Shown here: positions 1 to 64,000 of the stretch, piece after piece
Layout of the letters: the number at the start of each line of letters is the position of its first letter
Numbering within the stretch: the first letter of the stretch is position 1
Origin: Asterochloris sp. CNOR1
Lineage: Eukaryota > Chlorophyta > Trebouxiophyceae > Trebouxiales > Trebouxiaceae
Assembly: GCA_963969365.1 (NCBI GenBank)
Contig: OZ017758.1
Location: 1,488,001-1,552,000, forward strand
Length of the DNA: 64,000 nucleotides
Reading direction: 5' to 3'
Notes under the pieces: model-generated
Databases searched by the model: none
Told to the model about the DNA's origin: nothing
What the model saw: the letters and a program-made list of their open reading frames with translations, nothing else
Made by a program: the position numbers and the translations under genes

Positions 1-1068
1 GTGCTGTGCCTGCACAATGCACCAACAAGCTCACCGCTCCTCTTCCACTGCTCGCTGCATTTCAGACTTGAGCCTCAGCCCTTCTGAGGCTATGTCAGCC
101 AGCTCAGTCTGTGTTGCTGCCCGGCACCCACAACCTGGGCCCTTGGATGCCTGCAGTGCAGCAGGAGGGAACCAGCTTACACCAGAGCCTTTCTCTCAAG
201 CCAGTGCACCTGCCGGCCCCATACCTGGCTGTTGATAAAGGTCAAGGGGCCCTCCTTGCACACCCATGCAGGCAGGCAATAAGCACCTCTCGATGAGCGC
301 AGCGGGCGGCTGCCAATGAGTAATCGCCGCATTGGCGCCGCCTTGCGACCTCACCAGGTGCGCAGCAAGGACCTTGTCCACCTGCTCCCGCCTGGTCCTG
401 ATGTCCTGAGCGACATCAAACTCCTGCCTGTTGAGAGCACGCTGCAGGCCCCGGTCCAAATTCTGCAGCCAGGCCAGCCACAGCGGTAGGGGTCTGGGCA
501 TGACCGCCCAGGAGCAGAAATTTTGCCCCGCATCTGCAGCTGCTGGCTGACAGGTATAGTTGACGCCTAGAGCAGGCAGCCAAGCAATGCATGGTGAGGT
601 GTGGGAGGGGTGGGTCCCTTGCGTCTGTATACGGATCTGGTTTGAGTGAGCCAAGCGCCGCACCAGTTGCAGGATGAATAGGAGAAGCTCTGTCTCGATT
701 ATTTTGCTGGCAAGGGGGTTGGGCTCTGGATCTTGCCGCTTGGCAAATTGTTCAAAGAATGACGCACGGCAAGACGTACGTGCGCATTTCCTCTCAGGTA
801 TTACATCTGCAGTCGCAATTACGATGTTGGCCTCAAGTCAAGGAGACCAACAGGCAGGGGCAAGCCTCAAGGCAAAGCACTCACATCGCACATGTCTCCT
901 TAAGCAGTGCCCTGGTCCCCACACAGTCTCTGGCCGACATGGATGCTGCCAGCAGGAGCACCTGAAAGTGAGCTGGGAATGCAGAGGGATATGCTGAGAT
1001 TGCTGACAGGAGTTGAAGATCTGAGCATGCATGCTGCTGCAGGTAACCCCTAGGGCATTCCAGATCAC
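1..1068 (-). CDS. UVR-motif protein, probably chloroplast-targeted (partial)
   Basis: Partial gene running off the left edge. Phase-consistent exons are 1068-885, 806-664, 462-355 and 150-35; the rest lies outside the window. A first UVR motif is visible as LQRALNRQEFDVAQDIRTRR and a second begins as LKSEMQRAVEEER, broken at a GTGAGC donor exactly where the motif would continue. UVR motifs are short helical hairpins, first known in UvrB/UvrC, that mediate protein-protein contacts. Plant plastid proteins such as the Clp adaptor ClpF and EXECUTER carry them. The first exon is rich in Ser, Cys, His and Arg and poor in acidic residues, which would suit an organelle transit peptide, but targeting is inferred. 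The start at 1068 is uncertain; an in-frame ATG at 1032 is an alternative. ClpF-like identity is a guess from the motif spacing, so no symbol is given. Confidence 0.6.
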
Positions 1069-1184
1069 TCGGCCCTCAACGTTTAGGACAGTGGAGCTTC
1101 AGAAGAGCCAAATGACACGTTGCACACCTACTTTAAACTCTGGTCCACTGGTCAACGCTCGAGAGCTCTGACTGCAAACCCATC

Positions 1185-2534
1185 ATGCCCATCCGCAGCA
1201 AGCCCAACGCGAAGAAGCCGTCTGCAAAGAGAGTTGAAAGGCTGGACAGCTCTGTGGACGATGATGACAGCCAAGATGTCAGAACAAAGCTGCTGCTGGA
1301 CGGTGAGGTTGCTAAATGGAGACATGGCTGTGCAGGACGCCCAGACTAAAATGCTGTTGTCGGACATCAGAGGCAGCTTGTCTCCTGACTCTGCAGAGTA
1401 CATGGCGAAGGAGGCAGATGACATGATGGCACAGCCAGCGACGCAGCCAGCAGGCGTACCTACAGGCAGCCCCATGATGCCCTGCAGTGTGTCAGGCATC
1501 ATGGCAGGAGCAAGCAGTGGCGCCCTTGGCCTTGTGTATGGAGCTGGTGAGGCACAACATGGCTAGCTGAGACCTCAATGACGACTGCGATGCTGCAATG
1601 AAGGTGCAAGACCTATTCCAAGAGCAAATGTCAGGAATCATCCAGAGAGCTTATCATCCAGCCTCTGCTGTGTCTCTTCTTGGCCATGCTTTTCCCACCA
1701 AGACAGCGCAGACACTTGTGGAGGACCAGCTTACTGCCTGCACCTGGGAGCCAGGATCTGAAAAGAAGTCGCTTCCCCTGTGCGGCTGAAGCCCAGGCTC
1801 ATGTGTGCAGGCAGCACACTGGTGACACACAGGGGGCCGGGACGTCTGGCAGCCTGCCGTGCAGCTGGCTGGAGTTCTGCCGTCAGCTTTGGCGTGATGG
1901 GCGCCATGTATGCAGGAGTGGGGTGCTTTGTGAAGCGCCTGAGGCAGAAGGAGGATGCGTGGAACGCAGGCGCGGCTGGTTTTGCCACAGGTCAGTGGCA
2001 TAAGCGCTGGCATAGCTGAGCGCCTGCTGCTGCACCTGCTGCAGTCTCTTACACGTGAGGTCCCATGGCACGTATAAGTGTCGAGAGGCATGGCCACTTT
2101 GTCATGCCCTGATTCCTGCAGAGCCTGTGCACAGGCCTCAAACTGCCTCATGTGCTGTTACACCTATTGCACACTGTGCAGGCGTTACCTTTGCTTGGGG
2201 CGGGTCCCGGGCAGCCATTCTGCAGAGTGCCCTGGGGCTGGGTGCCATGAGCTATGTGCTGGAGAAAATGGGGGGTGGGGCCACAGCGGGAGCAACGTCG
2301 TGCTGCTCCTCCTGCACAGCAGGCATCTGCCAGATACCCAACAGAACATCAGCAGCAGGGAGGCGTCAACTGCATCAGGAGACACCTTATCTGCAGCATG
2401 TGTTGTCTGGGACTCACACCAGCCTGCAGACCAGTCCCTTGACATTCCTGCTGCAATGGCAGGCCCTTAAAGTATGTCGCGTATTGGCCAGGCACCCAAA
2501 GACACCAGTAGACACCAGCCAACTACTTTGCTGA
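1185..2534 (+). CDS. Tim17/Tim22/Tim23-family membrane protein
   Basis: Four exons (1185-1302, 1397-1546, 1811-1990, 2182-2534) join in consistent phase to about 266 residues. The N-terminus is basic (MPIRSKPNAKKPSAKR) and then acidic. Exon 2 ends in a Gly/Ala-rich membrane segment (IMAGASSGALGLVYGA). Exon 3 holds the family signature: a Gly-rich helix followed by VKRLRQKEDAWNAGAAGF, matching the R-x-K-x-D-x-x-N...AG pattern of the Tim17 domain. Exon 4 continues with another helix (AAILQSALGLGAMSYVL). Relatives are mitochondrial or plastid inner-membrane translocase subunits and the complex I subunit NDUFA11; the sequence does not decide between them. The Cys/Ser-rich tail after residue ~190 looks unconserved, so the true 3' end may differ. 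Only 68 bases separate this stop from the POC5 start on the same strand. Confidence 0.7.
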
Positions 2535-2602
2535 ATTGAATGGAACGGCATGCGAATTTAGCATCCTGCAGCATTTGACTAGCACCTTCCGAAGGTCTTT
2601 CG

Positions 2603-5600
2603 ATGGATTCCCTGCATCCTGCGGCTCTGGGAAATTCCCTGCCGCCCAGTCGATGGGTCATGGAGCCAAGCCATGATGATGCCAATCTCACCGACGAACT
2701 CTTCACCGCTCTCACCCCTCAGCCTGCCGTGGCGGCCACCAGTCATTTTGCAGAGACTGGTAAGGAGACAAAAGCCCAATGTTGCATGGATGCATCATTC
2801 CCCCAACATTCAGACAGCATTTTCAACCACCTGCCATTCCGCGGGTGCAGTGCTGCCAGAAAGTAGCACCTCCAGCCTTCCCGATGAGCTGGAGGCTGAG
2901 GTTGACACTGGGCTCAAGGAGCGCCTGGATGTGTGCAACAAGTTCGCTGCCCAGCAGCTGCAGGTGGGGCTCACCCACCAGGCTTATGTGCATGTTACCG
3001 GCTGCTGAGGAGAGTGCACCTTGCAGGCAGGCTGTACTTACTGCACAGCATCGCCCTACCTGCTGCCTCTGCATACTGCAGGTACTTGGCCGGGAGCTCG
3101 GCTTCTGAAAAGCTTGGGAGCACAGTCCTCCTGTACTTGTACAGCTGCTTTATCACCTCTGTCTGCTGCCCCTCAAAACGGATTTCACGAGTAGTTCTGA
3201 CCAGCAGCTAGGCCGCTTCCTGCAGGACTACCTGCGCACTCTGAAGGCGCGCCTGTCCTCCCAGAGTGAGTCGCAAGCAGCTCTGGCTCGCCAGCAGTCT
3301 GACAGGGCCATGCAGGCTAAGCAGACGGAGATTGAGGGTTTGAGGGAGACCCTGGCGCAGGACCAGGCTACCCTGCAGCGCTACACGGTTGCCCTGGCCA
3401 AGTGAGGCCCAGCCTGTGCACCTTCAGCCAATGCCAGTGCATGCCAGCCAACTCACCCAGCAGGACTGCATGCAGTGCCAGCAGATGCTGGCGTTTCCAG
3501 AAGCAGTGTGCGCGGGAAGCCATGCCACCTCAAAAGCCCGCACATGCATCAGGGATGCACATGTGTGCACAGACAGCGCTGAGCACTGCCCAATAAGATG
3601 CCCCTGCTGGCACTGATGAGACCGGGCAAAGCTGAGGGGGCCACACTGCAGGCCTCGCATTGCCCGCCATGCCTGCAGTAACACAACCCCAGGCCTGTGA
3701 CTCTGCAGGCTGCTGGGCTGCTACGTGGCAGCAAGGGACAGCAAGCAGGTAGCAGACATCTTCATCGCCTGGTCGCACTATGCTCAGGGGTGCAGGCGCA
3801 AGGCCAAGATGCTGTTGGTGGCCGGGCAGCACTACACAGTGGGAAGGCTGCAGCGCGCTGTGGTGCTGGCATGGCAGAAGGCTGCTGCCCACGAGCGGCG
3901 CGCTACTGTGAGCACTGGCTGAGCTGCCTTGGTGGAGTCAGCTGGACCCTGGTGGAATTTGTTTCACTCAGCAATGTTCGGGCGCTGGCCCGTGCGCAGG
4001 TTCATGTGTAAAAACGCCTTCGGCATGAGCATGCACCCTACCACAGCGAAAGCAGTGCTGTTGCTTGTTTATGCCCTCCCAATCAGACACGAGGACGAGT
4101 CCAGGCAGCTTGGCAGTCCTCAAGTCGCCCATGTACAGGTGGCCCAGAGGCTACAGCAGGCCCACCAGGCAGGCAAGGCAGCCGCCTGGACCGACTGCGA
4201 GGTGGTGGTTGCCCGAGTGGAGGGGGACCTGGCAGTTGCGCATCAGGCAATACAGCAGGAGCGTGCTGCGCGGGAGAGGCTGGAGCAGGAGATGAAGCGT
4301 GCATTTATGAGGGGAGTGTGCGCACTCAACATTGAGGTAAGGCTGGGCGCTATGGGGCTGGATGCTTGCTGTGTCAGGGATGCATGGCACAGGGACATTA
4401 CTGGACTGGCTGGACACCTTTGAGTAGGATAGCATGCACTCCAAAAGGAGATGGGCGTGAAGGCCTTGTGGAGCAGGGTGGGGCCTTTGGCAGGTATGGT
4501 GGGCCTTGGGCTATACGTACCAGGCGAGGCAGGTGTGGCTGCGCACTCAGGCAGGGGTATGTGCATGCTCAACATCAGGGTGAGGGTACAGCACCAGACT
4601 TTTGGGCGCCAGTCAGAGAGACATCTGGGCAGGGCGCTCAACCCAGTGAGGTGAGTGTTGGGGCAGATATGGGTGATCATCAGCCAGACCGAGTGGCTTA
4701 GCGCAGTCACGATTCATGACTCCAGACAGCCACAGTGGCAATGTGCCCTGAACACTGAGGGTGGGAGGCGCAGTTGTGGACAGATACCTCACAGGAACAT
4801 GAGCTCTGAAGGCCAGGAGGTTGGATGAGGGCAGCCCAAGCCACTCAGGTTGTCCACGGCATGTGAGATCTGGTGCAGGCCATGAGCTGCTGATGAACAC
4901 GCCTCATGGGGGCACATATGGCTGCAGGCCATGACAGTGATGAAAAGGGGCATGCCAGGGGGCGTCAATCCTTTCCCTGTGGCAGTGAAGCTGGATGGTG
5001 ACAGCTTGGAGGGGCCTGGTGCAGCCGCAGAGTCTGTGCAGCAGCAGGAGGCACAGCATGCTCAGGAGTTCGGGGACTCTGGCTTGGACACCAGGCGAGG
5101 TGTGCCCATGCAGAGGGCAGAAATCTGATGGTCTTGCACTCAATGTTCATGTCAAGACAACTGCCGTTGACCACAGAGCAGCAGCAGCTCCTGCTCTGGT
5201 GTGGGAGAGCTTCAGTGCCGGCTGCCTGCCACAAATTGGTAATCCTGGCATCTTGACAGCTTGTTGTAGTGGAATCACCTGCCATGTACGGCCTGTTTCT
5301 GAGGCCCGTCTGGTGTGAAGGCAGTGCGTGTGGCAAGCCCCGCATGCAAGACCTGATAAAAATGCACAGCAACAGCTCAACCTGGCAATCCCTGCGCTGG
5401 TGCAGGTGTTGCAGTGAGCACTTCAGATCAGCATCACCCTGTCTTGGGGGTTCGGCCAGGGCTGAATACAGGTGACAGTGGGTCCATGCATGCCAGGATG
5501 CAGCGCTGATGAACAGAGTGCTTGAGCAATGTTCCGTCTGTGTGCCCGAGTGCTGAGCTGGACAGGCACCTTCTTGTTGTTGATGGGGTCCAAACCTTCC

Positions 5601-6589
5601 GTGCTTGTAGCTCATCTCAGCAACGCAGCAGCAGCACACGAGGGCGCCTCCCAACAGGGCCCCACGCCCGCCAACACACCTGCAGCTGCCAGCATGGCAA
5701 CAGCGCACCGGCCCTTTGCCTGTCAGCCTCCTGCTGAAGGGGAGCCGGCAGAAGCGCCTGCAGCTGCACTCCCGCATGGAGACCTGGCAGCCATGCAGCA
5801 GGCGGGAAGGGTGGGCGGGATGGCATTGGCTCAGGTGTCTGGGGCAGTGCCCAGAATGTCAGCCTCTGCAGCCACCTCCCCCTCACGCCTGCCAGAAGCG
5901 ACTGCCCTGCGGTTGTCACAGTCAGCTGCCACCAGTCCCCACGTGCACAGGCAGCCCCCTGCAGGCGCAGCGCCCTCAGGTGAAGAGCATACTTGCTCTC
6001 ACAGCTGCGCCCCCTGAACTGCCTTCACACAGCTGTGCTTGTGGCTGTCCTGCATCACTGCCTGCTCACTGGACCAGGTGGAGTGCAATGGCAAAGACTG
6101 GCACAGCCACCAGCAAAGTCCCCTTGATGCTGCAGGCATTGGCAGGACCAGCAGCAGTGTGCCTGGCCTGATGCATGGCACCTCGGAGGCTCCAAGCATG
6201 AGGCAGCAGACAACCATTGCTGCTTACTTTGGGCCTCAGGAGCAAGTGGAGGAGGAGTCCAGCCAACCTCTGGCCAGAGTGATCGTCACCAGGGGTCCAC
6301 ATGGTGAGGTACACTTCCAGCTCCCAGTGGATGAGAGGTGTTCAGCTCAGGTACTGCTGGGATGCAGCTGAACACTTGTATGCGAGAGGGAGAGGCGGGC
6401 AAGCAGCTGGCTAAGTGTCTGTTCTGCAAAGGCGCACATGTCCAGGCACACTCATGAACTACAGCCTTGCCTGTGCAGGCGGTGCCCCTCAGCCCAGAAC
6501 AGGAGTGCCCTCTCCAGTGCAGCGTTCAAGGGCAGCACAGACCAAGAGAAGGGTGGGACATGCTTCATGACCAAAAATCAGGACAGTAG
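2603..6589 (+). CDS. POC5: Centriolar protein POC5
   Basis: Proposed exons are 2603-2759, 2860-2963, 3145-3401, 3709-3907, 4139-4336, 4928-5099, 5611-5979, 6136-6350 and 6479-6589, giving about 593 residues, close to human POC5. The diagnostic motif is FMRGVCALNIE followed across an intron by AMTVM, at the end of a long coiled coil. Exon 4 has centrin-binding, Sfi1-like tryptophan segments (IFIAWSHYAQG and RAVVLAWQKAAA). The C-terminal third is a Pro/Ser/Ala-rich tail ending near RVIVTRGPHGEV, as in other POC5 proteins. POC5 sits in the distal centriole lumen with centrin and is needed for centriole elongation. The gene could instead stop at 6371 without the last intron. A TGTAA motif at 6662-6666, the usual green-algal polyadenylation signal, favours the longer form. 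The starts of exons 2 and 3 are ambiguous. Confidence 0.82.
4561..4656 (+). repeat. Two decayed copies of the POC5 exon 5 end
   Basis: The exon end and donor at 4312-4342 (core CTCAACATTGAGGTAAGG) recur inside the following intron at 4561-4585 (core CTCAACATCAGGGTGAGG) and at 4631-4656 (core CTCAACCCAGTGAGGTGAGT). Both copies keep a donor-like GTGAG. They look like tandem duplications of the exon-intron junction that have since drifted. Confidence 0.6.
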
Positions 6590-6671
6590 TATCCAGGGCA
6601 GCACACTCAGCACAATCATGACCAAGTGCTACTTTACCGGACAGTGCCTGGAACAATTCAGTGTAATGGGT

Positions 6672-9437
6672 CTAGCGTGTCAAAGATCTTGCAAAGCGCT
6701 GCACTGAAGCCATTGTGTTGCCCAGAGAGGCAAACAGGCCAGTGCCACCACCCAAGCCCTTCTCCTCGTTCTCAAGCCCAAAGGCATCTTGGATGATGAC
6801 ATCAAGGGCGTCACCTGCATTAGGCAGCAAGCAATTTGTTGGACCCTAAGGAATGGACTGCGATGTCAATGACGTGTCTGCAGAGCCTGGTTGCTGGCAG
6901 CAACACTTCCTAGTGACTTAAATCCACTTACAGCAAAGGGTTGACAGGTCTGATTGGCCGGCAGCAGGGATTGTGTAGGCTTGAAAGTGCAAAGTGAGGC
7001 AAGCCCTCACCTGCTGGGCTGGAGGGCCTCTCAGCGATGAGCTTGTATCTGCCGGGCGCCTCCAGATCCTCCACAAAGACCTGCCACATGCCAGGGTAGC
7101 GCCGGAACACAGTGCCAACGTCGCCTGCGCAGCATGCCAGCTCATCAGTCAGCAACCAGGCGGTAACAGCTGCTGCGCCGACCACCAGGAACTTGCCACA
7201 GGGTCAAGAGTCACAGGTTCCCCACCAATTGGCAAGCAGGATTGTTGTCGAGCTCCCTGGCTGCAGACCTTAGCCTGCTGCGGATGAGTGTGTGTTGTCA
7301 AGCAAGTAGGCCTGTGGCTCAGCAAGGTGACTTAAACAGCTTTCTTGCTGCAAACAGACAAAGGCAGAGCTTCTCACCAATTGGCCTCAGGCTGTAGGTT
7401 GTGGTGAAGGTGGACATGAACCTGGAGGCTAGCCTCCGTGCATTCAAGCCAACGCCAACATCACCACTGCAGGCAGAAAGTGACCTTGAGGCCGAAGCGA
7501 GCGTTCACTCAAGTGTTGGTGTAAGCATATGGCAGCGCCGCATGGAGCGTCTTGAATGCAGCTCCAACACAAAAGGGCAGACCCCTGACCATTGTAATGA
7601 GATGTCAGAGCATTCCAACCAATGTTGGCCTTCAGAGCGTACTGACCTGACTAGTCTGGGATTGAACAGGACGAGAGGAATCTTGCCCTCTATCTCGCTG
7701 GCAATACGCTTCACCCCCTCGAGTCCTGCAGCAGCAGATCTGTTGCTGGGAACGGGGGCAGTGATAGCTCTGGCCCATCGACCAGCCCAGGGCCGCCAGG
7801 AGACAGCCATCATGAGTGCTGCTGCTGCAAGGACAAGCAGCATGTTGGCATGCAAAGCCTGCATGGCATTCTCAAGGCTGCCCCTGGGACTGGGCAGAAC
7901 AGGGCTTTATCCAGATGGCGCCTTGACAGTGATGGTACACTGACTTGACCAAGGTCAGATCCCGCTGCCAGCTGGCCATCACACAGCCAGCATGGCAACA
8001 TGCTGAAGTGCAGTCAATCTGGCATTTGCAGCCTAAGGACTCATTGTGTGGGGGTCTGAAGCTGCCACCACCAGCAGTTTGACAAAAAGCCTGACTGTCA
8101 TCCCACAAGCGCCTCATGCATGGCACAACTCAGCTGGAGAAGCTACCTTGAGGGTCTGGTGCTGCCACAATGACCAGGTCATCATCCTCGCTGACAGGCT
8201 TGCGGTCTGCCAGGCTGGCCACCGAGAAGTTCATGTCTGCCCACTGGTTCTTCAGCATGGCTGCCACCCCCATGTCAGGGTACACCTACACACACCCCAC
8301 CTAGACATAACGACAAGCTCATGCCTGTCCTTTCGAACTTCAGCATGGCAGGCACCTCAAAGAGAGTGCATGCCATGTGTGCTATCAATTGCAGGCAGAC
8401 GGCTCGCACAGCTGCCTGCAGAGGCCACTTGGAGGCAGCATGAAAGCAGGCACTCTCTGCAGCAAGCCCGTGCCATGAGGCAACACCAGGCCACTGCAGT
8501 CGAAAGCAGGCAGCTCAAGCTACCTTCCATGCAGGGCAATGGCGTGTGAGCATGCGACAAGCTGCAACAGTGCATGGCTCACAGCTTTGACTTTGGTGTA
8601 GTTCCCTCCTGCGGCCAGGCTCTCAATGAAGCGCCGCGTCAGCTTCCAGAAGCGCTGCTGGTCGCCCTCCTCTGCAAAGACAGGGCCACTGCTGGGATCC
8701 CAGAATTCCTGGAGCAACACCTCCACCTGCAGCCATGAGCTTTGTGTATTTGATGGTGTGTTATCGCCCTCATGCCCTGTGGAGCCCTGCCAAGGCTGGA
8801 GCAATACCTTGGCCTATAGGCATGGATGTTGCATGTGTGTAGGAACAATGTTGCTCCTTGTGGCATCTTATCAAGCAGCAGGGTGTCCTGGCAGGGGCTC
8901 AGCCATGCCTTCGGCCACTGGCAGCATTCCGCCATCTGCCGCTGGGTGCCGTCAGATGCCTGAAAGTTGCCACATTGCTGGCTCCTGACAAGCTTCATGC
9001 ACAGCAGCATACATGCTGCACCCATGCCCATGCTTCAAGGACCCCTTCCAGGCAAGGTAGCTTTTGCAGAGTCCATGGCTACCGCCGCTGTGCATTGTCA
9101 GGCGACTCACAATGCATCTGTTGGCGCCTCGTTGTAGCGCATCTGATGTGGCTGAGCTCCCTTGGTCTAGAGCATCTCCCAGGCTATCTGGCAGCACGTC
9201 ATCATCCCGAGGCTGTGCTGTGGCTTGTCCTTCCTCTCTTTGCTCTGCAGGACAATGGTCTTGGGTGAGCAAATGTATGCGGGCCCGCTCAATCTGCTTG
9301 CCTGTGCAAGTGGAACTGTTTTTGCTTGCTGCACTCATGCTACATTCACATACAACATGCAGTGCTGCAGACTGCACCTGAGCTGCCATTGCTGTCGGCA
9401 GTGGCAGTGGCCAACAATCTTCGGCGCTTGGCTGCAT
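6672..9437 (-). CDS. DUF1995 family protein, likely chloroplast
   Basis: Eight exons (9437-9354, 9212-9111, 8726-8583, 8285-8147, 7725-7647, 7466-7378, 7124-7011, 6814-6672) close in frame to about 297 residues. The DUF1995 pattern is visible throughout: VYPDMGVAAML and DDDLVIVAAPDP, then EGKIPLVLFNPRLVSGDVG, GLNARRLASRFMSTFTTTY, LRPIGDVGTVFRRYPGMWQV and GRYKLIAE. The family occurs in cyanobacteria and plastids; Arabidopsis LPA3, needed for photosystem II assembly, belongs to it, but membership alone does not give this protein a role. Exons 1 and 2 are the least certain. The gene is divergent from eEFSec, about 210 bases apart, and its 3' end meets that of POC5 almost directly, possibly with overlapping transcripts. 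Confidence 0.85.
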
Positions 9438-9647
9438 GTTGACACCCCAAAGAGGGGGACCTCAGCAGCTGGTGGTGAGCTGGGGGGAGAGGATGTTGTG
9501 CCTGCAACCTGATCGTGCTGTACTGCATGCCTGAGCAGGCCAGGTTGCTGTGTGTTTTGCACTGAGAGCAGGAGGCCGAGATGGGAGGCATGATGCAGGT
9601 TCCTTGTATGAGACTTTTCTTCTTGCATGCCGGGTCCGGCATAACCC
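9438..9647. promoter_or_regulatory. Shared upstream region of the DUF1995 and eEFSec genes
   Basis: These 210 bases separate two divergent start codons and must hold both promoters, or a bidirectional one. I see no clear TATA box. The DUF1995 start is uncertain, so the region may be somewhat larger. Confidence 0.4.
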
Positions 9648-12600
9648 ATGAAGTCTAGAGGAGTTCCCGCGGCCAGTAGCGTATACAATGTGAATGTGGG
9701 GGTCCTGGGCCATGTGGACAGCGGCAAGACAAGCCTGGGTGAGCTCAGTGACATGTCATCTCAGATCCGTGAAAATGCTCTGTTATGCCTCCAGCAAGCT
9801 TTCCGGGCTCCTTTGATGGATGTCCAGCCTCAGTCAGGACACAGTCCACGCCACCATTAATGCACTGTGTCCATTTACATGTCCATGCCGCGATGCAGTG
9901 GCAGCCCTGTCCACCAAGTTTTCTACTGCCGCCCTGGACAAGCACCCTCAGAGCAAGGAGCGGGGCATCACACTGGACCTGGGGTTTTCATGTTTCATCC
10001 TGCCCATGCCCCGGCACCTCAAAGCTCAGCTGCTCCAGACACAGCTGCAGTTCACTCTGGTGGACTGCCCTGGCCACGCCTCCCTCATCCGTACCATCAT
10101 GGGAGGCGCTCAGATCATTGACATGATCATCCTGGTTGTAGATGTGACAAAGGGCATCCAGACACAGACCGCAGAGTGCCTGGTAGTTGCAGAGGTGAGT
10201 AGTGGCCGAGAGTGCCAGGAGGCATTGCGTGCGATGGCCTCAAAGCAGAGGCAGCAGCCCTCTGATTGTCATAGTCCTCAGACATGCTTGAGTGCAGACA
10301 ACATGATTACAAAGGTGCTGTGGCGAGCAGACCCCTTGAGGGGCACAGGCCCAGCTGATTGTGAATCTCATGCTTGCCAAAGTGTACCTTGTGCCAGATA
10401 CATTCGTGTGTGAGCCTCAGCACAAATGCCAGCACCCTTTGCCGTGCTTGGTGAAGTGCCTGCAGGCCCCCAGCCCACAACCTAGCCCAGCCACTCTCCC
10501 AGCCCCAGCTGAGCGTACTGTGTTTGCTCATTGGAGCGACCTGCCCGGCACTTCGCTCTGTCTCGCTTCACTGCAAGGCAGTGCAGCCAGCTGGTGGGCA
10601 GCCCATGCCTGAACCCTTCTCTGTGCTGCCAGGTGGCCACCCAGGACCTAGTGGTGGTCCTGAACAAGGTGGACCTGCTGCCCGCAGAGGTCCGGCCCAA
10701 GCTGGTGGCCAAGGCGAAGAAGCGCCTGGCCCAGACCCTCAGCGCCACCAAGTTTGCTGGCTGCCACATGGTTGCAGTGGCAGCCAAGCCAGGTGGGCCT
10801 GGGTGCTGTGGTCAGGTACAGAGGTCAACACAGTGCCCTGGGACACCAAGACTTCGGGTGCAAGAAGGGCTGCCTACACGACATGTGGCACGGCACCAGC
10901 CATCCACAGCTCAGTTCTGCAGCATTGGTCCCCATTGTTCTCACAGCCCAGCCTGCTCGAGAACCCCAGATGTCCTTTCAGCAGCAGCGCAGGCAGTGGT
11001 GCTTGCTGCAAAAAAACCCCCGCTGTACCTTTGCAAAGATTCCTTTGTTCTTTCAGTTGTGTAAATCACGCTGCACATGGCAGGCCGCTCAGTTGTGTGG
11101 AACACGCTGCACATGGCATTCTGCTTTGCCATCAGATTTCAAGTTGCAATCCCACCCATCTCAAGTCATCCGTTTGACATTACGCTGCACTGAGCCACCT
11201 GTCCGGGTGATGGTAGTCAGGTCTGTGCAGCCGCAGCAACCTCTTCAGTGTGCATGCTCAGTCTGGGCACATGCTCACTGTCTCTGTCCCCATTTTTGTC
11301 CTTTCTGCTTCCCGTGATTGTGTCTGCTGTCATGTCGCACTGCCCTGTCCTGTGCAGGTGGTGGTGGCGAGATCTCTGCGGCTGCAGCAGCCTCTGCAGA
11401 GGGTGTGGATGCCATTGTGCAAGAGCTTGTGCAGCACATCCCCAGCCAGCCGCGGGTGACGGCTGGCCCTTTCCAGTTTGCCATAGACCATTGCTTCAGC
11501 ATCAAGGGGCAGGGCACAGTCATGACTGGCACCGTGCTGGCAGGCCAGGTCAAAGTCAATGACAGCATCGAGCTGCCAGAACTGAAGGTGAGGCTACCAG
11601 TGGTGCCTCAGCCTTTGCAGATTACCTGCTCAAGGTGTCTTGCAAGAGGTGTTGAGTACTGCCAAGAGTTGTCAGGGCCACCTGGCACCTGAGCTTGCAA
11701 CACATTGGTCAGGGTGAAAATGTGTGTATGGGCAGGGGGGTGCCACTTGTGCATCTAGACCTTTGTTGCACAAATCCTTAGGAGTATGATGCAGTTCATT
11801 TGAGACAGCCACATTTTGCCTCAATGCTGCATTAGCATGCTGCTGCTTCCCAGGCTAGGGTGATGCTCATCATGACCTTGCTGCTGTGCAGGTTTCCAAG
11901 AAGGTCAAGAGCATTCAGATGTTCAAGCAGCCTGTCCCTCAATGCTGCAAGGTAACAATGGGCTGTGAGCTGCCAGGTTGGGCTGGTGGCTATTCACTGA
12001 CTGGACACTGTCCTTTGCAACAGCAGGCTCCAATGGCCCCAATGGCAGAGCAGAAAGTACTGCTGCACATCTGTGCAGCAGTTGACCTGCCTGGCAGCTG
12101 TCCTGCCCTGCTGCTGTATGGCTGGTGTAGTGCAATGCGTGACTGTGTGTCTCACGCAGTGCAATTGCCCTGCAGGGGGACCGCGCAGGCATCTGCGTGA
12201 CACAGCTGGACCCAAAGCTGATTGAGCGCGGCCTGGCATGCACACCTGGTAGCCTCCCCACCTTCTCCAGTGCGATCATTGCTGTCGAGAAAATCAGATT
12301 CTATGTAGGTGAGGCCAGCTCAGGCCAGCCTGTCGCAGGTCCCCTGCAGCTCTCACATGCTGAACAAAGTCATCTACACGGCAGTGGGACTCACAATTGC
12401 TGAAAGCCCTTGTTGGCATTCATGGCCTGTACAGCAGCCTCACAACCAGCAGCACATATAGGCATGCTGCCCCTGCACAGCAGAGTGCGCTTGCTTGCCT
12501 GCACCAAGGTGCTGCTCATGCAGCAGCCAACCAGCTCTGCGTTTGAGACGTCACTGCTTGCCAGTGCAAGCTGCCTGCCGCAGGCTCCATCCACTCGCGC

Positions 12601-14507
12601 AGCAAGTTCCACATCACCGTCGGCCACAGCACCGTCATGGGGGAGACCCAGTTCTTTGGTGTCCCAGATGGGCAGGGGCAGCCCCCTGCAGCAGCTCTGC
12701 CAGCCCTCATCAAGCGTGTGGGGCAGCTTGCAGTCAAGGTGAGCTCCCCAGGCTCATGCTGCTGCAGCAGGCAGGTGACGTCAGGTCACAGGCGGATGAG
12801 CAGCCAGGGGCTGTGGCAGGCAGAATAAGCCAGGTCAGATGCAGGTGTGAAGCCAGGGGCTGTGGTTGCAGCAGCTGCTGTGGCTGCAGCAAAGCCATCC
12901 CTGACAGCCTGGAGTGTTACTTTCCACCGACGCCTGCTGCACATATCCCTCTGCAGCCCCGGGCTGCATCAGGTGGCTAGCTTGGAATGGCCCGGGCGGC
13001 GGAGCACACCATGCTGCGGCTCAGAGGGAGCTGCTTCCCTGCTGAGTAGACCTTACAGGCGCCCTGCCGAACCCCAAAGCTGCAGCTTGCCACTCTGGCA
13101 CAGCAACTTCTTGCTGCTGCCTGCAGGAGCACCCTGTCCCTTTTGACCTGAAGCAGGACTACATGCAGCAGGACGAGCTCCATGGCCTTGAGGGGAGGCC
13201 AGTCAACCCATTCACTGCATCTTTGCCGGGCCAGCAGTCTGCACAGGCGCCTGCTGATGGCCGCCACTATGGCCCCCAGTGGGGCCTGGCCCATTTCTCT
13301 CAGCCAGTCACTGCACCCCAGGTCAGCCCCAGTCAACATATACTACTATATGCGCCTTGCATACCGAGGCCTGTTATGCAGGCGAGCTCGTAGCATCCCA
13401 AGAAAAGTGTCCTGGAATGCTAGTGCACCTATGACTCACAATCCACTAAGTCAGGTTGCAAAGCAGGAGCCACTTGATCTGGCAAACTGGTGAGCTGACT
13501 GGCAAGGCACTCACATACAACCGCACAGCTCTGTGATACATGTGGTTATGGCCCAGCCCTGGTCTTCCCTGTTGGCTGCATATGCAGGATGTGGAGTGCC
13601 TTGACTGCTGGGTCCCGCTGTGAGTGTGATGTAGACGGCCCAGCCTCTTGCCTTGCAATGCATGGCACCTCAAGCTGCTGCCGCCAGTCTGCCATGTTGT
13701 TATGGAGGACGTCTGGTTGACTGGTCTCATCTGGAGTCTGATTGCACACAGCTCAGCTCACTCAGCTGTTTGGCTGCAAGTCCCCACCTCCGGCTGCTGC
13801 TTCTAGACTGCAATGGCTTTGTCATGTGTGTAGGACGCCTTGATCATTGGTTCTCGCTTCGACTCGGACGCAGACGGCTCAGCCTGCCGGCTTGCATTCT
13901 ATGGGAGGATTGCCATGCTCCTGGACGACAGCAACCCTGCAGCGCTGCAGCAGCTGCACTTGTTCAGGCTCAAGCAGAAGCAGGGAACCATCGAGCGTGT
14001 GGCAGCAGATGGCCACTCTGCTGTCTGCAAGGGCATGTTCAAGAAGGAGACAGACATCTCGCTCTTCTCAGGCATGAAGGTGAGCAGCAAGCGCAGGCCT
14101 GCAGCAAGCGTGCTGGGCAGCACGGCAGAGCTGGACCTGCATCTGTTGCCTGATGTTGTGTTGACTGGTCACTTGCCCATCACCACATGCGTGTGGATCC
14201 CATGCAGCATCTGTAGAGCTGCATGCTTGTCTGTTCTTGTATGCATCTCTGGAGCATGATCGCCTTGTGAGCATCTGGGATCTTGACCAAAGATATGTGC
14301 ATTGAGTGAAGACATGTCTTGAGCACGGTGCTGCAGGTGGTGACAGCCAATGGGGACACAGGGGTGATTATCGGATCCTTTGGCAAATCTGGCAAGTTCA
14401 AGGTCGAATTCAGCAATGGACTGTCAACTGCCCAGGATGGTGGGGCCCGCATCATGCTCACCTTCAAAAAGTACATGCATGGCAACAAGCACCTGATGGT
14501 ACAATAG
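9648..14507 (+). CDS. EEFSEC: Selenocysteine-specific elongation factor eEFSec
   Basis: Ten exons (9648-9738, 9899-10194, 10633-10792, 11358-11587, 11892-11951, 12176-12308, 12584-12738, 13127-13321, 13834-14079, 14337-14507) join in perfect phase to 578 residues, close to the 596 of human EEFSEC. GTPase motifs are in order: G1 GHVDSGKTSL, G2 region KERGITLDLGFS, G3 DCPGH, G4 NKVD. Domains II and III follow (FSIKGQGTVMTGTVLAG; GDRAGICVTQLDPKLIERGL; KFHITVGHSTVMGET). The C-terminal domain ends VVTANGDTGVIIGSFGKSGK. The order and spacing match eEFSec rather than EF1A or EF-Tu. The protein delivers Sec-tRNA(Sec) to UGA codons with SBP2 and a SECIS element, so this alga very probably makes selenoproteins. 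No frameshift or missing catalytic residue was seen. Confidence 0.97.
11054..11121 (+). repeat. 36-bp tandem duplication in an eEFSec intron
   Basis: Two near-identical copies begin CAGTTGTGT and contain CACGCTGCACATGGCA, at 11054-11085 and 11090-11121, in the intron before exon 4. They resemble no flanking exon that I can see, so this is a plain intronic duplication. Confidence 0.7.
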
Positions 14508-14799
14508 TCTGCCTCCCCTGCCCCTTTTTTGCTGGCCTGCTCAATTCATCATTTGATTGAAGCCCCAATGCTGCTGTCGCCGCTCAGTGTGAGCAAAGCC
14601 ATCTGTTAAACTGCATGGTCCCATGCTGCTGCTGTGATCCAGGGCTTGACAACATCACAAAAATTTGCCTATTCCTGGGCCACAGCAACACGAACATTAT
14701 CACAATTCCTGAACTGCTGCATATATCGTGATAACAATGAAATGTCAAATTCTGGAGCTGCGACTGTGCACATGGGTTCATGGGGAAAGAAGGGGTTCA

Positions 14800-17700
14800 T
14801 CACTGTTGAAGAGCCAGGCAGAGGCCGCTGCTGCTGCAAAGAAAGTTCAAAGTCGCATAGAGAGTGACAGCGCACAAAATCCCAGATGCCAGGCCCCTGA
14901 TGGCGCCGCCCCGCTGCACACGAATTGCGATGGGCAGCAGCACCTGCAACGCGACTACAAGACTGGCACCTGCCACGGCAGCTGTGACCTTGCCAGTGAC
15001 ATCCTGGGCGTCAAACGCCTCTTCTTCTGATGAAGAGTGGTGCGACAGGGCCGCCAGGGCGGCCACAGGGGTGGAGGCTGCCACGGCAGCTGACGACAGG
15101 GCAGCCCCCAGGGGCCTCTGCGGTGCGACCAACCCCATGACCACAGCTGTGCCTACCCCCTTGAGCAGCGCCGGGATGCAGGCTGGCAGCACCAGCAGCT
15201 GCACGTCTGGCAGGTGGTGCAGGGCAGCTGCTGCAAAGGCCCATCCCTCTGCCAGCCCCTGAGCCCCCAGCAGGCCCACAGCCATCACCCCCGCCCTCGG
15301 CAGCGAGCCTGGTACGACCCCTCTTGCGCTGGCGTAGGCACCCTGCCCCTTGGAAGCGCGGGCAGCAGCCCGCGCTCGCCGCCGTGCAGGGCTGTCAGCG
15401 CGAATGCGCTCGGTCTCCCGTTTCAGCTGTGCGACTGCATTCCGCGGGGGGTGTGTCCCATTCAGCTGTCCTGAGGCAGCTGGGCGCAGCGTGGGGCCAC
15501 CCTCCCGGGGTTGGTGGTGGTGGCTTGCATCCTCTATGCTGTTTGTGAGGGGGGCCTCAGCATCGCTGTCAAGCTTGACTGGCAGCTGCAGGAGGACAGC
15601 ATGATGTCATCACACAACAGGCAGGCAGGCTAACATGGCTTCACAAGCTGGCAGAGCATCCTCCCCAGCTTTATCTCTGGCACTGTCCCCAATGCTTGGC
15701 ATGCATCGGTGACAAGCAGCAGCAAAGAAGGCTGCACAGGGCAACGGCGCTGCGCAGGACTTCCCACCTGGGCTTCCACATCAGCCTTGCTGGCTTTGGC
15801 AGCACCTGCACCCAGTGCCCTGTTTGTGAGGGCACCCATCTGGCCCTTCCACAGCAGGCTGGTCACTCCAGCTCCTGAGGTGGCACAGAGGGCGATGGAG
15901 CCATGCCGGATCGCCATGACTCCTGACACCTGGAGGCAGGCAGGCTGTGAAACAGCAGAACAGCCGCTGTGGAGCAGCCAGCTCTGGGAGCAGAAGATGG
16001 AGGGTTCATGGACGGGCCAGCTTTGCGGAAAGGCCACGCTTGGGCTAGTTGTGACAGCTAGCAGGGAGGCAGCGTGGCTTCATAATGCTAGCCTGACAGC
16101 AGAGCGGACGCCAAGGTTGAGCGCTGGTGTGGCAGACAACACAAGACAGTGGTCACCTGCTGCACTAGGGGTGCCACACTCATCACTGCCATCAGGCCAG
16201 CTGCCAGGCCCAGCACGCCAGCTCCTGGGCGAGCACACGCATTGACCAGCCCGCCTGCAGGGTGGCCGCCCAATGCAGGGTTCAGTGCAGGGTGCAGGGC
16301 CAGACGTCTTCTGACCTCCCTCCAACCCTAATGCAGCCCTGCAGCTGCTTCCTTCTAGGGCTCAGCACCACGGCCTGAAGTTATCAGTGCAGGCTGCACC
16401 GCTTGTGAAGTGATCTCCACTTCAAGCACCCCTCCTGCTGCATCCATGCAGACAGTGCTGTCCTGCACACAGTAGCGCAGCCTGACTGACCAAGATGGCC
16501 GGCAGCAAGCAGGGGTTGCGCAACAAGGGCAGGCGCTGCATGATGATGCATCACAGTACAATGAAGATCGTGACAGCCGCAACACTGACTGCATGCCTCT
16601 CGCTGAAAGCCACCAGGAGGGACACACGCAGCACACCCATGAGCCTGCTGATTTGGCCTGACCTGCCAGCCGGACAACCTGCCAGGCAGAGGCCTGCAGC
16701 CTGCTCTGCTGCACATGCCGCACCTGCAATAGCTGCCGGGAGGGCCACGGGCAGCAGCACTCGTGAGGCCTGCATGAGCTCGGTCAGCGTGAGGCGGACG
16801 GGGTTGATGATCCTGCCCCCCGGCTCCTCCAGCACTGCCAGCATCATGCGCAGCGCCTCCAGGCAGGCCGCTGACACTGTGGCTGTGGTGGCCACCTGCA
16901 CGGGGGGTGCACACAAAGTCTTGGGACCAGCGCATGCAGTACGGTGGAGCATGCAGGTCAGCTGCAGCGCTGCCAGGTGGAGGCCTGCACACCGCGCCAT
17001 GCGAAACCAGCCCCGCCCAGGTCTTTGGCATGGCAGCGCTGCATGATCCAGCCTGACGCTGGGCCAGGCTGGACAGATGTACCCACGCATGAGCAAAGCA
17101 GCAATTGTTGAATTGCTAGAGCTGGGCCCCTGCACCTCTCCCTGCAGGCCGTGTCCGGAATGTGACAGCTGCTGCAAACAGGGCTCCCACCCCTGTCCTT
17201 GGCGAGCAGATTGCAAATTGCTAGCACTTGATGCTCAGCCGTCACACCACCTTGCTGTGAGACGCGTCCTCCAGCGCATCCGGCAGCAGCTCTGCAAACA
17301 CCATCCACACCATGCACCCTGCCGCAAAGCCCAGCGCAACGGGCAGAAATCCTGAAAACGTCTCCACAAACATGAATGAGGGGACGGCCAGCAGGGGCTG
17401 GGGCAAGGAGGTGGCCACTGCCCAGATGGCTGCCTGGCGTGGCCTGACTCCACGAGCTACGAGCACAGTGGCCACAGCCAGGCCCTCGGGGATGTTGTGC
17501 AGCCCAATGGCTAGAGTCACCAGAATGCCCTGCAGCAAAATGGAGTGTTTGAATCACAGTAACCGCTACATGCCCCTTGAACACAATATTTGTGCAGGTT
17601 GAAGGCCAGAGGCAACATGCTGCACTGCAGCAGGGGCGGTGGGAGAGACTTGCACATTGAGTCAGGGGCAGGCAAGGCCAAGGTGCGACGCAGATGGGCC

Positions 17701-20685
17701 TGGGCTGGCTTAGAAGCGTTGTTTGGAGGCATGCAAAGGTGGGAGGGTCTGAAGCCTGGTGAAGCACCTGCTGCATGTACACCAGACAGTGGCGAATGTG
17801 ACTGTGCTTCACTCCCAGCATATAAGCAGGACTTGAACATGAAAAGTGCTGGTCACCTCTCTACACACATCAGCCTGCTGCAGAGATTGCGGGCCAGTTG
17901 CACACCCTGCCTGCACAGCTGACCTGGGCCCATCCCCTGCTCCCACAGAAGGACACCCCCACGCCTGAACCCTCCCCCAGCGCATGGGCACCCATAATGC
18001 CCAGCACCAGCACAATCTTGCGGGCGTCTGCCCCCCGCAAGGACTCGAACTTGACGTCCTCATACGCTGCAAGGTATTCTTGGCTAGCCTTGATGAACAG
18101 GGCGCCTGCAGGTCAGCAGGTCTTTGGTTCTGGTGAGCAGCATGCCTGCAGGCCTGCAAGGCTTAGGGCTGGGGGTCAGCAGAGGGCTGCAGGCAGGCAC
18201 GCAGTGCCTGTGAGCCTCAGCCGCAACAAAGCTGGCCCTCAGGGCTTTAGGTGCTGCTGCCTCTGGCTGCAGCTATCACCCAAGGGGCCTCACCAGGCGG
18301 CGGGGCGGCCACCCAGGTCTGCCTCTTGGTATGTTGCAATGTGCACCATGAGGCCGTCTAGCTTGGCAGCGCCAGGCAGGCAGGCATAAGTCCTGGGGGG
18401 ATGCTCAACTGGACGCTGCACCAGAGGTAGGCCCCCCCACCCAGCACAGCCCAGACAGCACAGACCAAGACAGGCAGGTCGGCCTCACAAGGCAGTTGCA
18501 CAAAGCGCGGGAATGAGGGCAGCTAGGCGCCTACCAAGAATGATGCCTAAGATGACCAGGCTGCCCCCATAGGGCTGCCCCTCGTGCACCAGGTCAAAGC
18601 TGGCCGCCAGCATGACCCCGCAGGCAATCGCATTGGCCAAGGCCGACCACTCCTTGCCCAGCTGTCCCACAAAGAAGAAGGGGACCGCCCCAAAGGCGCT
18701 TGCCCCTGCCATCAGGATGGTCAGCAGGAACACCAGGCCTGCAGCGCAAGCAGGTGGGCTCAGAAGAGAGAGGACTGAGCACACAGGCCTGGGAGGCCCC
18801 TCTCAGGCCGGTCTAGGCCTGCAGTGCCCACAGGTGGGCTCAGCACACAGGCACAGGGCGCTGCCGCAAAGGTGCTGGCTCCTGGAGCCGCCACCAGCGT
18901 GGCGAGCAGGAGCACCAGGCGCGCAGGGCAAACAGGTGGGCTGAGCACACCGGCACAGGGTGCTGTCCCACAGACGCAAGGGGCTGCCATCAGCAGGAAC
19001 ACCAGGCATGCAGCGGGCGGCGCATGCAGGCGCAGGTAACGGGCATGTAGACGGTGTGAGTGCACAGCATGGGTGTGCGGCGCTGCAGTGCGGGCTTGTG
19101 GGCGAGCAGGCAGATTTCATGCAAGCGCTAACCGGGCCAGCGCAGGGCTGGCAGCTGTGCAGTGCAGAGGGGCAGGGTGCCATAGCTTCATGTGCATGCT
19201 GCGGGGTACCCTGCTGCCTCCCAGGAGCAGGCGGCAGGCCAGGCACCCCTCTGAAATGTGCTGTGGAGGCTCAGCGCCAGCCTGCAGGCGCTCAGTGCAA
19301 TGGCAGCGGTAGGCTGCGTCACACACCAGGGGCCTGGCAGACAGGCGGCATCCCCAGAGGTGGAGCAGTGAGGCCTTGCCTGGGGTGATGCCTGCAGCGG
19401 TGGCCTCCGCCGCATCAGCAGCCAGTCTGCTGCGCAGGGGGACGCGCCCCGCCTCAGAGCTCAGGACGGGGACCCCTGGCACTGCCCCCCCATCCCCTGG
19501 CGCAGAGAAGGCGTGGCTGTCTCCCAGGGACGCCTCGTGCAAGGAGCTGGGGGCCTCCTGCAGTGATCAGAGTGGGGCTTGGGAGAGCTGCCGTGACTTG
19601 GGGCAGGCAAGTGGCCCTCCCACCTGAATGCCTGGCACATGGAGGTGAGGGCCTCCTGCAGTGGCAGCATGTCGGTTGCTGAGTCAGGCAGCCAGCCGCG
19701 GCATGCTCACTGGCTCGGGCGCAGGTACAGCAAGCGCACCCATGCTGGGACAGGGCCATGCGCTCAGCCTCACAGTCCAACAGCCACATCTGGTCAAGCT
19801 CAGCGATTGTGCTTTGCCCCGCCTGCTTAAGCATTCCTGGCTGATTGTGCCTGCTCAGGCCACAGGGCAGTCAGGACAATGCAGCTGCCTGCTGTGTGCA
19901 CAAAAGCAGCCTACCCCAGCTGGCATGGTGCATGCAGGCCAAGCTGCAGCTGCCTGCATCGTCCAGGACAGCCTACATTCAGGCCAGACTCTTGATGCAT
20001 CTGCCAGCATTACAGAGGATGGCCTGCGTCCAGGCCACGCCGCTGCTGCAACTGCATGCAATGTGCAGGGCAGCCCGCATTCATGCGAACGCTGCTGTGA
20101 TCTGCCTGCACTGTGCAGGACGCACCACCTCTTCTGGCTCCTGTAGGATGTCCTCCCACTTCTCTGCCTCTGTGAGCTGGCGAATGGTGTTGGGCTGCGG
20201 CGGGAAGAGGTGCATCCTGTGCAGCGCCACGCTGAGCAGCTTGGGGCTGCTGCCCCTCTCTGCAGCACCCTGCTGCGCTGGTGGTGTGTGCTGCTGCGGC
20301 AGCACGACATCGACAGGGTGCTGTTCTTGAAGCAGGGCTCGCTGCTGGGTCTGGGGGTCCTCCGCTGCCCCGACAGGCAGACCTGGTAGCTGTTCCTGAA
20401 GGCAGGCAAAGCGTCTGTTGCGACCGCAGATCAAACTTGGAGCAGTAGATTGCCTGCCCTTTCATGTTGAGCATGCTGACATTGATGATGGGTGCCACAG
20501 GCCTACTCATACCCTACCTCTTGCCACTGTTGCCACGATGAGGACTGTGGGACCCAGCTGCTGCCATCTGCATGTCTCGACGGAGGTATGTCTGATATCA
20601 CTAGCTGCTGGGCTGCGATGGCATCTGGGGCAAATGCCGCAAGCAAGCCGATGAGGGTCCCCAAAATATTCGATGCTGCGAGCAT
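14800..20685 (-). CDS. ZIP-family metal transporter (At3g08650-like)
   Basis: Twelve exons (20685-20518, 20395-20129, 19822-19729, 19678-19624, 19546-19380, 18738-18535, 18105-17924, 17529-17251, 16895-16724, 16254-16157, 15929-15768, 15585-14800) give about 877 residues. The N-terminus is a signal-peptide-like helix (MLAASNILGTLIGLLAAF). After an extracytoplasmic stretch come the ZIP helices: FLLTILMAGASAFGAVPFFF, then ASFDLVHEGQ, IVLVLGIMGAHALGEGSGVG and the metal-site helix IGLHNIPEGLAVATVL. A C-terminal membrane block repeats the theme (GLLGAQGLAEGWAF). This architecture matches the plant putative zinc transporter At3g08650. It should move Zn2+ or related divalent ions toward the cytosol; the substrate is inferred. 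Exons 3-5 rest on phase matching alone. The 19380 donor is GC rather than GT. Confidence 0.82.
18891..19014 (-). repeat. Decayed copies of a ZIP exon start inside its upstream intron
   Basis: The exon starting at 18738 reads, on + DNA, CAGCAGGAACACCAGGC next to its acceptor. Related stretches lie at 18891-18926 (GCAGGAGCACCAGGCGCGCAG) and 18983-19014 (CAGCAGGAACACCAGGCATG). Translated on the minus strand they give LVLLLATLVAAPGASTFAA and CLVFLLMAAP beside the real LVFLLTILMAGASAFGA. They sit in the GC-AG intron 18739-19379. Confidence 0.6.
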
Positions 20686-21048
20686 CGCAACAGAGCCTGG
20701 CAGACCGTTCTATCCCTGCCTCTGGTGCGTGGAAACCATCTCAGACGTCATGGGCGCCCAGATGCAATCTCCCTCTTAGGACCCTCAGCCATTAGTCAAA
20801 GTCACTGTTCGGCTGCTGGCTCTCGAGTTGCCGGCGTTCTTGGCATTCACACCAGTTCAGAGGGGATCCTGCATCAGGTTCCGGAAGCAGACCCTGCTCC
20901 AGGCAGGACGGCAGGCAGCCAGTGAGATGACCTATCTGAGCAATCTTCATGGCTGAGCACCAAGCTGGCTGCTTATGTGAGACATGCAAATTGTGAATGA
21001 TGCCACTGCTGACCTGCAGATCCTTGTATCTCCTGGTGCGCAGCAGCC
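20686..21048. promoter_or_regulatory. Divergent upstream region of the ZIP and eL29 genes
   Basis: About 360 bases separate the two divergent start codons. I find no further gene or distinct motif in it. Confidence 0.35.
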
Positions 21049-21997
21049 ATGGCCAAGAGCAAGAATCATACAGGTGCAGCGTGCACAGGAGCTGTCTGGA
21101 ATTCCTTGAAGTGGTTGCATTGTGCTCCAGCAGAGATGCACAGTTTGTCCATCATCTCTACCTCCATGCAACCCTGCATCTGACATCGCTGTACCCACCT
21201 GCAGCACACAACCAGACATACAAGCAGCACAAGAATGGCATCAAAAAAGTTAAGAAGATGAGATACACGGCCAGGAAGGGGGTGAGCTTTGCTGCTTTGA
21301 GCCATGGCCGCATAGCACCTGGCTGCCAGTCCTGCGCGGCAGCTCTGGGACAGCAGGTCCTGACGGGGAGCTGCCCAGGCTGCTCTGTCCCATTGCCTAG
21401 GTGCCACTGGCACCCCGGGCTGCTTGCAGCACTTTTGCTGCAGATGCCTCAGCACAGGGCTCCTGGGTGTGAACATGCCAGTTTGTGGGGGGCAACACGG
21501 GCACCGCCATGGCCTGTTGTTTTGTGTCCGGTCGACCATATGGCACGCCGCCCTGCCCTGGCTGCTCTGCGTGGCCGATTGATGCTGGCACACTGCTGCT
21601 GCTGCTGCTGCCACGGCAATGGTCACATGTGTGCTGCCCTGCCAAAATGCCGCCACACCTCTGCGGCTCCTTCCTTGTGGAACATGGCTGGGGGTGCCAT
21701 GTCCTGTCTGCTGTCTACATGACCAAGTGTGAGCTGTCTTGCCCTGCAGATGGACCCCAAGTTCCTGCGGAATCAGGTGTGTCTCTGAGCTGTTCACTTT
21801 GCACTGTTGAGCCGTGTCCTGCTGCCGCCCCTCTGGAGGTGTGGCTGCCTATGTCCTGTGGCTGGCCTAAGCCCCTCTCAGGACCTGCTCTTGAACATAA
21901 ACCACTCAGTGTTTGCACCTGCTGCTTGCAGAGGCGCGCAAAGAAGCATGACCCCCTGCAGAACCCTTCCATTGCACAGACCTCAGAGTCCTCATAA
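21049..21997 (+). CDS. RPL29: 60S ribosomal protein eL29
   Basis: Four exons (21049-21073, 21205-21281, 21750-21776, 21932-21997) give a 64-residue, strongly basic protein. It starts MAKSKNHT, continues AHNQTYKQHKNGIKK and has the family hallmark MDPKFLRNQ in its own 9-codon exon, followed by RRAKKHDPLQNP. Length and sequence fit eL29 of plants and animals, a small protein on the large subunit. All splice sites are GT-AG and in phase. None of its exons is long enough to stand out as an ORF, while a 243-codon antisense ORF covers the locus and is a shadow. The ZIP gene diverges upstream and the glycosyltransferase gene converges downstream. Confidence 0.95.
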
Positions 21998-22114
21998 TCT
22001 GCTTGACCAGCCCAACAGAGCAGTGGCAGGACCTTTTGGTGTTCAGCGTGTTCATGAAATATGAAACAAATGGGGTTAAGCAGCGGTTTCAGTTCTGAGG
22101 GGCTGGTGGGGGCT

Positions 22115-25100
22115 TCATGCTTGAGGGTCATGGTACACCTACAGGACAGACAGGGTGCATCATCTCTCAATACTGCAAAGGATTGCTGCTTGATGGCCTC
22201 AAGCAGTCAGGAGTCGATCTGATGCTCAGTGCTCTTGTGCAGCGGGGCCAAGCACCCGACAGAGTCTTGAGGGTAATTGTCGGGTCAGACCAAGAAGGAC
22301 CTGCAGAGGGCCCTATTGAATGCCCTGCCAAGGCAGGGTCCAGCTTATGCTTTGATCTACTCACCTGGAAGTAGAGTCCAGTGTTATCGTGCTGCTTTCT
22401 GAAAAATTGGATATGCTCAATGGCCTGCTGCAGCCCAGACACAACCTCCTCGGGGTTGAGGATGATGTTGGCGTGCTTCAGGTACCACTGAAAGTTGCAG
22501 GCTGCATATGGATCAAACTGCCAGTAGACCTCTGTGTACTGCAGCAGGGAGGCACAGGAGTTTGTCAAAAGCTTGTGCATAGCACAGGAGAGCAGCAACT
22601 AAGCAGCAATGCCGAGGAGCAGATCAGTGCGTGGCCTGCACAGGCCACTCCCTGCTTTGACACCCCTGCAGAGCGCACCTGGTAGGAGCACAGCATATTG
22701 GGCCTGCCGACAGCACGAGCCCTTACACTACAAGCCTCCGGTCAGCGTTGCGAAATGTGAGGTATGGAGGAAATATAAGGCCCTCAGCTAGCAGAGCAGA
22801 AGGTAGGCAGGGGAGAGATGTGCATGCCTCCAGTACAGCAGCCACTGGCACCCAGCAGACGTACCTTGGTGCCACCCCTCCTGCAGCAGATGCTGGTGCC
22901 AGCAAGGCTCCAACCACCAGCGCATGGCAGCTTCAGGCCGGCCAAGCCCTGCACCAGCTCCCAGATCAAAGCCAACAAGCTACCCTGCAGCCTGCAACGC
23001 CCAGTGCTGCAAGGTTTGAGCAGGACGGCGCCCACGTTCTCACCTGCCACCAACCACTCCCCACCAACCACCAACCACCAACCACCAACCAAGGCGCACC
23101 TCGGGGCACACCCCTTCGCGCAGGAGGCGCTGACGCCAGTAGGGTGTCATCATCGCCCATTCCTTGCTGCGCCGCACCTTGTGCATCATGAGCACAGTCT
23201 TCTGCTGGGGCAGCGTGATGGGCAGGATGTGCAGGGGGCGGTAGTCAGCCCCCATGAACATGACCCAGGGGGCCTTGTCTGCGTTGTTGGCGGGGACCAC
23301 GTCAATCACCACTGAGCCGCGGGGCATGAAAACCATGTTGCCTGCAGGGCAGGCAGACCTCTTGAGGTCAGCCTGTTGCAGGTCATGCTGCCTGCAGACT
23401 AGACAGGGACCACATGATGGTTCCTGCAGTGCCTGCAGGAGCAGGCAGCCATCAGCAGCGATGTTTGTCTGTGTTGTTGGCCGGCACAATGTCTTCCAAC
23501 ACTAGGCAGGGGGGCATGAAGTTTCTGAAACAGCAGGAGGAGGGCCACCAGCAGCTTCTGGGCTGCATCGTTGGGCTTCCAAGAAGCTTTTGCAGGCAGG
23601 CTGGCTGGTGGTCGGGCAAATAGGTAGGTAGGTGGCTGTCGCTGGCAGGGCGGAGGCAGGGAGATTATGCCGGGCCACACAACCCAGACCAGCGCTGTGG
23701 GTTTGCCTCACCATGGCGGTGGGCAGACAAGCAAGGTCGGGGTGCTGTAATGTTGATTCAAGGGTGTTGTGGCAGATGCACATGAGCAGCATCAGAGACA
23801 GGCTTGGTGAAAATCGCGGCGCCACCCACCCAAGGCAGCTCCGTGGGTTTGGATGATGATGGTGGCGTTGAAGTAGATGCGTGCTTGCTGGGCAAGGGAC
23901 TTGCCCTCCAGGACGTGCGTGGTCACATTGGCCTCAGGGAAGTTCAGCTGCAGAGGCAGGGCGCACCGTCAGCATGTTGCACATGCAGCAGCTGGGAGCC
24001 ATCCAGGTGAGCGTTCTGAACTGCCTGCGCAACCTGCCATGCAGCTCCTGTGGATGTGCAAACCAGCAATGAGCATCCAGCTGAGACAGCAAGGCATGTC
24101 CTGCGTTGAGCTGCAGCAGCATACACAGCCCACAGCTGCAGTGCAGATGGATGACATGCTGGGGCACAGATCAGATGGCAGCCTGCAGCTGGGGAAGGGA
24201 TACAGGCTGCCGCGCTCACCTTGATGTGGGCAGCGACCTCGTCCAGATTGAGGAACCCTCTCCCGGCATCATATGGCCTGTTCACAATTGCAATGTTGGG
24301 CTTGTCAGCCGGCGCCACCACATGGGTGGGCAGCTTGACACACTGCAACAGTCGCTCCTGCCATGTCCGCACCATGGTGGGCACAATGGGGTTGCGACCA
24401 AACCTGCACTTTCAGACACAACACAGGTGTGACTACCAACCAGGACATGCTGCAATCCTCGAATGCCAGGCATGGCACCGGGCAGGTGCATGAGTGCAGC
24501 ATGGGTGCACCCAGCAGCACTTTTCTGGTTTTCAATTTGTGGCAGAGGGCCTGGGACCAAGGCACTTGCAGGTGGTGGGCAGCATGCTCGGTGGAACTCA
24601 CTCCTCTCGGCAGTATGGGTAGCCCCTGCATGTCGGCCCAATCCCAGCCAGCAGGGTGCCCATCACCACAACATGCCCCTCAAAGAAAGCATCGTTGACC
24701 TGCATCACGGCTTTCTGCAGGCCACAGCAGGAGGCAGCATTTGTCAGCCTCAATCGGTGATGGAATCTGCCTTGCCTTGCAGGCTTTGAGACTGCAGGGC
24801 CAGCAAGCGTATGCCACATTGGACAAGCAGCATGATAGGCATGCAGGCACACCTTTGAGAAGCAGCCAAACATCTCATGAGCTGCAGCTGGCACAATCTG
24901 CACCATGTCTGTGCGCGAGTTGGTGACAACAATGTGCAGCCCCTCAAGATCCTCATCTGAGTATGTGCACCTGCATTATGTGCACAGACATTGCTGGTCA
25001 TTGTCCATAAACAGATCATGGCCAGCAGCAGCACAGCCTGACATTTTGCAGCCACAGCGGGGAGCATCTTGGAGCAGGCACTGCAATGCAGCCAGTAACA

Positions 25101-27801
25101 ATGCGTGGCCAAGCAATTGAAGATGTTCAGAATATCAGAGAGATGCACAGGACAATGTACATGATGGGCAGATGCTCCGCAACATGGCATGCAGGATGCA
25201 AGGGTGCAGGCCAAGGCCGCCCGCCCAAGCAGGTGCACAGCACAGTCTGCATGACAGCCACGTGCTGCCTCACAGCTTGAGACCAGGGATGCAAGGGGTC
25301 GCCACTGCCAACCTCAACGGCGCACCTGCCCAGGTAGGCGCACAGAACGGTGTGCATGATGGGTCCATGCTCCCCCAGCATGTGGCCATAGTTGTCCTGG
25401 AAGGTGAGCTCCCACAGCAGGGCGTGGGGCATGGCCAGCTTGGGGCGGCGCGGCCAGGAGAAGGGCAGCTGGCTGGGGTGCACCACGTCCAGCCACGTGT
25501 TCTGGGTGAGCACCTGCTTGGTGAAGGGGTGCAGGGGCACCCAGCTGAGAGGGACTTTGGGGGGCCCATGCTGCAGCACCATTTCATCTGCAGGCACAGG
25601 CAAATGCAGGTGAGGGCTTGACGGCCAATGCCTCTCACATGATGCTTTTGTATTGCCTTAAGGAAGCATGCCATGCCTGAAAGGGAGGACAACCAGGCTG
25701 TGAGGAGGGAGCATGAGGGCAGTGACTTATGAGATGCAAGTGGGTGCTTGCTGTGAATGCTGTGTCCACCACCACAGAGGTGCAGAGGTGATGTGTGAGC
25801 AAAGCTGCGGGCAAGCATGCTGGGGCCGCAGTGTTCAACCCCCAGATCATGCTACTGGTGCTGAGCAGGGGTGCCAAGAGCTCACCTGTTGTGGGATAGT
25901 ACAGCGTGCCATTCCACAGTAGCAAATTGTAGTACTTGCAGACACGGTGCTTCATAGTTTTCCCCACACACTGCAGCAGCCAAGACGCAATCAGACGCCA
26001 CATGGCAGAGCAGCGGACTGCTGTTGGAGGTGAAGGCAGCGTTGTCAGCCAACCTGTGACCTGCAGCAGCACACTGCACATAACACGCAGGCACCCCTCC
26101 AGGTGCAAGAGAATCTGCTGTGAGCCTGACCCCAGCTCCTCATAGGGCTCAGGCCCACAGTGAAGTGCAGCAGGCGTTTGACTGTGCAGTCACACAGCAT
26201 GATGCACATTGCTCCAGGCTTGCGACATGGCTGTGCAACGTCCCTAGTCCCCTTGGCTGGGGACGCCATCACTCACAGATCAAGGTCAGGCTTCACGGCT
26301 CAAGCAGCAGCTGCACACAGCAGCAGGGACCTGCAACTATGCATTGCGCTCAGACTTGCCTCATGGTATGCCTCCTGGAAGGGAGGCTCCACCAGGGGCC
26401 ACTCATCCACCCTGTCAACATTCACTCCATCAGGGGTGACCACAGGCCTGTACAGCCGGCCACCCTCCTCCTCAGCTTGCTCCTGCACTAGCAGCTGTTC
26501 GATCCAGCAGCTGATGACAAGTGTGCTGGCTGCAGATGATGTGCCTGACAGTGCATATGGGCCAGCAGTGATCACGACTGTGCTCGACGCTGCCTGCTTG
26601 TGATCAGCAGCGACTGTGCAGCAATGATGGGGTCCCTGCCTGGCATGCGCCTGTGCTCCTGGAGTGCCCCCCAACAGCACAGAGCGGCCCCTGCAGCTGA
26701 GTCCAGTCGGCCTGCAGAGTCAGGCAGACTGTGGGCAGGCTGTCAACACCACAGCTGCCTGCAGAAGGTCTGCAGTATACCTCCACGGAGCGGGGCTGCC
26801 CCTGCAGCTGCGCCAGCCTGCCTGACAGCCGCGTTGGGCGGCGGTACTGGTTGCGTGCCTCAGCTGGGGTGACCCGAGGCTGCTGCTGCAGCTTGAGGTA
26901 CTCGTCGTCCTCATTCAGATCCGCAGCAGCAGCAGCAAAGGCAGACTGCCTGCCCTGCTGCTGCTGTTGTGACTGCTGCTGGGCAGCCTGCTGGGAGTCA
27001 GACTGCACCGCCGCCTGCACCATACAGGGCCAAGCCAGATGGTGATGATGGTTGACGGTGCTGCACAATGGTATTTGATGGGCAGCAGGGCAGAGGGTTG
27101 GCAGCAGCACTTGACAGCAGGAATTGAGCAGTCCAGCAAGCAGCCTGCAAGCCAACGACTCGATTGATCAACTGCCTCCACGTTGTGCACTTGTGGGTAG
27201 CGTGCACATGTCAAAGTCTCTGGCCAGCTGTCTGATTGCCATTACATGTTATGCCGCACTCAGTACATGCAACCCGTTGCTGCGGCCAGTCCCCATCTCT
27301 GCAATGCATTAGAAAGGAAGGACGCAAGACACTCTGCTGACCTTCACGCTGGCGGCCAGTTTGCTGACAGGCAGCACAACTATGTTCATGTCATCCCAGA
27401 GGAGCTCCCCGCCGCCAGCCGAGTCTCTGCCTCTGCTGCAAACCGCACCTGGAAGGATGCAGCTGTGTCTGCAACCATCTTGGCCCTCGCAGCAGCAGCC
27501 TGCTGGCCTTCCTGCAGCAGCTGTCTGCCAACAGAGGGCTCCTGCCATCTGTCACCCCGCCCAGCCGGGAAGCTGACGTGCGTGTTGTCAGCTGAAAGCT
27601 GGGCACCTGCACCCCGCTGGAGGTGCCGCTCTACATCTGCCGATGTGGTACCTGAGCATTGCAGCACCTGCAGATAAACATGTCATATAAGCACAGTCAC
27701 GGGGTGAGAGGACTTCCTCACTACTTAAGCCACCATGTCACGAGCTGGTGCAGCAAGCTCACCAGCCAGAAGAGGAGGCTCAGTATGAGGCCAGCTGTCA
27801 T
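22115..27801 (-). CDS. GT61-like (DUF563) glycosyltransferase, type II membrane protein
   Basis: Fourteen exons (27801-27763, 27667-27556, 27448-27342, 27014-26781, 26482-26360, 25970-25886, 25587-25330, 24956-24853, 24714-24602, 24403-24220, 23947-23830, 23341-23100, 22538-22365, 22138-22115) total about 638 residues. Exon 1 is a short hydrophobic anchor (MTAGLILSLLFWL) typical of Golgi type II enzymes, followed by a Gln/Ala-rich stem. The catalytic region shows FQDNYGHMLGEHGP, LHIVVTNSRTD, ARIYFNATIIIQTHGAALGN and MVFMPRGSVVIDVVP, the HGAAL...P.G..VI.V pattern of GT61 enzymes. Members transfer pentose or GlcNAc in the secretory pathway; the substrate here is unknown. Two introns use GC donors (after 25330 and 26360). 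The last 8-codon exon is weakly supported. Confidence 0.8.
23055..23092. repeat. CCAAC/CCACCA minisatellite in a GT61 intron
   Basis: A run of CCAACCA and CACCAACC units lies just outside the exon ending at 23100. It is a simple tandem repeat with no spacers, so not a CRISPR array. Confidence 0.75.
23461..23530 (-). repeat. Decayed copy of GT61 exon 12 start
   Basis: The real exon carries, on + DNA, CTTGTCTGCGTTGTTGGCGG and CGGGGCATGAA at 23274-23330. The intron upstream in transcription repeats it at 23463-23520 as TTTGTCTGTGTTGTTGGCCG and GGGGGCATGAA with the same spacing. The copy is about 190 bp away and no longer codes without changes. Confidence 0.75.
25125..25262 (-). repeat. Two decayed copies of the GT61 exon 7 end
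   Basis: The exon ends with HGPIMHTVLCAYLG. The next stretch of the intron, read in the same frame, contains VAVMQTVLCTCLGG (about 25221-25262) and then HLPIMYIVLCISL (about 25130-25190). The three are tandem, spaced about 100 bp, and give one long open frame that is probably an intron read-through. Confidence 0.75.
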
Positions 27802-28044
27802 GCGAGTGACAGCATCAAATTGCGCCCCTCTCTGGGGGGAAACAGTGCTCTCACAGAAGCAGGCTCACGCTGCAAGGTTTGGAAATCAGTTATGAAGGGG
27901 ACTGTCAGGTAAGATTGGCAGGTCAGCTAAGCACATGAGCACCCTTCCTCTACACACATGAGACTTCAGTTGATCCTGCGCCATTTGAGGAGTGTTGTTC
28001 AATTCTACTACCATGATGGCCATCTGGACATGGGCTAGTACTGC
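27802..28044. promoter_or_regulatory. Divergent upstream region of the GT61 and helicase genes
   Basis: About 240 bases separate the two proposed start codons on opposite strands. I see no distinct motif. The helicase start is the less certain boundary. Confidence 0.3.
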
Positions 28045-31000
28045 ATGCTCAGGTCTATTGTCATGAAGATCCACGGCGCTGCAACAGCACAGCAGGCAGG
28101 CCCGTTGCCTCTGCCAGCAAATCTTTCATGGCACAGACTGGCAGGTGTCTTGCAGAGAGCAGGCTTAGGCGGCACTCAGCAGGCAGCCATACGTCCCAGC
28201 AGACGCCCATGCAGTGCACTGGCACATGTCGGCGTTCACACACAGCCTGCAGGGAGCGCAGCGCTGGGGCAGACCGCAGGCCTCAGCCCAGAACAGCAGG
28301 CGGCTGTCTTCTCCCAACAGAAGCACATCAGGCAGGCCAGCCAGTCACCCCCAACACTTCCTGTGAAGCACACGGGCCACAAACTGCTGACCACATGCAG
28401 ATTGGCAACTTCTTGGCCTGATCCATAGCCTGATCTACATGGCACTTACTTACAGCAACATGGTGCAATGCAACCTATTGGTGCCTCAGAGAGGTTCAGC
28501 ATCCCCTGCTGACATGCACCACTGCCTCTGCCTTTCACTCCCTGACAGCAATACCCTCGCAATGCGTCCCCTCTGGCACTCGCCCTTTTTGTTGCAGGCT
28601 GATCGCAGGCCCGGGCAGCGGGAAAACTCGTGTCCTCACCCAGCGTGTGGCCTGGCTGATCCAGCAGCAGGGAGTGCAGCCCCATGAGATTGTGGTCATC
28701 ACCTTCACCAAGAAGGCTGCCCTAGAGCTGCAGGACAGGCTGGCGCACCTGTTAGGGCGACAGGCTCGGAGCATCAATGCAGGCGTGTAGAGGGCCCCGT
28801 ATTGCTTTTGAAGAAGTGGTGGGGTCAAGAAGGCTGTTGCTGCTGGGACAGCTGAGCACCAGTGAGGCAGACAGGGGCCCAGGGATCCCACCAACACCAC
28901 AGTGGCTGACGCAGACAAGGGAACAGACAACACCATGCTTGAAGGGTACCCGTGCCAAGAGGCTTTAGAGCTATGCTGCAGGAAGAGCAGCTTCGGACAC
29001 ACAGCACCATGTCAGGCAGTACTCTCTGAGAGCACTGCCTCGTCTCTTGAGGTTGCCCTGGCGAGACACCAGCTTGCGTTTCTGCGCATCATTGCAAGCC
29101 AGAAACAGGTTGGGAGCCTTAACGCTGGCAGCAGCTGTCTCCTGCCAGGGCAACTCTCTCGAGTTGCTGGACTGCTTGATGGGACAGTGCCTATGTTCAG
29201 ATTGCCGCTGGGCATCCACGCTGCAGCAGCCCTTGTGCAGTGTGCACCCCTCCATGCCGGCAGCTTCCACTCTCTGTGATCCAAATCCCGCTCACTGACA
29301 TGTAAGTCACATCCTGTACAACCCCCTTTCAGCCTGCTGGTTCAGCATCACCAGCTGTGCAGGCACTCTTTGAAGGCCCCTATGGGGTCCAGCCGCTCAG
29401 CAACCCGCCTCCCTGATTGCCCGTGGCTTCACCATCTATGACCCCCTCGTGCAGGCACCTTCCACTCCCTGGGCGCCAGCATGCTGCGCAGCAATGCACA
29501 CCTCCTGGAGGACCCCCAGCTGCCCCCTGGCTTCACCATCTACGACCAAGATGACACCAAGCGCATGCTCAAGAGGCTCATGCAGCAGCGGCAGCTGCAG
29601 AGCCTGAAGGCACATCACATGCCTGTCGATGCATCACAAGAGAAGGTGCTCAAAAAGGTGGGCTGGCTGGTGTGAGCTTGGCTAGACGTGCCCTCACGCG
29701 ACTGCTGGGGCCACCATGTTGCCTACGCTGTTGCCTCTCCAACAGCAAGGGGAGGAGCTTGCAGGCAGCTGCAGAGCAGAGGCATGGCATGCTCTGCATC
29801 AGGCAGGCTGCTCAGAGCAGGGCAGTGGCCAACACTACCAGCTAAACGAGACCCAGCGCAGTGAACAGCTCCAGCAGCCGCTCCTCTTTGCCTGCAGCGC
29901 AAGGCCTGCTGTAAGGTGCACTGTTGACACTGGCCAATGTTGTCTGCTGTGCAGATGGTGGACAAGAGTCTCACAGGCCTCATCAACCTGTTGGACAGCA
30001 CCATCTCCTTTGCCAAGAATGCCGAGCTGACCTGCTACGGCGTGACTGGCGCCCAGCTGTTTGGCGATGCGCAGGCTGACCCCTCTGGGGGACGGCTGGA
30101 GTGCCCAATGAGCATGGCAGAGGTGTACGACATCTATGCTGAGGGGTTGCGATCCAGCAGGTAGTAGTGCTTGAGCCAGCTGGTGAACTGAGACGCCATA
30201 GGGTGATGGCCAGGGGCGCTGCAACAGAGCTGTGAGATACGCAGTGCTTAGGGGCAGTGCAGTGGGGGCTTTGAGGTCAGGCAAGTGCCTGCATTGACAA
30301 CTCTGCAGGATGCCTGGATCTGCCTGCCGGTAGTAGTCTCTCCTGACAGCAATTGCTTCCACACCAGCGCGCTCATGCGCTCTCACCACACCTGCTATCA
30401 ATGTGAAGTGCTGACATCTGGGCTGGCCCCAACTGCCGCAGGGCTGTCGATTTTGACGACCTGCTGGGCGTACCAGTCTACATTCTGCAGCAGTTTGCCC
30501 ATGTGCGGGCCCGGTATCAGCGAGTCTTGATGCACATCCTGGTGGATGAGTTCCAGGTGCAGCATGCAGGTCTTTTGCTTACATGACATGCACACAGTCA
30601 GGCCTGCGACCAAGTCTGTGTCTAGGCAAAACATGCGTGCACTGCCCGACAGGCTATGACATCTTCAGCAGCGGTAAGTGGCAGGCCTGCCATTTGGTGC
30701 ATATTGGATACTAGCTTGTGGACCTTGACAAGTGCTGCCGCGGCAGCCTGCATGAGGGCATGACTGTCCATCTCTGCCCATGCCGGCTCTGGGGTCTGCC
30801 GAGGACTGCCCTGCTCTGCAGGACACCAACTCCCCTCAGTTTGAGTTCATCAAGCAGCTTGCTGGGCAGAAGGTGAGGTGCCTGCCCCTCATGACAAGCA
30901 ACCAGCTGCACCTCCGTTCTCCTGAACAAGGAACAGGTCTGCCCCCCCGCAACCTTCTGTGCTTGCAGTTGTCCATATGACACAGCTTTTTGACCACTCT

Positions 31001-34000
31001 CTAGGGCTCCATGCCGCCCAGGCCATGCAAGACAGCTTGAACAGACCTGTTGCGGCCTGGCTGCAGGGCAATGTCTTTGTGGTGGGCGACCCAGACCAGG
31101 CCATCTTTGGCTGGCGCGGCGCCCAGGTGGCCAACATGAGGGACAAGCTCCTGAGGCAGTACCCAAGTCAGTGCCTGTCTCCTTGAGTACTGGCATGCGC
31201 CTGAGCTTGGATTCCGCAGCCCTGCTCCCAGCAACCTGGAGGGGAACACTTGCTGGAGGGCATGCCTGCTGGCTGACTGCCTGGGCTGCCGCACCTTTGC
31301 CTGTCAGCTGCCCGGAGATGGCCTGGTCTGAGTCGCACATAGCCCATGTGTGGGCAGACGTGTGGCAGCAGGTGTCACCCACCTGCTTCACTTCGCATGC
31401 AGACAGTGTGATGCTGCCTTCCTCAGGGCTTCTCCAGCTCTGTGTGCCAAGCATCAGCTGGTGTGTTCGAGGTCTGATTGTGTTCTGCTTGCAGACAGCC
31501 AAACGCTGTTCCTGAGGGACAACTACAGGTCCACGCCAGAGATCGTCAGGAGTGCTTCCACTGTGCTGGCCTCCTGCAGCCACACCCGGGACCCCTCTGG
31601 CAGCGCAGAGCTGCGAGCTCTCAAGGCCTCTGGCGTGCCTGTCAGCGTGAGCTGGCGCTGTTGTGCTTGTCTTCCAAGCATGTCTTGCCCGGCCAGGCCA
31701 CTTTCTGGGGGCAATCTGCTGCTCACACTGCCTTCTTAGCTTGCCCTAATCGGTCCAGGTCTTTCTCTGGCGCTCGTTATCGCCAGCCAGCAAAGGTCAA
31801 TGCCATGTGTGCATGCACAGATGCCTGAGTCTGCCAGCATAGTGCACACCTTTCTAGCAGCCAATATGTAGCTGAGAGCCCCAGATGTTGCTGCAGATTG
31901 TCGCCTGCCCAGACGACACTCGTGAAGCTGAGTGGGTGGCTGCCAGAGTCCGCGCGCTGCTCAGCAGGGGGACCATCAATTGTGGCGACGTGGCTGTGCT
32001 GTACCGCAACCACAGGCTGTCACGCCGGGTGCAGCAGCAGCTGGTAAGCTGTGCTGCGTGACATTCCTTAGAAAGGCACAGTTTTGTGCCTCAAAGAGAT
32101 CAGTGCTTTGCCTCCAAAAAGAGGCGTTTGTGCAGGGATGAGTTGCAGTGACGCAGTCCAACTGCTCCCAAACCTGGGCTGATGCTTGTAGGCATGCCCC
32201 ATGAGCAGTGCCCGCCTTAGGGTGAAGACAGGGCACAGTCCTGCTGCCAGCCGCCCAGGCAGACCCACTGGACCGCACTGACAGGGTACCACAGCAAGCA
32301 TTGCTTTTGGCAGGTCATGACCTTGTGAAGTGGTGGCACCCCGCTGCCTGAAGCAGGCTGCAGCAGCTGAGATCCCCTCACCTGCCAAGTGCAGGTCCAG
32401 CACGGCATTCCATATGCTGTTGTTGGAGGCACCCCATTCTTCCAGCGCTCACATGTCAAGAACATCCTGGCCTATCTGCGGCTGCTGGTCAACCTTGATG
32501 ACCAGGAAGCCCTGACGCGTATATACAACCTGCCCCGCCGGAAGCTTGGCGCTGCGGCATGGGCTGCGGTGAAAGACTCCGCCCATTTCCAGCGCAAAAC
32601 CATCTGTGAAGCACTGTTTGGCGGCTGCGAGCAGGTCAGCACCCGGAATTTTTGTGCATCTTGCCCTGCCTAGGCTCCTACCTGCCGGTGGTTGGCACTA
32701 TACAGGGTGACCCTGCCCAGGCGCCTGCCTGCCTGGGGTCAGCACCTGTCATTGACACCCAGCTGCATGCAGGAATGTGGGCCATGCATGGCATAGAACA
32801 CAACTCACCACTCAATGCTCTGCAGATTGTAGTTGACATGGCCAGCAGCTTTCTGCAGCACCCTCTGCTAGGGCATGGAGCACCTGGTGTACGAAGGCTG
32901 CCCATCCTGTCTGAGGACTTGCAGCAAGCTCTGCCAGCAGTCCAGTGCCTGAAGCTTTCGCGCCAGGTGCGACAGTATCCACCATGTGCAGCTTGTGTGA
33001 GCGTCTGAGGCATGCAGCTGTAGCAGTGCACAATGCTTGAAAATACATGGACGATTTGGCTGAAGTGCCCTAGACTCAAGTGGACTGCACACAGAAGCTG
33101 TAGGCCATGTGCAGGCTGCCAAGGGTCTGACACAGCTGCGCCTGTTAGTGTTGGCCGGGCGAGCAGCAGCTGTTGCAGGCTGCACAGTTGGGCAGCAGAT
33201 GAAGCTGCTGGTCGATGCACTGGAGTATATGCAGGCCATTGAAGATGGTGAGCCTGCATCTGAGCGCATACAACAGTGCTAACCAAACATGCCCTTGGAG
33301 TCTGGCAGCTCAATGTACATGGCAAGCAGATATGAGACAGCTGGCTGGTTTCTACTGTTTCAGCTCCGTGCACACTTTGTGGCTTCAACACAAAGCATGG
33401 GCCAGGAGCACTGTTTCTCAGGTGCAACTTTCGGTATTGTGTGAACCTTGGTTGTTGCAGATGACAGTGCTGATAGCACCAAGGAAGACCAGGGCCTCAT
33501 CCTCGAGCTTCTGGACACAGCCTATGCTTTCAGCCGCCAGGACAACAGCAAGAAATCTGATGTGGATGATGCACTGTGGCAGCAGGTGGAGCTCACATTT
33601 GGTGCCAAGGCCTCTGCCATCCAGGCGATGTCCTTCCATAGTATTGCTGGCATCTGCCAAGCAGGTGGCAGGCAACCGCTGGGAGGCAGCCCAAGTGCCC
33701 AGGCTTCTGTGCACACAGAAGCTGTGCATTACCCCAAGTGCCATCTGTACATACTAAGCTGCAGCAGCCTGGCCGCCATTCTTCCAGCACATACAGCAGC
33801 TCTGAAGCATCCCAACATCCACTCTTTGTGTGTAGGCTGAGCTGACCACTGCGCAGGCATCAGCTTTGCAGCTTTTCAATTGTCACCCTGCCTGTGCAGG
33901 GCGGGGGGCCTGTGTGTGGGCTGGAGGGCCTGACCCGATACCTTGGGGAGGTATCTGTCGTTGCTGAGGCAGGGGAGGCTGTGGCTGAAGGCGAGACAGC

Positions 34001-34596
34001 GAGGTGCCCTAATGTCAGCTTCATCATGTGGCGGTGCCGTTTCAAATGATTGTTCTATTGTAGTTTATTGACTGCTGCCCCATTTGCAGGCCAGATGCTG
34101 TGCACCTCATGACACTGCATGCCTCCAAAGGCCTTGAGTTCACAGACGTGTTCATAATCGGTGAGCTCACACCTGCAAGTTCCCCAGTGTAGCTGCTCTG
34201 TCATTGGCTCTGAGTTAGATAGGTGCTTGTGCGCATGCATGACATTGCAAGGGCTGCCTGCGCAGTTGGCAGCCAGACCACGGCCTGACTGCTCTGCAGG
34301 CTGTGAAGAGGACGTTGTGCCTGGCTCCCGTTTTCACACGGGATTGGCCACTACTGAGGATGTTGAAGCGTATGATGAGGCCGTGAGGTGAGCCCTCCCG
34401 CAGCGCAGCAGTCTGCTTGGACAAGCCTAGTGTACCAAAGGATGTGCCTTGTAGGCTCTTTTACGTGGGGGCCACTCGAGCCAAGAACACCCTGACACTG
34501 ACCTGGGCTGGCAGGCGCTTTGGCCAATTAGGTCAGCAGCCTAGCTCCTTTCTGACCCCAATAGCCCGAAGATTGCAACAGCAAAGTCCACAATGA
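28045..34596 (+). CDS. UvrD/PcrA-like superfamily 1 DNA helicase
   Basis: Sixteen exons (28045-28331, 28598-28782, 29455-29657, 29955-30160, 30442-30556, 30822-30872, 31067-31166, 31495-31646, 31897-32043, 32395-32634, 33115-33247, 33461-33585, 33900-34003, 34090-34160, 34300-34387, 34455-34596) close to about 782 residues. SF1 motifs appear in order: Q motif GLSPEQQAAV, I AGPGSGKT, Ia VVITFTKKAA then TFHSLG, II VDEFQDTNSPQFE, III GDPDQAIFGWRGA, IV FLRDNYRSTPEIV, V LMTLHASKGLEF, VI FYVGATRAKNTL. This is a 3'-5' helicase of the UvrD/PcrA/Srs2 type acting in DNA repair or recombination. The basic N-terminal ~60 residues may target plastid or mitochondrion. Exons 1 and 2 end at GC donors. The exon 12 end is uncertain; a longer reading to about 33663 exists. 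Confidence 0.9.
29418..29442 (+). repeat. Short echo of helicase exon 3 in the preceding intron
   Basis: CCGTGGCTTCACCATCTATG at 29421-29440 closely copies CCCTGGCTTCACCATCTACG of the exon about 100 bp downstream. The copy ends just before the true acceptor. Confidence 0.6.
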
Positions 34597-34996
34597 TGAC
34601 AGCTCCACTGGCAGATCATTAACTGCATTCTTTCTTGTGGCCAGCACGTGCAGGAGCAGACCACTCCTGTACGTGCTGGCCGCTCATACTTATAGTCATT
34701 GTACGCTTGAGCAGATCATGCCATCAAGCCATTATGTGGGAGCAGCCTTACTGGTGGCTTCAGCTTTCTGCAGCACCAACTGCTCAATGAATGCCTGCAA
34801 CACAGCACCACTCGGTTTCCGGCAAAGTTTACCGGCACATCTGCAGCTTTCCTTGGCAGGCCATTCGCTGCAGCTGCGGGAGTGCACAGCTGGCATGCCT
34901 TGCTGTACTGCAGCACACCGGCTGCATGTCTCAGTGTCGCAAAAAGCATGACTGCAGGCTGCAGGCTTTGTTTAAACTGCAGCCACGTCAGTGCAG
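34597..34996. other. Intergenic, convergent 3' ends (helicase / PLP3)
   Basis: About 400 bases between two convergent stop codons. I see no coding exon or RNA gene; it should hold both 3' UTRs. Confidence 0.5.
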
Positions 34997-36359
34997 TCAG
35001 CATACCTGCACATCCCCCAACTCCAGAGGCTGGTCCTCTTCCCCCTCAGCACGGCACACCGGGCCAAAGTGGTTAAGGGCAAAGGCGACCCCTGCAGGCC
35101 AGCATGGCAGCATGCTAAGATGGACAGAGGACAGAAGGTCTTCACGCCTATGGTAATGTCTGCAGGCCCAGCATCTGAGGCATGACGGCTTCTGCACACA
35201 AGTGGGAGGACAGCAAATTTCAAAGCATGAGCAGGCCTACACATCCGCACAGTAAAGAGGACTGTGGAAGACTTCCAGGACCCCACGTGCTCTTGTGCAA
35301 CTGGCAGCCAAGGACACCAGGCATTGAACGGAACAGTGCAGCAGTGACGTGCAGAGAGCATGGCACAGCAGATCTGCCCTTGAGCAGACTCACGTTCTGG
35401 GTTGACCTTGGGCCCCCCAAAGGCGCCGATCCCAATCAGGTGCTGTATACATTTGGTGTCCTTGTAGATGAGGGTGGTTGGCAGGTTTCTGTCAGGGTAA
35501 TTTGGGATGCAGTCTGTCGAATAGATTTTGAGGAACTTGGTGCGAGGGTACTTCTCTGCCAGCTCGTCAAAGCACTGCTGCAGGGTGGCGCACTCGGACA
35601 CTCTGCAGAACGAGGAGGGCATGGCTTGTTGGCCACCTTCCACCTTTGAACAGCCTGCACCATGGAGGGCCTTCTCCATCAAGGCAAATGACGCACTTTG
35701 ACGCATTTGCACGGGAAGTTGTAGCCCCATCAGCATGTAGCCCCGTCAGTGGACTGGGATTGGGCAGCATTGCCTGCAATACCCTGCCTGAGTGACAGGG
35801 CAGGAATGCACACCCTGGCTCACCCGTCCTTGTACAGGTGGACCACCACCCACACCTCGTCCCCTGCGTTTGTGACCTGCTGCACAAAGTCTCGGCTGGT
35901 TATGTGGGTGACTGTGCCGAACTTTGGCCTCTGCTTCTCTGTCTTCAGCTGTTGCATTCGCTGTTGCCTGCACCAGGGCACAGCTGGCCGAATCGGGTGG
36001 CATGGAGCCAGCCACAAAGCGGCAAGAGAGTGCTGGGCAACTCTGCATCTCTGTCTGCTTAGCAGAAGCAAGCACACAGCGAACTGCCTCTGCAGCTGTT
36101 GCAGGACCAGAGGCAGCAGAACCTGCCTGTACTGCTCCAGGAAGCGATCATCCTCAAAGTCATCCTCCAGATCCTCCAGCTCCTTCTCATCCCTGCTGTC
36201 CAGCCAGTCTGTATCCCTGGCATCACCCTTGTCAGGCGTCCAGGGATCTGGCTTTGAGGGAGGCTCCTTGGGTGGAAGGTTGCCCATTTTCCTCTGGATA
36301 TCCTCCCATTGGGTTGTGCGTCCTTCTGGACCCTTGTAAACTGTGTGATCGTCTGCCAT
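34997..36359 (-). CDS. PLP3: Phosducin-like protein 3 (CCT co-chaperone)
   Basis: Four exons (36359-36127, 35967-35824, 35602-35394, 35091-34997) encode about 226 residues, the usual size. The N-terminus MADDHTVYKGPEGRTTQWED and the acidic segment DDFEDDRFLEQYR are typical of the PLP2/PLP3 (PDCL3) group. The thioredoxin-like domain follows: KFGTVTHITSRDFVQQV, WVVVHLYKDG, KYPRTKFLKIYSTDCIPNYP, LPTTLIYKD and GIGAFGG. It ends in an acidic tail (AEGEEDQP). These proteins assist the CCT chaperonin in folding tubulin and actin. The first intron can be read with a GC donor (exon end 36127) or with a GT donor (36123) joined to an acceptor 7 bases further in; both keep the frame and differ by one residue. 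Confidence 0.92.
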
Positions 36360-36945
36360 GGCTGCTCTGCAGGGGTGGAGTGGCGCTCAGCCTGTGCAGA
36401 AGCAAACGCTTGAGGAGGTCATCTAGGTTGCTCTTCAGGAGTATCTGCTCCTGATCTCACCTGTGTTGCTTACGCAAGCAATCTAATCTGCTCCAAGAGA
36501 GGTAGATCGTCACTCAGCTGCCCTCTTTTGCCCAGGAAGCTTCTTCCGGCAGCAGGCCCTGCTCTTGGAGTCCAGCTAAAGTTCCTTTGAAGCCGCCGTA
36601 TACCGTGAGTGGCGGCATGTCGTGTCAAAGCATATGAGAATGTTGGCAGGGTCCATTGGCACCTGTGCAATCGACCACGGTCTATGAGGTATGTTTCTGC
36701 AAGCTGGAGCGCTGCCAGGGGACTGGCTGTCATGTGTCTCTTCGCTGAGGCGTCTACAAGCCCTGATGGTGGCAGTAGTGTTCTCTGGATCTGCCAGGCT
36801 TGCACCTGACACACAGTGCTCAGAGACAAGTGCAGCCTGCCCAGACGAGGAGTGTCATGGGACAAGCCTGGTGCACCCACATGAAGAACTAGAGACAGGG
36901 CTGAGCTGTGCCATGCCTGCACCACTCTTGTTTACAGAGTCTTCA
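36360..36945. other. Intergenic between OST1 and PLP3
   Basis: About 585 bases lie between the OST1 stop and the PLP3 start, both on the minus strand. It should hold the OST1 3' UTR and the PLP3 promoter. A minus-strand TGTAA at 36932-36936 lies 10 bases past the OST1 stop. Open frames here on both strands resemble no family and have no splice support. Confidence 0.45.
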
Positions 36946-39900
36946 TTAAGATGCCTGCAGTAGTCGTGCTAGCAGGCTCGCAGCCTCTGACTTCTGTTCC
37001 TGCAGAGCTCTGACCTGGCTGCCAAGCTTGGCATTGGCCTCCTGAATTCCAGAGGAAAATATAGACTCAGTCCAGGGGCTGCACAGTAAAATTTCTGCAC
37101 GGAAAACCATGTGTGTGGCCATGTCCAGAAAAGCTCTTCACCTGAGGACCCAGCTGTTCCTGCTGGGAGTGCAGCTTGACTGCAGATTGCTGCACCTCCT
37201 TCTCCTTGGTGATCAGCTGCGTGACGGCAGCAGACCTGCTGCCAGCACTGCCCAGCCGACCAAAATCCCTGTCCAATTGGTCCAGCTGCAGCCCAATCAG
37301 GCAGACTGAAGAGGGTACAGGCAGCTGCAGATCCGCGGAGACAGAGCTGTGGGGTGTGCAAAGGTGTTGGCTGCATGAGAGCCACAGATATTGACAGCTT
37401 GGGCAACTCAGCCACATTACAATGTCGAAACTTGATGGATATTAGCCATCAAGCCATGGGGTATTGATGCTTGCCATGCCACCACCACTGGCTGTGCAGG
37501 CAGCCTACCACCATTGCAAGGTGTGGCCTCACCTTGATGGCGCTCTGCTCAAGCTGACGGATGCTTACATTCCTGCTGCCAGGACTCTCGATCAAATTTT
37601 GCAGAGCCTTTCTGCGCTCTGCAGGGCAGCAACAGAATGTCAGCACAGGCAGCCATCCCAGTTCATGCTCCAGGTGCCAGCCTTTGCTGCCTGATGAGAG
37701 ATGCATCTGATGAGAACAATGAGGCGCCAAGTTCATCAAGGCCTGGAGGCCCACGCCATAGCAGCCAATGGCTCATCAGATGCTTTGCAATCCTCTGCTG
37801 GCAGGCCTGCCACGGCAGGCACCAGCTCAGCATACTGCTAGACCCACTTGCCACAATGGGCTGCAGCAGGTCTGTACGGTCTCCAGTGATGCAGTGCAGA
37901 GCCCACCTGCCACGACGGCAGCAATCCTCTGCAGCAGAGCAGTGGTCTCCTCCTGCTCGCGTGCCCTCCTCCACTTCTCATCCTTGGTGATCCTGAAGTC
38001 GCAGCGCACCCACAGCACGGCGCTGGCAAACAACACGGCAAAGCTTGACACCAGCAGGGCTGGCTCGTGTAGCAGCTTGGCGCGGCTGAAGGCGTAAGTC
38101 ACAGTGAAGGGCTGCTGGTGCTCGGGGACCATGGACTGCTTCTTCAGCACCACAACTGGGCGGCCTGCTGTGTCCAGGTAGGTGTACTTGGTGTCCCTGG
38201 ACTCCACCACCGCAAAGGGGACGTCTGCCTGTATGCTGAAGGCACCCTCAGGCAGGACCACCTGCAGGGCAGCAGGTGTGGCCTGTTGCAGGGGCTGGAC
38301 TGCATGTGTGTAGCAAGGTATATGCGGACAGGCCCTATTATGGGGAGGTTTGTGGCCTTCTTGCTGGAGGAACTTCTGGGTAGCATCATCTACAGGGCCT
38401 GCAGGAGGCTCAAGGCCACACACCGGGTGATGCACATGGAGTACCTGTTGATGCAGGAGGCATCCTCAGGCAGCATCATCCCGAGGGCCCAAAAAGCAAA
38501 CCAGGGCAATTCAGGAGCAACATCTGCACTCATGCTGGAGGTGCCATCAGGCAGCGCTCTGACTGTTGGGCAGCATGGAGCCAAAGGCAGACCAGGGCAA
38601 TGCCAACGGGACGTCTGCCTGCTGAGGGCGCTATTAGGCAAGACTAATTGCAGGCCAGCAGGCAACCAGGGCAATAACATCATGCTATGTTTGCCTGCAG
38701 GCGGCTCCACCTGTTGGGCAGCAGGCAATGCTTGCTGTGATTGGGGCCAAAACGCCGTGTGGCTGGCGGCCCTGTCCCGAAACGCACCCTGCAGCAAGCT
38801 CTAGACCATGCAGGCCTGCAGGCCTGCGTTCTGCTGAGAGGTGGGGCCGTGCCTGCGGCAGCCTCAAGACAACATGATTACGCAGGTGGCTGCCCCCTGT
38901 AGGCTCCTGCAGACAGCACTAGGCTCAGGCTGGCAGACCTGCGCTCGGCTGGCACCTGGCCTCTCGCTATGCCAATGAGCCCCAAAGTTATGCTGTGCTG
39001 CAGGTGAGAATGCAACCCTTTTCCTGGGGCCAAACATGGGGCATCAGGCTTGGCACACGTCCTTTCACCTTGACTGTCAGGTCATCCACAACCATGCTCT
39101 CAAAGGGAGTGCTGAAATCTGTATTTAGCCTGAGGCGCCCATCTGCGAGCCGAGAGACGATGCTGTGCAGGGGCAGGCTGTACCCAAAGGTGAACTCTGT
39201 CTGCCAGCCGCCAAACAGGGGAAAGCGGGGCTTCAGCTCCACAAAGGCGGTGCGCAACCCATACCTGGAGGCAGAGGCAGCACAGCAGTGGAGTGGGTAA
39301 AAGCTGTGTAGGCAGACACATGAGAGCACCTCCAGAGATACATGCCGCCAGGGCTTCAGGACGCCCCACATGAGCCCTCAGGCAGATGTGCAGCGTGGGG
39401 GCCTCAGCCCTACAGGCAGACGTTGCACCAGTCTGCAATGCATGAGTCAAGACCTCGAGACAAAGACCCACGAAGATCATGGCGTCATCATGGGCATGCC
39501 ACCAAACCCTTGGTACTCCCCACATGAGCCCACAGAAGCTGTACCAGGCATGTGAACCAGGGAGCCTCAGCTCTGCTGGAGGAGATAGCCAGTCCCTAGC
39601 TGCATGCAATGCTGCAATATTTCTATATTCAGCACAAGGGTCTCCACCAGCAAATAAGCATGCTACTCCACCGTACTAACAGTGCCCTCAGCACCAGTAA
39701 TGCACCTGATGTTGGAGCTGGAGATGTTGCCAATCTCGTCGCGGTAGTAGGTGGCATGGGCTGCGGCAGGGATGGTACCAATCAGCTTGGTGATGGCTGC
39801 ACGGGAGTACCCGCCAGGGTTGGACTGCAGGTCCAGTCGAGACCATGCGCCCTTGTGCTTGGCCCCAGTGTGCCTGCAGAGCAGTGACAGATGTGGTTGG

Positions 39901-42181
39901 CCGATTACAGTGGCAGCTGATAGCACAGCAAGGCCGCCCACTGTGGTGGCTTTGGGGCTCTAAATGAGCAAGGCCCCGTTCAGTGACGCAGGCAGAATCT
40001 GGACTACAGGCAACACATCCACTCTGGGCCAGCCCAATTTCAAACAACACTGAAGTGGGCCTCATCTTGTGCAGCCAGCATCCTGCCTGCAGAGCTGTGC
40101 AGATGTAGAGCTGGCCTGCAGATGCAGCAGCCCCTTGCTGAGACAGGGCCCTGCATCTACCAGAGGCTTCTTTGCAGGCTTACTTAGACTTTCCTGGTCA
40201 TGACTTTGGGCAGTGCTCAACAGACAGCAGATGCAGTGGGCAGGGGCGTGCCCACAGCATGTAACTCTGCTGCAGCTGAGGGCTTGCCACCCAGGCATGA
40301 TGACCAGATGCTGTGTCAGCTAGCCCTGAGCACAGGCTGCTCAAGCTGTGGGCTGTGGGCAAGCCAGCATCAACACATCAGCATGCCCATGCCGCAGCTG
40401 ACCTGCTTTGTGGAGGCTGCACATGCCTGCATGGCCTTTTTGCTGTGGGAGCCTTCCAGTGTATCTGTCTGAGTGCTGCTGCTTTTGGAACATGAGAGCA
40501 GCCCAAATCTGCAGCTAACCTGAGGTAGTATTTCTCCTCCACATACACATTCCCCCAGTGGGACACCTCAATCTCGCGCACCAGCCGTGTGGCATGCAGG
40601 AAGGGGCTGTTGTTCTCAAAGTGGACGTGCATAGGGTCCACCGTGAAGGCTGGGGTGTCGGTGTAGGGGCCGAAGGTGATGACCTTGCCCTGGCGTTTGG
40701 TGGGGGCCAGCTGGCTGTGGCTCTCCACCTTGGCACTGGGCAGACGCACCTGCAGCATTGATGGGATGAAAGAGGTGTCACACAGGGATGCCTGCAAGTT
40801 GGTGCTTGGTGAGGCCCAGGTGGCTGTGGCCCCACACCCTGGCAATCGCAAACTGCACCTGCAGCATTGAGACAGTGCCCGATTTGTCAGCAAGAAGTGC
40901 CTGCAGTGAGCTCTTGCCTTGTCTTGCCATATGGCTGTGACTGTTTGTGTTGGCACTCGCCAGACACACCTGCAGCCAGGGAGGATGTGTGCTGTCATGT
41001 GTGATGGCTACGAGGGCGCCCTGAGCTGGGTATCTGGCTTCCTTTTGCAATGTGAATATGCTGGTGTGGACATGGCTCAGTGAGCCATCAGTTCAAGTGC
41101 TGAGGCAGAGACGAGTAACAGCTTGGTACCCTCCTCTGAAGCACTCATGCCAGGGATGGCTGGCCTTGGCAACTCAATGGGTTTCCATGTGCTTGTTGGG
41201 GGCAAAATGCGGCTGGACGATGCTCCAAGGGCCCATCCCCGGCAGCAAAAGCTTTTGTCGCGCCAGAACGCTGAAAGATGTGCCTTGATGGTCCAGGCGC
41301 CCTGCATAGTACTGTTGCTGCACAGCCTCAGGCCTCACCTTGGTGGTCTGCTTCTTGACAGGGTAGGCTGCTGGGGCTAGGTGACTGCCCTCAAACAGCA
41401 CCTTCTGAGAGTCAGCCTGCCCAATCTGCGCAGGCAGGGGCCGCTGCAAATCGGTGTAGACAGCATAGCGCTCCAGCAGCTCTGTCTTGCCAGGCTGGAT
41501 TGCCTGCTGCAGCTGCACGCCTATGCAGGACCAGTTGATGGGTGCAGCAGCTCCAGCGATGACCTGCAAATTGTAGTGAGGCCTGTACTATGTGTGTACG
41601 GGAGCAGACTCAAACACAAGTAAGAGTCTGGCAGCTGTTCGAAAAGCGGCATGAATGCTCTGTCTGCGGTGTAAGCAGGGCAGATTTCACAGGCAGCCTT
41701 GAATCAAGCTAGATTGTTGCTTTCTTTGGCCACTTCAGGCTGACCTCAAGCTCTGGCGCCTCCTTGTCATCCCCTTGTGTCACCTGCAGAGCAAGCCGTC
41801 AAGCAGCTTAAAGCAGTAAACGTACGGACTGGGATGTTGCAAAGGCAAGCGTCTCACCTCAAGATGCGCCTCCCTTGCGGCGTGCTCCTGACTCTGACAC
41901 AAGACCACAGAGGTCACAGGCTCAGACCCTGCATTCCTGAAGGCAATCTTCTCTGTGTAGATTGTGAGCTGAGACTTAAGATCAACCTGCAGCATTCATG
42001 ACAGGATCTGAGAGCAGAACTGCTGGCTGCCTTGTCTCAGCGTTTGGCAACCAAAGATGGTTGCAAAGATGCCTGTGAAACCCACCTCGACATCAATCGA
42101 GTCTATCACCAGTGCTGGGCTGGCAGTCGCGGACAGCAAGCCTGCTGCGATCAACAGGTATCGCCAGATCATGGCTGCCAT
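36946..42181 (-). CDS. OST1: Ribophorin I, oligosaccharyltransferase subunit
   Basis: Eleven exons (42181-42086, 41986-41858, 41783-41745, 41563-41339, 40749-40520, 39873-39706, 39264-39069, 38261-37907, 37618-37533, 37285-37142, 37041-36946) give 587 residues, close to human ribophorin I. The signal peptide is MAAMIWRYLLIAAGLLSAT. Family landmarks are KVITFGPYTDTPAFTVDP, VHFENNSPFLHATRLVREIE, VSHWGNVYVEEKYYLR, TYYRDEIGNISSSNI and RFPLFGGWQTEFTFGY. One transmembrane helix follows (ALLVSSFAVLFASAVLWV), then RITKDEKWRR and a cytosolic coiled coil. The protein is part of the ER complex that N-glycosylates nascent chains. All splice sites used are GT-AG. Two of its introns carry arrays of decayed exon-edge copies. 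Confidence 0.96.
38350..38665 (-). repeat. Four decayed copies of OST1 exon 8 start
   Basis: The exon edge on + DNA (38220-38261) reads GACGTCTGCCTG, then GGCACCCTCAGGCAGGACCA beside its CTGCAG acceptor. In the adjoining intron related blocks lie near 38358-38405 (GGAACTTCTGGGTAGCATCA), 38445-38490 (GGCATCCTCAGGCAGCATCA), 38529-38570 (GGTGCCATCAGGCAGCGCTC) and 38608-38658 (GACGTCTGCCTG then GGCGCTATTAGGCAAGACTA). Spacing is about 80-90 bp. Confidence 0.75.
40792..40975 (-). repeat. Two decayed copies of OST1 exon 5 start and acceptor
   Basis: The exon start at 40749 is followed outward by ACCTGCAGCATTGA. Copy one (40792-40870) ends in the same ACCTGCAGCATTGA and copy two (40899-40975) in ACACCTGCAGCC, each with TGGCTGTG at the same place inside. 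In translation the real VRLPSAKVESHSQLAPTK is echoed by VQFAIARVWGHSHLGLTK and VCLASANTNSHSHMA. The duplicated unit therefore spans the exon-intron junction. Confidence 0.8.
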
Positions 42182-42635
42182 GACATGCAGCTGGACGAGC
42201 TTGACCTCGTCCTATCTGAGTCAAGTTGTCCGCCAAGTGCAGATAGCATCGAATGCATGGGTTACGAACAGCTGCAGCCCAATGCCCCTTCTGGGTGCTG
42301 ACACTGGTGCATGTCGGAAGGCAGGCTGGACTCCCAGTGAGCGTGACGTGCACCGTCCTGGTCTTGAATCCCATCACCTGCTGGGTGGCAGTCCCGTGAG
42401 TGTCGCCAATGCACCACAGTTGTTTGAAAGGCGTTGCCTGCTGCACATAAGGCAGAGCACACTAGCTCTTCCTCTGCAGGTTCCTTCTGTACGTTGTGTG
42501 CCTCAGACATCCTGGACAGTCCCTTGTCTCCAGGCATGCAACGCTTCTTGAGCAGTAAGCCACCCATCAACGCTGTCCTGCATGCATCACGTGTGACGGA
42601 GGTGGAGCTTCCCTGCTCCCAAATGCAGGGCTCAG
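42182..42635. promoter_or_regulatory. Divergent upstream region of OST1 and the GGCT-like gene
   Basis: About 450 bases between divergent start codons. An open frame crosses it on the + strand but shows no recognisable motif, and I take the stretch as promoter and 5' UTR. Confidence 0.35.
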
Positions 42636-45206
42636 ATGGCTGTGGCGCTTAGGCACCCACAGCTGGCAATGCAATGCCACATCAGCACACCTGGACCCCA
42701 GAGGACGCTGGCTCTGACAGAAGCCAGCACTGAGCAGGGCGGGCAGAGGCTGTGGTACCTGGCTTTTGGTGCCGATATGAACCAGGACTGCCTCACTAAG
42801 CAGCGTGGCATCCAACCCACTGCATCCCTTCCCTGCGTGCTAGAGGGCTACACTTTATCCTTTGCCTACAGAGGTGCGCCTGCAACACAACGTTCCCCTG
42901 TGCGGCAGCATCGGCAATGCAGCAGTGCCAGCAATTGGTGGCTACATGATCAACTGTGCAGACAGTGCAGGCCTGAAGGGCTGTGCAGCCCTCGCCAAAA
43001 AACCAGCTGTCAACCTGGAGGCAGGAGGGCTGTGCAACCCTTGCAAACCTGATGGCTGTCAACCTGGTGACTCACCCGCCTGCACATAAGGTTCTGATTT
43101 GCAGGCCGTGCTCTCTGCAGGTCTCCCTTATGTGGAGCCGAGCTTCGACAGCATTGAGCCGCTGCAGTGGCAGCCGCCTCCGCAAGTGCTATCTCCCACC
43201 AGCACCAGAGGCGCTCAGACAGTTGGGCCACATCAGCCCTACAGCCAGGCTGTGGCTAGCCCTGCTGTCATGTACAGGGCAGAAGAAGTCATTGCACAGG
43301 CCAGCTTGCATATTTGATGTCAGCTCTGAGAAATTGCGTACGCAGCTTGAGCTGTTCACCTTGCCTCTTGTATCGCAAGTTGAGGCCAGCTTTTCTGAGG
43401 CTGGCCCCCTGATGCCACCTCCGGCGCTGCCTTTGCCTTGCTTTGGACAACCTTTGACACCTCGACCGCGCCTTGCAGAGTGGCAGCATCAAGCCTCCGC
43501 AGCATGCCATCAGCGTGCACGCAGCAGACCGGGCAGCAGCGGCAAGTCTGCCCAACAGCAGGCATGGCTCAGAGACGGGCACAGCAGCTTCCGAAGATGG
43601 GACCTCCGCCTCAGGGGATGGTGGGCCTGAGCCTGAGCTGCCACCAAGCGTCCCGCCTGGGGTGGTGAGCGGCATGAGCAGCCCGGTCAAGGTGGAGGGG
43701 GTCAGGAGGACCATCAGCGATGATGGCTCACTGACCTTCAGCCCAGAGCTGGTCAAGCAGTTGCAGGTGGGCCGCCGCGGCACAGTGCTGTGGCAGTGAG
43801 TTCTGCATGCCAAGTTGCAGACTGTTGGCTGCAGGTGCTGTGGCGTGATGTGTGGGCAGGGGACTCGCTGACTTGAAGTCTATCAGCTGAAGGCTCCTGG
43901 CCCCATGCTCAGCTGATGCTCCTCGACTGCTTGAGGGCTGGTGGGCTCTGCGAAGACATTGGCCTCTGTGCTGGCTCGCAGTTGTTCATTCAAAGCTGCC
44001 GCACTGTCGATGTTGCATGACACGCTGCACAGCAGCACTACCCTACAGCGTGGCCCAGCTGAGTTTGCACTTCTTCCCAACTCGTGCTGAACAGGGCCTC
44101 CACTTGCTGCAGGAGGGTATCGCCAAGTCTCCAAGCCCACGCAACAAAACAAAGCGCAGACGTGCTCAGAGTCAGGCAGCCAGCACCACCAGCGATGCAG
44201 ACACTGCCATTGAAGGAGACCACAGAATGATCAGCTGTCAGCTCACCCAGCCCCTGCAAATGGTGGCCTGCAGCCCCAGCTCGCAGCAGCAGGGCAGGTG
44301 CAGGTGCAGGTGCACGGAGTGGCCCACCACATCACGCAGGCTGAGATGGACGAAATTTGCAGGACTGAGGGTTGAGCAGTAGCCAGCAGAGTGAGCTGCT
44401 GATTGAGGGGTTGGAGGGCAGATTGCAGGACTGCAGCGCTGCCTAACGCTGCCTTTGCAGCATCAGCTGGAGGCATGCCTTTCACTGTTAGTCTGCTGCG
44501 CGGCCACCATATGCTGCACTGCAGCACCAGCTGTGCAGCTGCTTTTTGTTGGCCATGCTGCTGACAGCGTGGTTCACCGCAACAGCACTCACCCTGCCGT
44601 GCAGACCGAGGCTACTTCGAGCAGGAGGTGACCTGTGTATTGTATGGCAGCCAGCATATCACTGGTGTGGCTCTGCTGATGCACCCCAGCAGCAAGGCGC
44701 GCTCAGTGAGTCAAACAGGCATCATGTAGCTGTTGCCCACTCTGGCTCATTGTGGTCCTTGCGCACAGGATAAACTCCTTTGAGCGGTGCTGGTGCCCAT
44801 GCACAGCATGCCACTGGCCCACCACCTTTGAAGCCCCTGTTGGATTTCGCTGCCATTGTCTGGATGGAAGTGACCCCTGCAGGGCAAGGCAGGACTCCCC
44901 TCAGTAAGGTACTTAAGCCTTCTTAGACAGGGTGCCGAGCAGCATGGGCTTCAGGCAGACTATTGCAAGTTTCTGGGCAGCCTCCAGGCGTTTGAGGCAG
45001 ACACATGGGGCAAGCAAATGGGGGCTAAGGTGATGAGGACCTTATTTGCACCACTGTTATTCATGATGGTGCGCGACATTGGCCCTGCAGTACGTTCACA
45101 CCAGCGCCTTTTCCAGATTGTGTGCAGCACTGGCGATGCAGTCACAGATGCTGCTTGGCTGCTGCACGACTGGCTTCTGGCCCCAATTCTTGGCAGTGGC
45201 TGCTGA
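42636..45206 (+). CDS. Gamma-glutamylcyclotransferase-like protein with a disordered insert
   Basis: Six exons (42636-42873, 43121-43185, 43479-43766, 44310-44370, 44605-44705, 44883-45206) give about 358 residues. The GGCT fold motifs are in order: LWYLAFGADMNQDCL with RGIQP (substrate loop), FAYRGLPYVEPSFDSIEP, VHGVAHHITQAEMDEICRTE carrying the conserved acidic residue, YFEQEVTCVLYG, and LPSVRYLSLLRQGAEQHGL. A Ser/Pro/Gly-rich segment of about 95 residues (exon 3) is inserted between the second and third blocks. The C-terminus adds a region with two short hydrophobic stretches (RTLFAPLLFMMV). GGCT enzymes release 5-oxoproline from gamma-glutamyl peptides; activity here is inferred. The start could be 42669. 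A TGTAA motif lies at 45355-45359. The exon 4 donor GTTGAG is atypical. Confidence 0.78.
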
Positions 45207-46148
45207 CATATTTTGACTGCAATCTCAATCTGATGCTGTGTGGACTGTCATCTACCAGCCTTTGAAGCATTGTTCCCAGACCCCAAGACTGCCTGTGCCC
45301 GAAGCGGAGCCAGATCAGTCATGTTCTGACATTTCCTTGATCTGGCCATTGCGCTGTAATTTGCTTCTTGATATCCTTTGTGCAGCTGTCCTTCAAGCTG
45401 CACATTCGAACAAAGAAGATGCTGTTGGCCCCAGACTGCTGCAGCTCACTGGTGAAGGTGTTTGTCCACATTACATTGGGAGCCCGGTGAATGGCAGCAA
45501 GGAACCAATGTGTGCAGGGGCATGACCAAAGTGCATCCAGTCTAGCTCTCACTGGCAAGTCTTACAGCAGAGGGCCTGGTCCATGCAGTGCAAGCGACAG
45601 GCCGCATGATCTAAATGAGACAAAGGCAGTCCTAATAGCTCATTGAGACCTGGCATGCTGGAGCTTTCCCTGGCAAGTTCAAGGCGCCTGAGGAGGCGCC
45701 CCATGGGGAGTGTGTCCAGTTGGGAGTAAGCTCAATGCCGGGCACCCAGTGAGCACTGAACAGTTCAATCAATATGCGACCTAACCACACTGGACAAGCT
45801 CATGCCAACCGGACTGTGTTGGCGCCTTCATGATTATGTCGCTGTGGCTGGCTGTAGTCTGCTGCCGGCATCCAGAAGGGCAAGACACCAGGCACCACAT
45901 GCCCTGCCGTGGCAGCAGCCATGTGAGGGTGCTCATCGTGAGCTCTTGGCTTCCTCGCTGCAGCTCAACTCAAAGGCTGCAGTCCCCAAGGAAGGCATAT
46001 GCTTGTTCACCAGCTGCAGCACCCAGGGATAGGGTGCATGCATGGCTCAACACCAACCACAGCGTGCTCAGCTCGCCTAGCCAGCAGCTGCCTCCCTCCA
46101 CTATCAACAGCAGCTTGGCATCATGCCTGTCAGCAGTTCTCCAAGTAT
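45207..46148. other. Long convergent intergenic region
   Basis: About 940 bases between two convergent stops, the longest gap in the window. I found no conserved peptide or tRNA-like fold. Open frames up to 129 codons on the + strand look like chance. It may include an unrecognised 3' exon of the GGCT-like gene. Confidence 0.4.
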
Positions 46149-47585
46149 TCAGGCGCCCGCAGCCTCATCGTCAGCTAGCTGGCGCATCTTGGGGCCCCAC
46201 TTGCTCAAAATTCCTCTGATATCACCATCGATGCGCGTGCCAGCCCCTCCCCAGACAAGCAGGTGAGGCAGATCAGCCAGGCCATTGTTTCCCACTTCGA
46301 ACTTGGGCTCAAAGCCCATGCGTGTATAGAATTTCACCAGGCGCCGGTGCTGGTAGTCTGCAGAGTGTCAGGAGAGGCAGCGTCAGCCAAGAACAAAACA
46401 TGTACAGGGTTGACCACTTAGCCCGCCATGCATCGTCCTGTGTGCTGGAGGGAATGGAAATGGTACTGCGCCTCACATGTAGGTTTCAGTGCAGGGGCAA
46501 GCAGGGCGACAGGGAGGCTGATGATGCCTGGCTCAGACTGCAGAAAAAGGCCGTGAGCCCAAGTCCGGCGCTCCCTGCCAGAGGACACACAGGTAGGGAT
46601 AGCTTGCCAAGGCGGCTCCTGGGTGTCTAGCGTAGGATGGATTGTGTGCAGGCTCACCATCGTCATTGATGGCAAGGGCCTCTGCTTTGGTGCAGCCAAG
46701 CTCATAGCCATGAGCCAGCAGGGCAACCACAACAATGAGGCTGAGGCCCCAGAAGGAGCCTCCCCTGATGCGCTGCCTGTCCTCTGCACTCATCCTGCAA
46801 CACATGGATGCCCTTGAGTGCCATGTCAAGGCCTATCACAGCTGGCAGGGCAGCGCTTCCGCCAGACGATCCTCGGTGGTGAGTGCCAGGTAGCATTGTG
46901 CGCTCTGTGGGTTGACACCTTTGGTTTGACATGGGACAAGGGCAGCGTGCAATCTGAAACCTGACATTTGCGTGGCAGCAGCCATGTGTTGCTGACAGCT
47001 CAGAGCATCAAGGGATGCTCTGGAGGTCGACGACTCTGGCATTCTGTGTGTGACTCAGGCAGTGGCTCAGGCAGCTGCATGGTGCTGCCCAGAGGCTGTG
47101 CAACACACAATTGTCATGTGGCTGGTGGCCAAGCCAGAGAGCTGCTCACTTGCGGTTGAAGATGCGCATGCTGTCACAGTGCTGCAGCTTGAGGGGCCGT
47201 ACAAGAAAGCCGCTGCTTTCGGCCACCAGTGGGCCGCTCTCATCGCCTGCACACCAGCAGGCAGGGCGGCAGGTGTAGCACAGCGTCAGAGAGGCTGGAA
47301 CTAACAGGCAGTACCGTAGGCATGCAGTCATGCCCCACCGTCATGACAGGCAACTCTGTAGGCCGGCCCGACAGTCTTGACGGTGAGGTGCAGGCCTCTG
47401 CATGGGCAGAGTGACCTCATCAGGCTAAAGCATTCCAACATGGAGTTGAGGGCTCTCTCAGCAGGCAAGACTTACCTTGCTGCCGCTGCTTGCTTGGCAT
47501 CTGCAAGTGTGGCAACCCTTGGCTCAGTCCCAATGTAGCATCTGCACGGCTGTATTGGTGCTGTTATACGGCTCAAAGTTGCCAT
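46149..47585 (-). CDS. GNAT-family N-acetyltransferase-like protein
   Basis: Five exons (47585-47476, 47397-47339, 47246-47154, 46783-46658, 46357-46149) give 198 residues. The N-terminus MATLSRITAPIQPCRCYIGT could be a plastid transit peptide. The C-terminal half shows the GNAT pattern: WGLSLIVVVALLAHGYELGC (the helix of the acetyl-CoA site region), AEALAINDDDYQHRRLVKFY, TRMGFEPKFEV and LLVWGGAGTRID. The AINDDD...RLVKFY.RMGF signature is shared with an uncharacterised plant and algal acetyltransferase group; the substrate is not known. The third intron is best read with a GC donor (GCAAGT after 47154), giving MRIFNQDRQRIRGG. A GT donor three bases on breaks the frame unless an extra exon exists. 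It lies only 137 bases downstream of the nucleostemin-like stop on the same strand. Confidence 0.75.
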
Positions 47586-47722
47586 CAGCCCAGTGTCCCG
47601 AACTCTGTCAGGTATGTTTTATGGTTTCAGAGATCTGCTATCGATGCCACAGATGAGAGCATGTCTTCAAAAGTGTCTCATGCATTCGAACTTCCGTCAA
47701 TGAATACGTGACAGATTGATGA

Positions 47723-50700
47723 TCAGCATTTCTGCTTCTTCTGGCGTTTCTTGGCAGCTCTTGCCGCTCGGGGGTTGAATTGGCCTGGCTCTGAATACAG
47801 CATCTCATCTGCATGGCGGCACTCAGAGTTATTGTCTGGGGAAGAGGTGCTGGCATCCCATGCCAAGGCCAGCGCAAGGCACCGCTCAGCAACCCACCCT
47901 GCATGCCCTTATTCCTTAGCTCTGGCTTGTCACCAGTACCCATAGCCTCTGCCACATCAGCACTCTGCAGCTGGGGTACTGCCGCCGCCTGACTGTCACT
48001 CTCTTCCATGCTGACAGGCCCAGCAGACTGCATCTGGAAGTGTGCAGTGGTGGCCTCCTCCAGGGACGGCAGCCCAGCAATCACCGCAGACGTCTGGTGC
48101 CTGAATGCCTGCAGGCCAGAGTGGCATGAAGGCAATCGGCAGCCCAAAGGATGCCTACTCTGGGCCAAAGCTAGGAGCTGGCCTGTGCAGCACCTCACTG
48201 CAGGCCAGACACCAGTGGTACTCGAAAAACAAACTCACAGACGTGTGATGCTAAAGTCTGCCTGACGGGCACGTAGCAGCCAGCGCAGGCAACACAACGC
48301 CTGGGTTCAGGCAGGATGCATAGCCCCTTGCACATGCAGCAGCTTGCCCAGTGAGCCCGAACCACAGGTTTATTTTGGGGGTCTCAGCACAGCACCACTC
48401 CCAGGTAGGCACGTCCTCCTCTGCAGCGTCCTCTGCTGGTGCTCATCGATACTGTGCAGACCATGGCCTTGAAGCAGGTCCCACCGCACCTCATCAGCAT
48501 CAAAGTCTGTCGCCCAGCTGGGCACCAGCTCCGCAGCCGCGTGCCCCTCCTGGCTGCCTCGCGCGGGGGGCAGGGTGTAGAAGGGGATGCGACCATCATT
48601 CCAGTCGTGCAGCACCAGGCGAGCAGCTGCCACCACGTCTGCAGTGCCCCCCCTCTGCAGCTTGCCGCGAGCTGCGGCCACCCTCTGCAAAAACTCTTCC
48701 GCCCCTGCAAAGGCTGGGATGTTGTACACAGTCATCAGCTGCTGGGCTGGGCACCTCTGCACAATCTCGGCCACGGGGGCAGTGGGGTCCTCCAGCTGGT
48801 CGACCTGCAGCAAGAGGGCAAGAACCAGTCAGAGGTGGGGTGATTGTCAGGCCAGAGTAACAGTGGGCTCTGGTGGAGTGGTTTGCTCCTCCAGCAGGAC
48901 CACCTGCAGCAAGGAGGAGGGAGGAGCTGACGGCCAGGCAGGAGATCAGCTGTTGGGCTGGGCACCTCATACAATGTCCGTGGGCAGGCCACATGAGGAT
49001 CAGCTGGTTCCAACCCACTGAAGCAAGCAGGAAAGAGGGGCGATGTGCAAAGCCTTCAATGCAAGGCAAGAGGCTGGGCGCACATGAGCAGCCATCCTTG
49101 ATTTGCACAACCCTCCTGAGCATCAGCGCTCATTGCACATGTAGAACCTTTCTTGCGTGCTCTGCAAAGGCTGTCACCCTGACACACGGGGATGCAAGTC
49201 AAGGCGTCCACGGACAGCACATCAGGCATCGACCTTGATCATGAATGCCATTCCCAGCTGATTGGCGCGCAGCTGCAAGTCCAAGCAGAATCTCCTGGGG
49301 CAGCAAAAGTCCATTGTAGCTGTCAGGTCAGCTCCACCCACATACAATGCATCTGGACAGCAGATTTCCCACGGGCTGCCCTGCTGACGTCAACCCTGAA
49401 GCTGTCGGCCATGTAGTGGCAGCACCACCCCCCCTGATGCTGCGCAGGATCCCTGCTGGTCCTGGCGCCTGCTTCACCAAAGACAATCCCCAATCTGGTC
49501 AACCACCATCATGTTGCAGTAGTGGGAGCGATCACGTATAACACAGTGCGCAGCGCATGTGCGCCATGAGCCCTCACGACCACCCCATTGCATGTTTTTC
49601 TCCTTCCTTTCCAGTCACAACTTCCCGTGTCCAGTCAGCGTAGCCATGCATCTGCAGCGGCACGCACCTTGATGCAATTGCGCAGCGCGCTAGCCCCCTC
49701 AGTCCCCGCGCCTGCCCCGCTGAACACGATTCCGGGACTGTCCAGCAGCCTGACATGCTTGTCCAGCACCACTTCCTGCACCGTCTTGGTCACCCCGGGC
49801 GTGTTGCCCACCTGGGCAGCCCGGCTGCGCTTCAGGCTGTTGATCAGGGAGGACTTGCCCACATTGGGCAGGCCCACTACACCTGCACAGGGACAGACAC
49901 GCCTCTGTGAGAGATAGGATCAGCATGGCAAGACTTTCATAGGGCCCTGTTGAGCTGTGAGCTCCTCCTATACCTGCTGAGCAGGTCCACCATGCTTGCA
50001 CAGGCCCAGCCAACTTGGGCAGCAAAGGGGCCTGTTCTCTCCTGTCCTTTAGGGGCTGTTAGGTCTTGCCCACATGCTAAGGCACCTGAAGGCAGGCGCA
50101 GGAGGTTTGCCTGGCAGCAGCGGCCCTGCTCAGGAAGTCATCACATGTAGGGTGCTATTTGCTATCGGCATGGTGCAAGCCTTGAGACCCTTTCAAAAGC
50201 CTGTCATTGCACAATGCATTGCTAACCTCAGGAGTCTGTCACCCCCCAGGCAAGACGCCCAGAAAGTCACTGTATCAATCGCTGATGCTGTGCCCTGCCA
50301 TGCATCCCCAGCAGACAGAGCACAGGTGCCCCAACGCCTCACCAACAGTGATTGCTGTCTTGACATCAGCGTTGCGGCTGTAGTTCTTCAGCAGCTGCAG
50401 CAGCGCCTCCGCCCCCAGGCACTCGCTGGTTTGCAGGGCACCCTCAGGGGCGGCCCCCACAGGCAGGCGCTTGTGGCTGAGGTGGGATGCCTGCTGCTGG
50501 GTGGAGCACTTGAAGGCCACTGTGGGGAGCTCCTCGCGCAGGTAGGCCAGCCACTTCTCAGCCACCTTTCGGGGCACCAAGTCTGCAGCATGAAGCAGCT
50601 TATCACCGGGTGCATCTTCAACCGACTGCCTGGTTGCTCGAGGCACGCGCCTGTAGACGATGTGCATATTGGCGCAATTGGGGGTCAGGCTGGCTGAAGG

Positions 50701-52892
50701 TAGCAGCAACACGCTGCCAACAGCACACCAGTGCTCAGCATCCCTAGCAATGTAGGAGCCCAAGTCGCCGGACAAAGATTATTGGCACGGCTGCAAAAGC
50801 TGCACCTGGTGACAAACCTTCTAGGTCTAACTGCGAACAGTCAGGACGGCTCACCGATCTTGTTGAGCAGGAGGATGACCTTCTTGTCTGACCCTGAGCG
50901 CCGCACAATGCGCTCCACATCGGTGCAGCGGCAGGCCAGAGGGTCCCGCGCGTCCAGCACCTCAATGACCACATCTGCTGCCTCCACCACCTTCATGAAC
51001 TCACGGTAGAAAGCCTTGCGGGTGCCATCTGCAGGCAGCAGCGTGTTGTTGATGATGGCTTTCTGACTGACAGCACCTGCGGGCAGCATGTGTACTGTCC
51101 CATGGCTGCTTCCAGAATTGACCTAGAGGTGGTACCAGATGCTACCCCATGATGAGGTGACCTCAGACATGCATGGCACGGAAACAACCAGCCCACCTCT
51201 GTCCTGCTGGACCCCTTTCAGGCAGCCGCGGCCAATCGCCTGCTCGGTGCCTGCCTGCATCGCCGGCACCTCCTGCTGCATCGACTTTACAGCTGCCACT
51301 CTTTCCCACAGCGGTCAGCTGCAGACCACAACAAGCACACCTGCGCTGTGGCCCTGCAGCCTCAGCCCGCTCTAGCCCCTCCTGCAGGCACCTGAGGCCC
51401 CTGCGCCTGCTCAGAAGGCTGCCTGTCTCCCCTGCACCTGCTGCTGCACCTGCTGCTGCCCCTGTTCCAAGCTGCCGCACTATTCACACCTGCAGCCTGC
51501 CCCTGCAGGCTCACCTGTGTCCCGGGGGGACCCCCCTTCCTGGACACCTGAGGCCCCTGCCTGCCGTCCCTGCACCTCCTGCTGCACCTGCTTGGCAGCC
51601 ACCACAACATGCAGGCCTTCAGCGATGCCCTGCGGCCCCACCTCGGTCCCCGCTGGGCCCCTTCCCCGGCACCTGGGCCCCCTGCGCCGCCTCAAAGGCC
51701 GCCTGCTTCTGCTGCACCTCCCGCTGCACCTGCTCCATGGAGGCCCCCTCCGCAGGCACCTCCGCCATCTCATCGTCTGCCTCAGGCTCTGAACCAGAGC
51801 CATCGCTCATGTGTGGCTGTGCTGCCCCAGGGTGCAGGCCTGCTGCTGCTGCAGCCTGCAGGGTGTAAGGTGTAAGATTGTGGGGTCAAGCCTTTGGTGG
51901 AACAGGTCCTGGCGCAGAGTGCGGCAGGGCTGCCAAGGCAAATTGATTTCAGAGGGGACAAAGGTGTCCCTGTGACATCAGAGCGAACGAACATGTAGAG
52001 CATGGCCAATGTGTTTACTGACACCAGTGGGCTGTGCACGACAACAGATGAGCAATGTCTGGGAGCCTGCCTGTGCGTGCAGCGTAGCACGGCATGAGGT
52101 CATCCCAGCCAGCCTCTTTTCTCTGCTGACATGCACCGCTGTGCTCATCAAACATGCTGCACCCAGCCCAACATCTCTGTGCAGTTGAGCTGCCCTGTGC
52201 CCAGGGCAAACTGCTAAGTGTGCAAGCCCTCTGCATGAGGACAGCACGTGCAATCGCCCGGCAGCACTTGGCAAGCAGTCACACAGGGCCCGAGTCCATC
52301 AGCGGGTGATACTGTGCTGCCCAGCAAGCCACCTCAGTCAGTATACACCTCCTTGCTCAGTCTGTATGCAATCCTCGTGGATGCAATGTCAGGGTCATGG
52401 AGCCTCATACAAAAGCACCTGTGCTGTCCGTCGGGCCTCCTTGCGGGCCTTGTCATCAGCCTGCATGCGCTGCTTCTCCCAGGCCAGCTCCTTGAGCAGC
52501 TCCTCCTTGAAGGGCCACTGTGCGGGGATCCCAGGGTCCTTGGGGGCAACCTTCTTCTTGCTGCCGCCCGCCTTGCGCTGCGCCTTGGACTGCTTGCGGT
52601 GGTGCTCCTTCACCTGCAGGGGGCTGGTGAACTTGATGGGCAGGTGTCTGCAGAACTATGGGAGGCACAGGCTTCAACAGAGCCACCGAGTCAGGGAGAC
52701 AGGCCTGCAGGCTCTCTGCCTGGCGTCTGGTGGCACAAGCAGTGGCAGTGGCGTAACTCCTTGCACTGGGGCACCAGATGATCACTTGGTGCTGGCTTGG
52801 AACCTGCAAAGGGCCCGCACCTTCTTCTTGATTTTGTATTTCTTGCTGAGCGTCATACGCTTGGACTTGCTCCCCTTGCTCTTCTTTGGCAT
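47723..52892 (-). CDS. GNL3: Nucleostemin-like nucleolar GTPase
   Basis: Exons recognised: 52892-52821, 52613-52419, 51816-51673, 51076-50855, 50582-50343, 49882-49668, 48804-48490, 48108-47934, 47835-47723. Their sum leaves exons 3 and 4 out of phase, so a small exon between 51076 and 51673 is missing from my model. The N-terminus is a basic nucleolar signal ([20 protein letters not shown]) plus an acidic coiled coil. The GTPase is circularly permuted: G4 LLLNKIDLVP comes first, then G1 [11 protein letters not shown]2 region NTPGVTK and G3 [19 protein letters not shown] precedes G4 as in all YlqF/GNL proteins. The C-terminus is basic ([11 protein letters not shown]). It resembles GNL3/nucleostemin and plant NSN1, required for pre-60S maturation in the nucleolus. 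Confidence 0.93.
48940..49012 (-). repeat. Decayed copy of the start of nucleostemin exon 7
   Basis: The exon reads, on + DNA, ATCAGCTGCTGGGCTGGGCA then CCTCCAGCTGGTCGAC beside its acceptor (48734-48804). The intron repeats ATCAGCTGTTGGGCTGGGCA and later GATCAGCTGGTTCC at 48943-49011, about 210 bp away. Confidence 0.75.
51235..51605 (-). repeat. Tandem pseudo-exons after nucleostemin exon 3
   Basis: Exon 3 ends with [20 protein letters not shown]. The following intron, read in the coding direction, contains [19 protein letters not shown] (about 51530-51600), then [14 protein letters not shown] before a stop (about 51405-51470), and a weaker [12 protein letters not shown] (about 51250-51290). 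Each is followed by a CAGGTG-type junction. These look like three successive duplications of the exon end, now decayed. One might still be the missing small exon. Confidence 0.7.
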
Positions 52893-53472
52893 GGTGCCTG
52901 GCTGCCTGTCTCAATTGTCCTGGCAAAAAAAGTAAAGTTGCCTGCAAAGTCAAGACTTTGGCTAGTTGAGTTTGTACCTGCTCCTGGATTACTGGATGAT
53001 TGCTGCAACAAAGCAGCACCCCAGACTCGAGCAAGCACCTACTTGCAGTGATCTGGCGGCTGCAAAACACTACTAACTGTTGGGTGCGAGTGGCTAGTTG
53101 GTCTGTCACGTTTTGATGAGGCAAAATCCTCTTCTTGCAGCTGTTCGATGATGTTTGACTACGTTGAGTAACGTTAGGTCAAAACATTTGCATTCCATCA
53201 AGCTGACCTACCTTTATTGATCTGCTGTGACAGGGTTGCTTCCGTGTCTCTGTGCAATGCGCAAATTGCTTTTCCCGCCAGGTTGCGTGCCTTATGTCAG
53301 TACCCTGAGGTTGACGTAGGGTCTTCTGATATTCCCCGCCAGACTGACATAAGGCTGATTTTAGGCTGATCTGGCTGAGGCTGGCAGGTCATTTGAACCT
53401 CTGTTGCTCATCACGAACTGTGGCAACTTGAGCAGATTACACCTAGTTTGCCACAGCGCTTGCAACTGAGCG
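52893..53472. promoter_or_regulatory. Divergent upstream region of the nucleostemin-like and epimerase genes
   Basis: About 580 bases, visibly more AT-rich than the surroundings in its second half. It contains GATGTTTGACT at 53150-53160 and TGACCTACCT at 53204-53213, a pair repeated with near-equal spacing upstream of the SAXO gene. Confidence 0.5.
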
Positions 53473-55858
53473 ATGCATATCTTTCTGACAGGAGCCTCTG
53501 GCTTCATAGGCCAGAGGGTTGCGGATGAGCTGCTTAGCAATGGACATCGGGTCACAGCCCTGGCAAGGAGCGACGAGTCAGCAAAGCAACTGACGGGCAG
53601 GGGCATCAAGGTACGTCATGTTTGACAGTGTACATACAACGCCTGTTCATCATGTCAGGGCTGCCTCACTGCTTGTATCTGCCTTGCCTTGTTGAAGTTC
53701 GCAGCGTGCTCATACACGTGTAGCGTAAGACCCACATCATTCACTTAGCCCATTGACTGTAGGTTGTAAGGGGGGACCTGCACAGCCTGGAGACTGCTGC
53801 AGAAGCAGCACAAGCGTCAGACGGGGTAAGCGTGACCAGCAAGCTCTTCTTCAGGACCAATGTGAGCGCGTCAACTTTGGGATGCAAGTGTCAGTCTCGT
53901 CAGCCTGACTGTTGCAGGTTATCCACCTGGCATTCAGCCGCGACTCCGACTTTGTAGAGGGATGCGCTGTGGAGCAGAAGTTCGTGACTACCATCAACAA
54001 TGCTCTTGCAGGCAAGGGCTTCACCCAACATACAGCTGCATGGCGGAAAGCCAAGCACGTCTCAGGTTGCTCTGCATTACCACAGGTGGTCTCAGCCATG
54101 CTGCAAGACTGTCCCTTGAAATGAAAGCTTTGCCACATGACATAAATATGTGCCAGCTCACACCTGTGCCACAGGCAGTGGGCTGCAACTCGCACAGGCA
54201 GTGGGCTGCAAAAGCCACTCAGGGCTACACTGAGCCATGCAACTTAGGATGTTGCTTATCGTCAGCCCTGTGCCATTGGGTGGCCCCCTCATCAATCCTG
54301 CCCTGCAGGCTCTGGCAAGCCGTTTGTGACGACCTCAGGCAGCGCCATGGCTGGCGACTCTGGAGCGGACTCCTTCACAGAGGAGAAGCCTGGCTTCGGC
54401 CCCCGGGCTGAGGCATCTGAGACCGCAGTACTCAAGGTCATTGTGGGGTACACAACAGTTGGGAGTGCGAGCCTGTGCCAATCACCCTGTTCCAAACAGT
54501 GACATCAAGTTTTTCTTCCATTGCCAGCTGCACCATTTGGCTTTGGGTGGGTCCCAAATAGGTCACTGTCCGCTTACCAAACACTGTTTGTACCCCTTTG
54601 CAAATGTTACAAGTGTTGTTGTGAGCGCATCAAATCATAGAGGTGGCATGCCACCGCTAGCTGCCTTGCTGCTGCCTTGATGTTCCAGGTAGTGCGCCCA
54701 TGCCCACCATACACATCTGCAGCAGTTTGATCTTATGCTTCAGTGCACAGACGGCCAGCTGAGCACAAACATGACGCATTCCTGGGTCCTGTTCTTTGGT
54801 TTGAGGGACAAGTTGCAGTCTATCATTCTCTTGCACCAATTGTTTCTGTGAACCCGGATATGTATACCTGCTCATGCACAACCCAGAGCTCGCCCTGAGT
54901 GCTGCTGATCAAGCTGTGCAGTGTGTGGTTTTGCCCCCGCACCTTTCCCCTACATGAGCATGCAGCTGCGCACAGCGCTTAACAGCTTCTCTGCTGTCCC
55001 TCAGGGTGCTGGTGAGGGGGTGCGGTCTATGGTTCTGCGCTTGCCTCTGGTGTATTTTGAGGGGCCCTGGACCAGCACATTCAATGTCCCCATGTTCAAA
55101 GGCCTACAGCAGATTGCCAAGCAGGCCGGATTTGTCCCCTACCTTGGATCAGGTGAGAACCTGCGGGGTACCCTGCGAGGGCTTGCAGCCTCGCGTGCAT
55201 GCACATGCTGCCACCTCAACCAGAGCCATCATCTGATGTGTGTCTTGGCCAGCGCCTCGACCGGTGTCCTGGTGTTGTATGAAGGCTGGGTGGAAGAAAG
55301 CACATTGAGCACATGCTTTCGACAGGGCTCAAGAGGTGCTCATCCATGGGATACAGCATGAGTTGCTTCGCCTGTAGAATGACCAGCAAGCACCCCCCAT
55401 CATGTGCAAGCTGTGCCTGAGCCACCAGCCTACCCAACTGTACTCAACCCCTCTGCATGCACCTTTATCACAAGAAGAAGTCATTTCAGGATGCCCGTGT
55501 ACCCGCAGGCCAGCAAAAGTTCTCCTACGTGCATGTGGACGACTGTGCTGCTGCATACCTGGCAGCCATCCAGCACGGCAAAGCTGGGAACATCTACCAC
55601 ATCGGTGCCCCCGAGCCCCTCACAACTATGGGACTGGCCAAGGCTATTGCCGCACGGCTCAGCAGCACAGAGCAGGATTTCCCTGTCAAGCAGGTGGCAC
55701 AAGACGATGCTGCGAGCCTGATTGCAAACCCCATATTCATCTTCTTCCTCTCCATCAGCAGCTGGATGGATGTCAGCAAGGCCCAGCGAGAGCTGAAATG
55801 GCAAGTCAAGCCAAGGAAGGACTTGGCAACTGCGATTGTTGAGGCTGCATCAAGTTGA
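53473..55858 (+). CDS. NAD(P)-dependent epimerase/dehydratase (extended SDR)
   Basis: Six exons (53473-53610, 53763-53825, 53918-54011, 54309-54436, 55005-55152, 55509-55858) encode 306 residues. The N-terminus has the Rossmann glycine motif TGASGFIG (residues 6-13), followed by VVRGDLHS and VIHLAFSRD. FVTTSGSAMAGD stands where the catalytic Ser lies, then SMVLRLPLVYFEGPW and FSYVHVDDCAAAYLAA, typical of atypical or extended short-chain dehydrogenases. In the classic family the active site is YxxxK; a clear YxxxK is not seen, so it may bind NAD(P) without classic epimerase chemistry, as in atypical SDRs. The substrate is unknown. The third intron starts with GC (GCAAGG). No transit peptide is evident, since the Rossmann fold begins at residue 2. 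Confidence 0.9.
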
Positions 55859-56242
55859 CCATAGCTGCAGCTGCATCAGATCGAGCACAGCAGCAACCAT
55901 GATATCCATAAAGCCACATGCCTGTGTGCTCTCTTATTCAACTAAAGCCTGTACAGTTGTTTGATGTTTGACTGAGTTGAATAGGTTAAGATACTACTTG
56001 CCTTCTTGCGGTTTGACCTACCTACTTTCTTCAGCGCGCGCTGTGACCAAGTGTTCCGAGTAACGCTGCACCCCTTCCAGCTGACAGCATCGGCGGCAGG
56101 CATATCAGGCAGCTCACCACCTGCATTGCCCAATCACCAGGTCAGCCTAAAGGGATGGTCAGGTCTGCTGGACTTTGGGGCAGCGCCTCTGAGTCCCGAA
56201 TGCACATGCAGGCACTAGGAGCCTAGGAAGAGGCGGTCCAGG
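55859..56242 (+). promoter_or_regulatory. Upstream region of the SAXO-Hsp70 gene with shared module
   Basis: About 385 bases after the epimerase stop. GATGTTTGACT lies at 55963-55973 and TGACCTACCT at 56014-56023, 51 bases apart start to start. The same two words lie 54 bases apart upstream of the epimerase. Sequence around the first word also agrees (GTTGA and TA follow in both). Confidence 0.45.
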
Positions 56243-59200
56243 ATGGCTGGACAGACAGAGCCCCAGTTCCAGGACGACTTTGCCACTCCCTCCTCTGCCC
56301 ATGAGTCTTACCACCCCATCGCCATCCAGCTGTATGGGCATGCCAACAAGTTCAATGCCACAACGACCAACAGGGTGAGGCACAGTGGAGTGACATCACA
56401 CCTGTGGGCGGTTGGGCATGTGGCATGCCATCTGGGACAGGCAGCTCCAGTCTCAAGGGTATTGGCCTCTGGCTTCTGCAGGCCCAATATGACACATGTT
56501 TTGTGAAAGCAGTGTAGTGGCACAGCTGCACACAGCACTTTCGGTTTCTTGAATGGGCTGTCCTTGCGCCCACCACGGTGGCTCAATCGCTGCTTTGCGT
56601 GCCACATGGCTGTGCAGCCTGTCTTCGGCTCAGCCAACGCCTGTGGCGCCCAGCTGGCAGCACATGTTGTAGACCTGCAGCCCTGCAATCTGCTGATTTG
56701 CCAGCCCCCGGCGGGCACCTATGCGGGATACCAGCAGCCTTGGGAGACCTGCTGCTGAGCACGTGCCTGCTTTGTTATGGCCTGTCTGTCACGAGCAGCC
56801 CCATTCACGCACAGTGTCTGACCCAGGTGCTCGCTCCCCGCTGGGTGAGCTCTGGCAGTGGGATGTCTCTGTGTCAGTGTCACTCCCTCTGATGGGCACA
56901 CTCCTGCCTTTGCTGCCTGCAGGATGCGCTGATGAAGCAGAGCTGCAGAGCCCACTCAGCCTCCAATGTGCTGGTTCCAGTTTTGCACTGCCCACCTGCA
57001 ATGCACAACGCTTGCCGTAGGCGCCACTTGAGGCACATCCTGATTTCCCATTTTTCACCTGCCCTGCTGCTACAGCAGGATGCAGACGAGCAGGGGGAGC
57101 TCCTTCAGTGCAATTCATATGCTTGCCACTCTTCAGAAGGAGCGCAAGCAGTGGGAGGCGCCTCTCGGCCTGGCAAACATCCTCTCAATCTTTGACTCCA
57201 GTCATGGCCTTACCTGCAGGATGCATACAAGTGGTGGGGCCTGCCTCTGGCCCACCAACAGGCAGCCGTGCTGCTGGCCAAGTGGCTGTCCTGACAGACA
57301 AGCATCAGCAGTGGGCACGCCCAGTTTCACTACCTACGCTCTTTTCTGAGTGGGCCTGCCACTGCCTTGTAGACCCATGCGCATGCACCCACTGACTGCA
57401 GGATGAGTACAAGCAGTGGGAGCTGCCTGAGAGGCACATGCATGCCCCCGCGGCAGCACGCCCCCAGGTGCCTTTTGAGGGGACCAGCAGCTACCATGAT
57501 GCCTATCATCCCCACCAGCTGGAGGCGCGGGTGCCGGTGCATGTGGAGCCCTACAAGGGTGAGGTGCACCTGTACCAAGCGTCTGGGTGGAGACTGAGGG
57601 TAGACTTGAAGTCTGTCAATCAGCTGGAGGCACGGTGGCAGTGAGTGGAGCCCAACAAGGGTGCGCTGTTGAGCACCATCCATCTGAGCATGCTGCTCGA
57701 TGATACAGTGTTGGCGTGGCTGGGGCAGGGGCGCCGGTGCATGCAAAGCTCTGCAAGGGTGAGGCACACCGGCGGCCACCCTGAGCACCTGTGTGCAGCC
57801 TGCATGGCTCACTGCATGCTTGCTTTAGCACATGCTGCCCTGTGTTTGCTGCTGGACGCACAACAGCATGCAAATCAGTGCGAGGAGGCTAGTGCATGTG
57901 GAGGACTATAAGGGATGAGCGGCGTCTTTGATGTTGGGGCAAGCGGGCTGCAGCGCTAGGCAACGACAGCTGGAGTGCAGATGGAGCCCTACAGGGGTGC
58001 CTGGAGCAGTCCACACAAAAGGCCCCTTGCCGCTGCTCAAAATCTGGCTGCTGCTGCTGAAGCAGAGCCAGAGAGGATAAGTTTGAATGGGGCCTGTTCA
58101 GCCCTGCAGCCGGTCGCTACTTTTGCCTGCTGTCTGTCAAACTTTGCTGCAATGCTGTCCTTTGGGCAGATGAGCAACATGCGCCTCGCTGCCTCTCAAG
58201 CTGCGGTTCACAGCTTGCCCACCTGCTGCCGGTTGGGAAGAGTAGCTGACTTCTCCTGCTCCCATGCGCTGCTGCAGCTGCCTTAACCCACATGACCGCC
58301 CGCCTCCCACCCTGCAGGCACCGGGGTGAAGTTTGACGCCACAAGCAGCTACCACGACCAGTACCCAGCACACGCGCTGCAGCAGCGCTCGCCGATGGCG
58401 CCTGTGACGCCCAAGCGGGACACCGGCAAGTTTGATGGGACCAGCTCCTACAAGGTGGGCTACAAGGTTGTCTATGCATGCCAGTCCCTGCTGCTTGGTG
58501 TCAGGCTGTCAGTTGAGCATACTCCTGCTGTGCTGCCATTAAGCTTGGGGCTATATAGCCTCATTCAGACCAATGCCAGTCCTGGCCTGGTGCAGCTATG
58601 GCACTCCCTATGCTATTCAATGCAGTTCGCAACCCGGCCAAGCACCGCTGGCACTGCAGCTCACCCTGACCGTACAGACCAAGCCCTGCCGTGCATGGCG
58701 CTGGCTGGACCACAATTTGAGCCTGGCTGAGCCACAGGTCAGGCTCCTGGCTGACTTGTGGTGCTCTCTGTCTGCTGCAGGACCAGTACCCGGCGTACCA
58801 GGTGGAGCCCCATGTGCCCCAGCATGGGCCCAAGTATGAGCACAAGAGCGTGCCCTTCGACGCTACCACCACTAACCAGGTGTGGGTCAACACTGCAACA
58901 CATCCTTTTGTCGTATTGAGCGTGCTGCCGCCCTCAGCAGACACAGTGATGGGACTACACAGCTCGAAAACATCCAGGGTAGACCCATCTGGCATGCTGA
59001 AGCTTGCAGCATGAGCAGTTTGCTGCACACCATCCTGCAATCTCTGGCTGTGATCACAGAGCAAACACTTGCATGCATGCTGCAAAGACTGCTTCTCACT
59101 TTGTCATCCTGAGAGCTGCCGCATTGGCTTCCAGCATCCATCTGCTTGCTGCAGATACACAATAGGCAAGTTGCAGGCTCCTCAGGCTGCTGTGTTGGGG

Positions 59201-62200
59201 AGACTCCTCGGTGCCAAGAATGTATATCAGACACTCTTTCCTGTGCGTGGCTGCAGGACATGTACAAGGCGTATCAGGTGGAGCCCCACGTCGCGCTGCA
59301 TGCGCCTGTGCAGGCCAGGCCCCATACAAAGTTTGAGGGTGCGTCCTTGGACGCCAGCACAGTGCCTTACTGTCTGTCCATCCAGTGTGCTGGGTGAAGG
59401 CTGTGCAGCCGCTTGCCTTCAAAGGGAGCCCTGTGAGGGCCACCTGCCAGTGCATGGATCAGCCAGTCTCCTTATGTGCACATTGGCTGTGCCACCTACT
59501 GCATGGAATAAGGCAAAGCTGCACCCCTCCTCCCCCGTGCTGGCCCCCTGCAAGCAATCATCATGCTGTATCGCCTGCTGCATGGCGCAGCTGCAACCCA
59601 AAAGCCCCTGAGACCTCCCTCCGCTGCATGCATCAGGCTGAGCAGTCTGCTGCTTGATGCCACCGCGCTGCTGCATCCTTACCCCATGCTCATTGCCCCC
59701 AGGCTGTGCTGCATCGTCCACCAAGCCTCAGCCTCTTATCAAGCGCCACCAGTTGCCAAACATCCCCACCCCCAGCCACTGCCACCCTGCACCATTGAGC
59801 ACACTCTTTCCCTCAAGGCTTGACCACCAACCAGGACACAAACAAGCTGTGGCAGCCACAGCCACTCTGCACGGCATCTTCATGCTGTGCCAACCACAGA
59901 ACGTCTCTCGCGCCGTTTGTCTTTGTGCAGGCACAACCACCAACCAGGACGCGTACAAGGCCTATGCGGTGCAGCCTCGCGAGGTGCACCACGTGGACTA
60001 CAAGTACGCACCAGTGCCGTTTGAAGGGGAGACGGAGGCACATGCCCAGTACAAGCAGTGGGAGCTGGAGAAGAGGCCGCCGCCTCCGCCTGCACCCATC
60101 AGGGCTTCGCTGCCGTTCGAGGGTGAGCAGGAGAGCAGAAGATGCTGGGCTTCTGAGCAAGAATGATGCCATCAGCTGGCTGCTTGTTGAGGGCGTGTCA
60201 AGACAGGGTGCCTCCTGAGGGCTTTGCTGCTGCTTCATTGCGATTGGGGAAGCGGCCGTCACCGCGACCTGTGCCCATCAGCGTTTGGCTGCCGTTAGAG
60301 AATGAGCCGGCATGTCTTGTGGCCATGAGGTCAAGAGGAAAGATCTCGTTCTGAGAGGTCATTGCTGTTGAGGGTGAGCAGGAGGACGCAGGAGGGTACT
60401 CCTGACAAAGACTGCAGCTGCCAGCACCCATCATAGCCTCGCAGCTGTTTGCAAAGTGAGTTTGAAAAGAGCTTGGATGCAATGGAGAGTGCTTGGCATG
60501 GGGCTTTGCTGTTGTTTGGAGGAGCTTGCATTGCTAGCTTTTGGGACCACATGCTGTCGCTGCGTGAATGGAGGAGAGGCCCCATGCCTGACATCAGCGT
60601 GTCGTGAGGTGAGCTCAGGGGGGCGCGAGTGGGGAAATACGTTGCTTGATGCAAAGGCTAGAGGCCACTTGCGGCTTGGTGTCAGAGATGAAGCTGGCAA
60701 CCTGCTGCAAACTTGGTGGAGCTTTAATGGCCAGACACAGGCAGCTTCTGGCTCTAGACACCAGGTCTGAAGCAGTATTGCCAGCTAGGCAGCCCTGCAC
60801 AGCGTGAGAGCTGCAGCTGAGTATCACAGACAGGCATGCAGCTGGCTGTGCCGACTGCGCCTCATGGAGTATCAAGAAGGCTGTGCTGACTTTGCCTCGT
60901 GCAGCATCAAGAAGTCACCAGCTTACAGCTTCAGCCAGTGTCAGCAGATTGTTCAAGCTGCCTTGTGCCCAGCAACTGCCTTGTGCTCAGCACTCGGTAC
61001 CTTTGCCAGCAATGGGTCAGTCTGCCTCAGCCCTTTATTGGCAGCCAGCAGCTGGGTGTCTGCTACCAGCCACGCATCTCTTGCTGCCAGCCCAGCAAGG
61101 TGCCTAGTGCCAGCCAAGCGGTCTCGGGCTCTTTGACAGTCTGCTGCAGCTCTGTGGCATGCTCAGCCCCCCAGGCACGGATCGCAGCATCCACTTATGT
61201 GTGCCTGGCTGCAGGAACGACCACGAACAAGGAGATGTTCAAGGGGTGGGCGCTGCCCAAGAAGAGGCCCACCCTGGGCATTGCCATGGTTGGTGACCAG
61301 GTGAGAGCCTGCCTGCAAGGCAGCCACCTTGTGGGTTCTGCTGCAGATGGGCACCCTGGTCGGCAATTGCCGCAGTGGTCAGCAGCGTCTTCCTATCCTG
61401 CATCCTGTGTTTAACCAAACGCAGACCTGAGCTGCATAACACTTGATCATTGCACAGCTGCCTTTCATCTTACCAGACAGTGCTGAGGAACGATACTGTG
61501 CCTGCTGGTGCCAGCAGACTTTGCATGAACAAGCTCATGATGGGTGCCTGCGTCTGCAGACAACCACATGCTGCACCGCTGCTCTTGACACCTACATGCT
61601 AACCAATACCCGCCTGTCTGCTGCCCTGCAGTACCATGTGCTGCTGCCGTCCACCCTGACCACTCCCTGCCACGGGAAACAAGTGTTCACCACGGTGCAT
61701 GACAACCAGCCCCACATGTCCTTCGTGATCTACGCTGGCGACAGCCCCAAGGCCAGCAACAATGTGCACCTGGGTCAGTTCCAGCTGCTGGGTGTGCCAG
61801 AGGCGCCATTCGGCGAGCCGCAGATTGAGGTGCGCCGTGCGCATTGCACACAATCAGGATGCTGACTGCACACGGGGTGATGCAGCTGATTCCGCAGGCC
61901 CCTCATCAACCAGGATAAGTGGACTAAAGGGGTTTTCGTGAGTCAGCCTGCTCTCTTGCCCCACAGGATGCTTCACAGCATACCCATATTCAGCTTGCCA
62001 GGTCCCATCGGCATGCCCAGCACTTCCGAACATTGCTTGAGGAGCACCTGTGCTGCACTGCTTTCATAGACAGCCTATGCCCAGCTGCACTGCTTGCAGC
62101 CACAAGCCGGCCCTATGGCATCTGCTTGAGCATTCAGCTTTCAAGCCATGCCAGCCTGCAATGAGCCTGCAATGAGTTAGGCACCCCATGCAGATCACAT

Positions 62201-62545
62201 TCCACCTGGACAACAACAACGTCCTGACTGTGGAGGCGCGGGACCAGGACAGCGGCCGGCACCACTTGTGGAAGTCAAGTGGCGGCGCAGTGGTGGCCAA
62301 CGGTGTCAGCGCCGCGGACTTGAACACCCAGGGTCACTATGTTGTAGGTGGGTCCACCAAGCCCCTAGTCTCATGCCTTGATGATCTGAGCCTGCTCCTC
62401 CTGATGCTAGGGACTTGCAATTTGACTTTGTCGCCTAGTAATGTACTTCTGATACAAACTCAAAATGCTGCAGCCTGCTGAGTCAGCTGGCTCCTGCCCT
62501 GCAGATTACGCCAATCACACAGCACAGCAGCCCATTGCAGCTTGA
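56243..62545 (+). CDS. SAXO/STOP-type axonemal repeat protein fused to an Hsp70 substrate-binding domain
   Basis: Ten exons (56243-56374, 57402-57558, 58318-58454, 58781-58879, 59257-59338, 59931-60122, 61215-61300, 61632-61829, 62194-62347, 62505-62545) close in frame to 425 residues. Residues 1 to ~285 are Mn-type repeats of SAXO proteins: FNATTTNRDEYKQWELP, VPFEGTSSYHDAYHPHQLE, FDGTSSYKDQYPAYQVEP, VPFDATTTNQDMYKAYQVEP, GTTTNQDAYKAYAVQP, LPFEGTTTNKEMFKGWALP. Such repeats bind microtubules in cilia and basal bodies. Residues ~290-400 match the beta-sandwich substrate-binding domain of Hsp70: LPSTLTTPCHGKQVFTTVHD, GQFQLLGVPEAPFGEPQIE, then ITFHLDNNNVLTVEARDQDS. No Hsp70 ATPase domain or helical lid is present. 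The exon joins between repeats and Hsp70 part are phase-consistent, so the fusion seems real. A TGTAA motif lies at 62613-62617. Confidence 0.85.
56915..57321 (+). repeat. Five decayed copies of SAXO exon 2 start
   Basis: The true exon start at 57402 reads GATGAGTACAAGCAGTGGGA after CTGCAG. Related blocks precede it in the intron: 56915-56948 (GATGCGCTGATGAAGCAG), 57073-57103 (GATGCAGACGAGCAGGGGGA), 57131-57163 (GAGCGCAAGCAGTGGGAG), 57212-57245 (GATGCATACAAGTGGTGGGG) and 57291-57321 (GACAAGCATCAGCAGTGGGC). Three of them keep a CAG directly before the block. Spacing is mostly 60-80 bp after a longer first gap. Confidence 0.75.
57621..58000 (+). repeat. Four decayed copies of SAXO exon 2 end
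   Basis: The exon ends with CAGCTGGAGGCGCGGGTGCC, then GTGGAGCCCTACAAGGGTGA including the donor. The intron repeats it at 57621-57664 (CAGCTGGAGGCACGGTGGCA, then GTGGAGCCCAACAAGGGTGC), 57729-57763 (CGCCGGTGCATGCAAAGC, then TGCAAGGGTGAGG), 57891-57920 (GTGGAGGACTATAAGGGATG) and 57971-58000 (CAGATGGAGCCCTACAGGGG). Donor-like GGTG or GATG is mostly kept. Confidence 0.75.
59812..60465 (+). repeat. Decayed copies flanking SAXO exon 6 on both sides
   Basis: Before the exon, 59819-59870 repeats its start: GACCACCAACCAGGACACAA against ACCACCAACCAGGACGCGTA. After the exon, its end (CACCCATCAGGGCTTCGCTG, then GTTCGAGGGTGAGCAGGAG) is echoed at 60249-60310 (GCCCATCAGCGTTTGGCTGC), 60368-60385 (GTTGAGGGTGAGCAGGAG) and 60416-60465 (CACCCATCATAGCCTCGCAG). 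The coding exon itself (59931-60122) lies between them. Confidence 0.75.
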
Positions 62546-62987
62546 CCTGCTGCCAAAAAGAGTACCCCAAATCTGACAATTCTGCCTCTGCCACCACCAG
62601 TCCCGTATGATATGTAACAATCGAATTGGACCATGCAGAGCAAGACTGACAGCTCACTCCCATTTATGAAAGACAAAGAAACGGCCTGCAAAATTTTATC
62701 GCATCTGAAGATGCCAGGTCATGGCTCAACATTATGAGTCAGGGATGGCATTGGAGGCTCCCTCCAAGGCAATAATCTTGTACGGTCCGGTATCGTATTG
62801 ACAGCAAACACGCTGCTTCATTTAGCAGGGGCTCACACAACCATAGAAATGTGCTCTCACGGCAAATTGGGGACTTCCCTGGCTCTCTTAAGGGACCGGG
62901 GTGGTCAGCAGAGGGCGACTGAATACTGGTGCAGGCTGGGGCACACTTGGGAGGAGATTGCGGCTGGAGTGTTGCGGTGGGCAACCC
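62546..62987. other. Intergenic, convergent 3' ends (SAXO / BTA1)
   Basis: About 440 bases between convergent stop codons, including TGTAA at 62613-62617 on the + strand. No coding exon recognised. Confidence 0.45.
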
Positions 62988-63606
62988 TCATTGGCGCACA
63001 GCAACGTAGAAGCTGCTGTACATGTTGACACGGTCCATGAAGCCGTGGTCTGCTAGCTGTAGGCATTCGACATCAAAGCCGGCCTGCTCGATCAGCTTGA
63101 CATAGGGGGGACGGACGGCAGCTGAGCGCCAGATCACGCGGCCGCCTGGCAGCACCTGTGGCACATGTGGTCCAGCGGTGAGAAGCAGCTCTCTAAGGCA
63201 ATGGTGGAGGGCCATCCCTGGTGGTACCGCCCTATCAATGCAGCAGTGTGCTGGGGAGCAAAGGCAGTTGGCAACACCAGCAGCTGAGGTGGTGCAAAAG
63301 TAGAAAGCTGCTCAGAGCTGAGCGTGGAACTTGCTGTCAGAACAGCCCAGATGCTGCAGCAGTGTTGTGCAGGACAGTGCCACGCATGCTACTGCCATCA
63401 GGCAGGCGGCAGGGCGCCTTGCCTGGCTGGCCAGCTGCTGGCAGGAGCCCCTCCTGCTGTCTGCTGCCCAAACGTGAAGGAGCAGGACGGTGTCGCGTAT
63501 GGTGACAATGGCAGACAGCAAAGGGGCCCACCTGGCGGGCCAGCAGCTGGGCCAGCTCCTCCGCATGCTCCAGTCCCTGCCAGTCTACATGGTCCATCAG
63601 AATCAC
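62988..63606 (-). CDS. BTA1: Betaine-lipid synthase, C-terminal end (partial)
   Basis: Two exons are recognised: 63606-63532 and 63155-62988 with the stop. They encode VILMDHVDWQGLEHAEELAQ and PGGRVIWRSAAVRPPYVKL, then DRVNMYSSFYVAVRQ. The LMDHVDW...GGRVIWRSA...DR..MY pattern is that of BtaA, the S-adenosylmethionine:diacylglycerol 3-amino-3-carboxypropyltransferase. In algae this half is the C-terminal part of bifunctional BTA1, which makes the betaine lipid DGTS, an extraplastidic, phosphorus-free substitute for phosphatidylcholine. No BTA1-like peptide was seen between 63607 and the right edge, so the rest of the gene lies beyond the window and the remainder here is probably intron. Confidence 0.75.
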
Positions 63607-64000
63607 CTGCAGCGGTGCCCAGATCCCTTGGTGAACACGCTGGAGGTGACTTCGCAGCATGCAAGGCTGGCAGTTGCATGGGAGGCAGCAGCAGCAGCAG
63701 TGAACCAGCCAAGGCTTTCAGTGCGCGACCGCGACATAAGCAGCCAAGCCGGCCTGGCATGAAGGGAAGGGTGTTCCGCCATGCAACCGCTCCACGCAGC
63801 ACAAGGCAAGGACTTTTAGTTGCCAGCTGCCACCAGGAGGCAGCCACAGCTCACCTCCAGGCCCAGCAGGCCTACCTGCTGGGCTCAGCATGAGGTCCAA
63901 CTGCTGGGCTTAGCGTGAACCCCAGCTGCTGCCAAGTGTCAAATCTAGGGACCCCGGCCACTGTGGGCTCCAAATGCGTGTGCAGCTAGACCTGATAAAC
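63607..64000 (-). other. Probable intron of the BTA1 gene
   Basis: No exon with BTA1-like sequence could be found here on the minus strand. Several overlapping open frames exist but none matches the family, so the stretch is most simply an intron reaching past the window edge. Confidence 0.4.

Follow-up and report, generated by a model that had tools for sequence, protein, structure and literature searches.

Decayed copies of exon edges in the adjoining introns of many Asterochloris genes, best explained by small tandem duplications

The stretch of DNA analyzed here (the window) comprises 64,000 nt of Asterochloris sp. CNOR1 (OZ017758.1, 1,488,001-1,552,000), and it contains seven genes that an initial annotation had singled out, namely POC5, ZIP, GT61, a helicase, OST1, nucleostemin and SAXO; of these names, POC5 and SAXO are that annotation's own labels, given from the sequence alone. 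Intron boundaries are the predictions, made in this analysis from DNA alone, of a gene finder that was seeded with peptides of the window and with starting strings already holding GT and TGCAG, and that reached the splice consensus AG/GTGAG for donors and CTGCAG/G for acceptors (the slash marks the junction). All eight predicted proteins that were scanned gave Pfam matches, and both of those tried against solved structures found one: OST1 aligns to human OST1 (6s7o, E=1.2e-101) and eEFSec to the eEFSec structure 7zjw (E=2.8e-158).

The seven genes had been singled out as having introns that hold degraded copies of the start or end of the adjoining exon, and such copies are present in all of them, though with unequal clarity (Table 1). 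ZIP, GT61, OST1, nucleostemin and SAXO each give 5 to 10 alignments; POC5 is weak, its support being one alignment of score 15, and the helicase copies come from a raw scan. Further copies lie in a DUF1995 gene, in eEFSec and in a small predicted gene, g14. Altogether the window has 43 exon-edge copies (alignments) in adjoining introns, at 25 junctions of nine predicted genes, from which the helicase is missing because its predicted gene starts too late. Some copies form arrays in register, as in OST1 and at two loci sampled elsewhere (L005 at 603 and L019 at 9503), although Tandem Repeats Finder gives only seven rows in the window.

Table 1. Exon edges and their intronic copies in the window (positions are those of the window)
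Feature	Position	Real exon edge	Strand	Lag (bp)	Identity	Remark
POC5-like exon-end copy	4553..4585	4310-4342	+	243	73%	weak, score 15
DUF1995 gene exon-start copy	8311..8356	8223-8268	-	88	76%	
eEFSec exon-start copy	11198..11248	11349-11399	+	151	76%	decayed
eEFSec exon-start copy	13598..13665	13837-13904	+	239	69%	decayed
ZIP exon-start copy	18877..18940	18695-18758	-	182		decayed
ZIP further copies, same exon start	18957-19006, 18990-19015	18695-18758	-	278, 269		
ZIP exon-start copy	19611..19663	19513-19565	-	98	74%	decayed
GT61 exon-start copy	23465..23520	23275-23330	-	190	77%	decayed
GT61 exon-end copy	25220..25272	25325-25377	-	105		decayed
GT61 second copy, same exon end	25136-25178	25325-25377	-	195		
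Helicase exon-start copy	29246..29283	29441-29478	+	195	76%	raw scan, 38 bp; exon start read by eye from sequence, not predicted
Helicase second alignment	29411-29443 / 29515-29547		+		81%	raw scan, 33 bp
OST1 exon start	38229..38276		-			junction 38261; echoed four times in upstream intron
OST1 junction 38261 copies	38451-38488, 38520-38554, 38615-38662, 38698-38725	38229..38276	-			
OST1 exon start and acceptor, living copy	40691..40761		-			junction 40749; exon-edge scan
OST1 decayed copy 1, exon start and acceptor	40800..40870	40691..40761	-	109	77%	in intron
OST1 decayed copy 2, exon start and acceptor	40926..40976	40691..40761	-	220	76%	
Nucleostemin exon-start copy	48887..48913	48788-48814	-	99		
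Nucleostemin second exon-start copy	48945-48968	48734-48757	-	211		
Nucleostemin exon-end copy	51415..51454	51695-51734	-	280		register partly ambiguous, the stretch being simple and CTGCACCTGCTG-rich
Nucleostemin further exon-end copies	51253-51280, 51438-51469, 51533-51560, 51559-51592		-	448, 268, 125, 142		as above
SAXO exon-start copy	57214..57246	57396-57428	+	182		
SAXO further exon-start copies	57072-57108, 57131-57163		+	323, 265		
SAXO exon-end copy	57724..57770	57524-57570	+	200		lost repeat exons are an alternative, the predicted protein itself being repetitive
SAXO further exon-end copies	57645-57668, 57880-57914, 57975-57999		+	102, 355, 438		
SAXO exon-end copy	60245..60310	60066-60131	+	179	76%	

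One way to read such likeness is as chance in a low-complexity genome rich in CTGCAG, indeed the most frequent hexamer in the window. The controls leave this reading with practically no probability, and we reject it. Against the 43 real alignments, the count fell to 0-3 over six rounds of dinucleotide shuffling of the introns and to 0-2 over six rounds in which introns of other loci took their place. A first sample (19 places, 244 kb) joined to the window a single 10-kb stretch of each of 18 large contigs; of its 354 introns, 344 acceptor edges and 342 donor edges had the length needed for testing. At a cut-off of score >=16, 37/344 exon starts match the intron directly upstream, compared with 5/1720 for introns of other loci, and 35/342 exon ends match the intron directly downstream, compared with 2/1710. 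Placed against the intron on the wrong side, exon starts gave 0/201 (33 on the right side) and exon ends 0/201 (28 on the right side), and at score >=18 there were 245 direct repeats versus 3 inverted ones, one shuffle having given 2, in agreement with the earlier statement that copies keep order and orientation. The copies of exon edges in adjoining introns are thereby confirmed as real and as occurring in many genes.

The 72 junction copies of the first sample sit in 67 of 354 introns, and repeats of score >=16 cover 10.3% of predicted intron bases (0.3% after shuffling). Introns with copies have a median length of 513, compared with 319 for those without, although long introns also give more room for detection. 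A spacing of about 60-210 bp had been proposed; 56/72 lags fall between 80 and 200, but the full range is wider, at 63-418; short lags are scarce, perhaps through selection. The pattern extends beyond the window, 16 of the 19 places carrying at least one junction copy at score >=18 (L002, L011 and L017 carry none), but it is weaker in a hold-out of six further loci (60 kb), which brings the whole sample to 25 places and 304 kb of the 56.4-Mb genome. There the donors repeat the result, with 7/90 matching versus 1/450 in the control, and the acceptors are near control level (1/88 versus 1/440), so that the hold-out repeats the junction-copy result only in part. The acceptor shortfall weighs against an explanation by tandem duplication.

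In the case of the anatomy of the copies, 52/72 alignments reach across the splice junction with 8 bp or more on either side of it; since the ends of local alignments are biased towards matches, base-by-base identity at the junction itself is not interpreted. The youngest junction case, at acceptor 8841 of L005, aligns over 128 columns at a lag of 130 and is 91% identical, and here the copy is one whole unit, consisting of 80 bp of intron end and 48 bp of exon start, with the unit length equal to the lag. The copies decay as non-coding DNA. AG is retained in 20/31 acceptor copies and GT/GC in 11/26 donor copies, and these proportions are, by an estimate rather than a computation, roughly those of general decay, so that a selective inactivation of decoy splice sites is not clear. 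Of the 31 decoy acceptors, twelve still have scores like those of real sites, which is a further point against tandem duplication as the explanation.

The intronic copies might instead be real exons, missed or mutually exclusive, that the gene finder called intron, and the predicted SAXO protein is indeed repetitive. Read in the frame of the exon, the copies hold fewer stops than expected (7 versus 21.7) and more synonymous changes (169 versus 138), from which some of them may have coded for a while, or may be exons that the prediction overlooked, though synonymous changes on the exon side probably explain part of both departures. Set against this, 43/72 copies are frameshifted relative to the exon, so that an open reading frame is not retained as in tandem or mutually exclusive exons, 102/117 indels are not multiples of three, and mismatches are spread almost evenly over codon positions 1, 2 and 3 (21, 21 and 28%). 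Moreover, with the copies left out, OST1 and eEFSec align with solved homologues along almost their full length, and we regard the missed-exon reading as quite unlikely. Introners or other dispersed elements, that is, a mobile sequence inserted many times whose likeness to exon edges arose by chance or by target duplication, are a further reading, introners being recorded from green algae (PMC9860276), but they are highly improbable here. Among 300 locus pairs there were just 2 between-locus DNA matches, both in DNA called intergenic, whereas direct matches less than 500 bp apart within a locus numbered 59; no intron matched an intron of another of the 25 sampled places; and the OST1 array (40680-40980), searched against the entire genome by a method that skips very common words, matched its own place only. 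The distinction from introners drawn by the initial annotation is thus upheld.

A process that copies splice sites preferentially, linked for example to transcription or splicing, would also place exon edges in introns. It is favored by the 190 of 319 duplications in the whole sample (304 kb, 25 places) that include exon-intron columns and by an intergenic density that in the first sample was one third of the intronic one (ratio 0.34, bootstrap 0.14-0.66). Per available position pair, however, exon-intron duplications are as dense as intron-intron ones (ratio 1.04, bootstrap 0.74-1.41), and the intergenic deficit was not repeated in the hold-out and has been dropped. Two hold-out stretches behind that result may be missed genes. 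A special targeting of splice junctions is therefore not supported, and such a process retains a slim chance of being correct. Duplications also fall within coding exons, where the lag is nearly always divisible by three (23/27 coding-coding pairs, compared with 19/71 exon-intron pairs). Of what had been suggested, duplication across splice junctions and the derivation of intron sequence from exon edges stand, and the special role of junctions does not.

The exon-edge copies are best explained, with a probability of roughly 0.8, by small tandem duplications that arose anywhere in genes and were then sifted by selection. Duplications with lags mostly of 40-400 bp would have arisen throughout this alga's genes, for example through end joining after the fill-in of staggered breaks. 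Where a unit spanned an acceptor, intron end, AG and exon start would come to stand twice, head to tail; where it spanned a donor, the same would hold for exon end, GT and intron start. If splicing went on using the site beside the real exon, the protein would be unchanged and the extra copy would become intron, where it would decay while selection held the exon copy; each duplication would then lengthen the intron by one unit, and an array could grow in register until it held several copies. Within exons, nearly all surviving duplications would be in frame. The copies are almost all old, with just 4/319 duplications at >=90% identity, and because young copies are so scarce a steady ongoing process is poorly fitted, contrary to the picture of duplication that continues at the same rate today. 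It is possible, and we put this forward with some doubt, that introns in this algal lineage owe their length largely to a former wave of tandem duplications spanning splice sites, with exon edges repeatedly copied outward, so that a good part of present intron sequence would consist of decayed exons and decoy splice sites. Intron growth would then proceed from the edges through a general mechanism, in a way that is datable and comparable between species.

To our knowledge, intron lengthening without transposons is poorly known. The present pattern makes the source of intron sequence directly readable, since of the two copies from each duplication one is preserved in the exon and the other decays in the intron; it makes intron growth datable and tells where decoy splice sites are to be expected. 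It also offers a simple test for any annotated genome, in which each exon edge is compared with its own intron, with wrong-side controls.

The initial annotation knew of no such description. Full-text literature searches, including one aimed at this organism and one at break repair, met no report of the genome-wide form, but a single-gene case (PMC4974935) and the mechanism (PMC3443670) are published. Tandem genomic duplication is a recognized mechanism of intron gain, the Rogers model, in which, as the review describes it, a local head-to-tail duplication within a gene supplies intron sequence and splice sites, and splicing can preserve the coding sequence (PMC3443670). The copies here likewise point to local head-to-tail duplication, being direct repeats in correct order and, in the youngest case, having a unit as long as the lag, and their units carry splice signals, as those crossing the junction show. 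The difference is that in the model as reviewed a duplicated exonic AGGT makes a new intron (PMC3443670), whereas here existing introns appear lengthened. Novel introns described in Drosophila also involve tandem duplication, but of exonic sequence, one copy of which was then intronized, the duplications lying inside coding sequence with proto-splice sites (PMC2891723). Introners, as described, likewise supply intron sequence in algae, but as dispersed families of similar introns (PMC9860276), whereas the copies here are local and not common to the sampled loci. As a general source of small tandem duplications, CST and Pol alpha-primase are described at DNA breaks in mouse cells, with short insertions under 100 bp (PMC8355091). 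The closest comparator is the potato RdRp gene, in which a tandem duplication is described as crossing an intron-exon boundary: its unit joins the 3' side of an intron to the 5' side of the next exon, as in the acceptor cases here, and carries the branch site, pyrimidine tract and AG (PMC4974935). That case, as reported, concerns one gene, is recent and produced an extra intron and exon piece (PMC4974935), whereas here the copies are old and decayed, are spread over about a fifth of the first sample's introns, and leave the exon unchanged where this is checkable. The Asterochloris copies thus carry tandem genomic duplication beyond single genes, of which potato RdRp is an example, to the lengthening of introns in many genes.

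The degraded copies of exon edges, one to five to an intron, that the initial annotation had described in the adjoining introns of at least seven genes are real, widespread in the sampled genome, old and not specific to junctions. When each 60-bp exon edge was aligned to its own intron after trimming of the splice signals (cut-off score at least 16), 37 of 344 exon starts matched their upstream intron (other-locus introns, 5 of 1720 trials; shuffles, 4 of 1032), and 35/342 exon ends matched their downstream intron (2/1710 and 3/1026, respectively). In 201 internal exons with intron lengths equalised, 33 starts matched upstream and 28 ends matched downstream, whereas no start matched the downstream intron and no end the upstream intron (0/201 each); these wrong-side controls, which match the right-side tests in gene, neighbourhood and composition, give the strongest support for the importance of order. 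At least one junction copy with a score of at least 18 was present in 16 of the 19 places (the window and 18 sampled 10-kb stretches); at the cut-off of 16, 67 of 354 introns bear a junction copy. A finer search of the window (score at least 15, 100-bp exon windows) confirmed the observation with 43 copies at 25 junctions in nine predicted genes (Table), against 0-3 in shuffled or swapped-intron nulls. Because the predicted helicase gene begins too late, the evidence for its copies comes from the raw scan for repeats.

Exon edges were taken from a purpose-written two-strand semi-Markov gene finder. Its training on the same sequences began with five seed peptides plus simple strings for the splice sites and settled on 48 genes with 354 introns, of median length 355 bp; the consensus was AG/GTGAG at donors and CTGCAG/G at acceptors. 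All eight window proteins scanned had a Pfam match above the curated cut-off; POC5 and SAXO lie outside these eight and keep names from the initial annotation. Predicted OST1 aligns with 6s7o over residues 15-457 (E=1.2e-101) and predicted eEFSec with 7zjw over residues 4-553 (E=2.8e-158), so that most exon edges in these two models are sound. The gene model fused OST1 with a phosducin-like gene, and the alga possesses, in its eEFSec gene, the selenocysteine insertion factor. The SAXO model could be a gene fusion or two genes merged by prediction; its end presumably resembles the substrate-binding part of Hsp70. The assembly comprises 56.4 Mb in 21 contigs, with contig C20 (110,056 bp) taken for the mitochondrion because cox1 lies there; the lichen alga Asterochloris glomerata is described as having 56 Mb, 56-62% GC over 98% of the genome, nine introns per gene and a mitochondrion printed as 11,0932 bp (PMC6652019).

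Features and their coordinates, with junction copies from the finer search of the window
Feature	Place	Coordinates	Copies	Observation
Window	G000:C13	1488001-1552000	43	
SAXO	window	56243-62545	10	end possibly Hsp70-like
Nucleostemin	window		8	
ZIP	window		7	
OST1	window		6	
GT61	window		5	
DUF1995	window		3	
eEFSec	window	9648-14507	2	gene close to full length
POC5	window		1	
g14	window		1	small predicted gene
Exon duplication	L005	9010-9198		96-bp, in frame within coding exon; 93% identity over 95 bp; copy 2 ends at donor; extra decayed copy in next intron (donor 9198, lag 120)
Unannotated stretch	L021	7565-9276		rich in local duplications (11 pairs); possibly a missed gene truncated at stretch end
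Unannotated stretch	L025	7833-9600		rich in local duplications (14 pairs); possibly a missed gene truncated at stretch end
Shared sequence	L013	7146-8304		62-65% identical to L018 sequence, sole between-locus DNA similarity among 25 places; possibly an old mobile element
Shared sequence	L018	9012-9923		partner of L013 sequence

An annotation-free self-similarity scan for ungapped direct repeats at every lag, or distance between copies (scoring +1/-1), gave 245 pairs with a score of at least 18 at lags of 20-499 in these 19 places (244 kb), against 2 in one dinucleotide shuffle of 1-kb blocks and 3 inverted repeats no more than 500 bp apart. Pairs per lag were higher below 500 than at 1000-3000 in 19/19 places, with an excess based on only 2-4 pairs in L002, L003, L011, L015 and L017, and the pair rate at lags above 1000 is at most about one-hundredth of that at lags of ~100. 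The share of bases lying in repeats that score at least 16 is 10.3% in predicted introns, 9.6% in coding sequence and 3.3% in intergenic DNA, compared with 0.3%, 0.08% and 0.11% after shuffling. Introners do not account for the sample, as 59 direct matches lie within loci at less than 500 bp and 2 lie between loci in 300 locus pairs, both joining stretches of L013 and L018 called intergenic, and searching the genome with the OST1 array gave a single place.

In a hold-out of six added loci (60 kb, gene model frozen), copies were found at 7/90 donors (control 1/450) and 1/88 acceptors (control 1/440), or 8/178 against 2/890 when pooled, with right-side matches in 1/37 and 4/37 pairs and wrong-side matches in 0/37 and 0/37; the effect thus recurs, though weaker, and acceptors by themselves are unremarkable. 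An intergenic deficit of duplications in the first sample (ratio 0.34) ran in the opposite direction here, mainly from two stretches that possibly contain missed genes, and was dropped.

The initial annotation attributed the copies to repeated tandem duplication across splice junctions, a reading that is partly supported. Banded alignment of 72 junction copies from the window and the 18 stretches bears out the crossing, which extends at least 8 bp on both sides in 52 and at least 15 bp in 42. The process is not specific to junctions: the density of exon-intron pairs per available position pair is 1.04 times that of intron-intron pairs (bootstrap 0.74-1.41). Lags are divisible by three in 23/27 coding-coding pairs and 19/71 exon-intron pairs. 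Duplications thus strike introns, junctions and exons, and selection retains those that spare the protein. Internal gene duplication, reportedly the subject of Gao and Lynch in 2009, is relevant here. Lags of the 72 copies range from 63 to 418 (56 within 80-200), and alignment continues in register beyond two lags in some cases, among them OST1 (lag 109), L005 junction 603 (lag 82) and L019 junction 9503 (lag 89); the youngest case, at L005 acceptor 8841, retains the whole unit at 91% identity over 128 columns (lag 130). At lags of 20-60 the exon-intron density is about one-fifth of the intron-intron density (49 vs 263), suggesting that short-lag junction duplications are seemingly not tolerated and that tolerated ones perhaps require a complete splice site.

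As a class the copies are not maintained exons, given that 43/72 are frameshifted, 102/117 indels are not multiples of three and mismatches at codon positions 1, 2 and 3 are 21, 21 and 28%, the higher third value being what synonymous substitutions in the exon would produce. Two counts run counter to this: there are 7 in-frame stops where random substitution predicts 21.7, about threefold fewer, with smaller deficits in the other two frames (21 vs 29.5 and 19 vs 24.8), and synonymous changes number 169 against 138 expected; exon-side changes, which cannot yield stops, account for part of both signals but not the rest. All 304 kb together hold 319 duplications aligned over 40 columns or more; their identity peaks at 70-75% (108), and the next 5% bins hold 78, 40, 16, 1 and 3. 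A close copy is less likely to be missed than a diverged one, so the scarcity of close copies is real unless they were collapsed in assembly, and under a constant birth rate young copies should be at least as numerous as old ones. Either the process was formerly faster, which is the preferred reading, or copies may already have been diverged at birth. AG is retained in 20/31 acceptor copies and GT/GC in 11/26 donor copies, and 12/31 and 3/26, respectively, score above the weakest tenth of real sites at the same junctions; these 12 real-like decoy acceptors raise the question of how splicing avoids them.

The copies represent a known duplication mechanism in a new variant, with intron lengthening as the likely outcome, and searches of a largely open-access literature turned up no report of a genome-wide form. 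Tandem genomic duplication is described as a recognised mechanism of intron gain (PMC3443670), with cases reported in Drosophila (PMC2891723), and fill-in at breaks can generate small tandem duplications (PMC8355091). The nearest single case to the exon-edge copies is that of the potato RdRp gene, in which a new intron is described as arising from a duplication that spans an intron-exon boundary (PMC4974935).
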